A DNA stretch of 64,000 bases from Asterella californica (taxonomy: Eukaryota; Streptophyta; Marchantiopsida; Marchantiales; Aytoniaceae). The stretch is taken from assembly GCA_036924285.1 (NCBI GenBank), contig JAYKYS010000005.1, forward strand, positions 2,108,001 to 2,172,000, written 5' to 3'. Made by a program: the position numbers and the translations under genes. The first letter of the stretch is position 1; every line of letters begins with the position of its first letter. Positions 1 to 64,000 of the stretch are shown in pieces. Under the pieces are notes generated by a model. The model saw only the letters and a list, made by a program, of their open reading frames with translations. It ran no database searches and was not told where the DNA came from.

Positions 1-500
1 AGATGACAGAGTTACAAGCAGTTACAACTTTTAGGATTTTGCACGTCATGATGTTGACGGAGCGTCTGACAGATTGACAAGGCATCTGACATGCTGATGG
101 AGCAGAGTGCTAACATGAGAAAATGCTGACATAACGGGTTCTGATTGTACGGAGATGTTGTCGAGGTGACGGTTTAAGATGACATGTCATCGTGCATATA
201 CGACACTTGCGGGTCCGACACACTTGACACTTGGTATGCATGCATGGATGACACTTGGCACATGTAGATAGCCACACATGATCTTTTATCCTAAGCTTTC
301 AAACACTATAGACGTTGGGGGTTCTAGGGTTCAATCTGCACAATTTTGAGAAGACGTCGAGAGGCTATCCATTTTTTCTCTTGGATTTTCGGGATTTGGA
401 AGGTTGGGTTAGGTCATTTTGGTCATTTTCCGATCTTGGTTACAAAACTGCACGAGCCCTCACACAATTTTTTGCCTTGGAAGGTCACAATAAACTTAAA
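1..500. other. Non-coding flank, no gene seen
   Basis: No convincing coding exon or RNA gene was found. The first 300 bases are rich in short variants of tgaca and tgacac, which looks like decayed simple sequence. A single open frame of 142 codons from 315 to 743 starts at TTG, has no recognisable domain and lies partly over the repeat units described next, so it is not called a gene. Confidence 0.5.
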
Positions 501-1500
501 ACGGTCATAGAAGTTACTATAGAGGTCCAAATCAAAAGTTTTTGGTATCGTTGGATAAGTTTTTCTACTGATACCAAACACATAAAGTTTAGACTTAAGG
601 AGAAGAAGTTACAGCCACTTGAAGTTTTCGGCTGTCTTTGTAAGTTTTCTGGAAAAATTGGACAAGCCTTCATACAGTTTCACCACTGGAAGAAGTTTGG
701 AAGGTGTGTGTCTCAAAAGTGTGAGAGCCCTCGCACAGTTTAGATCTAGATGAGGGTTAAAAGACTTTGATATAGCACAACTATTTCTACAGGGCTCAAA
801 TCAGTATATGCTAGGTACCATTAGAAAGATCTTTTCAAGAGCTTCCTTTGATACTCAAACATTGAATTTGGAGCATCGAGAAGGATTTTACGGCAAGTTG
901 AAGATTTCGGCTGATATTCGAGATTTTCTGACAGAACTATGCAAGCCCTCACACAGTTTCATCACATGGAGGTGGTGGAGAATGTCATGAGTCAAAAGTG
1001 CGACCTAAACTATACGAGCCCTCGCATAGTTTAGGTCTCAAGGAGAACAAAAACCTTTAGGTGACCATAGCTGTTTGTACAAAGCTCGGATACATGCATG
1101 CTATATACCATTGGAAAGGTCTTTTCAAAGGCTTTCTAGTGATACAAAAAACACAAGATTTTGAGCAACAAGGAAGATTCTACATCGAGTTGTAGCTTTT
1201 GATAGACTTTTGCACTTTTTGGTAGAGAGGAGCAGAGGGGTCCAAAACCCTCACAAAGTTTTCAATCAAAAGTTCACTTGGAGCTTCAAACGGCCATAGC
1301 TATTTTTGTACAAATCAACTAGATGCAAGAGTGGTACCATTGGAAAGAGCTTGCCGAAAAATTTCCAACAAGTTCAAAAACATGTGATTTGGACTAGTAC
1401 AGAAGATATTATGGAGTTTGAAGTTCGAGTTAGATTTTAAGTCTTTACACATAAATTGCTCGAGCCTTCGTGCAATTTCATCTTGGTGGAGAAGAGTTTG
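450..1500. repeat. Degenerate tandem repeat, unit roughly 230-290 bp
   Basis: A segment of the type ccatagctattt followed by taccattggaaag recurs near 502, 769, 1061 and 1291. A companion motif of the form gagccctc-cacagttt recurs near 453, 725, 942, 1014, 1243 and 1460. Spacing varies and identity is low, so this is an old array. Similar quasi-repeats lie inside the LTRs elsewhere in the window, so this may be the untranslated part of an unrecognised retrotransposon. No coding function is inferred. Confidence 0.6.
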
Positions 1501-1528
1501 TGCAAAAATACTTCGAGGTGTCATAACT

Positions 1529-1754
1529 GTAGAAAGATCAATACTTCGAGGACACTCCAAGAAGAACGAGCGAGTAGACAAGGAAGTAAAATAGGAATGA
1601 GATGAGAGAGACTTTGCTTCTCCATGTATATATAGTGAGGGTGAGTACAAGGGAAACCCTAATGGTGGATTAGCCCTCTAACTAACTGTAACTATCCTAA
1701 CCACTCCGGCTAGTGTTAGCTGATGATATACTAGAGCTTGGGACTATATCAACA
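1529..1754 (-). mobile_element. Probable 3' LTR of the copia element
   Basis: Just past the end of the RNase H region, the minus strand shows a short purine run (gaagcggaa) followed at 1754 by TGTTGATATAG, the usual form of a polypurine tract next to an LTR start. A TATA-like ctatatatac lies about 120 bases into it. The inner end is less certain: a minus-strand ...TCTACA ending at 1529 gives a 226-bp LTR, a normal copia length, but no partner LTR or target duplication was found to confirm it. Confidence 0.5.
1626..1635 (-). promoter_or_regulatory. TATA box in the copia LTR
   Basis: On the minus strand the sequence ctatatatac lies within the proposed 3' LTR, about 120 bases from its start. 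The position suits an LTR promoter. With no matching 5' LTR found, it is probably not driving an element now. Confidence 0.4.
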
Positions 1755-1788
1755 TTCCGCTTCAAGCTCGACTCTACATCCTATACTC

Positions 1789-2421
1789 CTAGACAATGTC
1801 TGAAACATCAAACTTATCTCTAGGCAATGCCTTAGTGAAGATATCGACAACTTGATCTCCTGTGCTCACATAACTGAGCTCAATCTCTCCTGCAAGGACC
1901 TTCTCTCTAATGAAATGATAATGCATCTCAATGTGCTTCGTCATAGCATGAAAAATATGATTACTAGATAACTTCATGCTGCTAATGTTGTTTGTATATA
2001 CAACAACAGGATCTGTACACTCCACACTAATATCATATAGCAGACATCAAAGCCAAATTGATTCGCATGTTGCGTTCGTTGCTCCGTGGTACTCTGATTC
2101 TGTTGATGACAAAGCAACCATAGGTTGCTTCTTAGAAGCCCAGCTTATAGCAGCGCTTCCAAGTCCAAAAGCGTAACCTGACATGGATCTTCTGTCGGCA
2201 CTTCTTGCCCAATCAGCATATGTGTAGTCATGTAATAACAACAATGGTCCACTATATCGATAGTGAAATCCGTACTGCATCGAGAATTTCACGTAGCGGA
2301 GGATTCGCTTGACAGCCTCCAAATATGATCTTTGTGGTGATTGCATGAATTGACTGATCAGACCGATGACATAGCTCAAGTCTGGTCTGGTTACCGTAAG
2401 GTAGATAAGACTCCCAACCAT
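1789..2421 (-). pseudogene. Copia RNase H region (broken)
   Basis: The minus strand encodes the end of a Ty1/copia polyprotein. The stretch GSLIYLTVTRPDLSYVIG is the conserved segment between RT and RNase H. It is followed by YADWA, then SGYAFGLG, ISWASKKQ and VALSSTESEY, all hallmarks of copia RNase H, including acidic residues expected in the catalytic centre. After an in-frame stop near 2045 the same frame resumes with a typical tail (HIEMHYHFIREKV then IFTKALPRDKF). A frame change separates it from the RT upstream. The product would have cut the RNA strand of the RNA-DNA hybrid in reverse transcription. Confidence 0.9.
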
Positions 2422-2474
2422 CTATCTGTACATGTGTGGATCATCAAGTAACTCACCATCCTCTACTCATAGCT

Positions 2475-3330
2475 TTACCCCTTGCTCAATGACGTAACAA
2501 TGGGTTTGCAATCAAGCATACCAAATCTCTCAAGCATATTGAGAGCATACTGTCGTTGTACAAGCCAAACATCCTTCCCATCTCTAATGAACTCCACAGC
2601 AAGAAAGTACTTGAGTTCTCCTAAGTCCATCATCTCTAACTCAGATTTCAAGTGATCCTTGATCTGGAAAATAAGCTCATCATAGTTACCGGTAATGATC
2701 AAGTCATCAACATAGATGGTGATCATAACAATCCGGTCTCGTATTCTTAATGAATACAAGGTAGAGTCTGAACTACAAAGGTGGAAACCAAGAGACTGCA
2801 AGTAGGAATTGATCTTTGCGTACGATACTCTTGGTGTCTATTTCATATCATAGAGGGCCTTTTGTAACCTACACACACGAGAAGAGAACTTATGATCCTC
2901 ATAATCTGGAGGTTGCTGCATGTAGACCTCCTCCTCAACATTGTCGTTGAATAAGGTGTTCTTTAAGTCCATCTGGTGCATCTTCCAACCTTTCTGAGTT
3001 GCAATTGCAACTGCGGTTCGAATTGTCACCATCTTCGCAACTAGAGCAAAGGTCTCCTCAAAATCCACTCCATGTTGATGTGTGTAGCCCTTAGCTACCG
3101 ATCTGATCTTGTATTGACACACGGTACCATCCGAGTTGCGCTTGACCTTGAAGACCCACATGCAACCAATCGCTTTCTTATCCTCAAGTAAGTCCACCAA
3201 CTCTCAAGTTTGTTGGTGATGAAGCACAACAAGTTCAGCTTCCATAGCACTTACTCATTGGGCTTTGTCCATCGCCTCCTCTTGTGAACTCGGTTCTTGT
3301 TCTTGAAGAACATTAGCCATATATGCATGG
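2475..3330 (-). pseudogene. Copia reverse transcriptase region (broken)
   Basis: Copia-type RT on the minus strand. Visible in order are AIGCMWVFKVKRNSDGT, a degenerate AKGYTHQHGVDFEETFA, the MHQMDLKNTLFN segment with an aspartate of the active site, VYMQQPPDYED, and the catalytic YVDDLIITGN, followed by the LGELKYFLAVEF block. An in-frame TAG follows LYDMK near 2835. Upstream, from about 3200 to 3330, a degraded linker ending in an EEAMDKAQ-like stretch can still be read. The domain is nearly full length but broken by at least one stop and by a frameshift before RNase H, so the element cannot make its own enzyme. Confidence 0.9.
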
Positions 3331-3381
3331 TGTGCATCAAGAAAACCTTCATGCATATACCTACTCACTAGATGTTTTGCT

Positions 3382-4711
3382 CGTTGTCGTGATGTGAATC
3401 ATTTTACATTGTAAATAATTCACCTCTCTGTCAAGCGTTAGTCTCTCTGAGTGAAATTAGGACCTCAGAAAAGTCGACACTAGAGGATGTTATATATTTT
3501 TGAGTCTTAGTAGGTTGATTACCATGTAGATGGAGTTAAGGTCATGGGTTGTAATTACATGTCGTCCATGCATGCTTCCTAGGGAGGTTATGTTATCTTT
3601 CGGGATTACGTGCCGTTTTAAGTCTTCGCATGTAGTTTAAGGTCTATGCTGGCACTTTAGGGGCTTGACGTGGTAGCCTATGTGCAAAATTAAGTCACCA
3701 CGTGTTTTGGGACACAAAAGGACAGGGGAGTGAAGCTATGAACTCCCATTGGTCCAATTTTATCTTTAGTGTACCGCTAAACTTAGTAGTAGGGGTCTTA
3801 AGAGGAGTTCGAGCATTTGGAGAGGGGACTTCAAAATCTGAGAGCACAGGGAGATAGGGTTCGTCGTGCCAAGCACTGTCAGCGAAATTTTTGATCGATT
3901 TGGAGCAATAAAGAAGGAGTTATGGCTGATTGAAGTTCGATTTGTGCCAGAATTGCAGCACTTCTGTTGATTTTGGGGTTTTCGGTGTCAATCACAGTAG
4001 ATTTGAGAAAATTGCTTCAAACCTTCGGGGTCGCGTTCATTGTCAGCAGGGCTACGACTGTCCTCAAATTTTCATGTCAATTGAAATTATGAGTAATTCA
4101 GGGCGACCGCTGAAGCAGAGGGGATCCGAAAAGCTCTCAATCTAGAGCATCAACTTCAGAGAGCGAGATCTGGAGTTCTGTGTACAATCAGGAGGCCCAA
4201 CTTCACAGGAGTGTTCAGCAAGCTGTGTACTGCAAATCCTGTAAGAATCTTTGAAAGTGATCGAGCCAATTCTCTGTTCTAGGTCGAAATAGCTGTCTGG
4301 GTACCAGAAATTGCCGTAATTTCTCTGCTCAGAACATTTCTGCCCATATCTCGACACTCTGATTTGATCTCAAGCTGAAACTTCGTGTGTATGGTCAGTA
4401 GGGCCTCATTTACATGTAGGAGGAGTTCTGAAGTCTGAACCATCGTATGTTTCTGATTCTGGACCGTTAAAGTTCGCTGTCTGACCTTATTACTGCTAGT
4501 CTGATCTGATCTTCGCTTCCTAAACATACTGGAGGGTCCATTCGACCTGAGTGAGTGTCTATAGTGCCCTTTATGACCTGAACCCTGCCTCTGTATAGTA
4601 AGCAACCACAGCTTGAAGCCCAACACTTCCCTGAGTAGACCGAACATAGCCTTCAAGGTCATATCACAACCAGAAGGTTCCGCCCTTCCCAGGAAAACTC
4701 TCAACTCGACA
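3382..4711 (+). mobile_element. Solo-LTR-like insertion, family S, copy 1
   Basis: A 1.33 kb non-coding block lies between the integrase and RT parts of the copia polyprotein. It is clearly similar, in opposite orientation, to 30835-32155. Shared landmarks are gtcgtgatgtgaatcatt at one end, gcttgacgtggtagcctatg about 300 bases in, a central part with gttatggctgatt, and ccttcccaggaa-actctcaac near the other end. Ends resemble LTR termini (copy 2 reads TGTTGTC...TGACA; here the first T is a C). Flanking 5-mers do not match well, so the target duplication has decayed. Strand is only relative to copy 2. Small ORFs in both copies are low-quality and not called. Confidence 0.75.
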
Positions 4712-4799
4712 CCGTTAAGATCTGCGAGAGATAATCGATGCACTAGTCATCTCCCTTTGCATCTGATCTGACGTAGACGCTAAGGTCTGAGATAAAGTA

Positions 4800-5330
4800 T
4801 CTTATGGATGTGGAAGATTCACATATCTGAACGAGTCAAACATACGCTGCAATATCACGCACTCATCATGTGTAGAAACTACACTAGTACCACTAGGTTG
4901 TGTTACGTGGACTCTAGCGTTAACAACAGCTCTATGTGCAACTGATTCTGATATGGAATCAATGACTTCTCTAGATCCTCCACTCAACGTACTCCTCTGG
5001 GTACTACAGTGGACTGACTCCTTGGTTCTATAGTAGGTACAAGGATGGCTACGACAGGTGCAGGTGCAAACCAAAATTGTAGCTCATAAAAAACAACATC
5101 CTTACTGATATAGAACTGCTTGGACAACAGATTGTAACATCTATATCTTTTCGTATCAGAAGCATATCCAAGGAAAACACATCTATCTGCTTTTGGATCT
5201 AGTTTCTTACGTCTCTCATCATATATGTGCACATAACAGATACATCCGGAAACTTTAAGGAACGAGTAATCAAGCTTACTGCATGTGAAGACCTCCATCG
5301 AGTATCTGGTTATGGACTGCCACTGTAGGC
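4800..5330 (-). pseudogene. Copia integrase C-terminal and linker region (broken)
   Basis: The minus strand reads KLDPKADRCVFLGYASDTKRY followed by a YNLLSKQFYISKDVVF-like stretch. This is the characteristic copia segment that follows the integrase core and links it to RT. Just upstream are the LKVSGCICYVHI residues of the same conserved block. The frame differs from that of the core domain, so a frameshift lies near 5300. Downstream, from 4980 to 4712, the reading becomes degenerate until it meets the family S insertion. Confidence 0.85.
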
Positions 5331-5900
5331 GTCCGGTTCATCAGATACACTGCACATGAAACAGCTTCTGCCTAGTAAGGTCTAGGCATGATCTTCTCAA
5401 TCAACATCACACGAGCAACTTCTCTTATGTGTCGATTCTTGTGCTCCGCAACCCCGTTCTGCTGCAGATTGTAACTGCAAGTCTTCTGGCGTCGAATGCC
5501 ATGCTCACGCAGATATGCATCGAACTCTCTAGAAAGAAACTTGCCTCTTTCATCAGATCTCAGACAAAGGATAGATGCTCCAGACTGTTTCTCCACCAAC
5601 TTGCGGAAAGTCTAGAATGCTTACAGTACTTCGGTAGAGGACTTGTTTGTCAACAAATATATCCAAGTATAACGGGAACGATCATCAATGAACGACGCGA
5701 TGTATTAGAAACTGGTCATACTTGACTGAAAAGCAGTCCATACATCAGTGTGAACAAGCTCTAGAAGCTTGTTCGCTCTACTATCTAATCCCTTAAAGGG
5801 CTATCTAGCTTGCTTGCCGAACTGACATGTTGCATAGACTCCAATGGGCTCACTGGATTTGAATTTGGACAGACTTGTAACCATGTCATAACTCTGAAAA
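5331..5900 (-). pseudogene. Copia integrase core (broken)
   Basis: Core of a copia integrase on the minus strand. In order I read a degenerate gag-pre-integrase end (CQFGKQAR), then ELVHTDVWT with the first catalytic aspartate, YIASFIDDRSRYTWIYLL after a stop, LRSDERGKFLS with the second aspartate (usual form LRSDRGGEF), and QQNGVAEHKNRHI with the glutamate. At least three in-frame stops interrupt it (near 5813, 5732 and 5635). The domain joins element cDNA to host DNA; here all three acidic residues survive in a dead frame. Confidence 0.88.
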
Positions 5901-6268
5901 CGTTTCAGCCTCTAAAAGTTCATGTGCCCAATTTGCTTATGCCAGATGTCAATATCAGACACTATTGGATCACTTTGTTCATACATGGTAGCCTGTAACT
6001 TAGGCGTAGATGCATCTAGTTTAAACAACCAATCACTCTTGCTACCTCGAGCTATGACAGTGCTATTCGGATCTTCAATAAAGCATCCATCTTTATGGAA
6101 GCGCACTTGCAGACCCTGCTCTATCAACTGTCCTACAGATAGCAAGTTTCTAGTCAACGTGGGTACATGTAAGACATTCAGTATACCAATAAACGTTGAA
6201 GCAAGAATGTCAAGTAGAATGTTATCCTTGTGCTGGATCTTGTGCTTGGTGTCATTTCCTGTCATCAT
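5901..6268 (-). pseudogene. Copia gag-pre-integrase zinc domain (broken)
   Basis: The minus strand encodes the stretch between protease and integrase of a copia polyprotein: VLHVPTLTRNLLSVGQL, a G/C-F-I-E segment, then DIWHKQIGHMNF, the histidine part of the HHCC zinc-binding motif. The cysteine half is read beyond an in-frame stop as VYATCQFGKQ. The first cysteine of the usual pair appears replaced by tyrosine, so zinc binding would probably fail even without the stop. Confidence 0.85.
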
Positions 6269-6711
6269 AAACTACGGAGTCTTCATAAGCTCGAGTGAAT
6301 TGAACCACTCCCGATGGAGAGTCATGTGACTGATGACGCTGGAGTCGATCACCCAGTCAGTCTCTGGCTCGAAAGATGCATAACTCTGATGCGTTATAAT
6401 CAGCAACTGCTCTGAATAGACTTGCTCGGTGATTGCATAGCCTTGCTGGTTGCTGTTACCTTGCTGGGGATTGTTGTCGTACTGCTGTCTTTGATTGTTC
6501 TGCTTCTTGTAGCACTGATTCGCATTGTGACCTTGCTTCTTGCAGTAGTTGTAGGAACTAGACGCACGTCTTTGGTTGTTGTTGGAAGAACCAGACTGTT
6601 GATGGTTCTGCTGCTGCTGCTGCTTCGACTGCTGTTGCTGTTCACGACCCCATCCACTGGGAGGGTTAAGACCTTCAGTTCAAACTCAAGTGAGATACGA
6701 GAAGCCAGCAA
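6269..6711 (-). pseudogene. Copia gag zinc knuckle and protease start (broken)
   Basis: In the same frame as the preceding domain, but across a stop near 6272, the minus strand reads WVIDSSVISHMT. This is the copia aspartic protease signature (normally D-S/T-G); the glycine is now serine. Further up lies a glutamine-rich tract and a degenerate CCHC knuckle, YNYCKKQGHNANQC, in which the first cysteine position holds tyrosine. Upstream of 6670 the gag frame is lost (ISLEFELK is in another frame) and no complete gag start is recognisable. No 5' LTR or primer binding site was found to the right. Confidence 0.8.
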
Positions 6712-7726
6712 CCAAAGCGGAGGTCATCAAGATTGCGCCAAATATGATGAAGAGTTTAGATGAACGAGATCTCATCCAGTCTTGTCATATCGCTCTAGTG
6801 TCGACTCTGACTCTTGGTGTAACCACAACGGTAGCATTTGCATCATCAAATTGGAGATCGTTTCAACGTATGAAGCCTTGATTTTTCGTTTTTGTTAATT
6901 AATTGACTAGTTGTAGAGTAGACAAGAAGAATAGGTAGTAGAAGATAGAGGATAGAAGTAGAGTAGTTTTAATTAGGAAGTTTAGTGAAGAAGATATGCT
7001 CTTGAAGAATCAATCAAGTTGCGTAGTCAGTTTGGATGGAATTTCTTCATGAATGGATTCTTTGGACGAAGAGCTTTCTAACGATATGTTGTGCGAGAAA
7101 AACGGAGTCCGAATGACGAAGTTACCAAGGATTTAAGAATCGATGAAGTTGGTGGGGAATGATTTCTTCGTACTTCGGTCGAAGAAGAACTTCGTCGGAC
7201 TGAGAAAAAACACTAACTACGGCATGTGTGACAAAGTCGTGAAGATATATGAGAAAGATGTTAAGTCATTGTCATATCGTGTCTACAGTGTCAAAAAGAC
7301 GAAGAGAACCAGAGAGAAATTGTGGTACACTTGTGTATGTGTATGACATCATCCATATGTTATGTGTATGTGTGGTGTATCTCTGACAGAGATGTATGTT
7401 GTGTAGCGATGTGTATGCGCACGACATAGAATCTTGTATCAACTCAATCTAAACTCGAATGAGAGAGCTATGAACAACACACTTCAGTGGATGATCTTCA
7501 TAGTATAAAAAATTGAATGTAAAAAATGTAAACTTCTGAATCTCGTGAGATAGAGTTTGAATGAGAGTTGAAAAGCAAGACATCATTATTGTTTGTAAGA
7601 ATGCTGCTATTTGCATCATGTTTGATTAACTAGGAACATAATTTAGGACATCCTGATGAAACAAAAAATAATAGACTTAGAACTATATTGAAGTACTTAC
7701 CTGTAATTTAACTTCTATTGTGGCAG
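6712..7726. other. No gene seen; edge of the copia element
   Basis: The expected gag N-terminus and 5' LTR of the copia element are not recognisable. I looked for a second copy of the 1529-1754 LTR and for a tRNA-Met type primer binding site and saw neither. A GT-rich stretch of tgtgtatg-type sequence lies near 7330-7430. The right end of the copia element is therefore undefined or deleted. Confidence 0.4.
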
Positions 7727-8167
7727 ATGTGGTTGTCACGGATCCGACACAAGACTCAGTGGCGGCACAGGCGATCATCCATCTCTCATGATGGGTTGCA
7801 AGCGTGGCGGCAGCAGCGAAAATGATCAAGTATAAGGGTATGCACGTGGGACATCGCTTCATCTCTTTAGCCTGGAGATATACGGATCAACATCTTTAGA
7901 GTTCGACGTCTTCCTTCGAGATTGTGCTAGAGCCTACCATGAGAGACGCAAGATGTATCACTTTCTCTTTCTTTTTGCACTATGTTTTTTAGACAGCAAG
8001 ATTTTTTTGCTCTATAGAGAACTCTAGCAGACGCGGTCCACAAGAGAGCAATTGCAGTAGGAGATGCTACTTCATGTGCACATGTTGTATGCAGGAGTTC
8101 TGACTTATCTGTATCTGACATTATAAGGACGATGAGCGAGCTTAGAGCTACTGATAGCGAAGTTTAG
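7727..8167 (+). other. Possible two-exon coding remnant, unrecognised
   Basis: Two open segments could be joined by a GT-AG intron in one phase. Segment a is 7727-7829: it follows a ttctattgtggcag acceptor-like site, is open in the frame starting at 7728 and ends before gtataag. Segment b is 8018-8167: it follows a polypyrimidine tract ending ctatag and is open for 49 codons to TAG, including RTLADAVHKRAIAVGDATS. The join would be phase 0 with a 188-bp intron. I do not recognise the product, there is no clear first exon, and it may be a decayed transposase or chance. Confidence 0.2.
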
Positions 8168-10719
8168 CCTCGGTTCTTCTCTTCGAGACGTTAGCTGCTT
8201 GGCCCTTCGTGTTCTTCTTTTCCTTGTAAGGCTTGATGGGGTCTTTCCATCCGTTGGCTATTCATTGCTTCGCGTGTTCTCATTTCTATTGTACATTTGG
8301 AGATGTAAGACGCTACTTGAGTATATTGAACAGTAAGTTGAAGGATGAGGTCTTTAGGAAAGTATGTCATTATGTTGATGGATATATTATTGGAAAATTT
8401 TATGGAAAGAGACCGATTTCTTCTACATGCTATAGATAATGAGGAGTCTTTAACTAACTTGTTTTAAATTCATATCAAGGACCACCGTAGTGGTAACCTT
8501 GATCATCACCATGAAGAAGTGAAATAAGAAAAATGTTCGGAACAAACTATTCAGATATATGTGATAGCTATTAGTGAAAAATTTATTTATTTTTTACTTG
8601 GGCGTTTGTAGCGGACTAGCAAATTGTGGACATGCTCTTACAATGATAATTTTAGTTCATTACATACATGATAAAGCACATGAAGGAGGAGATTCTGCCA
8701 TTTGACGTTTCTTTCAAAGGCGAAAGCTGAGACAGTTATGGTGGAATCCTCTCCTCTTGCTGCTTTGTCGAGCATACAGTTTTACTAAATGGATGTTCAA
8801 TTTACAAATCAGTCTGTAAAGTTAAATGCTGGTGCAAGAGTATTTAACATTATGGATACATCTTGCCACATTATGGATACATTCCCGTCTCCTCTGAGTG
8901 TTTAGAGTCTAGACCTTGTAGGTATACCCCCTATCATTTGGAAGATTATTTAAGCAATAATATCTTTAACACTTTCAGTGATTTCTATATTTGTTAGCCG
9001 ACAAATAACCAATCATAACTCTATGGCTAGTTACAGTTTTAGAGTCCCAATAGTCGAGAATTTTGTATACAGTCAAACTGTAGAAAATGATCTTCTAATT
9101 ATAACTATGTGAATTGATCTACGTTGTGGATTTAATAAATTTCATATAGAAGTTTTGTATATAAATGATAATTGTGAAATTAAGAATACCTTACAAGAAG
9201 CATAAGGTCTCGTATGAAGAACATAAGACATCTTACGAACACGCGTAAAGTGCTTACGCTTCTGGTAATTCGTAACTGTAGTCTGGCTTGTTTGGATGGA
9301 TTGCGAAGCATGTCAAAATACAAAAGATCAGAATACGTTTATTTCGAAGTTGTTTGCATTCGAAATATTACTTTGTATGCACTTAAAACCCAAGTGCCCC
9401 TATAAATAAGTATGGTTACCAAGAGTATTTCATTATGCGAGCGTGCTTTCTGCCAACAAAGGAGTTTAACATCTATACCCACAATATGTTTGCTGATAGC
9501 ATTTGCCTGCAAGAACAAAACGTTCAGTAAGGACTTAAATCAAAGCTCTCTCAGAGCTTTCGACGATGTGATTCACTTCAGAATTAATTACTGATTATCG
9601 ACTGAAATATTGAAATTGAAATTTTACGTTTTTTCAAAACAAGAAGTATCTTATAGGGCAAGAAGAAAATAATATTGATTTCGTCCCTTTTATACCCGCA
9701 CATGGAGTAAACACAACTTCGATAAAAAAGGACTATATACATGTCTAAATCAGTTTTAGTAGACAGTACACAAAATTCTTCCCCATAGGATAAGCGGGTC
9801 ACCCTCTCTAGGACGAAGGGAAGGATTCATCTCTTGTAAGGACGTGATAAGAACTAGGGTAAAATCGTTTTTGTATACATATATATTAGATAAGATATTA
9901 TTTATGACTAGGGGAACATAATTAAAATTGACTAAAAAGATACCCATTTGAATTGATCAATCCTTTTACCAACTTGCAATAGTCCTTCTTAAAGCACCTT
10001 CAGTGCAGAATAATCTCTTCGATCACAACCGTGAGCGAATAGAATTTATGTATGATGCATTATGTACAGCATAAGCCACTGGAGGGAGTGTTCTTTCCAT
10101 TCTTATATCACTCTTCGAGGTGGAACACAATGGAGTGGAATGTTTAAGAATGAGAAGCCACGGCTAGGATTGTGGTTTTTGCAACGTAAATGATAAAGAA
10201 ATTCTAAAATTTGATTATTTTGCGAAGAGATCTAATGGATGAGTAATACTTTTAAAAATATCATTGTATAATAATGTTTATCGAATATTTTTCTTGATAA
10301 TCCATGATAAAAGATTATCTATCATACATAAATCCACTCCAAAATACCAGAAAAAGTAATATATTATAATTCTTTTTATTTAGTACATCAACCTCTCTCG
10401 AGAGATTTATGTTATCTAGAGGTTCATGCAACATAAACCATGTATGTCTTTTTTTTGAAAATTAACATAACTGTTACTAATCAATGCAAGTTTTTGTCTC
10501 ACTTAGTCTAAATAATAACATATCAACTATATAACACTATAATACTAAACGAGCAGAAACAGTGGTTTATCAATTTTCTGAACCTGCACCGAGTCTGAAC
10601 AACGGTATATTAATTTTTAGATCTAAACAGAGTTCAAACTGTGATTTATCAAATTTCCAAATCTAGACAATGATCCACGGGAAAAGATCGATGGTTTATC
10701 AGAATATGCATGCAAACTG
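8168..10719. other. AT-rich intergenic DNA, no gene seen
   Basis: Only short open frames without recognisable domains occur here (longest about 70 codons). The sequence becomes strongly AT-rich from about 8900 onward. No splice-linked exons, tRNA-like folds or LTR termini were identified. Confidence 0.5.
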
Positions 10720-11060
10720 AACTTTTGGGAACTTGTGTTCTCTTTTTGTTATCAGAGAATTATATAAGTATTCAAAAACATATATATACTAAGTAAATAT
10801 AAATAATAAAAATTTCCATAGACATTATTTGTTAGTCCATGCCTGGAAACACGGAGAGAGCAGCCAAGAACCCATAAGTGTAGACTGGATTCTCGCGCTT
10901 CAGAAGGTACAAGTTCGAGGTATTGTACTCATGAATACATAATTTAATCAGGCGTCTAATTTAATACCTAACCCTTCCGAAAAGAAGAGTTTGGTACTAA
11001 ATTAGACGGACATGTATTTCTCCCTCTTCCAAACTCGGAAAAGGGTGAATATACATAGAA
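10720..11060 (+). repeat. Hairpin-rich repeat, copy F1 (single arm)
   Basis: This block shares a run of landmarks with 11195-11540 and with the right arm of the foldback element at 25865-26189: an AT-rich start (tatataagt), gttagtccatgc-tggaaacacgg, aacccataagtg, gcgcttcagaaggtacaag, then a hairpin and a gggtgaatata tail. The hairpin pairs 10955-10971 with 10991-11007 with two mismatches and carries ctaacccttcc at its tip. No protein is encoded. Confidence 0.75.
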
Positions 11061-11194
11061 ACGTCTGGAAGAGAACAACTGAGGAACACGACAAGCGAAA
11101 GTTTCAGGAGGAAAAATTAAACTGCAGGATAAGATGGGAGAGCGTTGTAACGGCGTTTTGGTTTAACGTCTCCGATATGCATGTTGGATGAATT

Positions 11195-11540
11195 CCGAGA
11201 ACTTTTGTTTGCATAATGTTATCTAGAATATATATAAGTGTTAAATAAAATACATATATTAAGTAGATGCAAATAATTAAAATATTCTATAAAGATTATA
11301 TGTTAGTCCATGCTTGGAAACACGGGGAGAGTAAGAGATAACCCATAAGTGTTGATCTGAGTGTCGCGCTTCAGAAGGTACAAGTGCGTGACTCCATACA
11401 CTAAAATATATTAATACATAAGGACGTTAATTTAGTACCTAATCCTTCCGGTAAATTAATACCTAACCTTTCATGTCGGAAGGGTTAGGTATCAAATTAA
11501 ACTCCTTGCCTCCTCCATCGAAAGATGGAGGAGGTGAAAA
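11195..11540 (+). repeat. Hairpin-rich repeat, copy F2 (single arm)
   Basis: Direct repeat of F1, about 475 bp downstream in the same orientation. It contains gttagtccatgcttggaaac, aacccataagtg and cgcgcttcagaaggtacaag. Its large hairpin pairs 11426-11450 with 11477-11501 imperfectly. A second, perfect hairpin pairs 11509-11519 with 11524-11534 across a four-base gaaa loop. A partial second copy of the taatacctaacc segment lies in the loop of the large hairpin. Confidence 0.75.
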
Positions 11541-11938
11541 CGAGGGTGACTATGCATGCTTAAAAAAAGTTTATCAGAATAAGCAGCGAAAAAATACAAA
11601 GGGAAAAAAGACCGAAACGGTTTATGGTAGTATGCGGTAGTAACAAGGCACCGGGTGAGCGTACTTCAAGCATGTCTCATTGCATTGTCAGCTGATTCCT
11701 TGGCGGGAATCATAATAGTATTATGGTAAGGAAAACATAGTAACACCCTAGTTCCGATTACAGCTGGAGAAAAACCAGTAACGGTGCGACGAGGGACCCT
11801 GGACGTACGATATTGGGGACACAGTTCCCATGTTTTCAAAATCACAGAAATTTACTTTACTCCACCCCTAATAAGTTTTACGAACTTGAATTCAGCCCTC
11901 TTAACTTTGGGTTACTTGACCTCACCTTTGACTTTGGG

Positions 11939-13310
11939 TTACTTGACTCCACCCTTGACTAACAACAACATGCTCAGTGTCTTCTCAATATTCCGGTATC
12001 CGGATGACATCTTCACCTCTTGCAACTCCTCCTTGAATTGTTGCACAATGTTTTTTTGTCTTGTGCCAAAGATCTGTTTGATTGCAAATTCTATTTCCAC
12101 ATAATAAACATGTATGTGGGTTACTTGTGAAAATAATGTACATGAAATACACTCATAATAAATAAAAGCACAATGAAAAGAGACTCACGACTCAATAACA
12201 ATGTCCACGATACGATTGATCTTCGTGGATGATCTCTAAGATAGTCAAACCTTTGTCTTTCAACGTGGCAATGTTTTTCTCCACGGCTGCTGTCTTTATC
12301 CTCAAAGAACTAGTCGTCTCCATCCTCATCATGGTTATCATCTCGATAACTCGATTGTCTGCAACATTGATGAATGACACAATTTCATGGTACTCATTGC
12401 GAGACGAGTCTCATCTACAATCAAGTTATAATACCAATGGCTCTGCACACCCAATCATATTTGTAAGTTCTAATGAACTGACATCAATACTTGACTAAAG
12501 TCAAACACAATGAAGAATAATGAGGTCTAGCCCGTAGATGTCAATAGCTCGGACTGCAACGATTCTTTTTGCTCGGTTCATATTTCTTCCGATGCGTTGC
12601 ACCAACCCATGGCTCGACCAGTGTCACTTTGAAAGTCATACCAATGCGACTCGGTGTGCACATTCACCTCATCGCCTCCAACATGCTCGCAATATTCGTG
12701 TAACTCAGACCGGCACATAAAGTAGCATGATACATCTAACCAATCGCGTCAAGTGATCTTCGATCTCTCTCCATCTCTCCGGTAGCAAACATGGTGGTGT
12801 GACCCTCATCACAACTAAACTTCAGCTGCCAACACTGTTGGTAAGATGTGACAACAGGCTTGAGACAATAAAGAGTGCATCATAGCCTTGGGTACTTCAC
12901 ACGAAATATATCACAGAACTCCAAAATCTTCCTCCGGTCCCATAACGCATACTCAACATCTCTATGCTCTATAGGTGCCCCTTGAACGTCGTCAAGAGCC
13001 TCCTCCTCCAAATCTAAAGCCTGACTATCTTGAACTATAGCTTGGCTATCCTCGACAATCATAACCTCTATCGTGCTCAACATCATCATTAGCAAGATTG
13101 TCCTCCACAGGAATTTTCTCAATGGACTGGACTACATGAGCGACATGTGCTCTCTCTAGACCGTCTATACGGCTTACAGCTCCGTCCAACAAGCATCTCA
13201 AACACTGAGCGTGTATTGCAGCAGATCTCGTCGTAGGACTTAGTGCACGGCGCAATCGAATATAACAGTATAAGAGCTCCTCAAGAATCCTAATGACATG
13301 GACAGTATTC
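11939..13310 (-). pseudogene. Unrecognised coding remnant inside the candidate transposon
   Basis: Several minus-strand stretches look protein-coding but sit in different frames: about 13310-13060 (includes SAAIHAQCLRCLLDGAVSRI), about 13040-12880 (includes EYALWDRRKILEFCDIF), 12380-12192, and 12100-11939 (includes EFAIKQIFGTRQKNIV, ending at a stop within the subterminal repeats). The last segment follows an AG that would suit a 98-bp intron. The order suggests one minus-strand gene broken by frameshifts or introns. I do not recognise the family. Confidence 0.3.
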
Positions 13311-14248
13311 GGTCTTCTTCTATAGTTGTTCCGGTCAGAAGGAAATTGTTCTCAGTGTCTCTCAGCCATGGCTGCAACTATAACCAATAATTATATATAA
13401 TTAGTCACATTTACATATTCAAAATTATGACAAAAGATGACAAAAGAAATAGAATTTTTAAATTCTTGTCCAAAAAATATCTATACAATAGAAAAATATC
13501 ATGATTAGGGAAAAAGATATATCTCTGAATATTTATAAAAAACACGAAGAAATAATGTGGAAGTCACTACTGAATTACCTAACACCAAGCTTGCACTGAA
13601 AACTGGATCCACTCTTACAAAAAATAGTTTCTGCTTCCAAAATATCTGTGACGGTAATAGAAATATGTTAGTAAACAAAATATCAAGTTCAAAATACATA
13701 TCACAAATGACAGGTCAATAAAGATATAATTTGTAAATAGAAAAATATCTAATAAATATTTACTAAAATTGAATATGCATGCCTAATTGATACAGACTAA
13801 GAAAAACTGAAATAAAAACTAAGTGCTAAGTGCAAAATCCGAGAGAAGGAGACAAAGTCTATCTTTGGAACAAGGGAGTTACAGCCTCACTGTGCAAAAT
13901 GCACAATGAGACGAAAACACATAAGGATGGAGGCTTTGCCCCTCCTGCGCTCGAGGAGGAGGGTTCAGCAGCTTCTCTCCTGCAGTGCCTCTGACAGTTG
14001 ATAGTAGGCAGCTGCCCTTGTTCCCCTCTTAATTTGAGCAGCTGTTCTGAAACTTTTTTTTCAAAATTGTAAATGAGTCTGCCCGTGGATCAGCATGTGG
14101 CTCAGATTTCTTTGACTCATTTAGATTTCTGAGATGTCAGAAATCTGTTATTTTTCTCAGAAAGTTAGCGCCGGAAATAATCTACTGATAGAGACTAATA
14201 TCGCAAGAAATGACAATCAAACGGTGCCGCAATCCAGTACCGCGAATT

Positions 14249-14324
14249 GCTCTGGGTAACCCAGATAGTGGTAGCTTCCACTAAGTTCGTAGGCTGAAAG
14301 TAAACACTATGGGTAACCCAGAGC
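14249..14324. repeat. Imperfect hairpin near the transposon right end
   Basis: The arm 14249-14263 (gctctgggtaaccca) pairs with 14310-14324 with one mismatch, leaving a 46-base loop. Each arm holds tgggtaaccca, itself nearly palindromic. Bases beyond the arms (gtacc and ggtac-type) extend the symmetry loosely. It lies inside the candidate transposon. Confidence 0.5.
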
Positions 14325-14660
14325 ACAAGTACCAGGAGGGGGGGTTTAACAGGTTTTGCGTTATGTAATGATACTAGATTGACACAAATAGGAGATAATA
14401 TGAGTTGATAATTTGTTATAAAAAAATAAAAATAAAACTTTGTTGTAGATACATGACTGACTACTAACATGCAGTTTTAGTTTTATGATCACATGACATT
14501 TTTACCTATTGGATTTGCAATAAACAGTAAAAGGTGTGGTCAAATAACACAAAGTTAAGAGGGGTGGGGTAAAGCCCGGTAAAACAAAGTCAAGAGGAGT
14601 GACAAGAGGGGTGAGTCAAGTCCGGAAAACGTATTAGGGGTGGAGTCAAGTAAAATTCTG

Positions 14661-16050
14661 CCGAAATCATCGCAATCGAGTGCAAACTACATTACTTTAC
14701 AGTAGTACATTCTGAACGGAAGAGTTTGAAATGGTGTAGCAAAGACCCGACAGAGGACAACTCCGTATGATACAATATACTGTCTGGATTTATCATGCAT
14801 AGTGGCTGAAGGTAGTGTATACAGTAGGCACCAGGTGTACAGAGCCGCGGTCGACGAATGGGTTAAGCGAAAGGACAAGGAATGGGTTTTTGATTTAGGA
14901 CAAGATTTCAGTAGGAGATCTTTTCGCTTCGCTTGCTCTCTCGACAGAACTGAGGCATCCGATCCTGTCCTGTGAATTGAGTCTCGTTGCTCTTGGTCTT
15001 CTTACTGATCAGGTGTTCAAGTCCTATTCAAATACGGGGTTTTACAGCAGGGCTTTGTGCCTCAGACCACATGAGATGGGCATTCTGTCGCTAGCGCCAG
15101 CTAGTGAAGCGAGGTACAGTTGCAACATGCCAGACGAATTGATTTCATTTGTGTATGAATTCGATATCGGTTGTTAGCATTGTTGGTGGTTCGTGAGGTG
15201 GACAAGTTTGGTAATGATGTGAGTGTACTGAGTAGCTCCTGCTGGAAATGTGGTTCTATTGGGTTTGAACGAGTCTGCAGTTTGCTTCTGCTGAATCAAG
15301 GCCGAGGATGGGTGACACTTACTAATGTTTGTCGTTTAGGTTGGAGGAAGCATTTTGGTCCAAGAGCATGTTGTTCTGAATTTTCATCCACGGAATTGCA
15401 ATTCAAAGCTTGTACTGTATCTACGCAGAGTCTTATTCCAGCATGAGAAGAAAAAATGCGTAGAGGATTGAACCGGTCGCTCGGAATGGGAACTCTTGTG
15501 AGCAAAAGCTATTAGTCTTCGCTTCACATCCAATCCTCTTAAAAGTCCATGGTACACAGTTCGACGATCATGCAACTACTTCAGTTTTCAGTAGGTTCTT
15601 ATTTTTTTGAAAGTACTGCCACTCACCTTTCAGAGCACTCATTTCTCACTGATGTTTACTCAGTAACTGGATATATTCTAGTACTTACATCTTGTCCCCG
15701 CGACTGGCAGTGTTGCCATTTGGTTGTGTCACCGTCCTGGTGTTGTGGATTGGCGTCAGCTCTAAGTGCAGTTGGAGCTGGTTACCGATTTTGATTTTGA
15801 AAATCCCTGGCTACAGTTAGTACTGCGGAGAAGGCTCTGCTCGGTCACAGGTTGCTCGGATTGCCATTTGATAGCAGACGATGATGGTTATGGAGAATTG
15901 GAGGCTGTAACGCAGGTCACCTGTGCAAGGCAGGAAGGGTTCAGTGTCTCGTCAATACTCTCTCGCGGGGGCCACAGAGCTGGAAGCTTTAATTACGCGT
16001 TGACCTCCTTCGTTGCTTCTCCATTATTCTCCCGATCTGTTGCAAGAACG
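14661..16050 (+). promoter_or_regulatory. Upstream region and probable 5' leader of RPC5
   Basis: This holds the promoter and untranslated leader of the RPC5 gene, though I could not place the transcription start. The frame of the first coding exon stays open upstream of the chosen ATG to about 15766, but no in-frame ATG occurs there, so the first in-frame ATG is 16051. No clear TATA box was identified. One or more leader introns are possible. ORFs at 14977-15794 are short and unrecognised. Confidence 0.45.
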
Positions 16051-19000
16051 ATGGGGTCGAGTAATGGAGAAGCTCGAGTAACATCGGAGAAATCTGGTGA
16101 TACCACAATGGTGGACGCAGATTCTGGGTCTCCTTTTGCTCTTCTCAATCAACCGAAGATGGACATTTTTGATACATTACCTACAAATACTGTACCTTCT
16201 ACCACCAAGCCCCGATTTGAGCCCAAAGTTAAGCCCAGAGGACCTCAAGCCAGAGGGCCCCAAGCGAAGTCTCGACTTTCAACCCAGTCCAAAGCTCCTG
16301 CTCAACCTTTGGAATCCAAAGTTTCAGGCTCTTCCTTATCGACAGCTGATCTGCAGCAAAGCTTGAACTCAGATGTGAAGTTGTCAAGGGGAGAGCCATC
16401 TACCGCTCGTGAGCAATCGAACCCCAACAATGTTGAAGACTTAATTCCTGCTAAAACTGAGCCAGAGCTTGTGAAAGTCAAAGAAGAACCTCAGGTAGTT
16501 GTGAAAGTGGAATCTGATTCAGATGCTAGCGGTCATGTTATTAAAGAGGAACCTGAGTTACCTAAATTTCATCAGCAGCATTTGGAGGAAGGACTGCAGC
16601 GTGTTAGTCCTCAAGGGGATCGCGTGGTAAGAGAGATCGACGTTTATGTGTCGCGATCAGTCGACCCTGATACACAGGTACTTGGCCTTCTCTCTTTCCT
16701 TCTTACGATTTCCAGGTCGTCTTCTGTCTCTGTTGGTGGCTCTTATTCGTTTGGTTTAGAATCTTGTCATTTATTTCGCTAGTTTTTATATTTCAACTTG
16801 TTGACAGTGCTTCGCTACGAAGAAACTTGTATCTCAGGGCGCAGAAAACCATCGTTGTACTTCGTACTCGAGAATGATCCTGATCGGTAACCGCACCTGA
16901 ATACTCAGAGGTTGCTTACATTTTTGTGCAGTTGTATCTTCTTCAATATCCCTTGCGGCCAGCATGGCGACCTTACGGTTTGGAGGAGCAGTGTCTAGAG
17001 GTGAGTTGGGCTCACTCATCATCTAGGAAAGTCACGGTGAAAGGATTTGGATTCGATTGAAGTTGCTAGTGACATTCAGCTTTTCCAAGGAGCTATACCA
17101 TTTTGGAACTAATAGATATGTTTGTCAGGTTCGTGTGAAGGCTGCGCAGAAGAAGCTGGAGGTGGATCTCGCAATTGACTCAAGTAGTGAGAACTATGAT
17201 AAGGAAGCAGCTGAGCATTTGAGGATATCGAAACAGGTCAGTTGAAGACCTGAGCCTCGAAAGACCGTGCTTGACTACTCTGCCCTTGGGTCACCTGAGT
17301 GAGTGCTTGTAAACTGTGGAGTCGCGTCCAGTGCAACTTTATAACTGGACATATACAGACAGAGACGCTTTGGGACTTTCTGTGTACTTCACTGGGTTAT
17401 TCTACTGGGTGTTACCTCTGTTTTTGAGCGTTGTTCCTGTTCCTTAGCTGAACTGCCATACTCCCGAGCGAGTCATATGGACAACGACGCCTTGACATGA
17501 TCGCAAACTTAAGAAGTAATGACAAGTTATTCCCGTTAGCACCCGTTCCGGATTTAGGGGATTCTTGGTTGAACAGCATGTAACATAGTCAGAAGTGGTC
17601 CTAGCTTGCCTACTGCTCTGTCTCTATGTAATTTTCTACCTTGGCTCCCTTGTTATGCTAAATTACAGACACTGTCGTCATCAAAAATAGCGCTTACAAC
17701 AAGCTACGCTATTGGAGTTTTGCAAGGTAATAAGGTTAGTCTCCTTCACTTGACGTCTTGTGTCCGCTGCGGTTCTTGTATTGGAAAGCTGTTTCAGTTG
17801 AAAGGCGCAGCGTTGATTATACGCGTGAGTGTCGCATGTTACATGTCACAGAAAGTTAGTTGATAGTCATTCAAACTAGATTGGCCCCTGCACACGTATG
17901 GTGTAGACAGGGTTCCAGTTTGTTCTGTTCAAGAAAGCGAGTGGATGCAATTTTGATGTGCAACAAGACTCGTTTTTTTTTTCCAATTCATGAGTTGAAT
18001 GTGAGTAATTTCTCACCAATTACTGGGAAATAGACAGAGATCCCAAAGTGCCTTGGATTGTGAGCAATTTTCAACGGACATATCAGCTGGAAGTGCGACC
18101 CTGTTTTAGGACGTTCGAGAAAGCAATATGGTCCGGTTTCGCATCTGGTTTTACTTCAGCAGGATCTCGTCGCGTAGCCGTTAGGATATATTGTTGGAAA
18201 ACCGGGCCTTTTATGAGACTCTTTAGGGGTATGAGTTGGGAACTAGAAAACCCTTTTGACATCTTCAAGGCAGATGAGTGAGAAGTTATAAACTCTGGAT
18301 CTGTTTGGCAGTTGCATTTGAATCCTTTGCAAGCTGTGGTGCAATTACGTCCTTCCATGACGTACCTTGACGAAGGAGATGCACAAAAGAAGAAGCAGGC
18401 CTCGGCATCGAACGGCGATGGAGACGAAGAAATAGCAGACGCTGAACCTAACAACGAAACAGCACCCGAACTTGTTGCATTGCAGGTTCGCTCTTCCGTA
18501 TGGTCTCTAGACGCAAGCGTAATTACAGTCAAGGTTCTCGTGATGTGGCCGTATGTGGAATCGAGGTTTTAGTGAATTAACATTCAGACAGAGCTGAAAA
18601 CGCATAAGCTAGATGTGCCCCACCGATCCCAGAATGTGGTAGAGTGCGACAGTCCAGTTGATATAACTACTGGTGAAGAGTTATCTCCTCACTTCAGCTT
18701 TATCACGGCCTCGGATTGAGTATGACTTTTGTTTATGTTACGTCATGTCTGACATACAATTTTCGAACTCGCGTTTCAAACAGTGTAGCTAGTTGATTCA
18801 CTAGGAACATCTTTCTCTCAAGATGCTGAAGTGACTGGTGGACTGTGAATAGCAGCTGGTTACTAGTTATCGTAGTGGGTCCATCCGAAACGTTGTGTTG
18901 GAGTATATGAATTTACTCTGTTTTTGTACTTATTTATTGCTATCTATCACTAAACGTCGTCTTTCAGCTCATTACTAGCTCGTTCGATCTGCTGCTATTA

Positions 19001-22000
19001 GTCATGACACTTAGTTCGTTCTGCTTCACCTGTCAGTGTTGATCTTTGTCCTAACGAGTAGATAATATTAGATGCATGAATATGGATACACGCAGTGATA
19101 TGCATTCACCCTTAGTTGTAGCAATAATCAGTGCTTCTACAGTGTTATTTGCATGTCTGGTTCCCAGGTGAATGTAAGAAGGCGTGAAACGGAATGGCAA
19201 GAAGAAAATAGACTCCACTCGCATGCATATCTCAAGCAGCTCGATGAAGCCGAGGTAAGCCTACCTGCTACTGCTCCATGTGACTTTGCGCGGCCGATCT
19301 GATATTCTGTCCAGTTTGCTACCGTGGCCAGGTAGTGGTTCCAAGTGAACAACAGTATTCAAACACCTTGTGTAGAACTGAGTAGGAACTTCCTGAGAAC
19401 ACGCTGAGAAGGCTTCGAACTAACGCATTCCACAGTACTTGAGTAGATATAAGTAAGTGTGAGAGTGATGTCACTGTTAGACACGGTGTTTGTAAGAAGA
19501 GCACCCTCATGGTCATTTATATGATGAGTTGAAATTCCTTGATTCAAAAGATTACTCCTACGGGTCGACTTACTTTAGAGGTATAGAGCTACCGTCTCCA
19601 TGCTTGTAAGTATCTATCTCTGAGAAATGTCCCCTAATCTTGATATCGTGCAGCCCTGGATCCCGCTGGAGCCGCATGGGGTTGACAGTCCTGTGACTGA
19701 TGGAGTTCGTGCTAAGATGATTGCTTCTGCAACTACCGAAATCCCTTTCAAGCTGGGCGCGTACGTATCCACCCATATACTCCCTCTTTCGTTTATGTAT
19801 CTTCTGATCTGCACACGCTGCCCAACAGTACATCCAGGATGAAGATTGTTCATACTCTGTGGAAAATGTTGTTAGATTCGCTTGTAGTGGAATAGGAATC
19901 TGTTGCAAAATCGAATCTGAATTTTTAAGGTCATTGTTGCAGGGCCGATTACGTGAAGCAGCTTGTACCTAGTCAAGGAACAGTCAATCCGTACCAACTC
20001 TTATCAGGTGATGGGAGCGGGAGTGCTGGTTTTTCAAGGAGGTAATTGTGCATGTCGGTTTGTCGAAGTTGTGGTAAAATGTGACCATGAATCAGTTTTT
20101 GTGTTGGTTGAATCTTATATTTTCTTTCTTTCTGGATGCAGTTTCCTTAATACGTTGCCTTTGGAAAAGAGATTTCATCTCCTACTGTCCAAGGTGAGTT
20201 CACTGTCCAAGACTCTACACAACTACCATCGACTCCTTGGTGTCACGGTAGGTAGAAACAGGAATGGCCTCACTGTGCCCCTTTCCCAGCCTAATCCTCA
20301 TCGGGCCTTACGTATCCAGTGTACAAGGGCTTCAGGAATGTGAAGTAGACAGGACACTGGAGTTCATCCTCTGGCTGCGGATCAACGCGACTTCTTTTAT
20401 TCGTCAGACTCTTACACAGACTTGCTTGTCATACCTGTCCCCTCTCGGATTTTTCTCTCAGTTCGTCTCTCCCGATTCTTTACACTAATTTAGCCAGGAA
20501 ACAGACTGCTGATAGTCATACAGGTTTTATCCAGCAGAAAAAGGTCAAAGTGCGGTGCCAAGAGAAAAATGGAAGTAAATTAATGGGACATAAATTTTTG
20601 GAATTGAGGTTGGCAGAAACCGAAAAACTACACACATCTAGCCCTCAACTTATATCCACCTTTGATTCCGGCAGTCCCTTCTAGTTTCCGGTATTCGGTT
20701 TGAGTCTCCCAGTTTAGATTTATCGTCGCTGTCCTTGTTCCACCCGGCAAAACATGGACGTCATAAGGTTAGTTGTACCCTCTAGTGAAAGCCTCTTTCA
20801 TAATCTTTTTCTCCTCGTAAAGCGAGGTGAAATTTATCGAAATACGTGTGTGAACTCAAAAATCGTAATGATGAAGTTGTTCAATCTGGCGAGTGTTGGT
20901 GTGACTGGTGACAACGAGTTTCTAAGACTACTCAAAAACAATTGCAGAGAAGCTGAGTTGGTTCTGCTCTCACCTTTACACCAGCAAGCTCCTTGTTTAC
21001 GGGATAGAGTAATGTGTTATTTCTAAATGTCCTCTGGTGCGGTTTTCAGGGTCGAGTTCATGTTTTGCCGTTCGAGAGATTGATGAAGCTCGCACCAGAC
21101 GACTGCTCAGAGCAGGAAGTCTTAAATGTGCTGCAAGAGAAAGCTGTTCTGGTGCAAGGCTGCTGGGTTGCCGCCAGTAACCTCCGCTACCACAAACCTG
21201 TCACGATTGTCAGAGACTATCTTCTCTTACTATTTACCAAGAACAGGGTTGTTCAGCATTCTCAGCTGGAGGAATTGCGGATTCCAAAGGACATTTTGCG
21301 CGAGATCTTACTATCATTCGCTGTCCAGAGAGGTGTAACACAGAGCTGGGAGTTCCAGGAAAGCAGTGATAGGTCCTTCATCAAGCGTCACCAGTCTGTG
21401 GTGAAGGAGCAGGCACAACGATGGGCAGAAGTTGAATCCCACCTTCGAGAAACAGTGATGGCCCTTGAGCTGACAGGTTCCAAGGGGGCTGGCAGAACCA
21501 GTATCGATCTGTCAACGGTAAGGGAAGTCAGTGTGACGAAAACAAAACTGCACATTGGAGGCCTCACAAAACCATTCCCAGCCCCTGAGAAAACAAAAGG
21601 TGTACACTTTAATTTAAATAGTGACGGAAGCGGGAATTCGAAGCAAAGTGCTGGAGAAACGTCAGGGCATACTCTTTCTGAGGCCACTCTTGCTGCATTA
21701 CCAGGGGCGTTACTCAAAATATTCAAGAAGCATAGCGTGTGCAGGTAAGCTTCTAACCAGTCGTGTTTTACTCTTTTGTGGTTTGTCAATCCGGAGATCA
21801 GAGGCAGTCAACGAGCTTGCTTGGAACTTGTCTCAGCAGATACTAGTGGAAAGAAAATTTCTCTTTTGCTCGTTAATTGAGGCTAAGTTTACAGGGTTGG
21901 TGTCTCCTTTTTGGTTGCATAGATAAGCCTATGGGTGTCAAAACTAAACTTAACCCGACAACTAAAATCTAAGTGGAGAGCTGAAATTTACGGCCGCATC

Positions 22001-22788
22001 GGTTGACCAACCGACTAATGGTTATGATCATTGTATGCAGGTTACAGTTTATCTGTCAGAGCCTAAGGGCAATGGCTATCGTTACTGCAGATTCTAGTAA
22101 AGATAGCCTAGCTGTAGAGGAGGCAAAAGCAGCCGCGCAGGCTGCTTCAGCTCCCATGCCGGAACTGGAGGCTGCCGTGAGCAAGGTGGCTTCAAGTATA
22201 GATGGTGTATATTTTCTAACTTCGTTAGGGGATAAAGATTTGGATCCTTTCAGGTTCGTTGACATCTCTTTAACTTCTTCGCTGGCAGTGTCTTTTGGAT
22301 ACTATTACTGGCCTTTTCCATGCCATCTAGCAAGAACTTTTCTTGAGATCAGACGTGACATGTAGGAAGATCGTTGAATGATCGCGAGTTAGCATGCATG
22401 TTCACGTCATGTTATGGGAAATGCGATGTTTGTGGTCCTTCAGCAAGTTTTAAAGCAGGAGTATGTTCTGCAGGAACGTTATTATTGCTCTTTTGCGGGC
22501 TAAGGGACCAGGATCTGGTCTGCGAAAGACAGATATCATGGAAGCCTCGAAAATAGCACTGAAGACGGACGTTCGTCCGCCAGTCTACCAGAAGGTAATG
22601 AACTTTGTGTTAATATTCTCACAGTGCAGTCTACTCAGTAAGGCAATGCACGTTGCAAGTCTTGCCAATCTGCGAGTATGTAGTGTTTGTACGCCTCTGA
22701 CAAGTTAGAATCGCAGGTTCTTAAGGAGTTGTGCTACACCAAAGGTGGCGCTTGGGTCCTGAAACCTGGAGACGGACGTCCAACGTAA
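16051..22788 (+). CDS. RPC5: RNA polymerase III subunit RPC5 (13 coding exons)
   Basis: Subunit of the RPC4-RPC5 heterodimer of nuclear RNA polymerase III (POLR3E, Sin-like family), which helps initiation and termination on tRNA, 5S and other short genes. Exons: 16051-16677, 16932-17000, 17129-17236, 17669-17734, 18312-18485, 19168-19254, 19654-19760, 19943-20041, 20142-20193, 21050-21744, 22041-22253, 22474-22594, 22717-22788. All introns are GT-AG (100-856 bp), phases agree, and the total is 2490 nt, or 829 aa. Residues 1-190 are a disordered, charged leader. From about 194 the family core begins (REIDVYVSRS, LYLLQYPLRPAWRPYGLEE, SYAIGVLQGNKLHLNPL, VVQLRPSMTYLD). The conserved C-terminus includes FRNVIIALLRAKGPG and KELCYTKGGAWVLKPGDG. 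No disruption was seen. It is longer than the roughly 700 aa usual in the family, mainly from the leader. Confidence 0.93.
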
Positions 22789-25005
22789 CACAGAGTTTCC
22801 TGTCTCCCAATTCTTTCCCGTCTGATAGACAAACAGAAAGACTATACATGGTCACCGATCTTCGCCTGGGTATGAATCTCGTCCAGGTAGGAGAACAGTG
22901 GCCTGCAATTTTGATCATTCCGCTCTCCCTTTTAGAAAAGAGATTTTAAGGGTTGAAGAGATAAGACAACAAAGCATAGGTACTTCATGATTTTGAAACT
23001 GCTTGTTATGACTGAGATGGCACCAAGTGTCCTCAGTGTTGGCCAATACCCTCTATGCCAAACTGCATAGAATTGTCATGGTCTTATCCGTGCTGTAACA
23101 TATCTGAATTTGTTGAGATACGTGTAACTCGATTGTCGAGCAGAGAAGATATTAGTTAACGGCGAAGCAGCTTCCCGGGTTGCCGCGGGATTAGTAGTGA
23201 TTTTTACCATTTCGCATCATATGAACTCTTGGTCGTGTTCATGTTCTTTGTGTTACTCTTGCATCTCAGCCTTTTGTACAGTTCGCAGATTTAATCGTGA
23301 GGTAACTAAGAATGTTAAGCAAACATGTTTAGTTACTGGTTTTAGGCAAGTATGTTAAACCGTAGATTCAGGATGTCATTCATATTGAATATCTTTTTTG
23401 TCATCAGCAACTGGGAGCTTCCCACCAATAAGTTCCCCACCAAGAAATGTATTTCTCTTGAGAGGCGAGGTTGAGAGTTATGGAAATGAAGGGGATTATT
23501 TAAATGCTTGTTCTACTGTTTTCATATGCAGAGATTTTTGGAAGCAGCTACGGCTTTAGAGCAGGAGTGAATAAATTCTAATCGGAGAAAATATCAAATA
23601 TTTGTTATCCCGTCAGTTTGTCTAAGAGGATTAGTTTCTTATGTTTTATAGTGCGAAAGAGACCATTGAGAAGGTCATGCATTTTTTCGGGCATAGAGGC
23701 TATGATTCAGGTGAACTAACAGGGTGTTTCATCCGTAGGAGTTAGTGGGAAGTAAACAGACCCTGAGCGGGAGTCGATTGTCGACACGCGACGGATTAAG
23801 AACATTATGATTTATGGGATCTGTGAAATGTTTGTACTTTTCGTTTTTTACTTCATCGCGAATCAGACGCCCATCCCATGACCGAATGACGAGCACTGTC
23901 GGATTGTTGAGTGATTACAGACTCGGTCGTGATACAAACGAATGAAATGTAATGGACTCTTGACAAATTGGAGGTCTAACCCCGTTCATAACAAAAATAT
24001 GTATCCGATGCGGATGCTAAAGTGACTTTAGCAGCGAGGAAGCAGAAAACTTTGAAACCTAGGATTCGGGTAAGACTTGAGTGTTGTAATCGATACAATG
24101 TTTAAAACGTGAAACTGGAGTAAAATTTCGGTTTTGTAATGGTGGTACATAGATCGGGTTGAGGGTAAAATATCATCATTTTGGGGCTAGTCAGTATTTG
24201 AGGCTTTTAGTTCCACGTCGACTTGGTGATATGGCAAGTCTCGAGATAAGGATAATCATTGATTTTGTTTTATTTTCGGAATATGTCTTTTGGTTTGTTT
24301 TATAAACATAACTCTTGCGACTTGAAGGGAATCATGAAGGGTATCTTTTACTAACGTGGAATAATGTTCTCCACAGGAGTGATATTGGATTTGAGTCGGA
24401 TTTTCCGATATTGGAGTTTAGTCGTTTGTCGTGAATTGTGATGATTTCTTGTTTTGTAGTTGAGCTCGTGTGAACGTGTGTATATTCATTTCATGTCCCT
24501 GAGATTGTGATTTGTGCAATTACGGTCAAGTGCTCTTGGAATTTTGCTTTTATTTGCTTTCTAACCGAATATATTGTCGTGATTTCAAATAACTTGGTTC
24601 AATTTTTTTTCTTCGATCTTTGGGATCAATTTTTTTTTTCTTTCTCTTTCTTGTGGATCAGGTGTTGTGTTATTGTCGGATTGTTTCTTGCGTAATTCTC
24701 TTGAAGATGGACATCAGAAGGGGATTCTTTTGGGCAACAGCAGAGTGAGATGTTGCCGAGATGGAGTCTGCACCTGACAGTCAATCCAGTTTCTTTACCA
24801 AAGTTTGACTGCACTGACACAATTTGGTATTCGCGGTATGCGATCATCGATAATGAAACCAAAACTCGTATCCTATAATAGGTTACTAGCTTGGAAATTG
24901 TGGTGGTTTTGGATCTATCTGTTTTTAAGAAGAGCATCTGAGAGGGAGAAGATCAATGAGTTTCAACTTTAGAGGAAATGTTCCCGCTTATAACAAGGCT
25001 GCTTA
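22789..25005. other. Downstream of RPC5, no gene seen
   Basis: The first part should hold the RPC5 3' untranslated region; no canonical polyadenylation signal stands out. The rest has only short frames without domains. From about 24200 the sequence is T-rich on the plus strand with runs such as ttttttttttctttctctttc near 24630, but no linked exons could be assembled. Confidence 0.45.
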
Positions 25006-25007
25006 TT

Positions 25008-25036
25008 CACCCATGTACACTTCGTGTACATGGGTG
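25008..25036. repeat. Terminal hairpin, left arm
   Basis: Perfect 13-bp stem: 25008-25020 (cacccatgtacac) pairs with 25024-25036 across a three-base loop. The same core forms the outermost hairpin of the right arm at 26139-26189. Confidence 0.9.
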
Positions 25037-25087
25037 TTTAATATATATCCTAACCCTCCCGATGAGAGGATTAGGATATATATTAAA
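25037..25087. repeat. Inner hairpin, left arm
   Basis: A 22-bp stem with one mismatch: 25037-25058 pairs with 25066-25087. The stem is AT-rich (tttaatatatatcc) and the tip carries taaccctc, matching the tips of the hairpins at 10955, 11426 and 26076. Confidence 0.9.
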
Positions 25088-25723
25088 TGCCTTGTTAAAT
25101 GATGTTTATTTACCATCTCAATCCCGGACTTATACCCTGAGGGACGTCTCCGCTTGCTCTTATGGGTTCTGTCTTGATCAGTTAGCTGCTCCCGGAGAGA
25201 TTAACTTTTAATATTTATAAATGATTTTTAAATTTTAATTATAACTTATTACATTATATTTTTATAACAATTACATGTTTTCCACTAAGAAAAACGATTT
25301 TCACTGTACAAGTACGTTGGGGATGCTATGTGCCCGCTTAATCTAACAACGTAAAATTCTTTGAAAGGAAAATGCTTGTGGAAAGACTGGATGATAACTC
25401 ATAACGGGAGAAACATAAAATAGGATGAATTCCCTATTTTTCACTATATTGAAAATTAATAAATTTAATCACATAGTGTAAAGCTATGGGAGAGCTTTGA
25501 TTAAAATCCTTATTTAACTAAATGATTCTTGTAAGGAAATCTTATCAGCAAAAGTAAGTTTAGGTATACCGTAGTGATTCTTGTGTTCATACAATAATGT
25601 AGTTCTTTTGTGGTTTTCGTGGACTTAAATGGGTGGTGTCAGAGCACTGAGAAGAACATTGAGAATGGATCTAGAAGCCGTGCACGAAATAACATAACTT
25701 GAAATGAGGCGCATGCACCTCAT

Positions 25724-25759
25724 TTAGAAGGATATCGTGCATGCGTGATATCCTTCTAA
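25724..25759. repeat. Hairpin in the foldback spacer
   Basis: Perfect 13-bp stem ttagaaggatatc (about 25724-25736) pairing with gatatccttctaa (about 25747-25759), with gcatgc at the centre of the loop. A near-palindrome gaggcgcatgcacctc sits just upstream. Confidence 0.85.
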
Positions 25760-25819
25760 GCCGAGGTAACAACGGTTTTGCGAACTGGACTTACTCGTGT
25801 GAACTTGCGAATAGGCATC

Positions 25820-25862
25820 CCCAACGTAATTGTACAGATTTTCACTGTACAATTACGTTGGG
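25820..25862. repeat. Hairpin at the inner end of the right arm
   Basis: Perfect 18-bp stem: 25820-25837 (cccaacgtaattgtacag) pairs with 25845-25862 across a seven-base loop. One half of it recurs in the left arm near 25294-25325 with one substitution, without its partner. Confidence 0.9.
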
Positions 25863-26075
25863 ATTTTCTCTTAACGGAAAACATGTAAGTGTTATAAAAA
25901 TTTATTATAATAAGTTATTATAAAATATTAAATTAATTCATATATATTATATGTTAACTAGTTCTGGAGTAGTCAACGCATCCGAAGATAACCCATAAGT
26001 GAAAAGGGGACTGCTTCGCTCCTGGGGGTATAAGACCGGAAGTTTAGTTGTCTAATTGCATCATTTGCAGAAGAC

Positions 26076-26127
26076 ATTAATTAATCTTCTAACCCTTCTC
26101 GCCGGAAGGGTTAGAAGATTAATTAAT
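26076..26127. repeat. Inner hairpin, right arm
   Basis: Perfect 23-bp stem: 26076-26098 pairs with 26105-26127 across tcgccg. The tip is ctaacccttc and the base is attaattaatctt, which differs from the other family hairpins while still pairing completely. Confidence 0.92.
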
Positions 26128-26138
26128 GGACACCCCTG

Positions 26139-26189
26139 CTTTCAGTGTACATGGGTGAATATACAGCCTTCACCCATGTACACTGAAAG
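26139..26189. repeat. Terminal hairpin, right arm
   Basis: Perfect 21-bp stem: 26139-26159 pairs with 26169-26189 across a nine-base loop. It contains the gtgtacatgggtg core of the left terminal hairpin. It marks the apparent right end of the foldback element. Confidence 0.92.
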
Positions 26190-28145
26190 AATGACCAGAA
26201 TATTGCCGAAATGGCTTGCGCGTAGCGTAAGAAAACGAATCGTTTTGAAAATAAACTCCACGTTTAAGATGAAAAATGTGCGAGTGCGTGTTTGATTGTA
26301 ACATGGAATACTTGTTTCACTGTATCTTTTAATTTCTTATTCATTTCTGTACCGTACCAATGTTTCAAGTTTCACTTCATTTCTGTTTCGAAGTTTTATA
26401 TTTCTTGTTCATTTTTGTTTCGAAGTTTCTGTTCACTTCATTTCTGAATCTCGTGAAACAGCGAAAGTTGAGATTTGAAGCAACTGACAGTTAACGCTGA
26501 ACTAATTTTTATTTGCGAAAGGTCTTCTAGATTCAGTCATTGGACTGAACCTGAATGGGACCACCCAGATATGAACAGAAGTAAAAATTCGAAATCCTTC
26601 AGAACTGAATTCAAAGTTAAATCTCCAGACTGATATCTCTAAGCTCTTACTTGTGTTTGCTTAGAAGCCGAGATAAGATAGCTCTCCAAACTTGGAAGAA
26701 ATTCTCAGTCTCTTGACTGAGGACAAAATCCCTTGAACATTCTACATAAACTTCATCCAGAAACTGGAAAAGAAAATTCAGTTCTATGAAAGCTATGCCT
26801 AACTGTAGTTCTGAAGTACCAAGTCACCATTCTGAAGCTGAAGTTCAGTGAGAACTCTGCGAGAAGCAAAAGCTTCTTTCCAAAATTGTTAGAAATTCTA
26901 ACTCTACGAACTACAGCTAATACCTGTTGAAAATGAGAAAACTAATTATATATGTAAGAACTGCTGAATTACTGAGATACTCAATGAAAAGCACTCGTCT
27001 GTCGACTGAGGAGCTAATAAAACCTGACCAGCCTTGAAATCTAGCTCTGAACTCTGCAGGTTTTGATTTTCGAAGTCAAAAAGATCCTCCATTGTGTGTT
27101 CTCCCAATCACTCTTCATATTCTGAGAAAAGAAACTCCTCTTTCACCTCAAACGAAGACTGCACTGAGAACAGCTTGCTGGCTAAGCTGCATGAATTTCG
27201 ATCTTCTTTCAACTAGAGTGGAGCATGTCTTTACGCCTCGACAATTGCATGTGTGCTCTCATCAACCACTCACATGTTTCCTTGCATAAGTGACCAACAA
27301 CAGTAAGTAAAGAGGTAGCATGAGCTTCTGGTCAATCTCTAAGCTTATGAGCAATGTAATTCACAACATACTCTTGATGTCTCCAGCTAATGCTTGTTGG
27401 TAATGAGAAAATTTACACTATGAAAGGAGCAAGAGATGTACTTGTTGTAAGACGTGAGGACAAAGACAGATCTCTTTACTGTTGAGATGTTCAGCTGCTG
27501 GTGACACCTTTCCTGGTCAAGTGATATTTGAAGATAAAACTGGTGCTATGCTTCTCAACTGTGAGCATTCTGCACTATTGTGTCACCTTGGATGACACCT
27601 GACCTATTTAGAAGCTCACTGGTCCACTATCACGACCATGAACTAGTACATTCACAACATCTTGTTGCCTATGCACTCTTATGTGTGTGTTCTGAGAGGT
27701 TTAGACTCTACGAAGCAGAAAAAATGTATTCTCCTGCTTGATTGCTATTCTATTCATAGAGCAAAAAGTTTCATGACTTGGTTGAAGACATAGCATCCAA
27801 ATGTATGTTTGTTGTTCGTTCTTGCCAATTGCACTTTGAAACTGCAGCCATGTGATGTTCATGGTTACATTACAAAGGTCATTCAAGTGTATACTTCACA
27901 GTGGTTTGACCTATGTTCACTACCAACTCAAGCGGTATGTTGTAGATCATAACCAAGTAAGCTATCCGAACCACCATAGTGTCTCTCAACTATGTCCAAT
28001 TGGATGAAAGTTTACTAGCTTCCAAATTTGACTTCTTGAAAGACCACTTCAATCTTTTCCTCACCCACACCCTCACAACACATAACTCCTAGAAACTGCA
28101 TGCGAGTCCTCATTCTCTTTCAAAACGTCAAGAGCATGCACATGC
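26190..28145. other. Non-coding, probably repetitive, no gene seen
   Basis: No intact coding frame beyond about 65 codons. Words such as tctgaag, ctgaactct and gaaattct recur often, suggesting decayed repeat DNA. A loosely repeated ccagctaat-cttgttg-aaatgagaaaa segment occurs near 26915 and near 27385. A weak minus-strand reading near 27420-27200 is broken by stops and not recognised. Confidence 0.4.
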
Positions 28146-29835
28146 TATCGTATCAAATTTTGTGTGATGTTTTTCAGGAAAACATGAGGTTTCTAGCTGT
28201 GGAGATATCGTGTGCTGAGCAGAGACAAGAAAGAGATAAACAACCATGAGAACAAGTTTCGTAAAATATACGACTCTCACTTTATATACATTCCCGTTTC
28301 TTTTTCTCTAAGAACACAAGACTGAAAAACAAACCTGAGTGATCTGTATTCTGCAACTAATCTCCTAAAACAAGTCTCTGGATCTCAACCTAGACCCAAA
28401 CTATCGAAGCGCAGCTCAAAGCAAAGGAAACACCCTTTTGCTAACAAAAAGTTTTGCACCAATATCACAAAATTCAAACCCAAGTCTAAACAACATCTAT
28501 GTACAAGCTCTTAGCTAAAACTAGCTATACAAACCGTATATAACCAACTAGAACTCTAACAAATCCAAAAAGATGAAAATCGTAGCGAAGAAAGCAAATG
28601 AGACATATTTGAGAATTTTCTCTTTTTGTCAAACGATCTTCATATACCGAGAGGGTCTTCCTCCTTGACTCCATTGGCTCCAAGAACTTTCAGATCCGAC
28701 TCCCGACAACCGAGATATCTCTAATTTTTGGTCGCAAGTAACCGAACCTCCAAAAACTCCTCCTTGCGATTTAAAACCACTTACATCCAGAAGACTTACG
28801 CCTGATCTAAGATCCGTCTTTTTTGGTAGATAGATATGTCTACCTTGAATCCAATGAAACTCCAAACAAGCCGTTTGGAGGTCCTCTCGCAAGACCATGC
28901 AAGAAATTTGACAATAAGAGCAAAAAATTGACGTAAATCGTCCCCCTACGGCTCAACTTCACTAATCATGCACAACACAACAGTATGATCTACATACGAT
29001 CTTCTCTTATGTGTAGATAAGGACTCCTTGATCGCCTAGGCACCAAGAACAAAGAACTTGATTCACCGATAGTGAAAAACAATCTAACTTCAAGTCGTAG
29101 ACGAATGAAAATCTGATGTAAGCGTCTCCCTGCGAGTCAATTTTTCTCACATCTCTCAAATCGTCAGACAAAACTTCGTATTGTCTTCAGTTTGTTGAAG
29201 AACTCGGTGTTTTGATCACGATGGGTCGAAACAAGTCTGACTTCGAAACGGCCTGAACGGTCCAACTCTCTTTCGCATGTCACTAAAGCGCTCCAAATCC
29301 TCTTCCATACATCTCAATTTTTATCAGAACACACACCATGATCCACCTCTTCACGAATCGTCTTAACCAACACGTAGCCTAAACAAATATGATCTCAACG
29401 ACACCTTGTGCGCATGCATTGGACCTCTCAATCCTCTGAAACGTCCGCCGACAAGTCGTAGATGCAAGCTAACCCCTTAAGTTGCCCCTTTACGTCCGTT
29501 CACAATACGTGAGATTTTTACATATAATCGTCAAGCAGTCTTTTGCACCCTTAGTATAGTTATAGGAATTACAAATACCCAGTCAACATCGATAAACTAA
29601 GACTTAGCTTGATTTTCTCATCCTTTGAACCTCATAGTTTTGTTATTAAGCATCAATTTAAAGTAAATGAAGTGACCATGGGAAGCTAACAACGAGTTCT
29701 ACCACTTGGTGCAATAAAAATGAAGATCTGAAAGTTGTATAAAAAGTCCATCTTTAGTCCCATGAACGTCTTTGGAACGATAATGCAAAACGTCAAATTT
29801 AGATTTTCAGATAAGAGTCAGTCCATGACACGACA
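28146..29835 (-). mobile_element. Old LTR of the gag-only family (copy A)
   Basis: Diverged copy of the LTRs at 34540-36405 and 38871-40735. It matches along its length, for example gtggagat-t-gtgtgctga, cgaagcg-agctcaaagcaa, catgtacaagctcttagctaaa and the final gtccatgacacgaca. Its left end has drifted from TGTCGTG to TATCGTA. Beyond 29835 it continues with interior sequence, so in the minus orientation this is the 3' LTR of an otherwise lost element. Confidence 0.85.
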
Positions 29836-30103
29836 ACCACCCATTCTAAACATGTGCATCCTTTGATATGCATCAAAGATATCAACCAAAGAGTGGATCG
29901 ACACTCACATTATTTTGTCATCCTACTTCCCATCTTAGTCAACCTCATCCTCAAGTTTGCAACGTGATAGTCATCTTGAAGTTGCAACCCTGCCATGATT
30001 TTCCTTGGATCTATGCTTATGGACTTCATCTTCAAGCTCTACTACATAATCCTCATCCTCAAACTGAAACTTTGTCAAGATATCTGCTAGATCGACCTCT
30101 TCA
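29836..30103 (-). mobile_element. Interior scrap of the gag-only element (copy A)
   Basis: This matches the interior of the complete element from 36406 onward: tgtgcatcct-cgatatgca, gatatcaaccaa-gagtgga, tcatcttgaagttgcaa and a tcttcaagct-like stretch. It stops at 30103, where the giant LTR begins. The rest was displaced by that insertion or lost; the far side lies outside the window. Confidence 0.8.
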
Positions 30104-30834
30104 TGTAGTGTCGTAGGATTACTCCTTTTGTCCATTTAGTATACAAGATATCGTTCTCACAGAGGATTTGCACAAGTAACGCTGCTCTAAGTTCTAAGAT
30201 CTGTTCAAACACACAAACACACGGGTTTTGTCTAGAAATCCCGTCTTCTCACAAAACCACGCGTCTTCCAGACTCGTCAAAAGGTGCTCTGGACCTAAAC
30301 CAACAACTACTAACTAAAATATCACACAACTATTCACAGAGAAGCTCGAGGAGACGCTTCTTGCTTCCAGGTCACTTCTTCCGGTCTTCTCAGTACCGTC
30401 TTCCCGAAGCAATTCTCGGCTTCTGGGGGTTCAACTCGGCTTCTCACACCTCCAGAAGATTGCTCCTGCTTCGCAGAAGTCGACTAGAATCGGCTGTTAC
30501 ACCTTACTCTCTCTCTCTCTCACATTCCAACGGATTAGATTAGTCACAAGGTGTATGCCCCCTGTAGCCTTCCTAGGCTTCTGCCTACAGAAACTGTCTT
30601 CCTGCAACACTACAACGACATTCACCTTCACGGAAGCTCAATAGAAGTCTCGGAAGCTCACTAGAAGAAGGTAAGAAGATGGAGAAGATGAGAGAAGATG
30701 GGGAAAGGGAAAATCCAAACCAGAGAAAAACAAGATAAGAATAAGAAATTAAGACTCCGACAGGCTTCTAGTCCGGATCCTGACTAACAAGCCATCCCTG
30801 CTTGTAATAGTTTGAGGAGGAAGACAACAAACGT

Positions 30835-32155
30835 TGTCAGGTTGAGAGTCTTCCTGGGAAGGGCGAACCTTCTGGCTGTGATATGAGCTTGAAGGCTGTG
30901 TTCAATCTACTCGGGGAAGCGTTGGGCTCTTGGCTGTGGCTGGTTTACTCACAGGATAGGCTTCAGGTCTCAAGGTGATACCGAAAAACACTCATATAAG
31001 TCTCTAAGCTCTTCTGATATGTTCACGAAGCAAGTTCAGACTTAACTAGCAATGATAAGATCAGATGGCGAACTTTGACACTCAAGATTGAGAAATATGT
31101 GAAGGTTCAGACTTCAGAACTCCTCCTACATGTAAATGAGGTTCTACTGGATACACATACGAAATTTCAGCTTCAGATCAATTCAGAGCACTAAGATATG
31201 AGCAGAAACTTTCTGAGTAGAGAAATTACGGCAGTTTCTGGTACCCAGACAGCTATTTCGACCTATAACAGGGAATTGGCTCAATCACTTTGGGAAATTC
31301 TTACAGGATTTGCAGTACACAGCTTGCTGAACACTCCTGTGAAGTTGGACCTCCTGATTCCACACAGAACTCCAGATCTCGCTCTCTGAAGTTGCTGCTC
31401 CAGATTAAGAGCTTTTCGGACCCCCTCTACTTCAGCGGTCGCCCTGAATTACTCATTGACTCAATTGACATGAAAATTTGGAGATAGTCGTAGCCCTGCT
31501 GACACTGAACACAGCCACGAAGTTTTGAAGCAATTTCCTCGATTCTGCTGCAAATGACACTCAAAATCCTAAATTCAACAGAAGTGCTACAATTCTTACA
31601 CAAATCGAACTTCAATCAGCCATAACTCCTTCTTTATTGCTCCAAATCGATCAAACTTTTCGCTGACAGTGCTTGGCTCGACGAGCTCTATCTCCCTGTG
31701 CTCTCAGATTTCGAAGTGCCTTCACAAATTGCTCGAAATCCCCTTTAGACCTCCGTTTCTAAATTTAGAGTTACACAAAAGACAAAAATGAACCAGTGAG
31801 AATTCATAGCTCCATTTGGTTGTCATTTTGTGTCTTAAACCATGTGGTAACTTATCTACACTCATAGGCTACCACGTCAAGCCCCCTAGAGTGCCAGCGT
31901 AAAACTTAAACTACCTAAAACGACACGCAGCTCCGATAAATAACTTAAATCAGCTAGAAAGCGTGCATGGGTGACACGCAAATACAACCCATGAGCTTAA
32001 GCCCTATCAACATGGTAATCAACCTGCCAAGACTCAAAATATATAACATCTCCCTAAAACGGACTTCTCTGAGGTCTTAACTTCACTCAAAGAGACTAAT
32101 GCCTGACAGAGAAGTGAATCATTTACTATGTGAAATGATTCACATCACGACAACA
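30835..32155 (-). mobile_element. Solo-LTR-like insertion, family S, copy 2
   Basis: About 1.32 kb, inverted relative to 3382-4711. On the minus strand it reads TGTTGTCGTGATGTG at 32155 and ends in TGACA at 30835. Sister giant LTRs show the uninterrupted target: caacaaacgtgagtac at about 44123 and again at about 53855. Here caacaaacgt is followed by the insertion and then by tgcgtacagttgc. The flanking five bases on each side share only cgt, so the duplication is decayed or was altered at insertion. No internal coding region. Confidence 0.82.
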
Positions 32156-32995
32156 TGCGTACAGTTGCACCGTCTTCTACTTGAGGATGTCGTCTTCTGC
32201 TGTGGGAAGAAGGCTTCTTTCTTTTCCTCTCGCTGCTCCGAGTACTCTGTCTTCTGAGATCCCTTATCTATAAGATCGTCCGTACGTAGATCCGAAGTGC
32301 TCTACTAGACGAGCCAAGCTGCGAATCTGCACAACTGCTGACAATCACCGTCACTCAAGAATAACGCTTCCCATGCACAATCGGGAGTGAATCCAAAGAA
32401 ATCCACCATCCAGAAGACACGGACAAAGCTTCTGCACTCAAATCAGCAATCCATTCCCCGAGAAGAAGTCACATTGGCATTGGGAAGCTCACTCCCTCTA
32501 CTTCCTGCTCCTACTCCTCGACACACCAGTCTAGCCAACAGGAATGCACGAGGATGCCGTTCCCTACTCCTAAACTGTCCACTACCTCTATCTACATCTT
32601 CGAACCACTGCTGGTAACGAACATGCAGACCCCTCCGGTATAATCCAAATCTATTCGTATGTCTCTAACATCGGGTGTAGTGTGTGTGCGCACAGTACAC
32701 AACAATGTACTTAGTGTGCCTCTCTTGTGTAGAATGTGTAATGTGTCATGTGTGTCCAAAATCTTACTCTTCGATCCTACTTATGCATCTGCCACAAGAA
32801 AACAGAGGGAACCACCACCAGGGAGAGAAAAGCTGCCCCTCCACATGCAAGCGGTTATCCCTTTCCTATTCTTGTGCTTCCTACACTGCCACATGGCTGC
32901 CTAACTAAATTTACACTAGAACTGCCACCCCTAAGATAGCATGTTCGGTTCTTTGCTAAGTTTGGAAATGTTAACTTGTCTCCTACGTTTGCTAC

Positions 32996-34520
32996 CTACT
33001 CTGATTGCTCGGAGGCAATCTCTACCTGATCTGCTCCTATCGGAACTACTAGCTCCGCTTCTGATAAGTTGAGAAGCCCTGCAATTACCTCAGGTGTCAC
33101 TGAGGTGGCTTCCTCCTCGACATTCGTCGCTGGCTCTGCTGCTGCTGTTTCGGCTTCTGCTTCTGCTTCGGAAGACGGAAGCGTCTTCTGGTAAGCTGGG
33201 TCGACTTGTGCTTCCTCGCTCTTCTGAGACACTAGTCCGACACTGAGAGCCATGGTGACCTCATAAGAGTCCGGAGAAGTCGCTTCCTCCACTCGGAATA
33301 CCTGAGAAGACAGTTCTTCTTCTTGTCTTCCAGAAGACATCTTGTCTTTCGGGGCTTCTTCCGGAGTCTTCTCGGCTTCCAACGCTGTCACTACCAAGTG
33401 GACAGCGAGGTCGAACTCCTCCTTCTCCAATTCGGATCCAGTCGATGGTGCTGGAGCTTGGGAAGATGTAGTTGCAGGTGGCAGAATCAAGAGAAGACCA
33501 TAGAGTGTCTTCACTCCCTCTATCTGCCGATCCAAATATCTGAACATGCTCTCCTTGCACTCTACCAATATCGTCTTGGACTCGTCGTTCCATTCTCTAG
33601 CTAAGGTAAGAAGCTTCCTACCCGCGGTGAAGTTGAACTTCTTCCGAAGCGCTTCCACCGACTGAGCTAACATCCCCTGCGCACGAGCTTCCGTTGCTTC
33701 CCGCTGCGTCTTCTCGGCTGCAGTCTGCGCTTCTGTGACTTCCCGCAGTGTCTTCCATGTCGTCCTCTCCTCTGCAAGGGCTATGATCTTATCCCGCACT
33801 CGCAGAACCTCCTGGTCATGCTGCTGTTAACGCGCCTGCAACTTCTGGTTGCTCTTCTTCAGCTGCGCTGACTCCTTGGCAGAAGCGGCTGCTTCCGTCT
33901 TGTACTTCGCTGCGAGCTTCTCTATGGTGCGGAGGTTGGCTTCCAGCGCTTCTACCTTCTTTTGGCCTTCTTCTTGCTGCATCAAGGTGCGCAGACCGAA
34001 TCCATGCTGTAGTGGCTTCTCCTGAGCCTTCGTTCTCTTCTCGATCAACTCCATAGCTGGCTGGATCTCTGAGTGGAAGAAGGCACTGAACTCTTCCAGT
34101 CTTCTTCTCGCGGAAGACAGACTCATCTCCACAATCCGATCGGAGGTGTCGACCTTGTCTTCCCGAGGCAAGGATGCCTCTTCCACCACTATGGTCTTCT
34201 ACTTCTGTGCGCGAGAAGAAGTTACTCTTCTCATCTTCCGAGGTGGAAGATCTCTCCTCAGGGCAGAAGCGGTCCTCTATACTGCGCTTCCTCGCATCGC
34301 AGTAGGAGTATCCATCCATCCTTCGTCTTCTGGAGTCTTCGGAAGACTCTCTTGTGTTGCAGAAGCGGTCTTCTGCGCAGCTCGGGTACTCAAGAACTCC
34401 TCCGGTGAGTCGGACTCCGACCTAGAGTGAATGATCGAGAAGGAGATGGTCTTCCTAGGCACGTTCCTAGGTGGTGTCGCGTCTTCCGATCCACTAGAAT
34501 CGTTTTCCCTCACCAGAAGC
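32996..34520 (-). pseudogene. LTR-borne ORF, C-terminal part, copy in LTR 1
   Basis: C-terminal portion of the ORF described under 45013-47351, on the minus strand. An open segment of 267 codons (33799-32996) contains KFNFTAGRKLLTLAREW, MFRYLDRQIEGVKTLYGL, FDLAVHLVVTALE and ends EIASEQSE. Upstream, in another frame, lies the coiled-coil part (KYKTEAAASAKESAQLKKS). The gene is cut from its N-terminal part by the gag-only element at 34540-40735. Additional frameshifts are present, for example a stop near 33830. Confidence 0.75.
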
Positions 34521-34658
34521 GTCTTCTGATGGGTACCGGTGTCGTGTCGGATATTGCGTGAAGGATGTCCACGAAAACTCGAGGTTCCTGACTGTGGAGA
34601 TGTTGTGTGCTGAAACAGAGACAAGATAGAGAAAAACAACCACGAAAATGAACGCTGC

Positions 34659-34668
34659 GATATATACC
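34659..34668 (-). promoter_or_regulatory. TATA box in the 3' LTR of the gag-only element
   Basis: The minus strand reads ggtatatatc about 120 bases before the LTR end. The identical sequence lies at the matching place in the other LTR. Transcription starting about 30 bases further on would leave a short R-U5 of about 90 bases. Confidence 0.5.
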
Positions 34669-36004
34669 AACTCCAAATGTATGTACACTGCCGGTTCTTT
34701 CTCCTAAGAACACAGAACTGAAAAAGAGACCAGAGCGGTCTATAACCTGCTTCAAAGTCCTTAAAAACAACCCCTGATTCTCAACCCTGACCCAAAAAAC
34801 ACCGAAGCGTAGCTCAAAGCAAGAAAAACTTCCCTTTGCTAACAAGCAGAGCCACAGCAGTATCACACGATCCAAACCCAAGTCCAAACCACATCCATGT
34901 ACAAGTTCTTAGCTAAAGCTAGCTACCACAAGCTGTATATAGCCAACCAGAACTCTAACGAACTCAAAAGAGCAAAACTCGTAGCGAAAAAACTGAAAAA
35001 GACCTATTTGTGAACTTCCTCCTTTCGCCGAACGGACTTCAAATGTCAATAGGGTCTCCTTTGCTGACTCCGTTAACCCAAGAAACCTTCAGATCCGACT
35101 CCCAACAGCAGAGATATTGCCGATTTTCGGTCGTAGGTGATCAAACCTTCAAAAACTCCTCCCTGCGGCTTAAAACCGCACACACCGCACAAACGGATCG
35201 TCTAAACTGATATCCGTCTTTCCTGGCAGAGAGATCTAGCTATCACGAACCCAATGAGACTCCAAACAAGTCGTTTGGAGTTCCCCTTGCAAAACCACGC
35301 AAGAAATTTGGTCGCAGGTTACAAAAAACTAACGTAAATGGACTCCCTGCGGCTCAAACTCGCTCACCTCGCCCAAACCAACAATCCAATTCACGTACGG
35401 TCTTCTCTTATGCGTAGATGAAGACTCCCTGATCACGTAGGCACCAAGAACGAAGAGCTTGGCACACCGATCGTGAAGAACAACCCAATTTTAGATCGTA
35501 GGCGAACAAAAATCTGACGTAAGCGCTTCCCTACGAGCCAATTTCACTCAAATCTCCTGAACCGCCCGATGAAACTTCGTATTGTCTTCAATTTCCTGTA
35601 GAACTCGGTGTTCTGATCCTGATGGATCCAAGGACAGCAAGTTTGGACTCGAGAACGGTCCGAACGGTCCAACTCTTCTTCACAGGTAACTGAAAACTCC
35701 AAAATTACTTCCTACGTCTCAATTTCTCTCAGTATGCATTCCCCGATCCATCTCTTCCAAAACCGTTTGAACCAGTGCGTAGCCTGCACAGATCTGAACC
35801 CAATGACGTCTTGCGCGCTTGCATTGGACTCCTAAATCTCCCGAACCGTCCGTTGACAAGTCGCAGACGCAAGCTAACTCCTAAGCTGCCCCCTTGTCAC
35901 AGTCTTTGTACGTACGAAGTTCTGTGATTAATAAATGAAGCAGGCCCCTTGCGTCTTTGATATAACGCCTGAAGCCTCAAATATCCAGTCAGCAAGTAAA
36001 CTAA

Positions 36005-36350
36005 GGCCTAACTTGATTTTTCCTTCTTTCGAATCGCATAACTTCTCCAGTAGATGTCCAAATGAAGTAGACAAGATGCCAATGAAAAGTTGACAACGAG
36101 CACTACCCATTGATGCGATGAAAGTGGAGATCTTAAGTTGCACCAAAAACCCATAAGCTGGGGCCTAGCTTGTTTTCTCCATCTTTCGAGTCCTGTAACT
36201 TCTCCACTAGACGTCCAAATGAAGTAGACGAAGTGCCTATGGAAAGCTGACAAGGAACTCTACCCATCTATGCAATGAAAATGGAGATCCAAAATGATGC
36301 CAAAAGTCAGTAAGCTAGGGCCTAGCTTGTCTTTCTCAAGAGTGTCTTTG
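36005..36350. repeat. 157-bp tandem repeat inside the LTR
   Basis: Units begin with ggccta-cttg at 36005, 36162 and 36319, a spacing of exactly 157 bp; the third is partial. Each unit runs through a cttctttcgaatc-type segment, tccaaatgaagtagac, ctacccat-atgc-atgaaa and ccaaaa. The other LTR repeats this at 40335, 40492 and 40649 with the same 157-bp spacing, and copy A has a decayed form. Confidence 0.85.
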
Positions 36351-36405
36351 GAGCGACAAGCATTGAAGTCTGAATTTCAGATAGCAGCCGGTCCACGACA
36401 CGACA

Positions 36406-36417
36406 TCCACCCCCTCC
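36406..36417 (-). other. Polypurine tract of the gag-only element
   Basis: The minus strand reads ggagggggtgga directly before the 3' LTR. This is the expected primer site for plus-strand DNA synthesis in LTR retrotransposons and fixes the element's direction as right to left. Confidence 0.7.
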
Positions 36418-37080
36418 AAACTTGTGCATCCTCCGATATGCACCAGAGATACCAACCAAGGAGTGGACCGGCACGCACTTCGTCATTCTCATCTTGTCAT
36501 CCCCCCTTCCATCTCAGTCAACCTCATCCCCAAGGTTGCAATCTGATCGTTATCTTGAAGTTGCAACTCTATCATGATCTTCCCTAGATCCATCTCATCG
36601 ACTTTCTTCTTCAACCTCCCATCCAATCACCCCCTCTAAATATCTACATCTTTGAAGCATAGAAGTAGTAAACCATCATACCATAGAAATGTCTTCCATC
36701 CGTCCTGTAGAACCTCACCGTCGAGGTTTGTGACCAAGTGTCGTAGTAGACATCCTCCATCTTGTCAATCATCACCCGTATCTTGACTGTAACCCTCAAC
36801 CTCAAGTCTGTACATGTCATCATACGTATCCAACTCTTCTTTTTTGTTTTCTGAAAAAAAAACCTCATTACTGCAACCAAAATCCTCAACCGCAACCATC
36901 ATTGTCTCGCTGTACAATGGTATCCTTCTCAACCATCATCCTCCATGATCTCTTCTTCTGAAAATCCTTACAACCTCCCATGCCTCATCCTCCTAATCCT
37001 AATCACATGTAAACTTTCACAACCTCTCAAGCATAATCACCTTCAGCAATGGCTTCTCCTCTGTAAGCCATCTTTACCCA

Positions 37081-38700
37081 TCATCCTATACCTGTAACCT
37101 TGAAAGCATCCATCCTCTCTCCTTCGCCCTCAGCATGTCCGTCCTTGATGAAGCTGATGTAAGCATCATGGACTTCCCTTGTAGTCGCATCCAAGACCTC
37201 CCGTGATAAGAACCCAATCTTCACATCTCGAATGCGCTCCTCCCAACCTCCCTTCGCATCCATCGACATAACCCCAACTCCAATATCTGGTTGTTGTTTG
37301 CATATAACCAGATCACCCATCTCCGCTATCTGCACCTCAACCATCTCCTCTGGTTGTGAAGGATCGTCCTCCATTGCCAGTTCAGGAAGGATAGTCTCCT
37401 GTTGAACCTTATCCTCCCCAGCTTGCTTCCTGAAGAAGTCTCTTCTTGTCCCTTCTTCTCGCTCTGCATCGTGGATGCAGTATCCAACTTGAGCTCGTTC
37501 GGATCCACATGCTCATCCAAATCATCCATATGGAGATCATGCTCAATCTCCTCCACCCTAGCATCATAACTTGTAGCTTCAATAGCTACAACTACATGTG
37601 CCGCAAAGTAATCATCCACAAACTTCTTCATCCCTCCTTTACCAAAGTTGGCTTGAAGGAGAGTACCCGTACTTGTGAATGCAACTTTTCCATCCTCCCA
37701 AGAAATTACTTCTCGTTGCAAAGACTCTGCGAAGTCGATGCAATCGTCCCGTTGATGATCAGTATCATCACACCACACGCACTGGTGTACCCAAGCTGGT
37801 TTGGGTACAAGTTGCATCTCAGTCGATGATCCTTTATCCTCCAACCTAGTAACCTTAACTTGTAGATCTTGCATCGTTTGCTGTAGGTCCTCGATGGTTG
37901 GATCCTTCTCCTCTACAAACGCAACTGGACATTGAATCTCAGATACTACCTGAACGGGTATGGTAGTCAGTGATACAGGTGTCAACCTTGTAACCCTTTT
38001 CTTTGTATGTCTCCTGACAAGAAGCTCAACCGCTTCATGTACAACCTCCAATTCCTTGTCAACCCTTTTTCTTCCTCCCCATCCTCCAAAAGTAGTTCCA
38101 ACCGCTCTTGCCATGGTTCATCAACAGCTTGAAGAAACAACTCTGTCTTGTAGGTCTCCAAGGTTAGCTTGTCCACCCTAGGTAGTTGAGAAAATTGTCT
38201 CTCGAACTCATTTAACAGCTCTATAGGCTGTAAACCCTTGCTGGATCGGTTGACTCATTCCAAAAATGATTTCTTGGTTACTCGATCTGAGTTTCTCAAG
38301 AAATACTCCTCCATCAACGCATGTGAAAATGTATCCCAGTTCCTCCCAAAACGCTTTGTTAGACCCTTCACATGCTCCCTTATCTCAGGCACCGCAACGA
38401 GTTCGAACGTCTCGATCATATCCTTCTCCGGTACCTGATCCAAATCCATCTACATCTTGTAACATCTCAAGTACTCAGAGATGTCTCTACCATCAAAAAG
38501 ATCGAACTTGTCGATCACCCTTCCAAGCGCCTTCTTCCCCAAAGCCTCCTTTTGTTGGTTCTCTTGCTCTTGTCGCATAAACAAAGTGAAGGCCTGAAAC
38601 AATCGTGCAGTTGCTGCATCCAACTACATCCTTGGTATACCCTCTGATCCGTCCATCCCATCCATAGTCATGGCTCGTCCCATCCTCCCATCCTCCCATC
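37081..38700 (-). pseudogene. Gag of the gag-only element (broken)
   Basis: Retrotransposon gag, the shell protein that packages element RNA. Reading right to left, a frame opens near 38650 with LFQAFTLFMRQEQENQQKEA and FDLFDGRDISEYLRCYKM, then hits TAG just before 38449. It resumes with VPEIREHVKGLTKRFGRNW, hits TGA near 38252, and continues through ELLNEFERQFSQLPRVDKL. Near 38060 a frameshift moves it into the frame 38114-37326, which carries a CCHC zinc knuckle, CVWCDDTDHQRDDC. A second frameshift near 37400 leads to the acidic tail ending at 37081. So two stops and two frameshifts. Confidence 0.85.
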
Positions 38701-38848
38701 CTCCCATCCTCCCATGATCCCAACTGTCTACATATCCATCATCCCAAGTCCACAACATCCTCCCGAACAACCAAATCCATCTTCATCCTGGTTCATGATT
38801 GTTGATCTCTTCTACCCAGTTCAAACACACAGATCTCCACCCCGAACT

Positions 38849-38867
38849 TTCACCTCGAGTTCACCAC
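38849..38867 (-). other. Possible primer binding site
   Basis: Just inside the 5' LTR (which ends at 38871 on the minus strand) the sequence reads tcgg then tggtgaactcgag. A primer binding site normally begins TGG and lies within a few bases of the LTR. The matching tRNA was not identified, so this is a positional guess. Confidence 0.35.
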
Positions 38868-38870
38868 CGA

Positions 38871-40735
38871 TGTCGTGTCGGATATTGCGTGAAGGATGTC
38901 TAGGAAAATGCGAGGTTCTTGGCTGTGGAGATGTTGTGTGCTGAAACAGAGACAAGACAGAGAAAAACAACCATGAAAATGAACGCTGCGATATATACCA
39001 ACTCCAAATGTATGTACACTGCCGGTTCTTTCTCCTAAGAACACAGAACTGAAAAAGAGACCAGAGCGGTCTATAACCTGCTTCAAAGTCCTTAAAAACA
39101 ACCCCTGATTCTCAACCCTGACCCAAAAAACACTGAAGCGTAGCTCAAAGCAAGAAAAACTTCCCTTTGCTAACAAGCAGAGCCACAGCAGTATCACACG
39201 ATCCAAACCCAAGTCCAAACCACATCCATGTACAAGTTCTTAGCTAAAGCTAGCTACCACAAGCTGTATATAGCCAACCAGAACTCTAACGAACTCAAAA
39301 GAGCAAAACTCGTAGCGAAAAAACTAAAAAAGACCTATTTGTGAACTTCCTCCTTTCGCCGAACGGACTTCAAATGTCAATAGGGTCTCCTTTGCTGACT
39401 CCGTTAACCCAAGAAACCTTCAGATCCAACTCCCAACAGTAGAGATATTGCCGATTTTTGGTCGTAGGTGATCAAACCTTCAAAAACTCCTCCCTGCGGC
39501 TTAAAACCGCACACACCGCACAAACGGATCGTCTAAACTGATATCCGTCTTTCCTGGCAGAGAGATCTAGCTATCACGAACCCAACGAGACTCCAAACAA
39601 GTCGTTTGGAGTTCCTCTTGCAAAACCACGCAAGAAATTTGTCGCAGGTTGCAAAAAACTAACGTAAATGGACTCCCTACGGCTCAAACTCGCTCACCTC
39701 GCCCAAACCAACAATCCAATTCACGTACGGTCTTCTCTTATGCGTAGATGAAGACTCCTTGATCACGTAGGCATCAAGAACGAAGAGCTTGGCACACCGA
39801 TCGCGAAGAACAACCCAATTTTAGGTCGTAGGCGAACGAAAATCTGACGTAAGTGCTTCCTTGCGAGCCAATTTCACTCAAATCTCCTGAACCGCCCGAT
39901 GAAACTTTGTATTGTCTTCAATTTCCTGTAGAACTCGGTGTTTCGATCCTGATGGATCCAAGGACAGCAAGTTTGGACTCCGGAACGGCCCGAACGGTCC
40001 AACTCTCCTTCACAAGTAACTGAAAACTCCAAAATTGCTTCCTACGTCTCAATTTCTCTTAGTACGTACTCCTTGATCCGTCTCTTCCAAAACCATTTGA
40101 ACCAGTGCGTAGCCTGCACAGATCTGAACCCAACGACGCCTTGCGCGCTTGCATTGGACTCCTAAATCTCCCGAATCGTCTGTTGACAAGTCGCAGGCGC
40201 AAGCTAACCCCTAAGCTGCCCGCTTGTCATAGTCTTTGTACGTACGAAGTTCTGTGATTAATAAATGAAGCAGGCCCCTTGCGTATTTGATATAACGCTT
40301 GAAGCCTCAAATACCCAGTCAGCAAGTAAACTAAGGCCTAGCTTGATTTTCTCTTCTTTCGAATCACATAACTTCTCCAGTAGGTGTCCAAATGAAGTAG
40401 ACAAGATGCCAATGAAGAGTTGACAACGAGCACTACCCATTGATGCGATGAAAGTGGAGATCTGAAGTTGCGCCAAAAACCCATAAGCTGGGGCCTAGCT
40501 TGTTTTCTCCATCTTTCGAGTCTTATAACTTCTCCACTAGACGTCCAAATGAAGTAGACGAAGTGCATATGGAAAGCTGACTAGGATCTCTACCCATCTA
40601 TGCGATGAAAATGGAGATCCAAAATGATACCAAAAGTCCGTAAGCTAGGGCCTAGCTTGTCTTTCTCATGAGTGTCTTTGGAGCGACAAGCATTGAAGTC
40701 TGAATTTCAGATAGGAGCCGGTCCACGACACGACA
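38871..40735 (-). mobile_element. 5' LTR of the gag-only retrotransposon
   Basis: 1865 bp, near-identical to 34540-36405, with the same terminal TGTCGTGTCG and CGACACGACA. A TATA-like ggtatatat lies on the minus strand at 38990-38998. It holds the same 157-bp tandem units. Differences from the 3' LTR are scattered substitutions and single-base indels, consistent with moderate age after insertion. Confidence 0.93.
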
Positions 40736-40749
40736 CCGGGTCTCATCTG

Positions 40750-41571
40750 CGGCTTTAGAGTGGGAGGGGGAGTCATTGCTGCTGCTCGATCGTCTTCCCC
40801 CGAGGTCTCCTCCTTCGTCTCATGCTGCCTTGCTGGTCCATATCTTGCCAACTGATCTGCCGTGAGATCTCCCTTGACCACGTACATGTAACAAAAGAAC
40901 AGAGTAAGATGTCCTCCTGCTGGGGTACCTAAGTACACAGCTCTGTCTATACATACGCGTGGAAGAACGCACCCCAGTTGACATTCTCTCCCGCGCACAC
41001 TGCTTCCAGGAACTCCACGTCCTGATCTCTAAGATACCTCGTCTTCTGCGCCTTCCCCTTAAGAAAGAGATGAAGGAACAGCTTCGTCAGAAGATGCTTC
41101 TACGGCTCTCGATAAGATTCGGCCTTCCAGCCGTTTCTTCTCTGCCTGTCCTCCAAGAAGAGACAAGATGTGCTCTCGGCACATGCCACCTACTCGAGAT
41201 CATGGGTAAGATCTTCTTCTCGAGCCAACAACCTCGGTTCTCATATTCTGGCCTGTGAAAGGCCCTGCGCCACCAATCTTTGGTCCAGGAAGATGGTCTT
41301 CCTCGAGCTACTCTTGCCTTCGCAAGTACACGGTCTCGGGTTCTGAGGCGGTAATGCTGCCCAAACCTCCTCCAGAAGACCCTGGTCGGCGAGGTTCCAA
41401 TCCCACAGGAAGAAGTCGAGACCCAACTCCTTGATAAAGGGTTTGGCCTCGGCCAACTCTGCTGTCGGTAACACCAACCCTCGAGGATGCATCGACATAC
41501 TTGAAACTCTGTTGCACTAAGCCAAACGTACTTACTGTGAGCTGAAGGCTCAGTCCTTCCCAAGCTCTCAC
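40750..41571 (-). pseudogene. LTR-borne ORF, N-terminal part, copy in LTR 1
   Basis: The part of the LTR-borne ORF upstream of the gag-only insertion, on the minus strand. It includes GLVLPTAELAEAKPFIKELG, FFLWDWNLADQGLLEEVWAA and, in other frames, WRRAFHRPEYENRGCWLEKK and a LAYLGTPAGGHLT-like stretch near 40930. Several frameshifts separate these pieces. It ends at the CCGG duplication beside the gag-only element. The equivalent protein in the solo LTR is more intact. Confidence 0.7.
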
Positions 41572-44500
41572 AGTCTAGCTTCCACTCTCAGAAGACGAAT
41601 CTAGTCTTCCAGAAGACAGCTACTCCGTCTTCCGGGATTCTAACAGTGCTTCCTAAATAGCTCTCGTCTTCCGAGCTATATCTAAATAATCTTAACTAAG
41701 CAAGGCCTCGCATGAATTCCTAAGAAGACAACCCACCTTGCATTACATCCTACTTCATAACGGAAGATACAAGATTTGCGAGAAGTAGAGTGCATAACAG
41801 GTTCAGAAGATGGTTGCGGGCTCCTGCGGTGACAATGGTCTCTGGGAAGGCTCTCGAGACAGCTTCCGATTCAATATCTTTCTCGAAAGACCTCCCGAAG
41901 CCAGGCTTCCCTTCACTGGTCTCATCTGTCTTCTGCTTCCTATGCGCAACCTATCCTCACAACAGATTCACGACATTCGCACTATGTTCTTCTGACTTCT
42001 CACCTCTCATACACATTCAGAAGAAACTTGCTGCATGATGAGAAGACATGACCCTCGACCATTCTCTCCAGATTCTGCCAGCAAGACTTCTCACAACTCT
42101 CTTCTAAGTTCGGGAAGAAGAAGGAATATGCTGCTATGGGTCAGACAAAAGAGACCCGTAACAGACCCTCACGTCTTCTCGCTCATTTTGCCAGCCTTTC
42201 CAGTCTTCTAGTCTATCTAGGAAGATGGGGATTTGAGAAGCTTGGAAGACCGGGAGGCACAGGCCTAGTTCCCGACTTCCAACTTCTCGAAATAACAAAA
42301 CAACTCACCAAGCCACTCGGGATTCGTACCAAGCCTCTCTTAACACCAAAGCAAAGCAAATCCACTCTTGATACGAATTGTATACAGTCGTCTTCAAAAG
42401 ATTGTCAGGCTTCCGAAGCGTCTTCAGAAGACAGTCAGGTTTCAGAAGCGTCTTCCGAAGATGTTCAGATCTTCCAAAGCGTCTTCTGTTCAAGGATTCG
42501 GAGTAGAGGGATGGTAGGGTAGAGAAATTGATAGTTGGGATATCCAATTTGAGGACGATGGGTAGGGAAGCTCGAATTGCACTCGGGAAGAAGTAAGAAG
42601 ATGGCTGTTGGAAATTGAGCAGCGCTTCCGCGCCCAATGTCTCAGAAGGAAAAATGTGAGGAAGGAATTGATCGATCGGGTTGCCTGCAAACAAATGGGG
42701 AAGCGCGGGGGATACCAAACAAAGGCGAGAAGCAGTGGGGAAGGGAAGAGAACATGGGAAGAACCTCTACAGTCTTCTGTCTTCTTCACGGCCTTCCTCA
42801 GTCTTATGCGCACTTACGACTTTAACCCCAGCTCCAATGCGACCCCACTAAGTTGCTGCTGCTGCCAATGCCTTGCCACTCCTCAACCGAATAAGGTTCC
42901 TCCTCTGATTCCTCGCAGCTGCCCTTCAATGTCTGCTTTCGAGAGTCTCGAGAAGACCCCTTCAGCTCGATGCGATTCCTACTCTCAGCGATTTGCCCTC
43001 GCCTTCTTCCTAGCTGTGAATCGATCCTGGCTCCACTCAATTTCACTCTGCTGCCTTCACTCAACTCGATTTTCTTCCAATTCGATCTTCTAAGCCAAAG
43101 CAACCTCGATGCGGGAAGTGGTAGTGTTCTGCGCTAATGCGCTTCCTTCGCATCTTCTCGCGCAGGTTTAAGGGTTCTCAACCTAGATGACCTACCTGAC
43201 CTACCTAATCTACTCGGTGTTACCTGGTGGTTACACCTACTTCTTTACTTGGAAATATGTGATTAGGCTTTCGCGGTTGCCGTCTTCCGGACGTGTCTTT
43301 CGTCTACCGCCGTCTTCCGTCTTCGGAAGACACAACTGAGAAGACGATTCCCAGAAGACGGTCGTCTTCAGAAGAAGTCAACTTGTAGTGACGTAGGATT
43401 TCTCCTTTTGCCCATTTAGTATACAAGATATCGTTCCCACAGAGGATTTGCACAAGTAACGCTGCTCTAAGTTCTAAGATCTGTTCAAACACACAAACAC
43501 ACGGGTTTTGCCTAGAAATCCCGTCTTCTCACAAAACCATACCAAAACAACACGTCTTCCAGACACGCCAAATGGTGCTCTGGACCTAAACAAACAACTA
43601 TCCATTACAATATCATACAACTATTCACAGAGAAGCTCGGGAAGACGATCTTCCTGCTTCCAGGTTGCTTCTTCCGGTCTTCTCGATACCGTCTTCCCGA
43701 AGCGATTCTCGTCTTCTGGGGGTTTAGCTCGTCTTCTCACCCCTCCAGAAGGCTGTCCGGCTTCGCAGAAGTCGACTAGTAACAGTCGTTACACCTTACT
43801 CTCACACTCACATTCCAATCGGGTTGGATAAATCACAGGGTGTATGCCCCCTGTAGCCTTCTCAGGCTTCTGCCTGCGGAAGTTGTCTTCCTGCAGCACT
43901 ACAACGACATTCACCTTCACGGAAGCTCAATAGAAGTATCGGAAGCTCACTAGAAGAAGATAAGAAGATGGGGAAGATGAGGGAAGATGGGAAGAAGAAG
44001 AAATCCAAACAAGAGAAAACAGGATGAAAAAGGGCAATTAAGATTCCGACAGGCTTCTAGTCCGGATCCTGACTAACAAGCCATCCCTGCTTGTAATAGT
44101 TTGGGGAGGAAGACAACAAACGTGAGTACTGTAGCACCGTCTTCTACTCGAGGATGTCGTCTTCTGTTGCGGGAAGAAGGCTTCTTTCTTCTTCACTTCG
44201 CTGCTCTGACTGCTCTGTCTTCTGGGATCCCTTACCCAGAAGACCGTTCGTACGTAGATTCCAAGTGCTCTACTGAACGAGTCAAGCTACACTCCACAAC
44301 TGTTGACATTCACCGCCACTCAAGAAGAACACTTCCCATGCACAATTGGGAGAATACATTCCACCACCCAGAAGACATGAGCGAAGCTGCTGCACTCAAA
44401 TCCACAATCTGTTCTCCGAGAAGAAGTCACAATGACATTGGGAAGCTTACTCCCGCTACTTCCTGTGTCTACTCCTCGACACACCAGCCTAGCTAACAAG

Positions 44501-45012
44501 ACTGCACGAGGATGCCGTTCCCTGTTCCTAGACTGTCCACTACTTCTATCTACATCTTCGAATCCATTGCTGGTGCGAGTATGCAGACCCCTTCTGTATA
44601 TTCCAAGACTATTCGTATGTTTCCAACAACGGGTGTAGTGTGCTAAGACTGTCTCTGCTCTAATGTGTCTCGTCTGCCTGCCTGTAGAATCGATGTGTAT
44701 GTTCAGTTACGACAGAATTCTACAGAACTGGCAAAACTGGCAGAGCTCCATTTCCTACTCTACGATCCTACTTAACCATCTGCCTCGAGAGTCAGGGGAG
44801 GCGACCACCAGGGAGAGAGAGAGAGGCACTGGCAAGAGGTTGTCACCTCACATACATACGGTCCCTCTTCCCAATTAGCCCTCCACTGTGTTAAATCCTA
44901 CGCTACCTATGCTGCCACATGGGGTCCTAACTATTTTTACATAGAAAACTGCCACCCTTAAGATAGCATATCCGATCCTACTAAATCTGGAAGTGTCGAT
45001 TAAGTTTGCTAA

Positions 45013-47351
45013 CTACTCTGATTGCTCGGTGGCAATCTCTACATGATCTGCTCCTACCGGAGCTACTACCTCGACTTCTGATGGGCTGGGAAGCCCTGCA
45101 CTTACCTCGGGTACCACTGAGGTAGCTTCCCTCTCCTCGCTCTTCGCTGGCCTTGCTGTTTCTGCGGTTGCGTCTTCCTCGGCTTCGACTTCGGAAGACG
45201 GAATGGTCTTATGGGAAGAAGAGTCGAATGGTGCGTCTTCGGTCTTCTGAGGCACAGATGCAGTACTAGGGACCATGGCGACCTCATAGGGGTCCGGGGA
45301 AGTCGCTTCCTCCACGCGGAATACTTGGGAAGACGGCTCGTCTTCCTGTCTTCCAGAAGACATCATGTCTTCCAGGGCGTCTTCTGGAGTCTTCTCGTCT
45401 TCCAACGCTGTCACCACCAAGTGTACAGCGAGATCGAACTCCTCCTTCTCCATTCCGGATCCAGTCGAGGGTGCTGGGGCTTGGGAAGATGCGGTTGCAG
45501 GTGTCGGAAGTGAGGGAAGACCATAAAGTGTCTTCATTCCTTCTATCTGTCTATCCAGGTACCTGAACATGCTATCTCTGCATTCCACCAACCTCGTCTT
45601 GGACTCGCTGTCCCATTCCCTAGCTAAGGTAAGTAACTTCTTACCCGCGGTGAAGTTGAACTTCTTCCGAAGCGCTTCTACCGACTGAGCTAGCATCTTC
45701 TGCGCACGGGCCTCTGCTGCTTCCCTCTGCGTCTTCTCCACTGCAGCTCGTGCTTCTACGGCTTCTCGCTGCATCTTGTGGTCTGCTCTTCTGCGAGGGC
45801 AGTGATCTTCTCCCGCACTCGGAGAACTTCCTGATCGTGCTGCTGTACTCGCGTCTGCAACTCCTGCTTGCTCTTCCGAAGTTGCATCGACTCTTTGGCA
45901 GAAGCGGCTGCTTCCGTCTTGTACTTGGCTGCAAGCTTCTCCGTAGTGCGGAGGCTAACTTCCAGCGACTCCGTCTTCTGCTGGCTGTCTTCCTGTCGCA
46001 GCAAGGTGCGCAGGCCGAATCCAGGCTGTAAAGGCTTCTCCTGTGCCCTCGCTCTCCTTTCCAACAACTCCATAGCGGGCTGGATCTCCTTCTGGAAGTA
46101 GGCACTGAACTCCTCCAGTCGTCTTCCAGCGGAAGACAAGTTCATTTCCACCACTCGCTCCATGGTGTCGACTTCGTCTTCCAGAGGCAAGGAAGCCTCT
46201 TCCACCACTATGGCCTTCATCTTCTGCGCACGAGAAGAAGCTACTCTTCTCATCTTCCAGGGTGGAAGACTCCTCGTGGCAGGAGCGACTCTCCTCTTTG
46301 CGCTTCCTCGCATCGCAGTAGGAGCGCCTATCCATCTTTCGTCTTCTGGAGTCTTCGGAAGACTCCCAGGTGTTACAGAAGCTGTCTTCTGTTCCGATCG
46401 GGTACTCAGCAAGTCTTCCTCCGAGTTCGACTCCGACCCTGAATGAATGAGGGAGATGGGTGTTCTTGGTACACTTCTGTGACCCATCTTCCTCACTGGC
46501 GTGGCGTCTTCCGACCCACTAGACTCGTCTTCCCTCACCAGAAGCGTCTTCTGGTGAGAGCCGGACCTCAGCTGTGGCATCAGAGTGGGAGGGGGCGTTG
46601 CTGCTGCCTCTCGGTCATCGTCTTCTGAGGTCTCCTCTTTCACCTCCTGTCGTTCCGTTGGTCCATACACTGCCAGCTGATCTTCCCTAAGATCCCCCAT
46701 GGCTACATACAAGTAGCAGAAGAAGGGCGTCAGATGTCCTCCCGCCGGGGTACCCAAGTATGCTAGCTCCGTCTGTACATAGTTGTGGATGTACGCGCCC
46801 CAGTAGATTGTCACTCTGTCATCCCACACTGATTCTAGGAACTCCACGTCCTGATCTCCTAAGTACCTTGTCTTCTGCGCTTTTCCCTTGGGGAAAAGAT
46901 GCAGAAACAACTTCGCCAGAAGTCGCTTCTTCAGCTCCCGGTAAGACTCTATCTTCCAACCGTTCCTCCCCTGCCTATCTTCCACGAAAAGGCAGGTGGT
47001 ACTCCCAGGCACATGCCATGAACTCACAATCCTAGGCAAGATCTTCTTCTCGTATCAATATCCTCGGTTCTCAGTCTCAGGCCTGTGAAACGCCTTACGC
47101 CACCAGTCTTCAGTCCAGGAAGACGGTCTTCCCCGAGCCATTCCTGCCTTCGCAGGTACACGGTTACGCGGGGGTAACGCGGCCCACACCTCCTCCAGAA
47201 GCCATTGATCTGCGAGGTTCCAATCCCACAAGAAGAAGTCGAGACCCAACTCCTTGAGGAAAAGAGTGGCCTCGGCCAATTCTGCCGCTGGTAACACCAA
47301 GTCTCGCGGATGCATCGACATACCTGGAAGATCTGTTGCACTAAACCACAA
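45013..47351 (-). pseudogene. LTR-borne ORF of about 780 codons, best copy
   Basis: The most intact version, lying inside the solo LTR in the same direction as gag-pol. An N-terminal folded part has FFLWDWNLADQWLLEEVWAA, WTEDWWRKAFHRPETENRGY, WKIESYRELKKRLLAKLFLH and YWGAYIHNYVQTELAYLGTP. A serine- and acid-rich stretch follows, then a long coiled coil (about 46100-45650; QEVLRVREKITALAEEQ) and an acidic tail ending ATEQSE. The frame is continuous from 47351 to 45756 apart from one TGA near 47053, where copy 3 has TGG. A one-base frameshift near 45775 moves it to the frame ending at 45013. First ATG is near 47321. I do not recognise the family; extra ORFs are known in Tat-type gypsy elements, but usually outside the LTR. 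Confidence 0.75.
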
Positions 47352-47399
47352 GCACCTACTATGAGCTGAAGGCTCAGTTCTTCCCGAGTGCCCACAGTC

Positions 47400-49352
47400 T
47401 AGCTTCTACTTCTCAGAAGACGAAACTAGTCTTCTAGAAGACAGCTACTCCGTCTTCCGGGATTCTAACAGTACTTCCTAGATAGCTCTCGTCTTCCGGG
47501 CTATATCTAAACAATCCTATCTACGCAAGGCCTCGCATGGATTACCAAGAAGACAACCCACCTTGCATTACATCCTACTTCCTATCAGAAGATACAAGAT
47601 ATGCGAGAAGTAGAGTATGAGAAAGGTTCAGAAGATGGTTGCGGGCTCCTGCGGTGACAGTGGCCTCTGGGAAGACACTTGGGACAGCTTCCGATTCAAT
47701 GTCGTTCTCGGAAGACTTCTCGAAGTCGGACTTCCCTTCACTGGTCTCACCTGTCTTCGTCTTCCTACACGCAACCTATCCTCATAACAGACTCAAGACA
47801 ACTATACTCTGTTCTTCTGACTTCTCACCTCTCATACGCACTCAGAAGAAGCTTGCTGCATGATGGGAAGACATGACCCTCGACCATTCTCTCCAGATTC
47901 TGCCAGCAAGACTTCTCACAACTCTCTTCTAAGTTCGGGAAGAAGAAGGAACGGTTGCTATGGGTCGGACAGAAGAGACCAGAAATGGACCCTCACGTCT
48001 TCTCGCTCATTTTGCCAGCCTTCCAGTCTTCTAGTCTCTCTAGGAAGATGGGGAGTTGAGAAGCTTGGAAGACCGGGAGGCACAGACCTAGTTCCCGACT
48101 TCCAACTTCTCGAAATAACAAAACAACTCACCAAGCCACTCAGGATTCGTACCAAACCTCTCTAAACACAAAAGCAAAGCAAATCCACTCTCGATACGAA
48201 TTGTGTTCAGTCGACTTCCGAAGACAGTCTTCCGAAGATGTCTTCCGAAGACAGTCAAGTTCAAGAAGTGTCTTCCGAAGATGTTCCCATCTTCCGAATC
48301 GTCTTCTGTTCCAAGTTTCGGGGATAGAGAGGTAAGGGGGTAGAGAAATTGATAGTTGGGGTCTCCAATTTGAGGGCTAGGAGTAGGGAAGCTCGAATTG
48401 AGCTCGGGAAGAAGCAAGGAGATGTCTCGACAGAAATTGGGCAGCGCTTCCGCGTCCAATGTCTCAATAGAAAGAATGGGGGTGGGGTAATCGATCAGGC
48501 TGCCTGCACACAATCAAGGAAGCGCGGGGAGTACCAAGAAAAGACGAGAAGAAGTGGGAGGGGAAAAGAACAGGGGGAAGAACCTCTACAGTCTTCTTCG
48601 GCTCCCCGAGTTGCCTTCGACCTCCGCGCACTTCTGGCTCTTGTCCTAGTTCCAATGCGACTCCACACGACTGCACCTGCTGTCAATTTCGGTCCACACC
48701 TCGATTCCACCTCTGCTTCTACTCGCCACTCTTTACTGTCAGCTTCTCGGAAGCTCCACAGAAACGCCTTCGCTTTCTCTGCTGTTTGTGCTCCCGCAAT
48801 TCAATCTCACCCTTCGCCTAGCTGCCAACTTACTCTCTCCTACCTCGATGTCTCAATTGATTCCTCTCTCAATGCTAGTTCGCGAAGCTCACTCTCTCAA
48901 TCGATCTTCTTCAGGTGCGCTATGCTGCGGGAAGTTGGAAGGTGTCTAATGTGCTTCCTCACGCATCTTCCCCGCAGATTAGGGTTTCTCGTCCTTGGTG
49001 TCTTCCTGACCTACCTCCCTATTCGGTGCGCTCCAGTAGGTACACCTACTGTCTTACCCGAAAACTCGTGGTTGGTCCTTCGCGGTCGCTGTCTTCTGGA
49101 AGATAGGTGTCTTCCGCCGTCTTCCCATCTTCTGCCGTCTTCTCGTCTTCTGAAGACGCCACTGAGAAGACGATCTTCCGAAGACGGTCGTCTTCTGAAG
49201 AAGTCAACTTCTTATTACAAACAGCTCTTAAGATCATCTTCCTGTTAAGGAAGACGTAACCTTAAGTAACAACGCTTCTTCAGTTATACAAACAAGTCAT
49301 TATTCTTAAAAATTTCAAAAATTCGTGCTTCCTGTAATTTGTGGGCACCACA
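47400..49352. other. Non-coding right part of the solo LTR
   Basis: This is LTR sequence between the ORF and the LTR end. It is rich in GTCTTC/GAAGAC, most densely at about 49085-49205. A plus-strand frame of 299 codons (48349-49248) is present but is not conserved in the sister LTRs, where it is broken, so it is not called a gene. Confidence 0.6.
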
Positions 49353-49524
49353 CGACTTCTTATTACAAAAAGATCGTAAGATCATCTTCCTTCATCATCT
49401 TCTAAGGAAGCCGTAATCTTAAGTAACAACGCTTCTTCAGTTATACAAACAAGTTATTAAACTTAAAAATTTCAAAAATTCGTGAATCCTGTAAATTGTG
49501 GGCACCACATACGCCCACCCTCAC

Positions 49525-49546
49525 ATGTTTGCATCCCCGCAAACAT
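49525..49546. other. Stem-loop between pol and LTR, element A
   Basis: Perfect 8-bp stem atgtttgc (49525-49532) with gcaaacat (49539-49546) and a six-base loop. It lies 15 bases from the LTR end and is conserved in element B. On the minus strand the stretch gtgagggtgggcgta follows it and precedes TGTGGTG, so this is also the likely polypurine tract region. Confidence 0.6.
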
Positions 49547-49566
49547 CGGCGCTTCAGCACTTCTGT

Positions 49567-50260
49567 TCACGTCCAGTACTTCTTGACACGCCACCCATTT
49601 ACACGAGTGGTCATCAACGTACCATCTAATTCTTCCAACTGCAAGGAGCCATTGGTGAAGACCTCCAAGATGCGATAAGGATCCATCCAGCGAAGATGAA
49701 GTTTCCCAGGGAACTTAAGATGTCGATTGTCATAGAGAAGAACCAAGTCCCCATCTGTGACGGTCACCTTCTTCAGCTTGCCATCATAGTTCACCTTACG
49801 TTGCGCTTGTACTTCGTACGTCTTCTCCAAAGCTGCATTCCTGTCTTCTTCGAACTCTACAAAGTTCAGAAGACGTTGCTCATGGCTTTCCTCTTCTTCC
49901 ATGCGTTCAGTTACGGCTAACCTGTAAGTAGGGACCTCTAACTCGATGGGCACAATAGGTGTCATGCCATAAGTTAGGTAGAAGGGTATCTTCTGGGTTG
50001 TGACTTTGGGTGAAATCTTGAAAGCTCATAACACAGATGGCAATTTCGTGTCCCAATCATACGCATGGTTAACAGTTATCTTATTCAGGATATTACATAG
50101 AAGACCATTGGACTTTTCTGTCAGTCCGTTAGCTTTCGGATTGTACGGCGTTGTCTTCCGATGCTTTATCTTGAAGTATTGGGTCAGGAGAGAAATAGTC
50201 TCATTTAAGAAATGAGTACCCCTATCTATATCAATTCCAGCGGACATCCGTATCGAGTGA
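49567..50260 (-). pseudogene. Gypsy integrase, C-terminal and core part, element A
   Basis: The minus strand encodes the integrase end: an ISLLTQYFKIKHRKTTPYNP segment with the NPKANGLTEKSN box that carries the catalytic glutamate, a middle part with LTYGMTPIVPIELEVPTYRL (after stops), and the C-terminal LVLLYDNRHLKFPGKLHLRW with GPY-like DPYRIL, ending VKKYWT. Stops occur between 50026 and 49966. The frame changes at the join with the upstream integrase core near 50270, where a base appears lost relative to element B. Confidence 0.85.
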
Positions 50261-51130
50261 TAATGTTGTGCCAGAGAACCTGGCTACCACTGCGGCGTCG
50301 TTCTTCCTTGTGGCTTCGACTTCCACCATCTTGGTAGCATAATCGGTAGCTATCAAAATATACCTTGCTCGTGTTCTCTTAGCCACCGGGACGATAAGCC
50401 CAACAAAGTTGATTCTCCATTTTTCAAAAGGAGCAAGCAGAAAAATGGGAGTAAGAGGCCACCTAGTAGTAGCTGTTGGTCTTCCCACCCTCGGACACGC
50501 ATCACATTTCCTGATCTCCTGAAAAGTGTCTCTGTACATGGTCGACCACCAGTATCCGGCGTCCAACATCTTCTTCACTATAATCTTTAGCCCGTAGTGA
50601 CCCCCAACATCTTCGTAGTGAAGACCCGTGATCACTGGCTTATTCTCTGAAGACTCAAGGCATCTCCTTAGCTTCTCGTCATGTCCCTTCCTAAACAAGA
50701 TACCCTGGAAGATGACATAGGGACATGCCTTGTGTAAGAAGACAGCCTTTTGCTCCGCATCCAATCCCTCGAGATACTGTTGGTCTTCCAAGAACTTCTT
50801 CAAGTCCTTGAAGATCGATTCTTCTGTGGAAGTCGTAAAGACTGGATCAGAAGATCTAGTCTCGTCTTCTGGGAAGCAAGCGATACGCCCCCCCTCAGAT
50901 GAAAGTGTCTCTGCGAAAACTGAAAACAGCTTTTCGTCAAGGAACTCGTCTTCTGGGAAGCAAGCGGTACGCCCCCCCTCAGATGAAAGTGTCTCTGCAA
51001 AAACTGAAAACAGCTTTTCGTCAGGGAACTCGTCTTCCACTTCATCTTCTCATCGTTCCGTCTCCAATCTGGATAGTAGTCAACATTAACATGCTGTCTT
51101 CCAGGGCTGTACTCAACTGTGTAAGTAAAT
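50261..51130 (-). pseudogene. Gypsy RNase H end, linker and integrase zinc/core start, element A
   Basis: The frame 51040-50231 reads an acidic linker, then FLHKACPYVIFQGILFRKG, the HHCC integrase zinc-binding region (GLHYEDVGGHYGLK followed by CDACPRVGR), and the integrase core start (INFVGLIVP and IATDYATKMVE with a catalytic aspartate). In element B the first core motif reads IDFV, so the D is changed to N here. The linker contains an 84-bp tandem duplication absent from element B. Confidence 0.85.
50861..51028 (-). repeat. 84-bp tandem duplication in the pol linker
   Basis: Units 50861-50944 and 50945-51028, both starting ctcgtcttctgggaagcaag on the plus strand, differ at only a few bases. 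84 is 28 codons, so the frame is kept. The peptide is a DEKLFSVFAETLSSEGGR-type segment. Element B has one copy. Confidence 0.92.
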
Positions 51131-52290
51131 TCCTAGAGTAGAAGAATCCACCTAGCTATCCTTCCAGACAAATCTGCTTTCTTCACAAGATGTTTTAAAG
51201 AAAAATGATCCACATAGAAGACAAACGGGTTGGTTAGAAAATAGTGCTTAAACTTCCTACAGGAGTAAATCATGCCAAGACAGTCCCTTTCAGTTGTAGA
51301 GTACTTCTTCTCTGCATCACTGAGTTGTCTTCCCGCATAGTAGATGGGATAATCCTTCTTCTTCTCATCTTTCTGACTCAATACCACCCCTATGGCGAAA
51401 GCAGAAACATCCACATAAATATGGAAGACTCTCTCTCAATCAGGTGGTCTTAGGACATGGGATTCTGACAGAAGACTTTTCATGTCTTCGAATGCTTCCT
51501 GCTGCTCAGAAGACCAAATGTAAGGTTTGTCCTTCTTCAGCAACTTGGTAAGTCTTCCTGCTACCTCTGCGTACATGTCAATAAACCTCCTGTAGTATCC
51601 TACGTTGCCCAAGAAGCTTCTCAACTGAGTCAGGTTAGCAGGTGGGTGGAGTTTCATGATGACTTCCACCTTAGCACAGTCGACTTCTATATCTCTTCCA
51701 GAAATCCTATGTCTTAGCAAAATTCCCTTTGACATACCAAAGAAGCACTTCTCAGGGTGAAGAGCCAAACAATGTTCTCTACACTTCAAAAAACACTTCC
51801 TTAGAAATATCAGGTGGTCTTCTTTCGATCCAAACACACAAAAATCATCCAAGAAGATCTCCATGAAAGTACGAAGATACTCCTTGAAGATTGTAATCAT
51901 CAATCTCTGAAATGTGACGGACGCGTTGCATAAACAAAACGGCATTTGATTGTATTCATATGTGTCCCAATCAGTAGTGAAAGTGGTTTTCGACTTGTCT
52001 TCTTCTCTGATTGAAACTTGGTTGTACCCAGAATACTCATCCATGAAGCTGTAGAACTCATGTCCTGCTACCTGGTCTAACACAGAATCGGTGAATGGTA
52101 AAGGATGATGATCCTTTTTCGTGGCCAAGTTCAGCTTCCGGAAGTCCTGACACACTCGGATCTTACATGTCTGCTTCTTCGGCACGATGACAATAGGAGC
52201 TACCCACTCACTACTAAGTACTGGGAAGATGACTCCCGTCTTCAGATATTGATCGATCTGGTCCTTCACCAGAAGCGAGTACTTGGGGTT
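51131..52290 (-). pseudogene. Gypsy reverse transcriptase and RNase H, element A
   Basis: Chromovirus/Tat-like RT on the minus strand. Frame 52269-51436 carries YSGYNQVSIREEDKSKTTF, TDWDTYEYNQMPFCLCNA and the catalytic FLDDFCVFGSK (DD present, with FLDD in place of the usual YVDD), then LTQLRSFLGNVGYYRRFI. RNase H follows in frame 51414-51133 with VDVSAFAIGVVLSQ-type and YYAGRQLSDAEKKYSTTERD. In-frame stops: TAG near 52301 (CAG in B), TGA near 51434 (TGG in B) and TAG near 51131 (CAG in B). All three are C:G to T:A changes. Confidence 0.92.
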
Positions 52291-52299
52291 GAGCCGATA

Positions 52300-53127
52300 C
52301 TACCTCTGTCGTGCAGGAACAACGCCTTCCAGCAAGTCAATGCAATGCTTTTCCAACTCTCGAGGCATGCCCTTCATGTCTTCTATGGTCCACGCGAAGA
52401 CATCCTGGAACTCTGTCAAAAGTTCTCTAAAGTCTTCCAACTGTTGGCCCTCGATCACCTTGGAAAGCTTCAGCTTCTTCCCAGGAGTAACCTCAATTTC
52501 TTGAAGATCATCCGGGTTTACCATTCCTTCAGTGTGACTGTACTCACTGGCACCAAAGTATTCCGGTTTGGGAGCTTCTTCTGGTTCAGATTCGTCTTCT
52601 GGAAGACCAACTGTCAGATCTTCTGAAGGGAAGACGGTACTTTCGTCTTCTGGAAGCTCTTCTTTCGCAACTTCGTAGCACTCAATGTATCCACAGATCA
52701 CTTCCTCTGCTATCTATGTTACTTCTGTAGTACACAAGTTATTCACCACAAAGTCATTGTATGGTTCATCCATGTCAAAAGACGCCGCTGAGTCTTCTGA
52801 AGTGTACCCCTCTGTCGTAGAAGGAGTTTCACCTTGGTGTTTAATCTTGATCCAAGGAAGCGAGACCTTGGTCTTCTCACCTGGATTGGGTGTAGGATTG
52901 AGAAATCGCAAACGATGTCTTCTCCAATCGGTATTTACATTTGCAGCATACAGCCATGGTCTTCCTATCAACATCTGATATCCAACCCTAGCTACAGGTA
53001 CTGAGGTAAAAAGATACTCCCCCAATTACCGTCAAGACATCTTTCAGTTGCCCCAAAGGTCGTCTTCTGGTCTGCTCTGCCATTCTGAGGATTCTCGGAG
53101 TAGGCTCGAACTCAGTGAAACCTAGGG
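52300..53127 (-). pseudogene. Gypsy protease end and protease-RT linker, element A
   Basis: From the junction at 53127 the minus strand reads TLGFTEFEPTPRILRM and then, after a deletion near 53000 that changes frame, VGYQMLIGRPWLYAANVN, the end of the aspartic protease region. A linker with acidic PEDES repeats follows, then HTEGMVNPDDLQEIEV and EDFRELLTEFQDVFAWTIED, the lead-in to RT. A TAG lies near 52711. The protease active site itself would be on the other side of the element B insertion. Confidence 0.88.
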
Positions 53128-56100
53128 TGTAGTGACGCAGGATGACTCCTTTTGCCCATTTAGTATACAAGATATCGTTCCCACAGAGGATTTGCACAAG
53201 TAACGCTGCTCTAAGTTCTAAGATCTGTTCAAACACACAAACACACGGGTTTTGCCTAAGAATCCCGTCTTCTCACAAAACCACGCGTCTTCCAGACACT
53301 CCAAAAGGTGCTCTGGAACTAACCAAACAACTACTAACTAAAATATCACACAACTATTCACAGAGAATCTCGGGAAGATGATCTTCCTGCTTCCAGGTTA
53401 CTTCTTCTGGTCTTCTCGATACCGTCTTCCTGAAGCGATTCTCGTCTTCTGGAGATTCGGCTCGTCTTCTCACACCTCCAGAAGACTATCCTGCTTCGCA
53501 GAAGTCGACTAGCACGGCTGTTACACCTTACTCTCATACTCGCATTACAACGGGTTAGATCAATCACAGGGTGTATGCCCCCTGTAGCCTTCCCAGGCTT
53601 CTGCCTACAGAAACTGTCTTCCTGCAGCACTACAACGACATTCACCTTCACGGAAGCTCAATAGAAGTCTCGGAAGCTCACTAGAAGAAGGTAAGAAGAT
53701 GGGGAAGATGAGAAAAGATGGAGAAGATGAGAAAATCCAAACAAGAGAAAACAAGATGAAAAGAAGAAATTAAGATTCCGACAGGCTTCTAGTCCGGATC
53801 CTGACTAACAAGCCATCCCTGCTTGTAATAGTTTGGCGAGGAAGACAACAAACGTGAGTACTGTTGCACCGTCTTCTACTCGAGGATGTCGTCTTCTGCT
53901 TACACTGAGAAATTGCCACCCTTAAGATAGCATGTTTGTTCCTACTAAACTGGGAGTGTGTCACTTCGTTTACTATCTACTCTGATTGCTCCGTGGCAAT
54001 CTCTACCTTATCTGCTCCTATCTGAGCTCCTAACGCGGCTTCTGATAAGCTAGAAAGCCCTGCAATTACCTCGGGTGTCACTGAGATGGCTTCCTCCTCA
54101 TCGCTCTTCGCTGACTCTGCTGTTGCTACGGTTGCGTCTTCCTCGGCTTCGGCTTCTGCTTCGGAAGACGGAAGCGCTTTCTGGGAAGCAGAGTCGAGTG
54201 ATGCGTCTTCGGTCTTCTGAGGCACGGGTGCGGTACTGGGGACCATGGCGATCTCATAGGGGTCCGGAGAAGTCGCTTCCTCCACATGGAATACCTGGGA
54301 AGACGGCTCGTCTTCCTGTCTTCCAGAAGACATCCTGTCTTCCGGGACATCTTCCGGAGTCTTCTCGGCTTCCAACGCTGTCACGACCAAGTGCACAGCG
54401 AGGTCGAACTCCTCCTTCTCCATTCCGGATCCAGTAGATGGTGCTGGAGCTTGAGAAGATGCAGTTGCAGGTATCGGAAGCGAGGGAAGACCATAAAGTG
54501 TCTTCACTCCCTCTATCTGCCGATCCAAGTACCTGAACATGCTCTCTCGGCATTCCACCAACATTGCCTTGGACTCGCTGTCCCATCCTCTAGCTAAGGT
54601 AAGTAACTTCCTATCCACGGTGAAGTTAAACTTCTTCCGAAGCGCTTCCACCGACTGTGCTAACATCTCCTGTGCACGAGCCTCCGCTGCTTCCCGCTGC
54701 GTCTTCTCAACTGCAACTCGCGCTTCTGCGTCTTCCAGGTGGTCTTCTCCTCTGCGAGGGCGGTGATCTTCTCCCGCACTCGGAGGACCTCCTGATCGCG
54801 CTGTTGTACACGCGCCTGTATCTCCTGGTTGCTCTTCCGAAGTTGCACCAGCTCCTTGGCAAAAGCGGCTGCTTCCGTCTTGTATCTGGCTGCGAGCTTC
54901 TCCGTGGTGCGGAGACTAGCTTCCAGCGACTCCGTCTTCTTCTGGTCTTCTTCCTGTCGCAGCAAGGTGCGCAGACCGAATCCAGGTTGCAAGGGCCTCT
55001 CCTGTGCCTTCGCTCTCTTCTCCAGCAACTCCATAGCTGGCTAGATCTCCTTGTGGAAGAAGGCGCTGAACTCTTCCAGTCTTCATCCTGCGGAAAACAA
55101 GTTCATCTCCACTACTCGCTCTGAGGTGTCGACCTCGTCTTCCAGAGGCAAGGAAGCCTCTTCCACCACAATGACCTTCATCTTCTGCGCACAAGAAGAA
55201 GCTACTCTTCTCATCTTCCGGGGTGGAAGATCCTTCATGGCAGGAGCGGTTCTCTTCACTGCGCTTCCCCGCATCGCAGTAGGAGTATCCCTTCTTCTCT
55301 TGTCTTCTGGAGTCTTCAGAAGACTCCAGGTGTTGCAGAAGCGGTCTTCTGCTCCGATCGGGTACTCAGCAGTTCTTCTTCCGAGTCGGACTCCGATCCT
55401 GAATGAATGAGGGAGGTGGGCTTCCTAGATACACTTCTAGGACACATCTTCCTCGGTGGCGTGGCGTCTTCCGACCCAGTAGACTCGTCTTCCATCACCA
55501 GAAGCGTCTTCTGGTGAGAGCCGGGTCTCAGCTGTGACATCAGAGTGGGAGGGGGAGTTGCGGCTGCTGCGGCTGCTGCTCGGTCATCGTCTTCTGAGGT
55601 CTCCTCCTTCACCTCCTGTTGCCCTGTTGGTCCATACTCTGCCAGCTGATCTCTCCTAAGATCCCCCATGGCTACGTACAAGTAGCAGAGGAAAGGTGTC
55701 AAGTGTTCTCTCGCCGGGGTATCCAAGTACGCTAGCTCCGTCTGTACATAGTTGTGGACGTATGCGCCCCAGTAGATGGGTACTCTGGTATCCCACACTG
55801 CTTCCAGGAACTCTACGTCCTGATCTCCCAGGTACCTCGTCTTCTGCGCTTTCCCCTTGAGGAAGAGATGCAGAAACAGCTTCGCCAGAAGTCGCTTCTT
55901 CGGCTCCCGGTAAGATTCGATCTTCCACCCATACCTACCCTACCTGTCTTCCATGAAAAGACAAGTGGTGCTCCCAGGCACATGCCACGCGCTCATGACC
56001 CTAGGCAAAATCTTCTTCTCAAACCAGTACCCTCGGTCCTCGGAGTCTGACCTGTGAAAAGCCCTGCGCCATCAATCTTCAGTCCAGGAAGATGATCTTC

Positions 56101-58278
56101 CTCGAGCTACTCCTGCCTTCGCATGTACACGGTTGCGAGGTGGTAACGCTGCCTACACCTCCTCTAGAAGTCCTTGGTCTGCGAGGTTCCAATCCCATAG
56201 GAAGAAATCGAGACCCAACTCCTTGAGGAAGGGCGTGGCCTCGGCCAACTCCGCTGCTGGTAACACCAACCCTCGAGGATGCATCGTCATACTGGAAGAT
56301 CTGTTGCACTAAGCCACAATCACCTACTATGAGCTGAAGGCTCACTCCTTCCCAAGTGCCCACAGTCTAGCTTCTACTTCTCAGAAGACGAAACTAGTCT
56401 TCCAGAAGACAGCTACTCCGTCTTCCGGGATTCTAACAATACTTCCTAGATAGCTCTCGTCTTCCGAGCTATATCTAAACAATCCTATCTAAGCAAGGCC
56501 TCGCATGGATTACCAAGAAGACAATCCACCTTGCATTACATTCTACTTCCTATCAGAAGATACAAGATTCGCGAAACATAAAGTGCATAACAGGTTCGGA
56601 AGATGGTTGCGGCTCCTGCGATGACAGTGGCCTCTGGAAAGATACCCGGGACAATTTCTGATTCCATGTCTTTCTCGGAAGACCTCCCGAAGTCAGGCTT
56701 CCCTTCACTGGTCTCACCTGTCTTCGTCTTCCTACGCGTAATCTATCCTCACAGTAGACTCAAGACAATTGCACTCTGTTCTTCTGACTTCTCACCTCTC
56801 ATACACACTCAGAAGAAGCTTGCTGCTCGGTGGGAAGACATGACCCTCGACCATTCTCTCCAGATTCTACCAGCAAGTCTTCTCACGATTCTCTCCTAAG
56901 TTTAGAAAGAAGAAGGAATGGCTGCTATGGGTCGGACAGAAGAGACCCGAAATGGACCCTCACGTCTTCTCGCTCATTTTGCCAGCCTTTCAGTCTTCTA
57001 GTCTCTCTAGGAAGATGTGGAGTTGAGAAGCTTGGAAGACCGGGAGGCACAGGCCTAGTTCCCGACTTCCAACTTCTCGAAATAACAAAAGAACTCACCA
57101 CACCACTCAGGATTCGTACCAAGCCTCTCTTAACACAAAAGCAACACAAATCCACTCTTGATACGAATTGGTTACAGTCGACTTCCGAAGACAGTCTTCC
57201 GAAGATGTTCCAATCTTCCGAAGCGTCTTCTGTTCCAAGTTTCGGGAGGAGAGGAGTAATCAGGTAGGAAAATCGATAGCTGGGATCGTCAATTTGAGGA
57301 CGATGGGCAGGGAAGCTCGAATTGAACTCAAGAAGAAGTAGGAAGATGCATGACAGAAATTGGGCAGCGCTTCCGCACCCAATGTCACAATAGGAAAAAT
57401 AGGGATGGGGGGGTAATCGATCAGGCTGCCTGCAACCAACCGGGGAAGCGCGGGGGATACCAAACAAAGGCGAGAAGAAGTGGGAAGGGGAAAGATCGTG
57501 GGAAGAACCTCTACAGTCTTCTTCTGCTTCCCGAGTTGTCCTCGACCTTCCACGCGCTTCTGGCTCTGATCCCTGCTCCAATGCGATCTCACTGAGCTGC
57601 GTCTGTCGCCAGCTCCTGTCTACGCCTCAATCGATTGAGCCACCCACCTCCGATTTCACTCAGCTGCTTCCAATGTCAGCTTCCGGAAGATTCTCAGGAA
57701 ACGCGTTTCACTCAATATGCTTCCTGCACTTCAGCAATTCGACCTCGCCTTCTTGCTAGCTTCTAATCGCTATGTCCTCACTCAATTTCTCCTTGCTGAT
57801 TTCTTCACTCGAAGCTCACCTCGCTGATTTTGATCTTCTGAAGGACGTGCTTGCTGCGAGAAGTTGGAATGCGCTAATGCGCTTCTTGCGCATCTTCCCC
57901 GCAGATTAGGAGTTTCGACCCTATGTGACTTACCTAACCTACGTACTTGTTTGATGCAACCCAGTAGGTACAACTACTCCTTTACTGAAAAAGCCGTGGT
58001 TAGGCCTTCGCGGTCGCTGTCTTCCGGAAGATGGATGCCTTCTGCCGTCTTCCCGTCTTCCGCCGTCTTCCGTCTTCCGAATACGCAACTGAGAAGACAC
58101 TCTTCCAAAGATGGTCGTCTTCCGAAAAGTCAACTTATTATTACAAACAACTCGTAAGATCATCTTCTTGTTAAGGAAGACGTAACCTTAAGTAACAACG
58201 CTTCTTCAATTATACAAACAAGTTATTATTCTTAAAAATTTCAAAATTTCGTGAATCCTGTAATTTGTGGGCACCACA
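53128..58278 (-). mobile_element. Giant 3' LTR of gypsy element B
   Basis: 5151 bp, plus-strand ends TGTAGTG (53128) and CACCACA (58278). It is collinear with the solo LTR except for a deletion of roughly 0.8 kb near 53898, where gtcttctgct runs straight into a segment matching the solo LTR near 44940. Its left end cuts element A inside the protease region, with flank taggg; the matching flank should lie beyond the window. Its right end adjoins the pol end of element B. Confidence 0.85.
53977..56363 (-). pseudogene. LTR-borne ORF, copy in element B
   Basis: Third copy. The C-terminal 229 codons are open (54666-53977; KFNFTVDRKLLTLARGW, FDLAVHLVVTALEAEKTPED, ending ATEQSE). The coiled-coil part is in 55034-54660 and the folded part in 55798-55316 (VPIYWGAYVHNYVQTELAYL) and beyond, with GYWFEKKILP where the solo LTR has a stop. 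Stops lie near 55950 and 55043, and frameshifts near 54690, 55310 and 56170. The repeated retention of the same protein in all LTRs suggests it was once functional. Confidence 0.72.
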
Positions 58279-58293
58279 TACGCCCACCCTCAC

Positions 58294-58315
58294 ATGTTTG
58301 CGTCCCCGCAAACAT
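58294..58315. other. Stem-loop between pol and LTR, element B
   Basis: Perfect 8-bp stem atgtttgc (58294-58301) and gcaaacat (58308-58315) with loop gtcccc; the element A loop is atcccc. It lies 15 bases from the LTR end, next to the likely polypurine tract. Conservation in both copies while nearby bases differ suggests a role in the element, but two copies are weak evidence. Confidence 0.6.
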
Positions 58316-58336
58316 CAGTGTTTTCTGCACTTCTGT

Positions 58337-59330
58337 TTACGTCCAGTACTTCTTGACACGCCACCCATTAACACGAGTGGTCATCAGTGTATCGTCCAAC
58401 TCTTCCAACTGCAAGGAGCCATTGTCGAAGACCTCCAAGACGCGGTAAGGACCCATCCAGCGAAGATGAAGTTTCCCGGGGAACTTAAGATGTCGGTTGT
58501 CATAGAGAAGAACCAAGTCCTCATCCACAACGGTCACCTTCCTCAACTTGCTATCGTAGTTCATTACGTTGCGTTTGCACCTCGTATGTCTTCTCCAAAG
58601 CTGCATTCCTGTCTTCTTCAAACTCTACAAAATTCAGAAGACGCTGCTCCTGGCTTTCTTCTTCTCCCATGCGTTCGGATACGGCTAACCGGTATGTTGG
58701 GACCTCTAACTCAATGGGCACAATAGGTGTCATGCCATAAGTTAGGTAGAAAGGCGTCTTCTGGGTTGTGACTTTAGGTGAAATCCTGAAAGTCCATAAT
58801 ACAGATGGCAATTTCGTGTCTCAATCATACGCATGGTTAACAGTTACCTTATTCAGGATGTTACACAGAAGATCGTTCGACTTCTTCGTCAGTCCGTTCG
58901 CTTTTGGGTTGTATGGCGTCGTCTTCCTATGCTTAATCCTGAAGTATTGGGTCAGGAAGGAGATAGTTTCATTTAAGAAATGAGTTCCCTTATCTGATAC
59001 CAATTCCAGCGGACATCCGTACCTAGTGATGATGTTGTGTCAAAGGAACATGGCTACTACTGCGGCATCGTTCTTTCTTGTGGCCTCGCCTTCCACCATC
59101 TTGGTAGCATAGTCGGTAGCTATTAAAATGTACCGTGCTCGTGTTCTTCTCGCCACCGGGGCGATAGGTCTCACAAAGTCGATTCCCCACTTTTCGAACA
59201 GAGCAAACGGAAGAATGGGAGTAAGAGGCCACCTTGTAGTAGCTGTCGGTCTTCCCACCCTCTGGCACGTATCGCATTTCCTGATCTCCTGAAAAGTGTC
59301 CCGGTACATGGTCGGCCACCAGTATCCGGC
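58337..59330 (-). pseudogene. Gypsy integrase, element B
   Basis: Integrase of element B on the minus strand: HHCC zinc region (GLHYEDVGGHYGLKTIVKK and CDTCQRVGR, just above 59300), core start WGIDFVRPIAP with the first aspartate, IATDYATKMVEGEATRK, then after TGA near 59037 the segment GTHFLNETISFLTQYF with NPKANGLTKKSN. A second TGA near 58818 (TGG in element A) precedes LPSVLWTFRISPKVT and LTYGMTPIVPIELEV. A frameshift near 58562 leads into the C-terminal domain (LVLLYDNRHLKFPGKLHLRW, MGPYRVLEVF) ending at 58337. The GPY/F-type end is present; no chromodomain is visible. Confidence 0.9.
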
Positions 59331-60749
59331 GTCTAACATCTTCTTCACTATGGTTTTCAACCCGTAGTGACCCCCAACATCTTCGTAGTGAAGACCTGTG
59401 ATCACTGGTTTTATCTCTGAAGGCTCAAGGCATCTCCTTAGCTTCTCGTCATGTCCCTTCCGAAACAGGATACCCTGGAAGATGGCGTAAGGACCTGCCT
59501 TGTGTAAGAAGACATCCTTTTGCTCTGCATCCAATCCCTCGGGATACTGTTGATCTTCCAAGAACTTCCTCAAGTCCTTGAAGATCGACTCTTCTGTGGA
59601 AGTCGCAAAGATTGGATCAGAAGATCTAGTCTCGTCTTCTGGGAAGCAGGCGGTACGCCCCCCCTCAGATGAAAGTGTCTCTGCGAAAACTGAAAACAAC
59701 TTCTCGTCAGAGAACTCATCTTCCACTTTATCTTCTCGCTGTTCTGTCTCTAATCTGGATAGGTAGTCAGCATTAACATGCTGTCTTCCAGGCCTGTACT
59801 CAACTGTGTAAGTAAATTCCTGGAGTAGAAGAATCCACCTAGCTATCCTTCCAGACAAATCTGCTTTCTTCACAAGATGTTTCAAAGAAAAATGATCCAC
59901 ATAGAAGACAAACGGGTTGGCTAGAAGATAGTGTCTAAACTTCTTACAGGAGTAAATCATCCCAAGACACTCCCTTTCAGTTATCGAGTACTTTTTCTCT
60001 GCATCACTCAGTTGTCTTCCCGCATAGTAGATGGGATAATCCTTCTTCTTCTCATCTTTCTGACTCAATACCACCTCTATGACGAAAGCAGAAACATCCA
60101 CATAGATATGGAAGACTCTTTCCCAATCAGGTGGCCTTAGGACATGGGATTCCGATAGAAGCCTCTTCATTTCTTCGAATGCTTCCTGTTGCTCAGAAGA
60201 CCAAATGTATGGTTCGTCCTTCTTCAGCAACTTAGTGAGTCTTCCTGCTACCTCTGCGTACCTGTCAATAAACCTCATGTAGTATCCTACGTTGCCCAGG
60301 AAGCTTCTCAACTGAGTCAGGTTAGCAGGTGGGTGGAGTTTCATGATGACTTCCACCTTAGCACAGTCGACTTCTATACCTCTTCCGGAGATCCTATGTC
60401 CTAGCAAAATTCCCTCTGACATACCAAAGAAGCACTTCTCAGGGTGAAGAGCCAAACGATGTTCTCTACACTTCAAAAAACACTTCCTCAGAAATATCAG
60501 GTGATCTTCTTTCGATCCAAACACACAAAAGTCATCCAAGAAGATCTCCATGAAAGTGCGAAGATACTCCTTGAAGATTGTAATCATCAATCTCTGGAAT
60601 GTGACGGGTGCGTTGCATAAACCAAACGGCATTTGATTGTACGCGTACGTGCCCCAATCAGTAGTGAAAGTGGTTTTCGACTTGTCTTCTTCTCTGATCG
60701 AAACTTGGTTGTATCCAGAATACCCATCCAGGAAGTTGTAGAACTCATT
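59331..60749 (-). pseudogene. Gypsy reverse transcriptase and RNase H, element B
   Basis: Open from 60632 well into integrase. It carries QMPFGLCNAPVTFQRLM, the catalytic FLDDFCVFGSK, GHRISGRGIEVDCAKVE, LTQLRSFLGNVGYYMRFIDR, and an RNase H with HIYVDVSAFVIEVVLSQ, YYAGRQLSDAEKKYSITERE and FYVDHFSLKHLVKKADLSGR, then EYRPGRQHVNADYLSRLE at the join to integrase. Just upstream an in-frame TGA (near 60748; GGA in element A) separates it from the first RT motifs. Otherwise this is the best-preserved enzyme in the window. Confidence 0.94.
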
Positions 60750-62333
60750 TCATGCTACCTGGTCTAACACAGAGTCGATGAATGGTAAAAGATGATGATC
60801 CTTCTTTGTGGCCAAGTTCAGCTTCGGGAAGTCCTGACACACTCGGATCTTCCCTGTCTGCTTCTTCGGCACGATGACAATAGGAGCTACCCATTCACTG
60901 CTGAGCATTGGATAGATGACTCCTGCCTTCAGATATTGGTCGATCTGGTCCTTCACCAGAAGTGAGTACTTGGGGTTGAGCCGATACTGCCTCTGCCGTG
61001 CGGGAACAACGTCCTCCAGCAAGTCAATGTGATGCTCTCTCAACTCTCGAGGTATGCCCTTCATGTCTTCTATGGTCCACGCGAAGACATCCTGGAACTC
61101 CGTCAGAAGTTCTCGAAAGTCTTCCAACTGCTGGCCCTCGATCACCTTGGAAAGCTTCAGCTTCTTTCCGGGAGCAACCTCCATTTCTTGAAGATCATCC
61201 GGGTTTACCATTCCTTCAGTGTGACTGTACTCACTGGCACCAAAGTATTCCGGTTTGGGAGCTTCTTCCAGTTCAGATTCGTCTTCTGGAAGACCAATTG
61301 TCGGATCTTCCAAAGGGAAGACGATACTTTCGTCTTCTGGAAGACCAACTGTCGGATCTTCTGAAGGGAAGACGATACTTTCGTCTTCTGGAAGCTCTTC
61401 TTCCGCAATCTCGTAGCACTCAATGTATCCACAGATCACATCTTCTGCTCTCTCTGCTACTTCTGTAGTACACAAGTTATTCACCACAAACTCATTATAC
61501 CGTTCATCACTGTCAAAAGACGCAGCTGAGTCTTCTAAAGTGTACCCCTCTGTTGTAGAAGGAGTTTCACCTTGGTGTCCAATCTTCTTCCAAGGAAGCG
61601 AGACCTTAGTCTTCTCACCTGGCTTGAGAAATCTCAAATGATGTCTTCTCCAGTCGGTATTTACATTTGCAGCATACAGCCATGGTCTTCCTATCAACAC
61701 CTGATATCCAACCTTAGCTACAGGTCGCAAAATGATGTAGGTGAGGTAAAAAGATACTCCCCCAATTACCGTTAAGACATCTTTCAGTTGTCCCAAAGGT
61801 CGTCTTCTGGTCTGGTCTGCCATTCTGAGGATTCTCGGAGTAGGCTGGAACTCAGTGAAGCCTAGGGCATGCGCCGTTTCTTCCGTCATGATGTTAACTC
61901 CGGAGCCAGAATCAATGGGTACCTTCTTCAGAAGACAGCCATGGATCTCCATATCCAGTTCTGGGGCTCCCAAGTCCTCATGCGCTATCCTTAGGATCAG
62001 GGTGCTCTTGGGAAGTTTAGCTGTCCTCCTCTTCCTCGATCCTCGAAGCTCAGATTGTAACAACTTCCTGTAACCAGCGTTGTCATCCAACAACTGTTGA
62101 AAGGTTACATCCGCCTTCTGATTCCACAAGTCTCGCAAGAAGTCGTAAGGAGATCTTTTCAGAAGAGTGACTGGTGTTTCCAACAGAGAAGAGGTAGTAG
62201 CTGCTTCCTTGGGTGGAAGACCAGAAGAGTGTCTTCCCTCGACTGGAGGCTCTTCCCTTGAGATGGGAGCTGCCGTAGTCGGTGTAGGAAGTTGCTGTAC
62301 TATCTTCCGTCGCTTCTCCAGCTCTTCTTGCAT
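60750..62333 (-). pseudogene. Gypsy protease and start of RT, element B
   Basis: A 527-codon open frame. After a proline- and serine-rich start it has SPYDFLRDLWNQKADVTFQQ, then the aspartic protease with active site VPIDSGSGVNIMT (DSG intact) and VLIGRPWLYAANVN. Next is an acidic linker with repeated PEDES units (61260-61390), EDFRELLTEFQDVFAWTIED, and the first RT motifs (EWVAPIVIVPKKQTGKIRVC, LPFIDSVLDQVA). It ends at the TGA that breaks RT. It overlaps the end of the gag frame by 34 bases in another frame, so gag-pol may be joined by a frameshift or a base was lost. Confidence 0.92.
61270..61390 (-). repeat. Short tandem repeat of an acidic PEDES segment
   Basis: A 51-bp (17-codon) unit is present twice plus a partial third: GLPEDESIVFPSEDPTV, GLPEDESIVFPLEDPTI, GLPEDES. 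Element A has one fewer unit. It lies in the protease-RT linker and keeps the frame. Confidence 0.85.
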
Positions 62334-63997
62334 GATCGCTTCAACTTCTTGATCTCCTTCTGACGGGATTCTAACTTCCCTTTGCTTCTGGTACTTACCT
62401 TGAACACCGCTTCGTCCAAGACTTCTTCGGGAGGCAAACTATCTGAATCTGGGCTAGGGCTCCAAACAGTGCCATCCGCCAAAGTGAAAGAAGAAGCTGC
62501 CTCAAGTGACTTCATTTTCTGAGCTGCAGTCGTCTTCTGCAGCTGGGGTTCCTTTCCTTCGCGTTTCCCGAGGTCCGGTTCGTCTTCCTCGATATGGAGA
62601 CAATCCGTACAATCCCCAGGGTCTTCTTCTTCTACCGTGATGTGCTGTACCACTGCTAACTCGAGTTTAGAAGATGATGCAGCTTCTGGAGGAGGCGTGG
62701 TCTCTGCAAATCTAACCATTTGTCGTGGCCGTAAGGTCTGAGGACAATTCCCTGTGAAATGACCGGCTTCCTTACAGTTCCCACACAAGGGCACTTGCCC
62801 AATCTATCTTCTCGGATGAGGACAGGTGGACCACCAGTGTCCTGTCTCTCCACAATTATTGCATGCTCCAGGAAGAGGGTTGAGAGGTCGTTGTGATGAA
62901 GAAGGTTGTCAGGGTGTCCTGGTCTGTACATTGCTAGCTCTATCCCTAGGTACATAACGATTATATTCGGCGGGAGGAGTAGGAGTGAAGGGTTTATCAT
63001 CTCGATCCTATAGCAGATTTCTCACTAGGATCATGTAGAATCCCTCGTCGTCTTCTTCCCATCCTGCCCAGTTGACAGCTTGGTCCTGCGTACACTGATC
63101 TCTGGTGTGCCCGGAAGAGTTACAAAGGTTGCACCAAAAGTTTGGTCGGGAAGCTGTAGGTTGTTTCTGCTTGTCCTTCTGGTTCAGAAGATGAACTTTC
63201 AGGTTGGCAAACTGCTTCAGAACCTCATCGATGCGGGGATCAGGTGCAGACTGAATGATCTGAGTCTGAGGTATCTTCTGCACAACTTCCTCTCTTGCTT
63301 GCGTCTTCTCCTTCTTCTTCTTTCGCGTCTTCTTCTCTTGTTCAGATTCGGATTCTGAACTTTCGACAGTAGACTCTTCAGAAGTAGAGGATGCTTCCGA
63401 ATCACTGTTATCAGTTTCAGTGGACTTGGACTTCCTCTTGGACTTCCTAGAAGACTTCTTCGACTTCTTCGAGGTCTTCTCTTTGTCTTTCGTCATATTC
63501 TGAGTGATGCTCGAGGTTTCATACTGCTCGGCATACTTCTGTACTTCTACTAAATCATCACCTCCTCCTCTTCTGCAGTACAATTCCATATCTTGAGACA
63601 ATCCTCCCAAGTACCAGTCCACGGCTTGCTGAGCACAGTAACCGGGTCTTCCTTGGTTCTGAGGGATGTGATCCATGAAGTCTTCAAACCTCTCAGTGTA
63701 ATCCCGCAGTGTCTTTTTCTTCTTCTGTTCGAGTCTCCAAAGTTCTATGAGGGTCATCCGATCATAGCCCACTCCTCTAAACCTCTTCAGAAAAGCTGCC
63801 TTCAGAGTTGCCTAGGCGGCCATTACTACACCATCATCCAACATCTTACTCATCCACTTCCTCCCCTTCCTTACGATCAAACTAGGAAATACCCGGAGTC
63901 TATCGACATCAGCGTCTTCCTTGTTGGATCGAGAGATGGTCTCGAACATCGTGATGAAGTCGTCCGCGTCAGCATCATCGTCGTATGGATGGTACTT
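62300..63997 (-). pseudogene. Gypsy gag with three zinc knuckles, element B (right part cut by the window)
   Basis: One minus-strand frame runs from the right edge to 62300, interrupted by TAG near 63813, TAG just before 63008, TGA near 62910 and TAG near 62805. It has a gag core (DDFITMFETISRSNKEDADV, WMSKMLDDGVV, then LRDYTERFEDFMDHI and AVDWYLGGLSQDMELYC), a lysine/serine-rich stretch (about 63480-63280), and three CCHC knuckles: CNLCNSSGHTRDQC, CNNCGETGHWWSTC and CGNCKEAGHFTGNC. Gag forms the particle and the knuckles bind RNA. A C-terminal acidic part leads to the pol overlap. The start lies outside the window. Confidence 0.92.
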
Positions 63998-64000
63998 CTG

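Follow-up and report, generated by a model that had tools for sequence, protein, structure and literature searches.

Plant LTR retrotransposons are usually regarded as dependent on the transcription factors of their hosts, and as stripped of coding capacity once they have been reduced to solo LTRs. A complete gene inside an LTR is found in mouse mammary tumour virus (MMTV), where sag lies downstream of the polypurine tract (PPT), in the sense direction of gag-pol, and is doubled in each provirus; MMTV is an animal retrovirus unrelated to the element described here, and the sag protein is likewise unrelated. A second point of comparison is provided by the VANDALs, which are DNA transposons. In VANDAL21 and VANDAL6, a short motif is described as highly enriched in a single TE family but rare elsewhere among TEs, with the TE-encoded VANC protein binding the motif of its own family and co-evolving with it; these motifs are mainly non-coding and often lie in tandem repeats (PMC5735166). 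The additional ORFs described for plant elements, including the env-like aORF-3S, Grande gene23 and Retand ORF4, are conserved, pol-distal and of unknown function, and belong to the internal region, where most of them lie between pol and the 3' LTR; some of their proteins are reported to be nuclear or to have DNA-associated domains (PMC7264820, PMC11963269). Extra ORFs and large non-coding regions are also described for the non-chromovirus OTA (Athila/Tat) clade of gypsy elements (PMC6317226). Phrase searches of an open-access library listed, by title and abstract, no case of a plant LTR that contains an ORF or of an anti-silencing factor encoded by an LTR element. A 64,000-nucleotide stretch of the Asterella californica genome (the window) contains a gypsy family with a gene in its LTRs and a dispersed, conserved DNA word, a combination that suggests a built-in self-control system.

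Gene-bearing LTRs of a Ty3/gypsy family

Self-comparison and the reading of boundaries identify three blocks of the window as 5–6-kb LTRs of a single Ty3/gypsy family, all with minus-strand sense and a common gene. Three insertions break up LTR1 (30104–49509), which is the 3' LTR of element A: one at 30835–32151, one at 34540–40735 and LTR2 (43384–49352), which lies about 150 bp from the end of LTR1. LTR2 (5,969 bp) has TG...CA ends and is flanked by caact/cgact, with one mismatch, in agreement with the earlier note, which had read it as a solo LTR with a near-perfect 5-bp duplication. LTR3 (53128–58278; 5,151 bp) is the 3' LTR of element B, whose insertion cuts the interior of element A at 53127; this interior (49510–53127, minus strand) consists of pol fragments. 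An aligned stretch of 4.46 kb shows 84% identity between LTR2 and LTR3, and LTR1 matches both in pieces at 79–91% identity, in each case far above chance. The proposal that the blocks are LTRs is upheld, but the common length of about 5.9 kb that went with it is not: LTR3 is ~0.8 kb shorter than LTR2, chiefly through a stretch absent after the ORF. Neither Rfam nor tRNA scanning gave a match in the window.

The interior of element B (58279–64000, minus strand) runs 857 bp beyond the window, to a total of 6,579 bp. Past position 64000, where the earlier note had advised looking for it, lies the 5' LTR (C419:2172858-2187646); it includes the ORF block and matches 53128–58278 in three pieces with 95.6%, 92.4% and 95.7% identity. 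A perfect TAGGG target duplication is present at 53123–53127 and directly beyond this 5' LTR. The polypurine-tract-like GAGGGTGGGCGTA (58279–58291, minus strand), a PPT by position, stands directly upstream, in the sense direction, of the 3' LTR. Among ten end-checked genomic copies, a PBS-like site adjoins the LTR in copies 2, 5 and 8, a polypurine tract precedes it in copy 4 (as it also does at locus L068), copies 1 and 3 are solo LTRs with perfect 5-bp duplications (gggag and caaag, respectively), and copy 9 is without a matching target duplication. TG...CA ends are combined with target-site duplications in element B and in two solo LTRs, and the family blocks have both a PBS after the 5' LTR and a PPT before the 3' LTR. 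We take the PBS-like TGGCGCCGCTGCCGGGG to resemble the tRNA-Asp site of Athila/Tat. In a further element (C1), both ORF-bearing LTR regions are present and are 98.9% identical over 4,281 bp around the ORF.

Because the LTR boundary is set by the PBS-like site and the polypurine tract, the ORF is not interior but lies within the LTR, as had been supposed. That the blocks are instead an interior region with short LTRs, or an unrelated transposon, is scarcely credible in view of the ORF-bearing 5' LTR and perfect duplication of element B, the sites at the block ends, the solo copies with perfect duplications and the two LTRs of the C1 element; nor did self-comparison, for matches >150 bp, show the ends of any block repeating each other in direct orientation. 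The three blocks are confirmed as gene-bearing LTRs of one Ty3/gypsy family.

Element B carries its gag and pol ORFs on the minus strand. Domain scans placed Retrotrans_gag at 63008–63811, and RT, RNase H and the integrase zinc-binding region at 59040–60749; the ORF at 60750–62438 matches an aspartic protease weakly, below cut-off, and has an RT start recognised by eye. The resulting PR-RT-RH-IN order is that of Ty3/gypsy, with the protease and integrase-core matches weak and below cut-off. The best pol protein matches have RT and RNase H, most of them integrase as well, and the top one is from Riccia sorocarpa (63%). No second RNase H or chromodomain was matched in the pieces scanned. An extra ORF and large non-coding regions are features that the family has in common with the OTA (Athila/Tat) clade.

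A 770-codon gene under purifying selection

In open genomic copies, the LTR ORF begins about 2 kb into the LTR and spans 770 codons from its ATG, in gag-pol sense. All three copies in the window are on the minus strand and are no longer intact, owing to stops and, in part, to frameshifts. The copy in LTR3 (53977–56290, ATG at 56290) has five in-frame stops plus frameshifts, and that in LTR2 (45013–47321, ATG at 47321) has one TGA at codon 89 and one frameshift; in the element A LTR, a broken 5' part lies at 40736–41498 and a 3' part at 32996–34539, the last 276 codons of which (32996–33826) are open. The same minus-strand gene in gag-pol sense had been noticed in each block from the outset; its length is corrected here from about 780 to 770 codons.

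Five of 30 loci (L006–L035) are open across all 770 codons; these loci, which include the window's own copy (L006), are the best protein matches of a genome search, so well-preserved copies are over-represented among them. A frame of 792–800 aa whose matched part is free of stops is found in 18 of 97 scored genome copies, one of which (L021) ends one codon early. The ORF is open in the solo LTRs with the gggag (L007) and caaag (L020) duplications, which bears out the expectation that the gene would survive in solo LTRs.

For the three pairs of window copies, dN/dS is 0.26, 0.28 and 0.32, versus 0.86–1.25 in shifted frames. Six comparisons of natural subfamily copies gave 0.21–0.36 between open stretches of two subfamilies, and 0.23 and 0.45 within the older subfamily; both sets leave out codons that contain stops or gaps. 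Among 27 copies (L012 and L017 of the 30 loci having been excluded for low identity and gaps), variants present in 3–25 copies have a pN/pS of 0.20 and include no stops, those in two copies 0.43 with 5 stops, and private variants 0.50 with 24 stops. Neither neutral dN/dS nor a lack of intact copies, which the earlier note had named together as one ground for rejecting its reading, was found. Purifying selection is thereby shown to have preserved the LTR protein in transposing lineages, and the complete ORF, wholly within the LTR and under selection, is an LTR-encoded gene of the MMTV sag type.

The protein family was not recognised from the letters of the window, and searches matched none. A read-through piece covering the N-terminal part and coil matched 0 of 7,996 scored candidate proteins at E <= 0.001, and region 1–240 of an open natural protein matched 0 of 1,898 at E <= 10. 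Pfam returned nothing at E <= 5 in a first search and, in a second, only Tup_N (E 0.26) on the coiled coil; a PDB sequence search gave no match, and pairwise blastp against the family's own gag/pol pieces and the other element's gag-like ORF gave only E 2 or worse. A host gene fragment that the LTR carries passively and that does nothing for the element would fit a protein without known homologue, but purifying selection in two subfamilies makes this very improbable.

Structure prediction provided no usable N-terminal fold (AlphaFold pLDDT 40 for the full-length protein, and 38 for the N-terminal part with 18 natural rows). The remainder comprises a basic stretch (residues 336–380, pI 12.0), a coiled coil with model helices at 381–600 and block pLDDT mostly 50–84, and an acidic tail (641–770, pI 4.1). 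The coiled coil and acidic tail described from the sequence are supported; for the N-terminal part, described as folded, both models are of low confidence.

A hexamer dispersed through the family

GAAGAC/GTCTTC is 12–20 times denser in the family than in window 1–28000. Between 30104 and 64000, LTR1, LTR2 and LTR3 contain 61, 80 and 66 dispersed sites, and interiors A and B contain 37 and 46, respectively. This corresponds to 13.4 sites per kb in LTR2, 12.8 in LTR3, 10.2 in interior A and 8.0 in interior B, against 0.68 in window 1–28000 and 1.1 in the window's other LTR element; the motif is not raised in L001/L002 and does not rank among the leading hexamers in the 9-kb insertion. The LTR ORF of L007 has 36 sites versus a mean of 12.8 in synonymous shuffles, a count reached by 0 of 1,000 shuffles; the counts observed in both pol ORFs were likewise reached by 0 of 1,000, and that in gag by 12 of 1,000.

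The sites are also retained above background. Counted in one direction, 58 of 66 LTR3 sites are kept in LTR2 (0.50 for all hexamers), 25 of 33 LTR2 sites in the 5' part of LTR1 (0.36 for all hexamers) and, more modestly, 16 of 28 in its 3' part; in pol, all 20 of 20 are retained (0.66 for all hexamers). Two-way counts of non-coding sites gave 48/51 sense and 20/25 antisense for LTR2/LTR3, and 28/31 and 18/22 for LTR2/LTR1; coding sites in the LTR2/LTR1 5' part are tiny in number (4/7 and 0/2 retained). The enrichment, the excess over synonymous shuffles and the above-background conservation are new findings in this family.

Sense sites outnumber antisense sites by ~2:1 in LTRs and interiors alike, and the overlapping purine-rich hexamers GGAAGA and AGAAGA likewise show enrichment and fairly good conservation (0.74 and 0.72), so that the motif might function at the RNA level, or the preference might be for GAAGA more broadly. 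GAAGAC could act on RNA as a packaging signal or as a splicing-enhancer-like purine motif, with the LTR ORF encoding a nucleic-acid-binding gag accessory. We consider this unlikely, since antisense sites in non-coding LTR DNA are conserved almost as strongly, and paired inverted GTCTTC-N(1-2)-GAAGAC sites recur, as expected for double-stranded recognition. On the sense strand, neither LTR2 nor LTR3 has a TATA[AT]A[AT] match. Counts of TTCnnGAA are elevated in the LTRs (10 and 8, versus 8 in window 1–28000), but those of GAAnnTTC are not (0 and 1); we take the heat-shock-element signal of TTCnnGAA as a probable by-product of the paired GAAGAC sites.

A putative LTR-encoded regulator and its known counterparts

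Our main reading, to which we assign a probability of about 45%, is that the LTR encodes a putative trans-acting regulator recognising GAAGAC/GTCTTC, analogous to Arabidopsis VANC; the link between protein and motif is one that we infer. With its N-terminal part, basic patch, coiled coil and acidic tail, the protein would probably be a nuclear, dimerising, sequence-specific regulator. It would probably bind the hexamer dispersed and conserved over coding and non-coding element DNA, and may act in trans to keep the element transcribable, which would give an LTR retrotransposon its own counterpart to VANC anti-silencing or to the trans-activators of retroviruses.

It is also possible, though less likely, that the ORF is an accessory (aORF/env-like) gene, acting for example as a chaperone, in movement or in coiled-coil particle assembly, and that GAAGAC is bound by an unrelated host factor. 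The long coiled coil and the lack of a recognised DNA-binding domain in Pfam searches would agree with this, as would the plant gypsy extra ORFs of unknown function that are described as often adjoining the 3' LTR (PMC7264820). Against it, though only suggestively, speak the motif density, which is family-specific among the sequences compared, and the basic stretch and acidic tail of the protein.

The position of the PPT, upstream of the gene, makes it likeliest that the gene began as an accessory ORF downstream of pol and was taken into the LTR, which may have come about as plus-strand priming shifted to a more upstream PPT. The position of the gene inside the LTR, in gag-pol sense, gives two copies per full element and one per solo LTR. 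The regulator reading can be extended, tentatively, to the LTR as a self-contained cassette, in which a putative DNA-binding anti-silencing or trans-activating protein would be joined to a target hexamer accumulated across the element, in a VANC-type arms race that would have been independently invented. Solo and full-length LTRs genome-wide would then be dispersed sources of regulator, protecting family members in trans. As Asterella solo LTRs can retain an open, selected gene, reduction to a solo LTR would not end the influence of the element. If the gene product recognises the conserved hexamer, an LTR element would here encode a sequence-specific regulatory system of its own, and protein–motif coevolution would be directly testable.

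Like the plant additional ORFs, the Asterella gene is extra, conserved and pol-distal; unlike aORF-3S, it is separated from pol by the PPT and the LTR start, and lies inside the LTR. The Pfam search of the LTR protein gave no match to the DUF1985 or DUF287 of VANC at E <= 1. A family-specific enriched motif is common to both systems; however, VANC binding is shown whereas the Asterella pairing is inferred from sequence, and the Asterella motif, unlike that of VANC, is dispersed through coding and non-coding DNA. The Asterella case differs from MMTV sag in its host element, a gypsy retrotransposon of a plant, in its gene, which encodes 770 aa, and in a conserved DNA motif that extends element-wide.

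The element nest and its ORF-bearing LTRs

Self-comparison and boundary reading place a nest of elements at ~28 to 64 kb of the window (C419:2108001–2172000 in the 516.7-Mb assembly G000). Their pol has its best match in gypsy sequences from the liverwort Riccia sorocarpa (63%), which makes a liverwort host probable. Two elements of one Ty3/gypsy family lie there in minus sense: element B (3′ LTR, here LTR3, 53128–58278; interior from 58279 on) interrupts the pol region of element A (whose interior is 49510–53127; 3′ LTR, LTR1, 30104–49509). LTR1 is in turn split by three insertions: a 1.3-kb repeat (about 30835–32151), a second LTR element (about 34540–40735) and LTR2 (43384–49352), a solo LTR from the ORF-bearing family itself.

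The 1.3-kb repeat recurs in inverted orientation at 3383–4716 (82% identical, self-comparison). The second LTR element is probably non-autonomous: its LTRs of 1.87 kb are 96% identical to each other by self-comparison, and its longest frame is a gag-like ORF (37326–38117) with a CX2CX4HX4C pattern recognized by eye and no matching Pfam family. Position 28148–29751 holds a diverged relative of this element's LTR. Judged from sequence, the nest shares the window with a host gene, an exon of which (21008–21748) matches RNA polymerase III subunit RPC5 (Pfam E 4.6e-38); an open frame on the same strand (15766–16782), without a Pfam match, may, as a guess, be another exon.

The earlier note had taken the three ORF-bearing blocks for LTRs and looked to a 5′ LTR of element B beyond 64000 as a check. 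The interior of element B runs 857 bases past the window, and the 5′ LTR follows on the same contig (C419:2172858–2187646), split by a 9-kb gypsy insertion that also cuts its ORF block; in three aligned pieces it is 95.6%, 92.4% and 95.7% identical to LTR3. Element B thus has the block at both ends, with TAGGG at either side, which bears out the reading as LTRs. The insertion, at about C419:2176450–2185397 (L003–L005, ~4450–13397 of the joined 30 kb), is a gypsy-like element different from this family, with one stop-to-stop frame of 1636 aa, and sits inside the LTR-encoded ORF of this 5′ LTR. Directly beyond the 5′ LTR, element A picks up again at the point where the window leaves it; its 5′ end is an LTR too, followed by another family interior, so LTR–interior–LTR–interior arrays exist.

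Of 97 scored genomic copies, 18 have long open frames, and ends were read in ten of these 18. In copies 2, 5 and 8, whose outer LTR start is diverged or not found, a PBS-like leader, TATAGTGAGGAACC...TTGGC(G/A)C, directly follows the LTR; in copy 4, the end of pol and then the polypurine stretch GAGGGTGGGCGTA come right before the LTR start. Two are solo LTRs bordered by perfect duplications, gggag for copy 1 and caaag for copy 3. Copy 9 has interior on neither side and lacks a matching duplication, and copies 6, 7 and 10 have one end not resolved or are apparently nested. On contig C1, two ORF-bearing LTRs, 98.9% identical over an ORF-centred 4281 bp, enclose an interior of 6.7 kb whose ends carry a PBS-like site and a PPT. 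At G000:C1:37553927–37580218, three ORF-bearing LTR copies stand on one strand at a spacing of ~12.5 kb; with junctions read at the first interval, they suggest an LTR–interior–LTR–interior–LTR array like that beside the window.

The LTR-encoded gene and selection on its product

In open copies the ORF starts ~2 kb into the LTR and has 770 codons from ATG; it is the same ORF in each block, as the earlier note had it, at slightly less than the ~780 codons given there. The 97 scored copies come from 12,271 candidates of a first look, and the 18 have stop-to-stop frames of 792–800 aa whose matched portion contains no stop. Intact copies were indeed recovered: among the 30 best protein matches (L006–L035), five are open over the whole ORF (L007, L009, L020, L025 and L032). 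A query of LTR1 type found 140 scored copies besides itself (protein identity 79–91%), an older subfamily. Upstream of the ORF, LTR2 sense ~1155–2000 (window ~47350–48200) is at least as conserved as the ORF (0.85–0.96 in 200-column LTR2/LTR3 bins) and may be a promoter, an intron or an untranslated leader.

Substitutions between the window copies are concentrated at third codon positions, and dN/dS among the three is 0.26 (CI 0.20–0.34), 0.28 and 0.32, versus 0.86–1.25 for the same columns in the two other frames, a clear departure from neutrality. The ratio is lowest in the N-terminal 225 codons (0.14–0.23) and highest in the acidic tail (0.46–0.70, one confidence interval extending above 1). 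For open stretches of natural copies, it is 0.21–0.36 between the two subfamilies and 0.23 and 0.45 inside the older one. Among 28 copies of the young subfamily, pN/pS is 0.20 with 0 stops for variants shared by 3–25 of the 27 others, 0.43 with 5 stops for those in two copies, and 0.50 with 24 stops for private single-copy variants; picking loci by protein score favours preserved copies, which alone would not create this contrast between shared and private variants. Together with dN/dS, the contrast indicates a protein selected in the lineages that transposed and decaying after insertion.

A dense hexamer throughout the family

The hexamer GAAGAC/GTCTTC occurs 80 times in LTR2 (13.4/kb) and 66 times in LTR3 (12.8/kb), and at 8.0/kb and 10.2/kb in interiors B and A. 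Elsewhere its density is 0.68/kb in window 1–28000 (19 sites; dinucleotide-shuffle mean 18.1), 1.1/kb in the window's other LTR element (7 sites; mean 5.0) and 0.9/kb in loci L001 and L002. The two non-coding parts of LTR2 hold 32 sites versus 2.7 and 14 versus 1.5 after dinucleotide shuffling. Protein sequence does not explain the excess in coding DNA: synonymous codon shuffles reach the observed number in 0 of 1000 cases for two open LTR ORFs and both pol ORFs, and in 12 of 1000 for gag; sense sites of the LTR ORF fall in all three frames.

Sites are also kept between copies: 58/73 from LTR2 to LTR3 and 58/66 in reverse (all hexamers 0.50), 25/33 (0.36) and 16/28 (0.33) from LTR2 to LTR1, and 9/10 (0.52) and 20/20 (0.66) from interior B to A. 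Non-coding LTR DNA preserves the motif in sense as well as antisense orientation, and inverted pairs GTCTTC-N(1–2)-GAAGAC occur repeatedly; the few coding sites in the 5′ part of LTR2/LTR1 are not preserved (4/7 and 0/2). A reading of the motif as DNA only is opposed by the sense sites being ~2 times as frequent as antisense ones and by purine-rich neighbouring hexamers, which are enriched too and fairly conserved.

A possible role and its parallels

In the protein, an N-terminal region with net charge ~0 is followed by a basic stretch (336–380, pI 12.0) and a predicted long coiled coil, and the tail is acidic (pI 4.1); from this layout we infer that the protein may be a nuclear dimeric regulator. 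Produced from full or solo LTRs, the putative protein would bind the motif along the element and, so bound, counter silencing or activate transcription.

The gene sits downstream of the PPT. Were the transcription start to lie past the gene, U3 would contain it, and on genomic RNA it would occupy the place of accessory ORFs in other plant elements, described in a review as internal and chiefly located between pol and the 3′ LTR (PMC7264820); in that case, a PPT displaced upstream would account for such an ORF ending up inside the LTR. TATA[AT]A[AT] has no match on the sense strand of LTR2 or LTR3.

An ORF inside an LTR as such has a precedent in MMTV sag; the literature searched yielded neither a gene encoded in a plant LTR nor an anti-silencing factor from an LTR element, an absence that proves little. 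VANC anti-silencing proteins of Arabidopsis VANDAL elements are described as recognizing a dense, family-specific short motif, mainly in non-coding DNA (PMC5735166). The family studied here likewise carries a dense, family-specific short motif, and by analogy the LTR protein may be what binds it.
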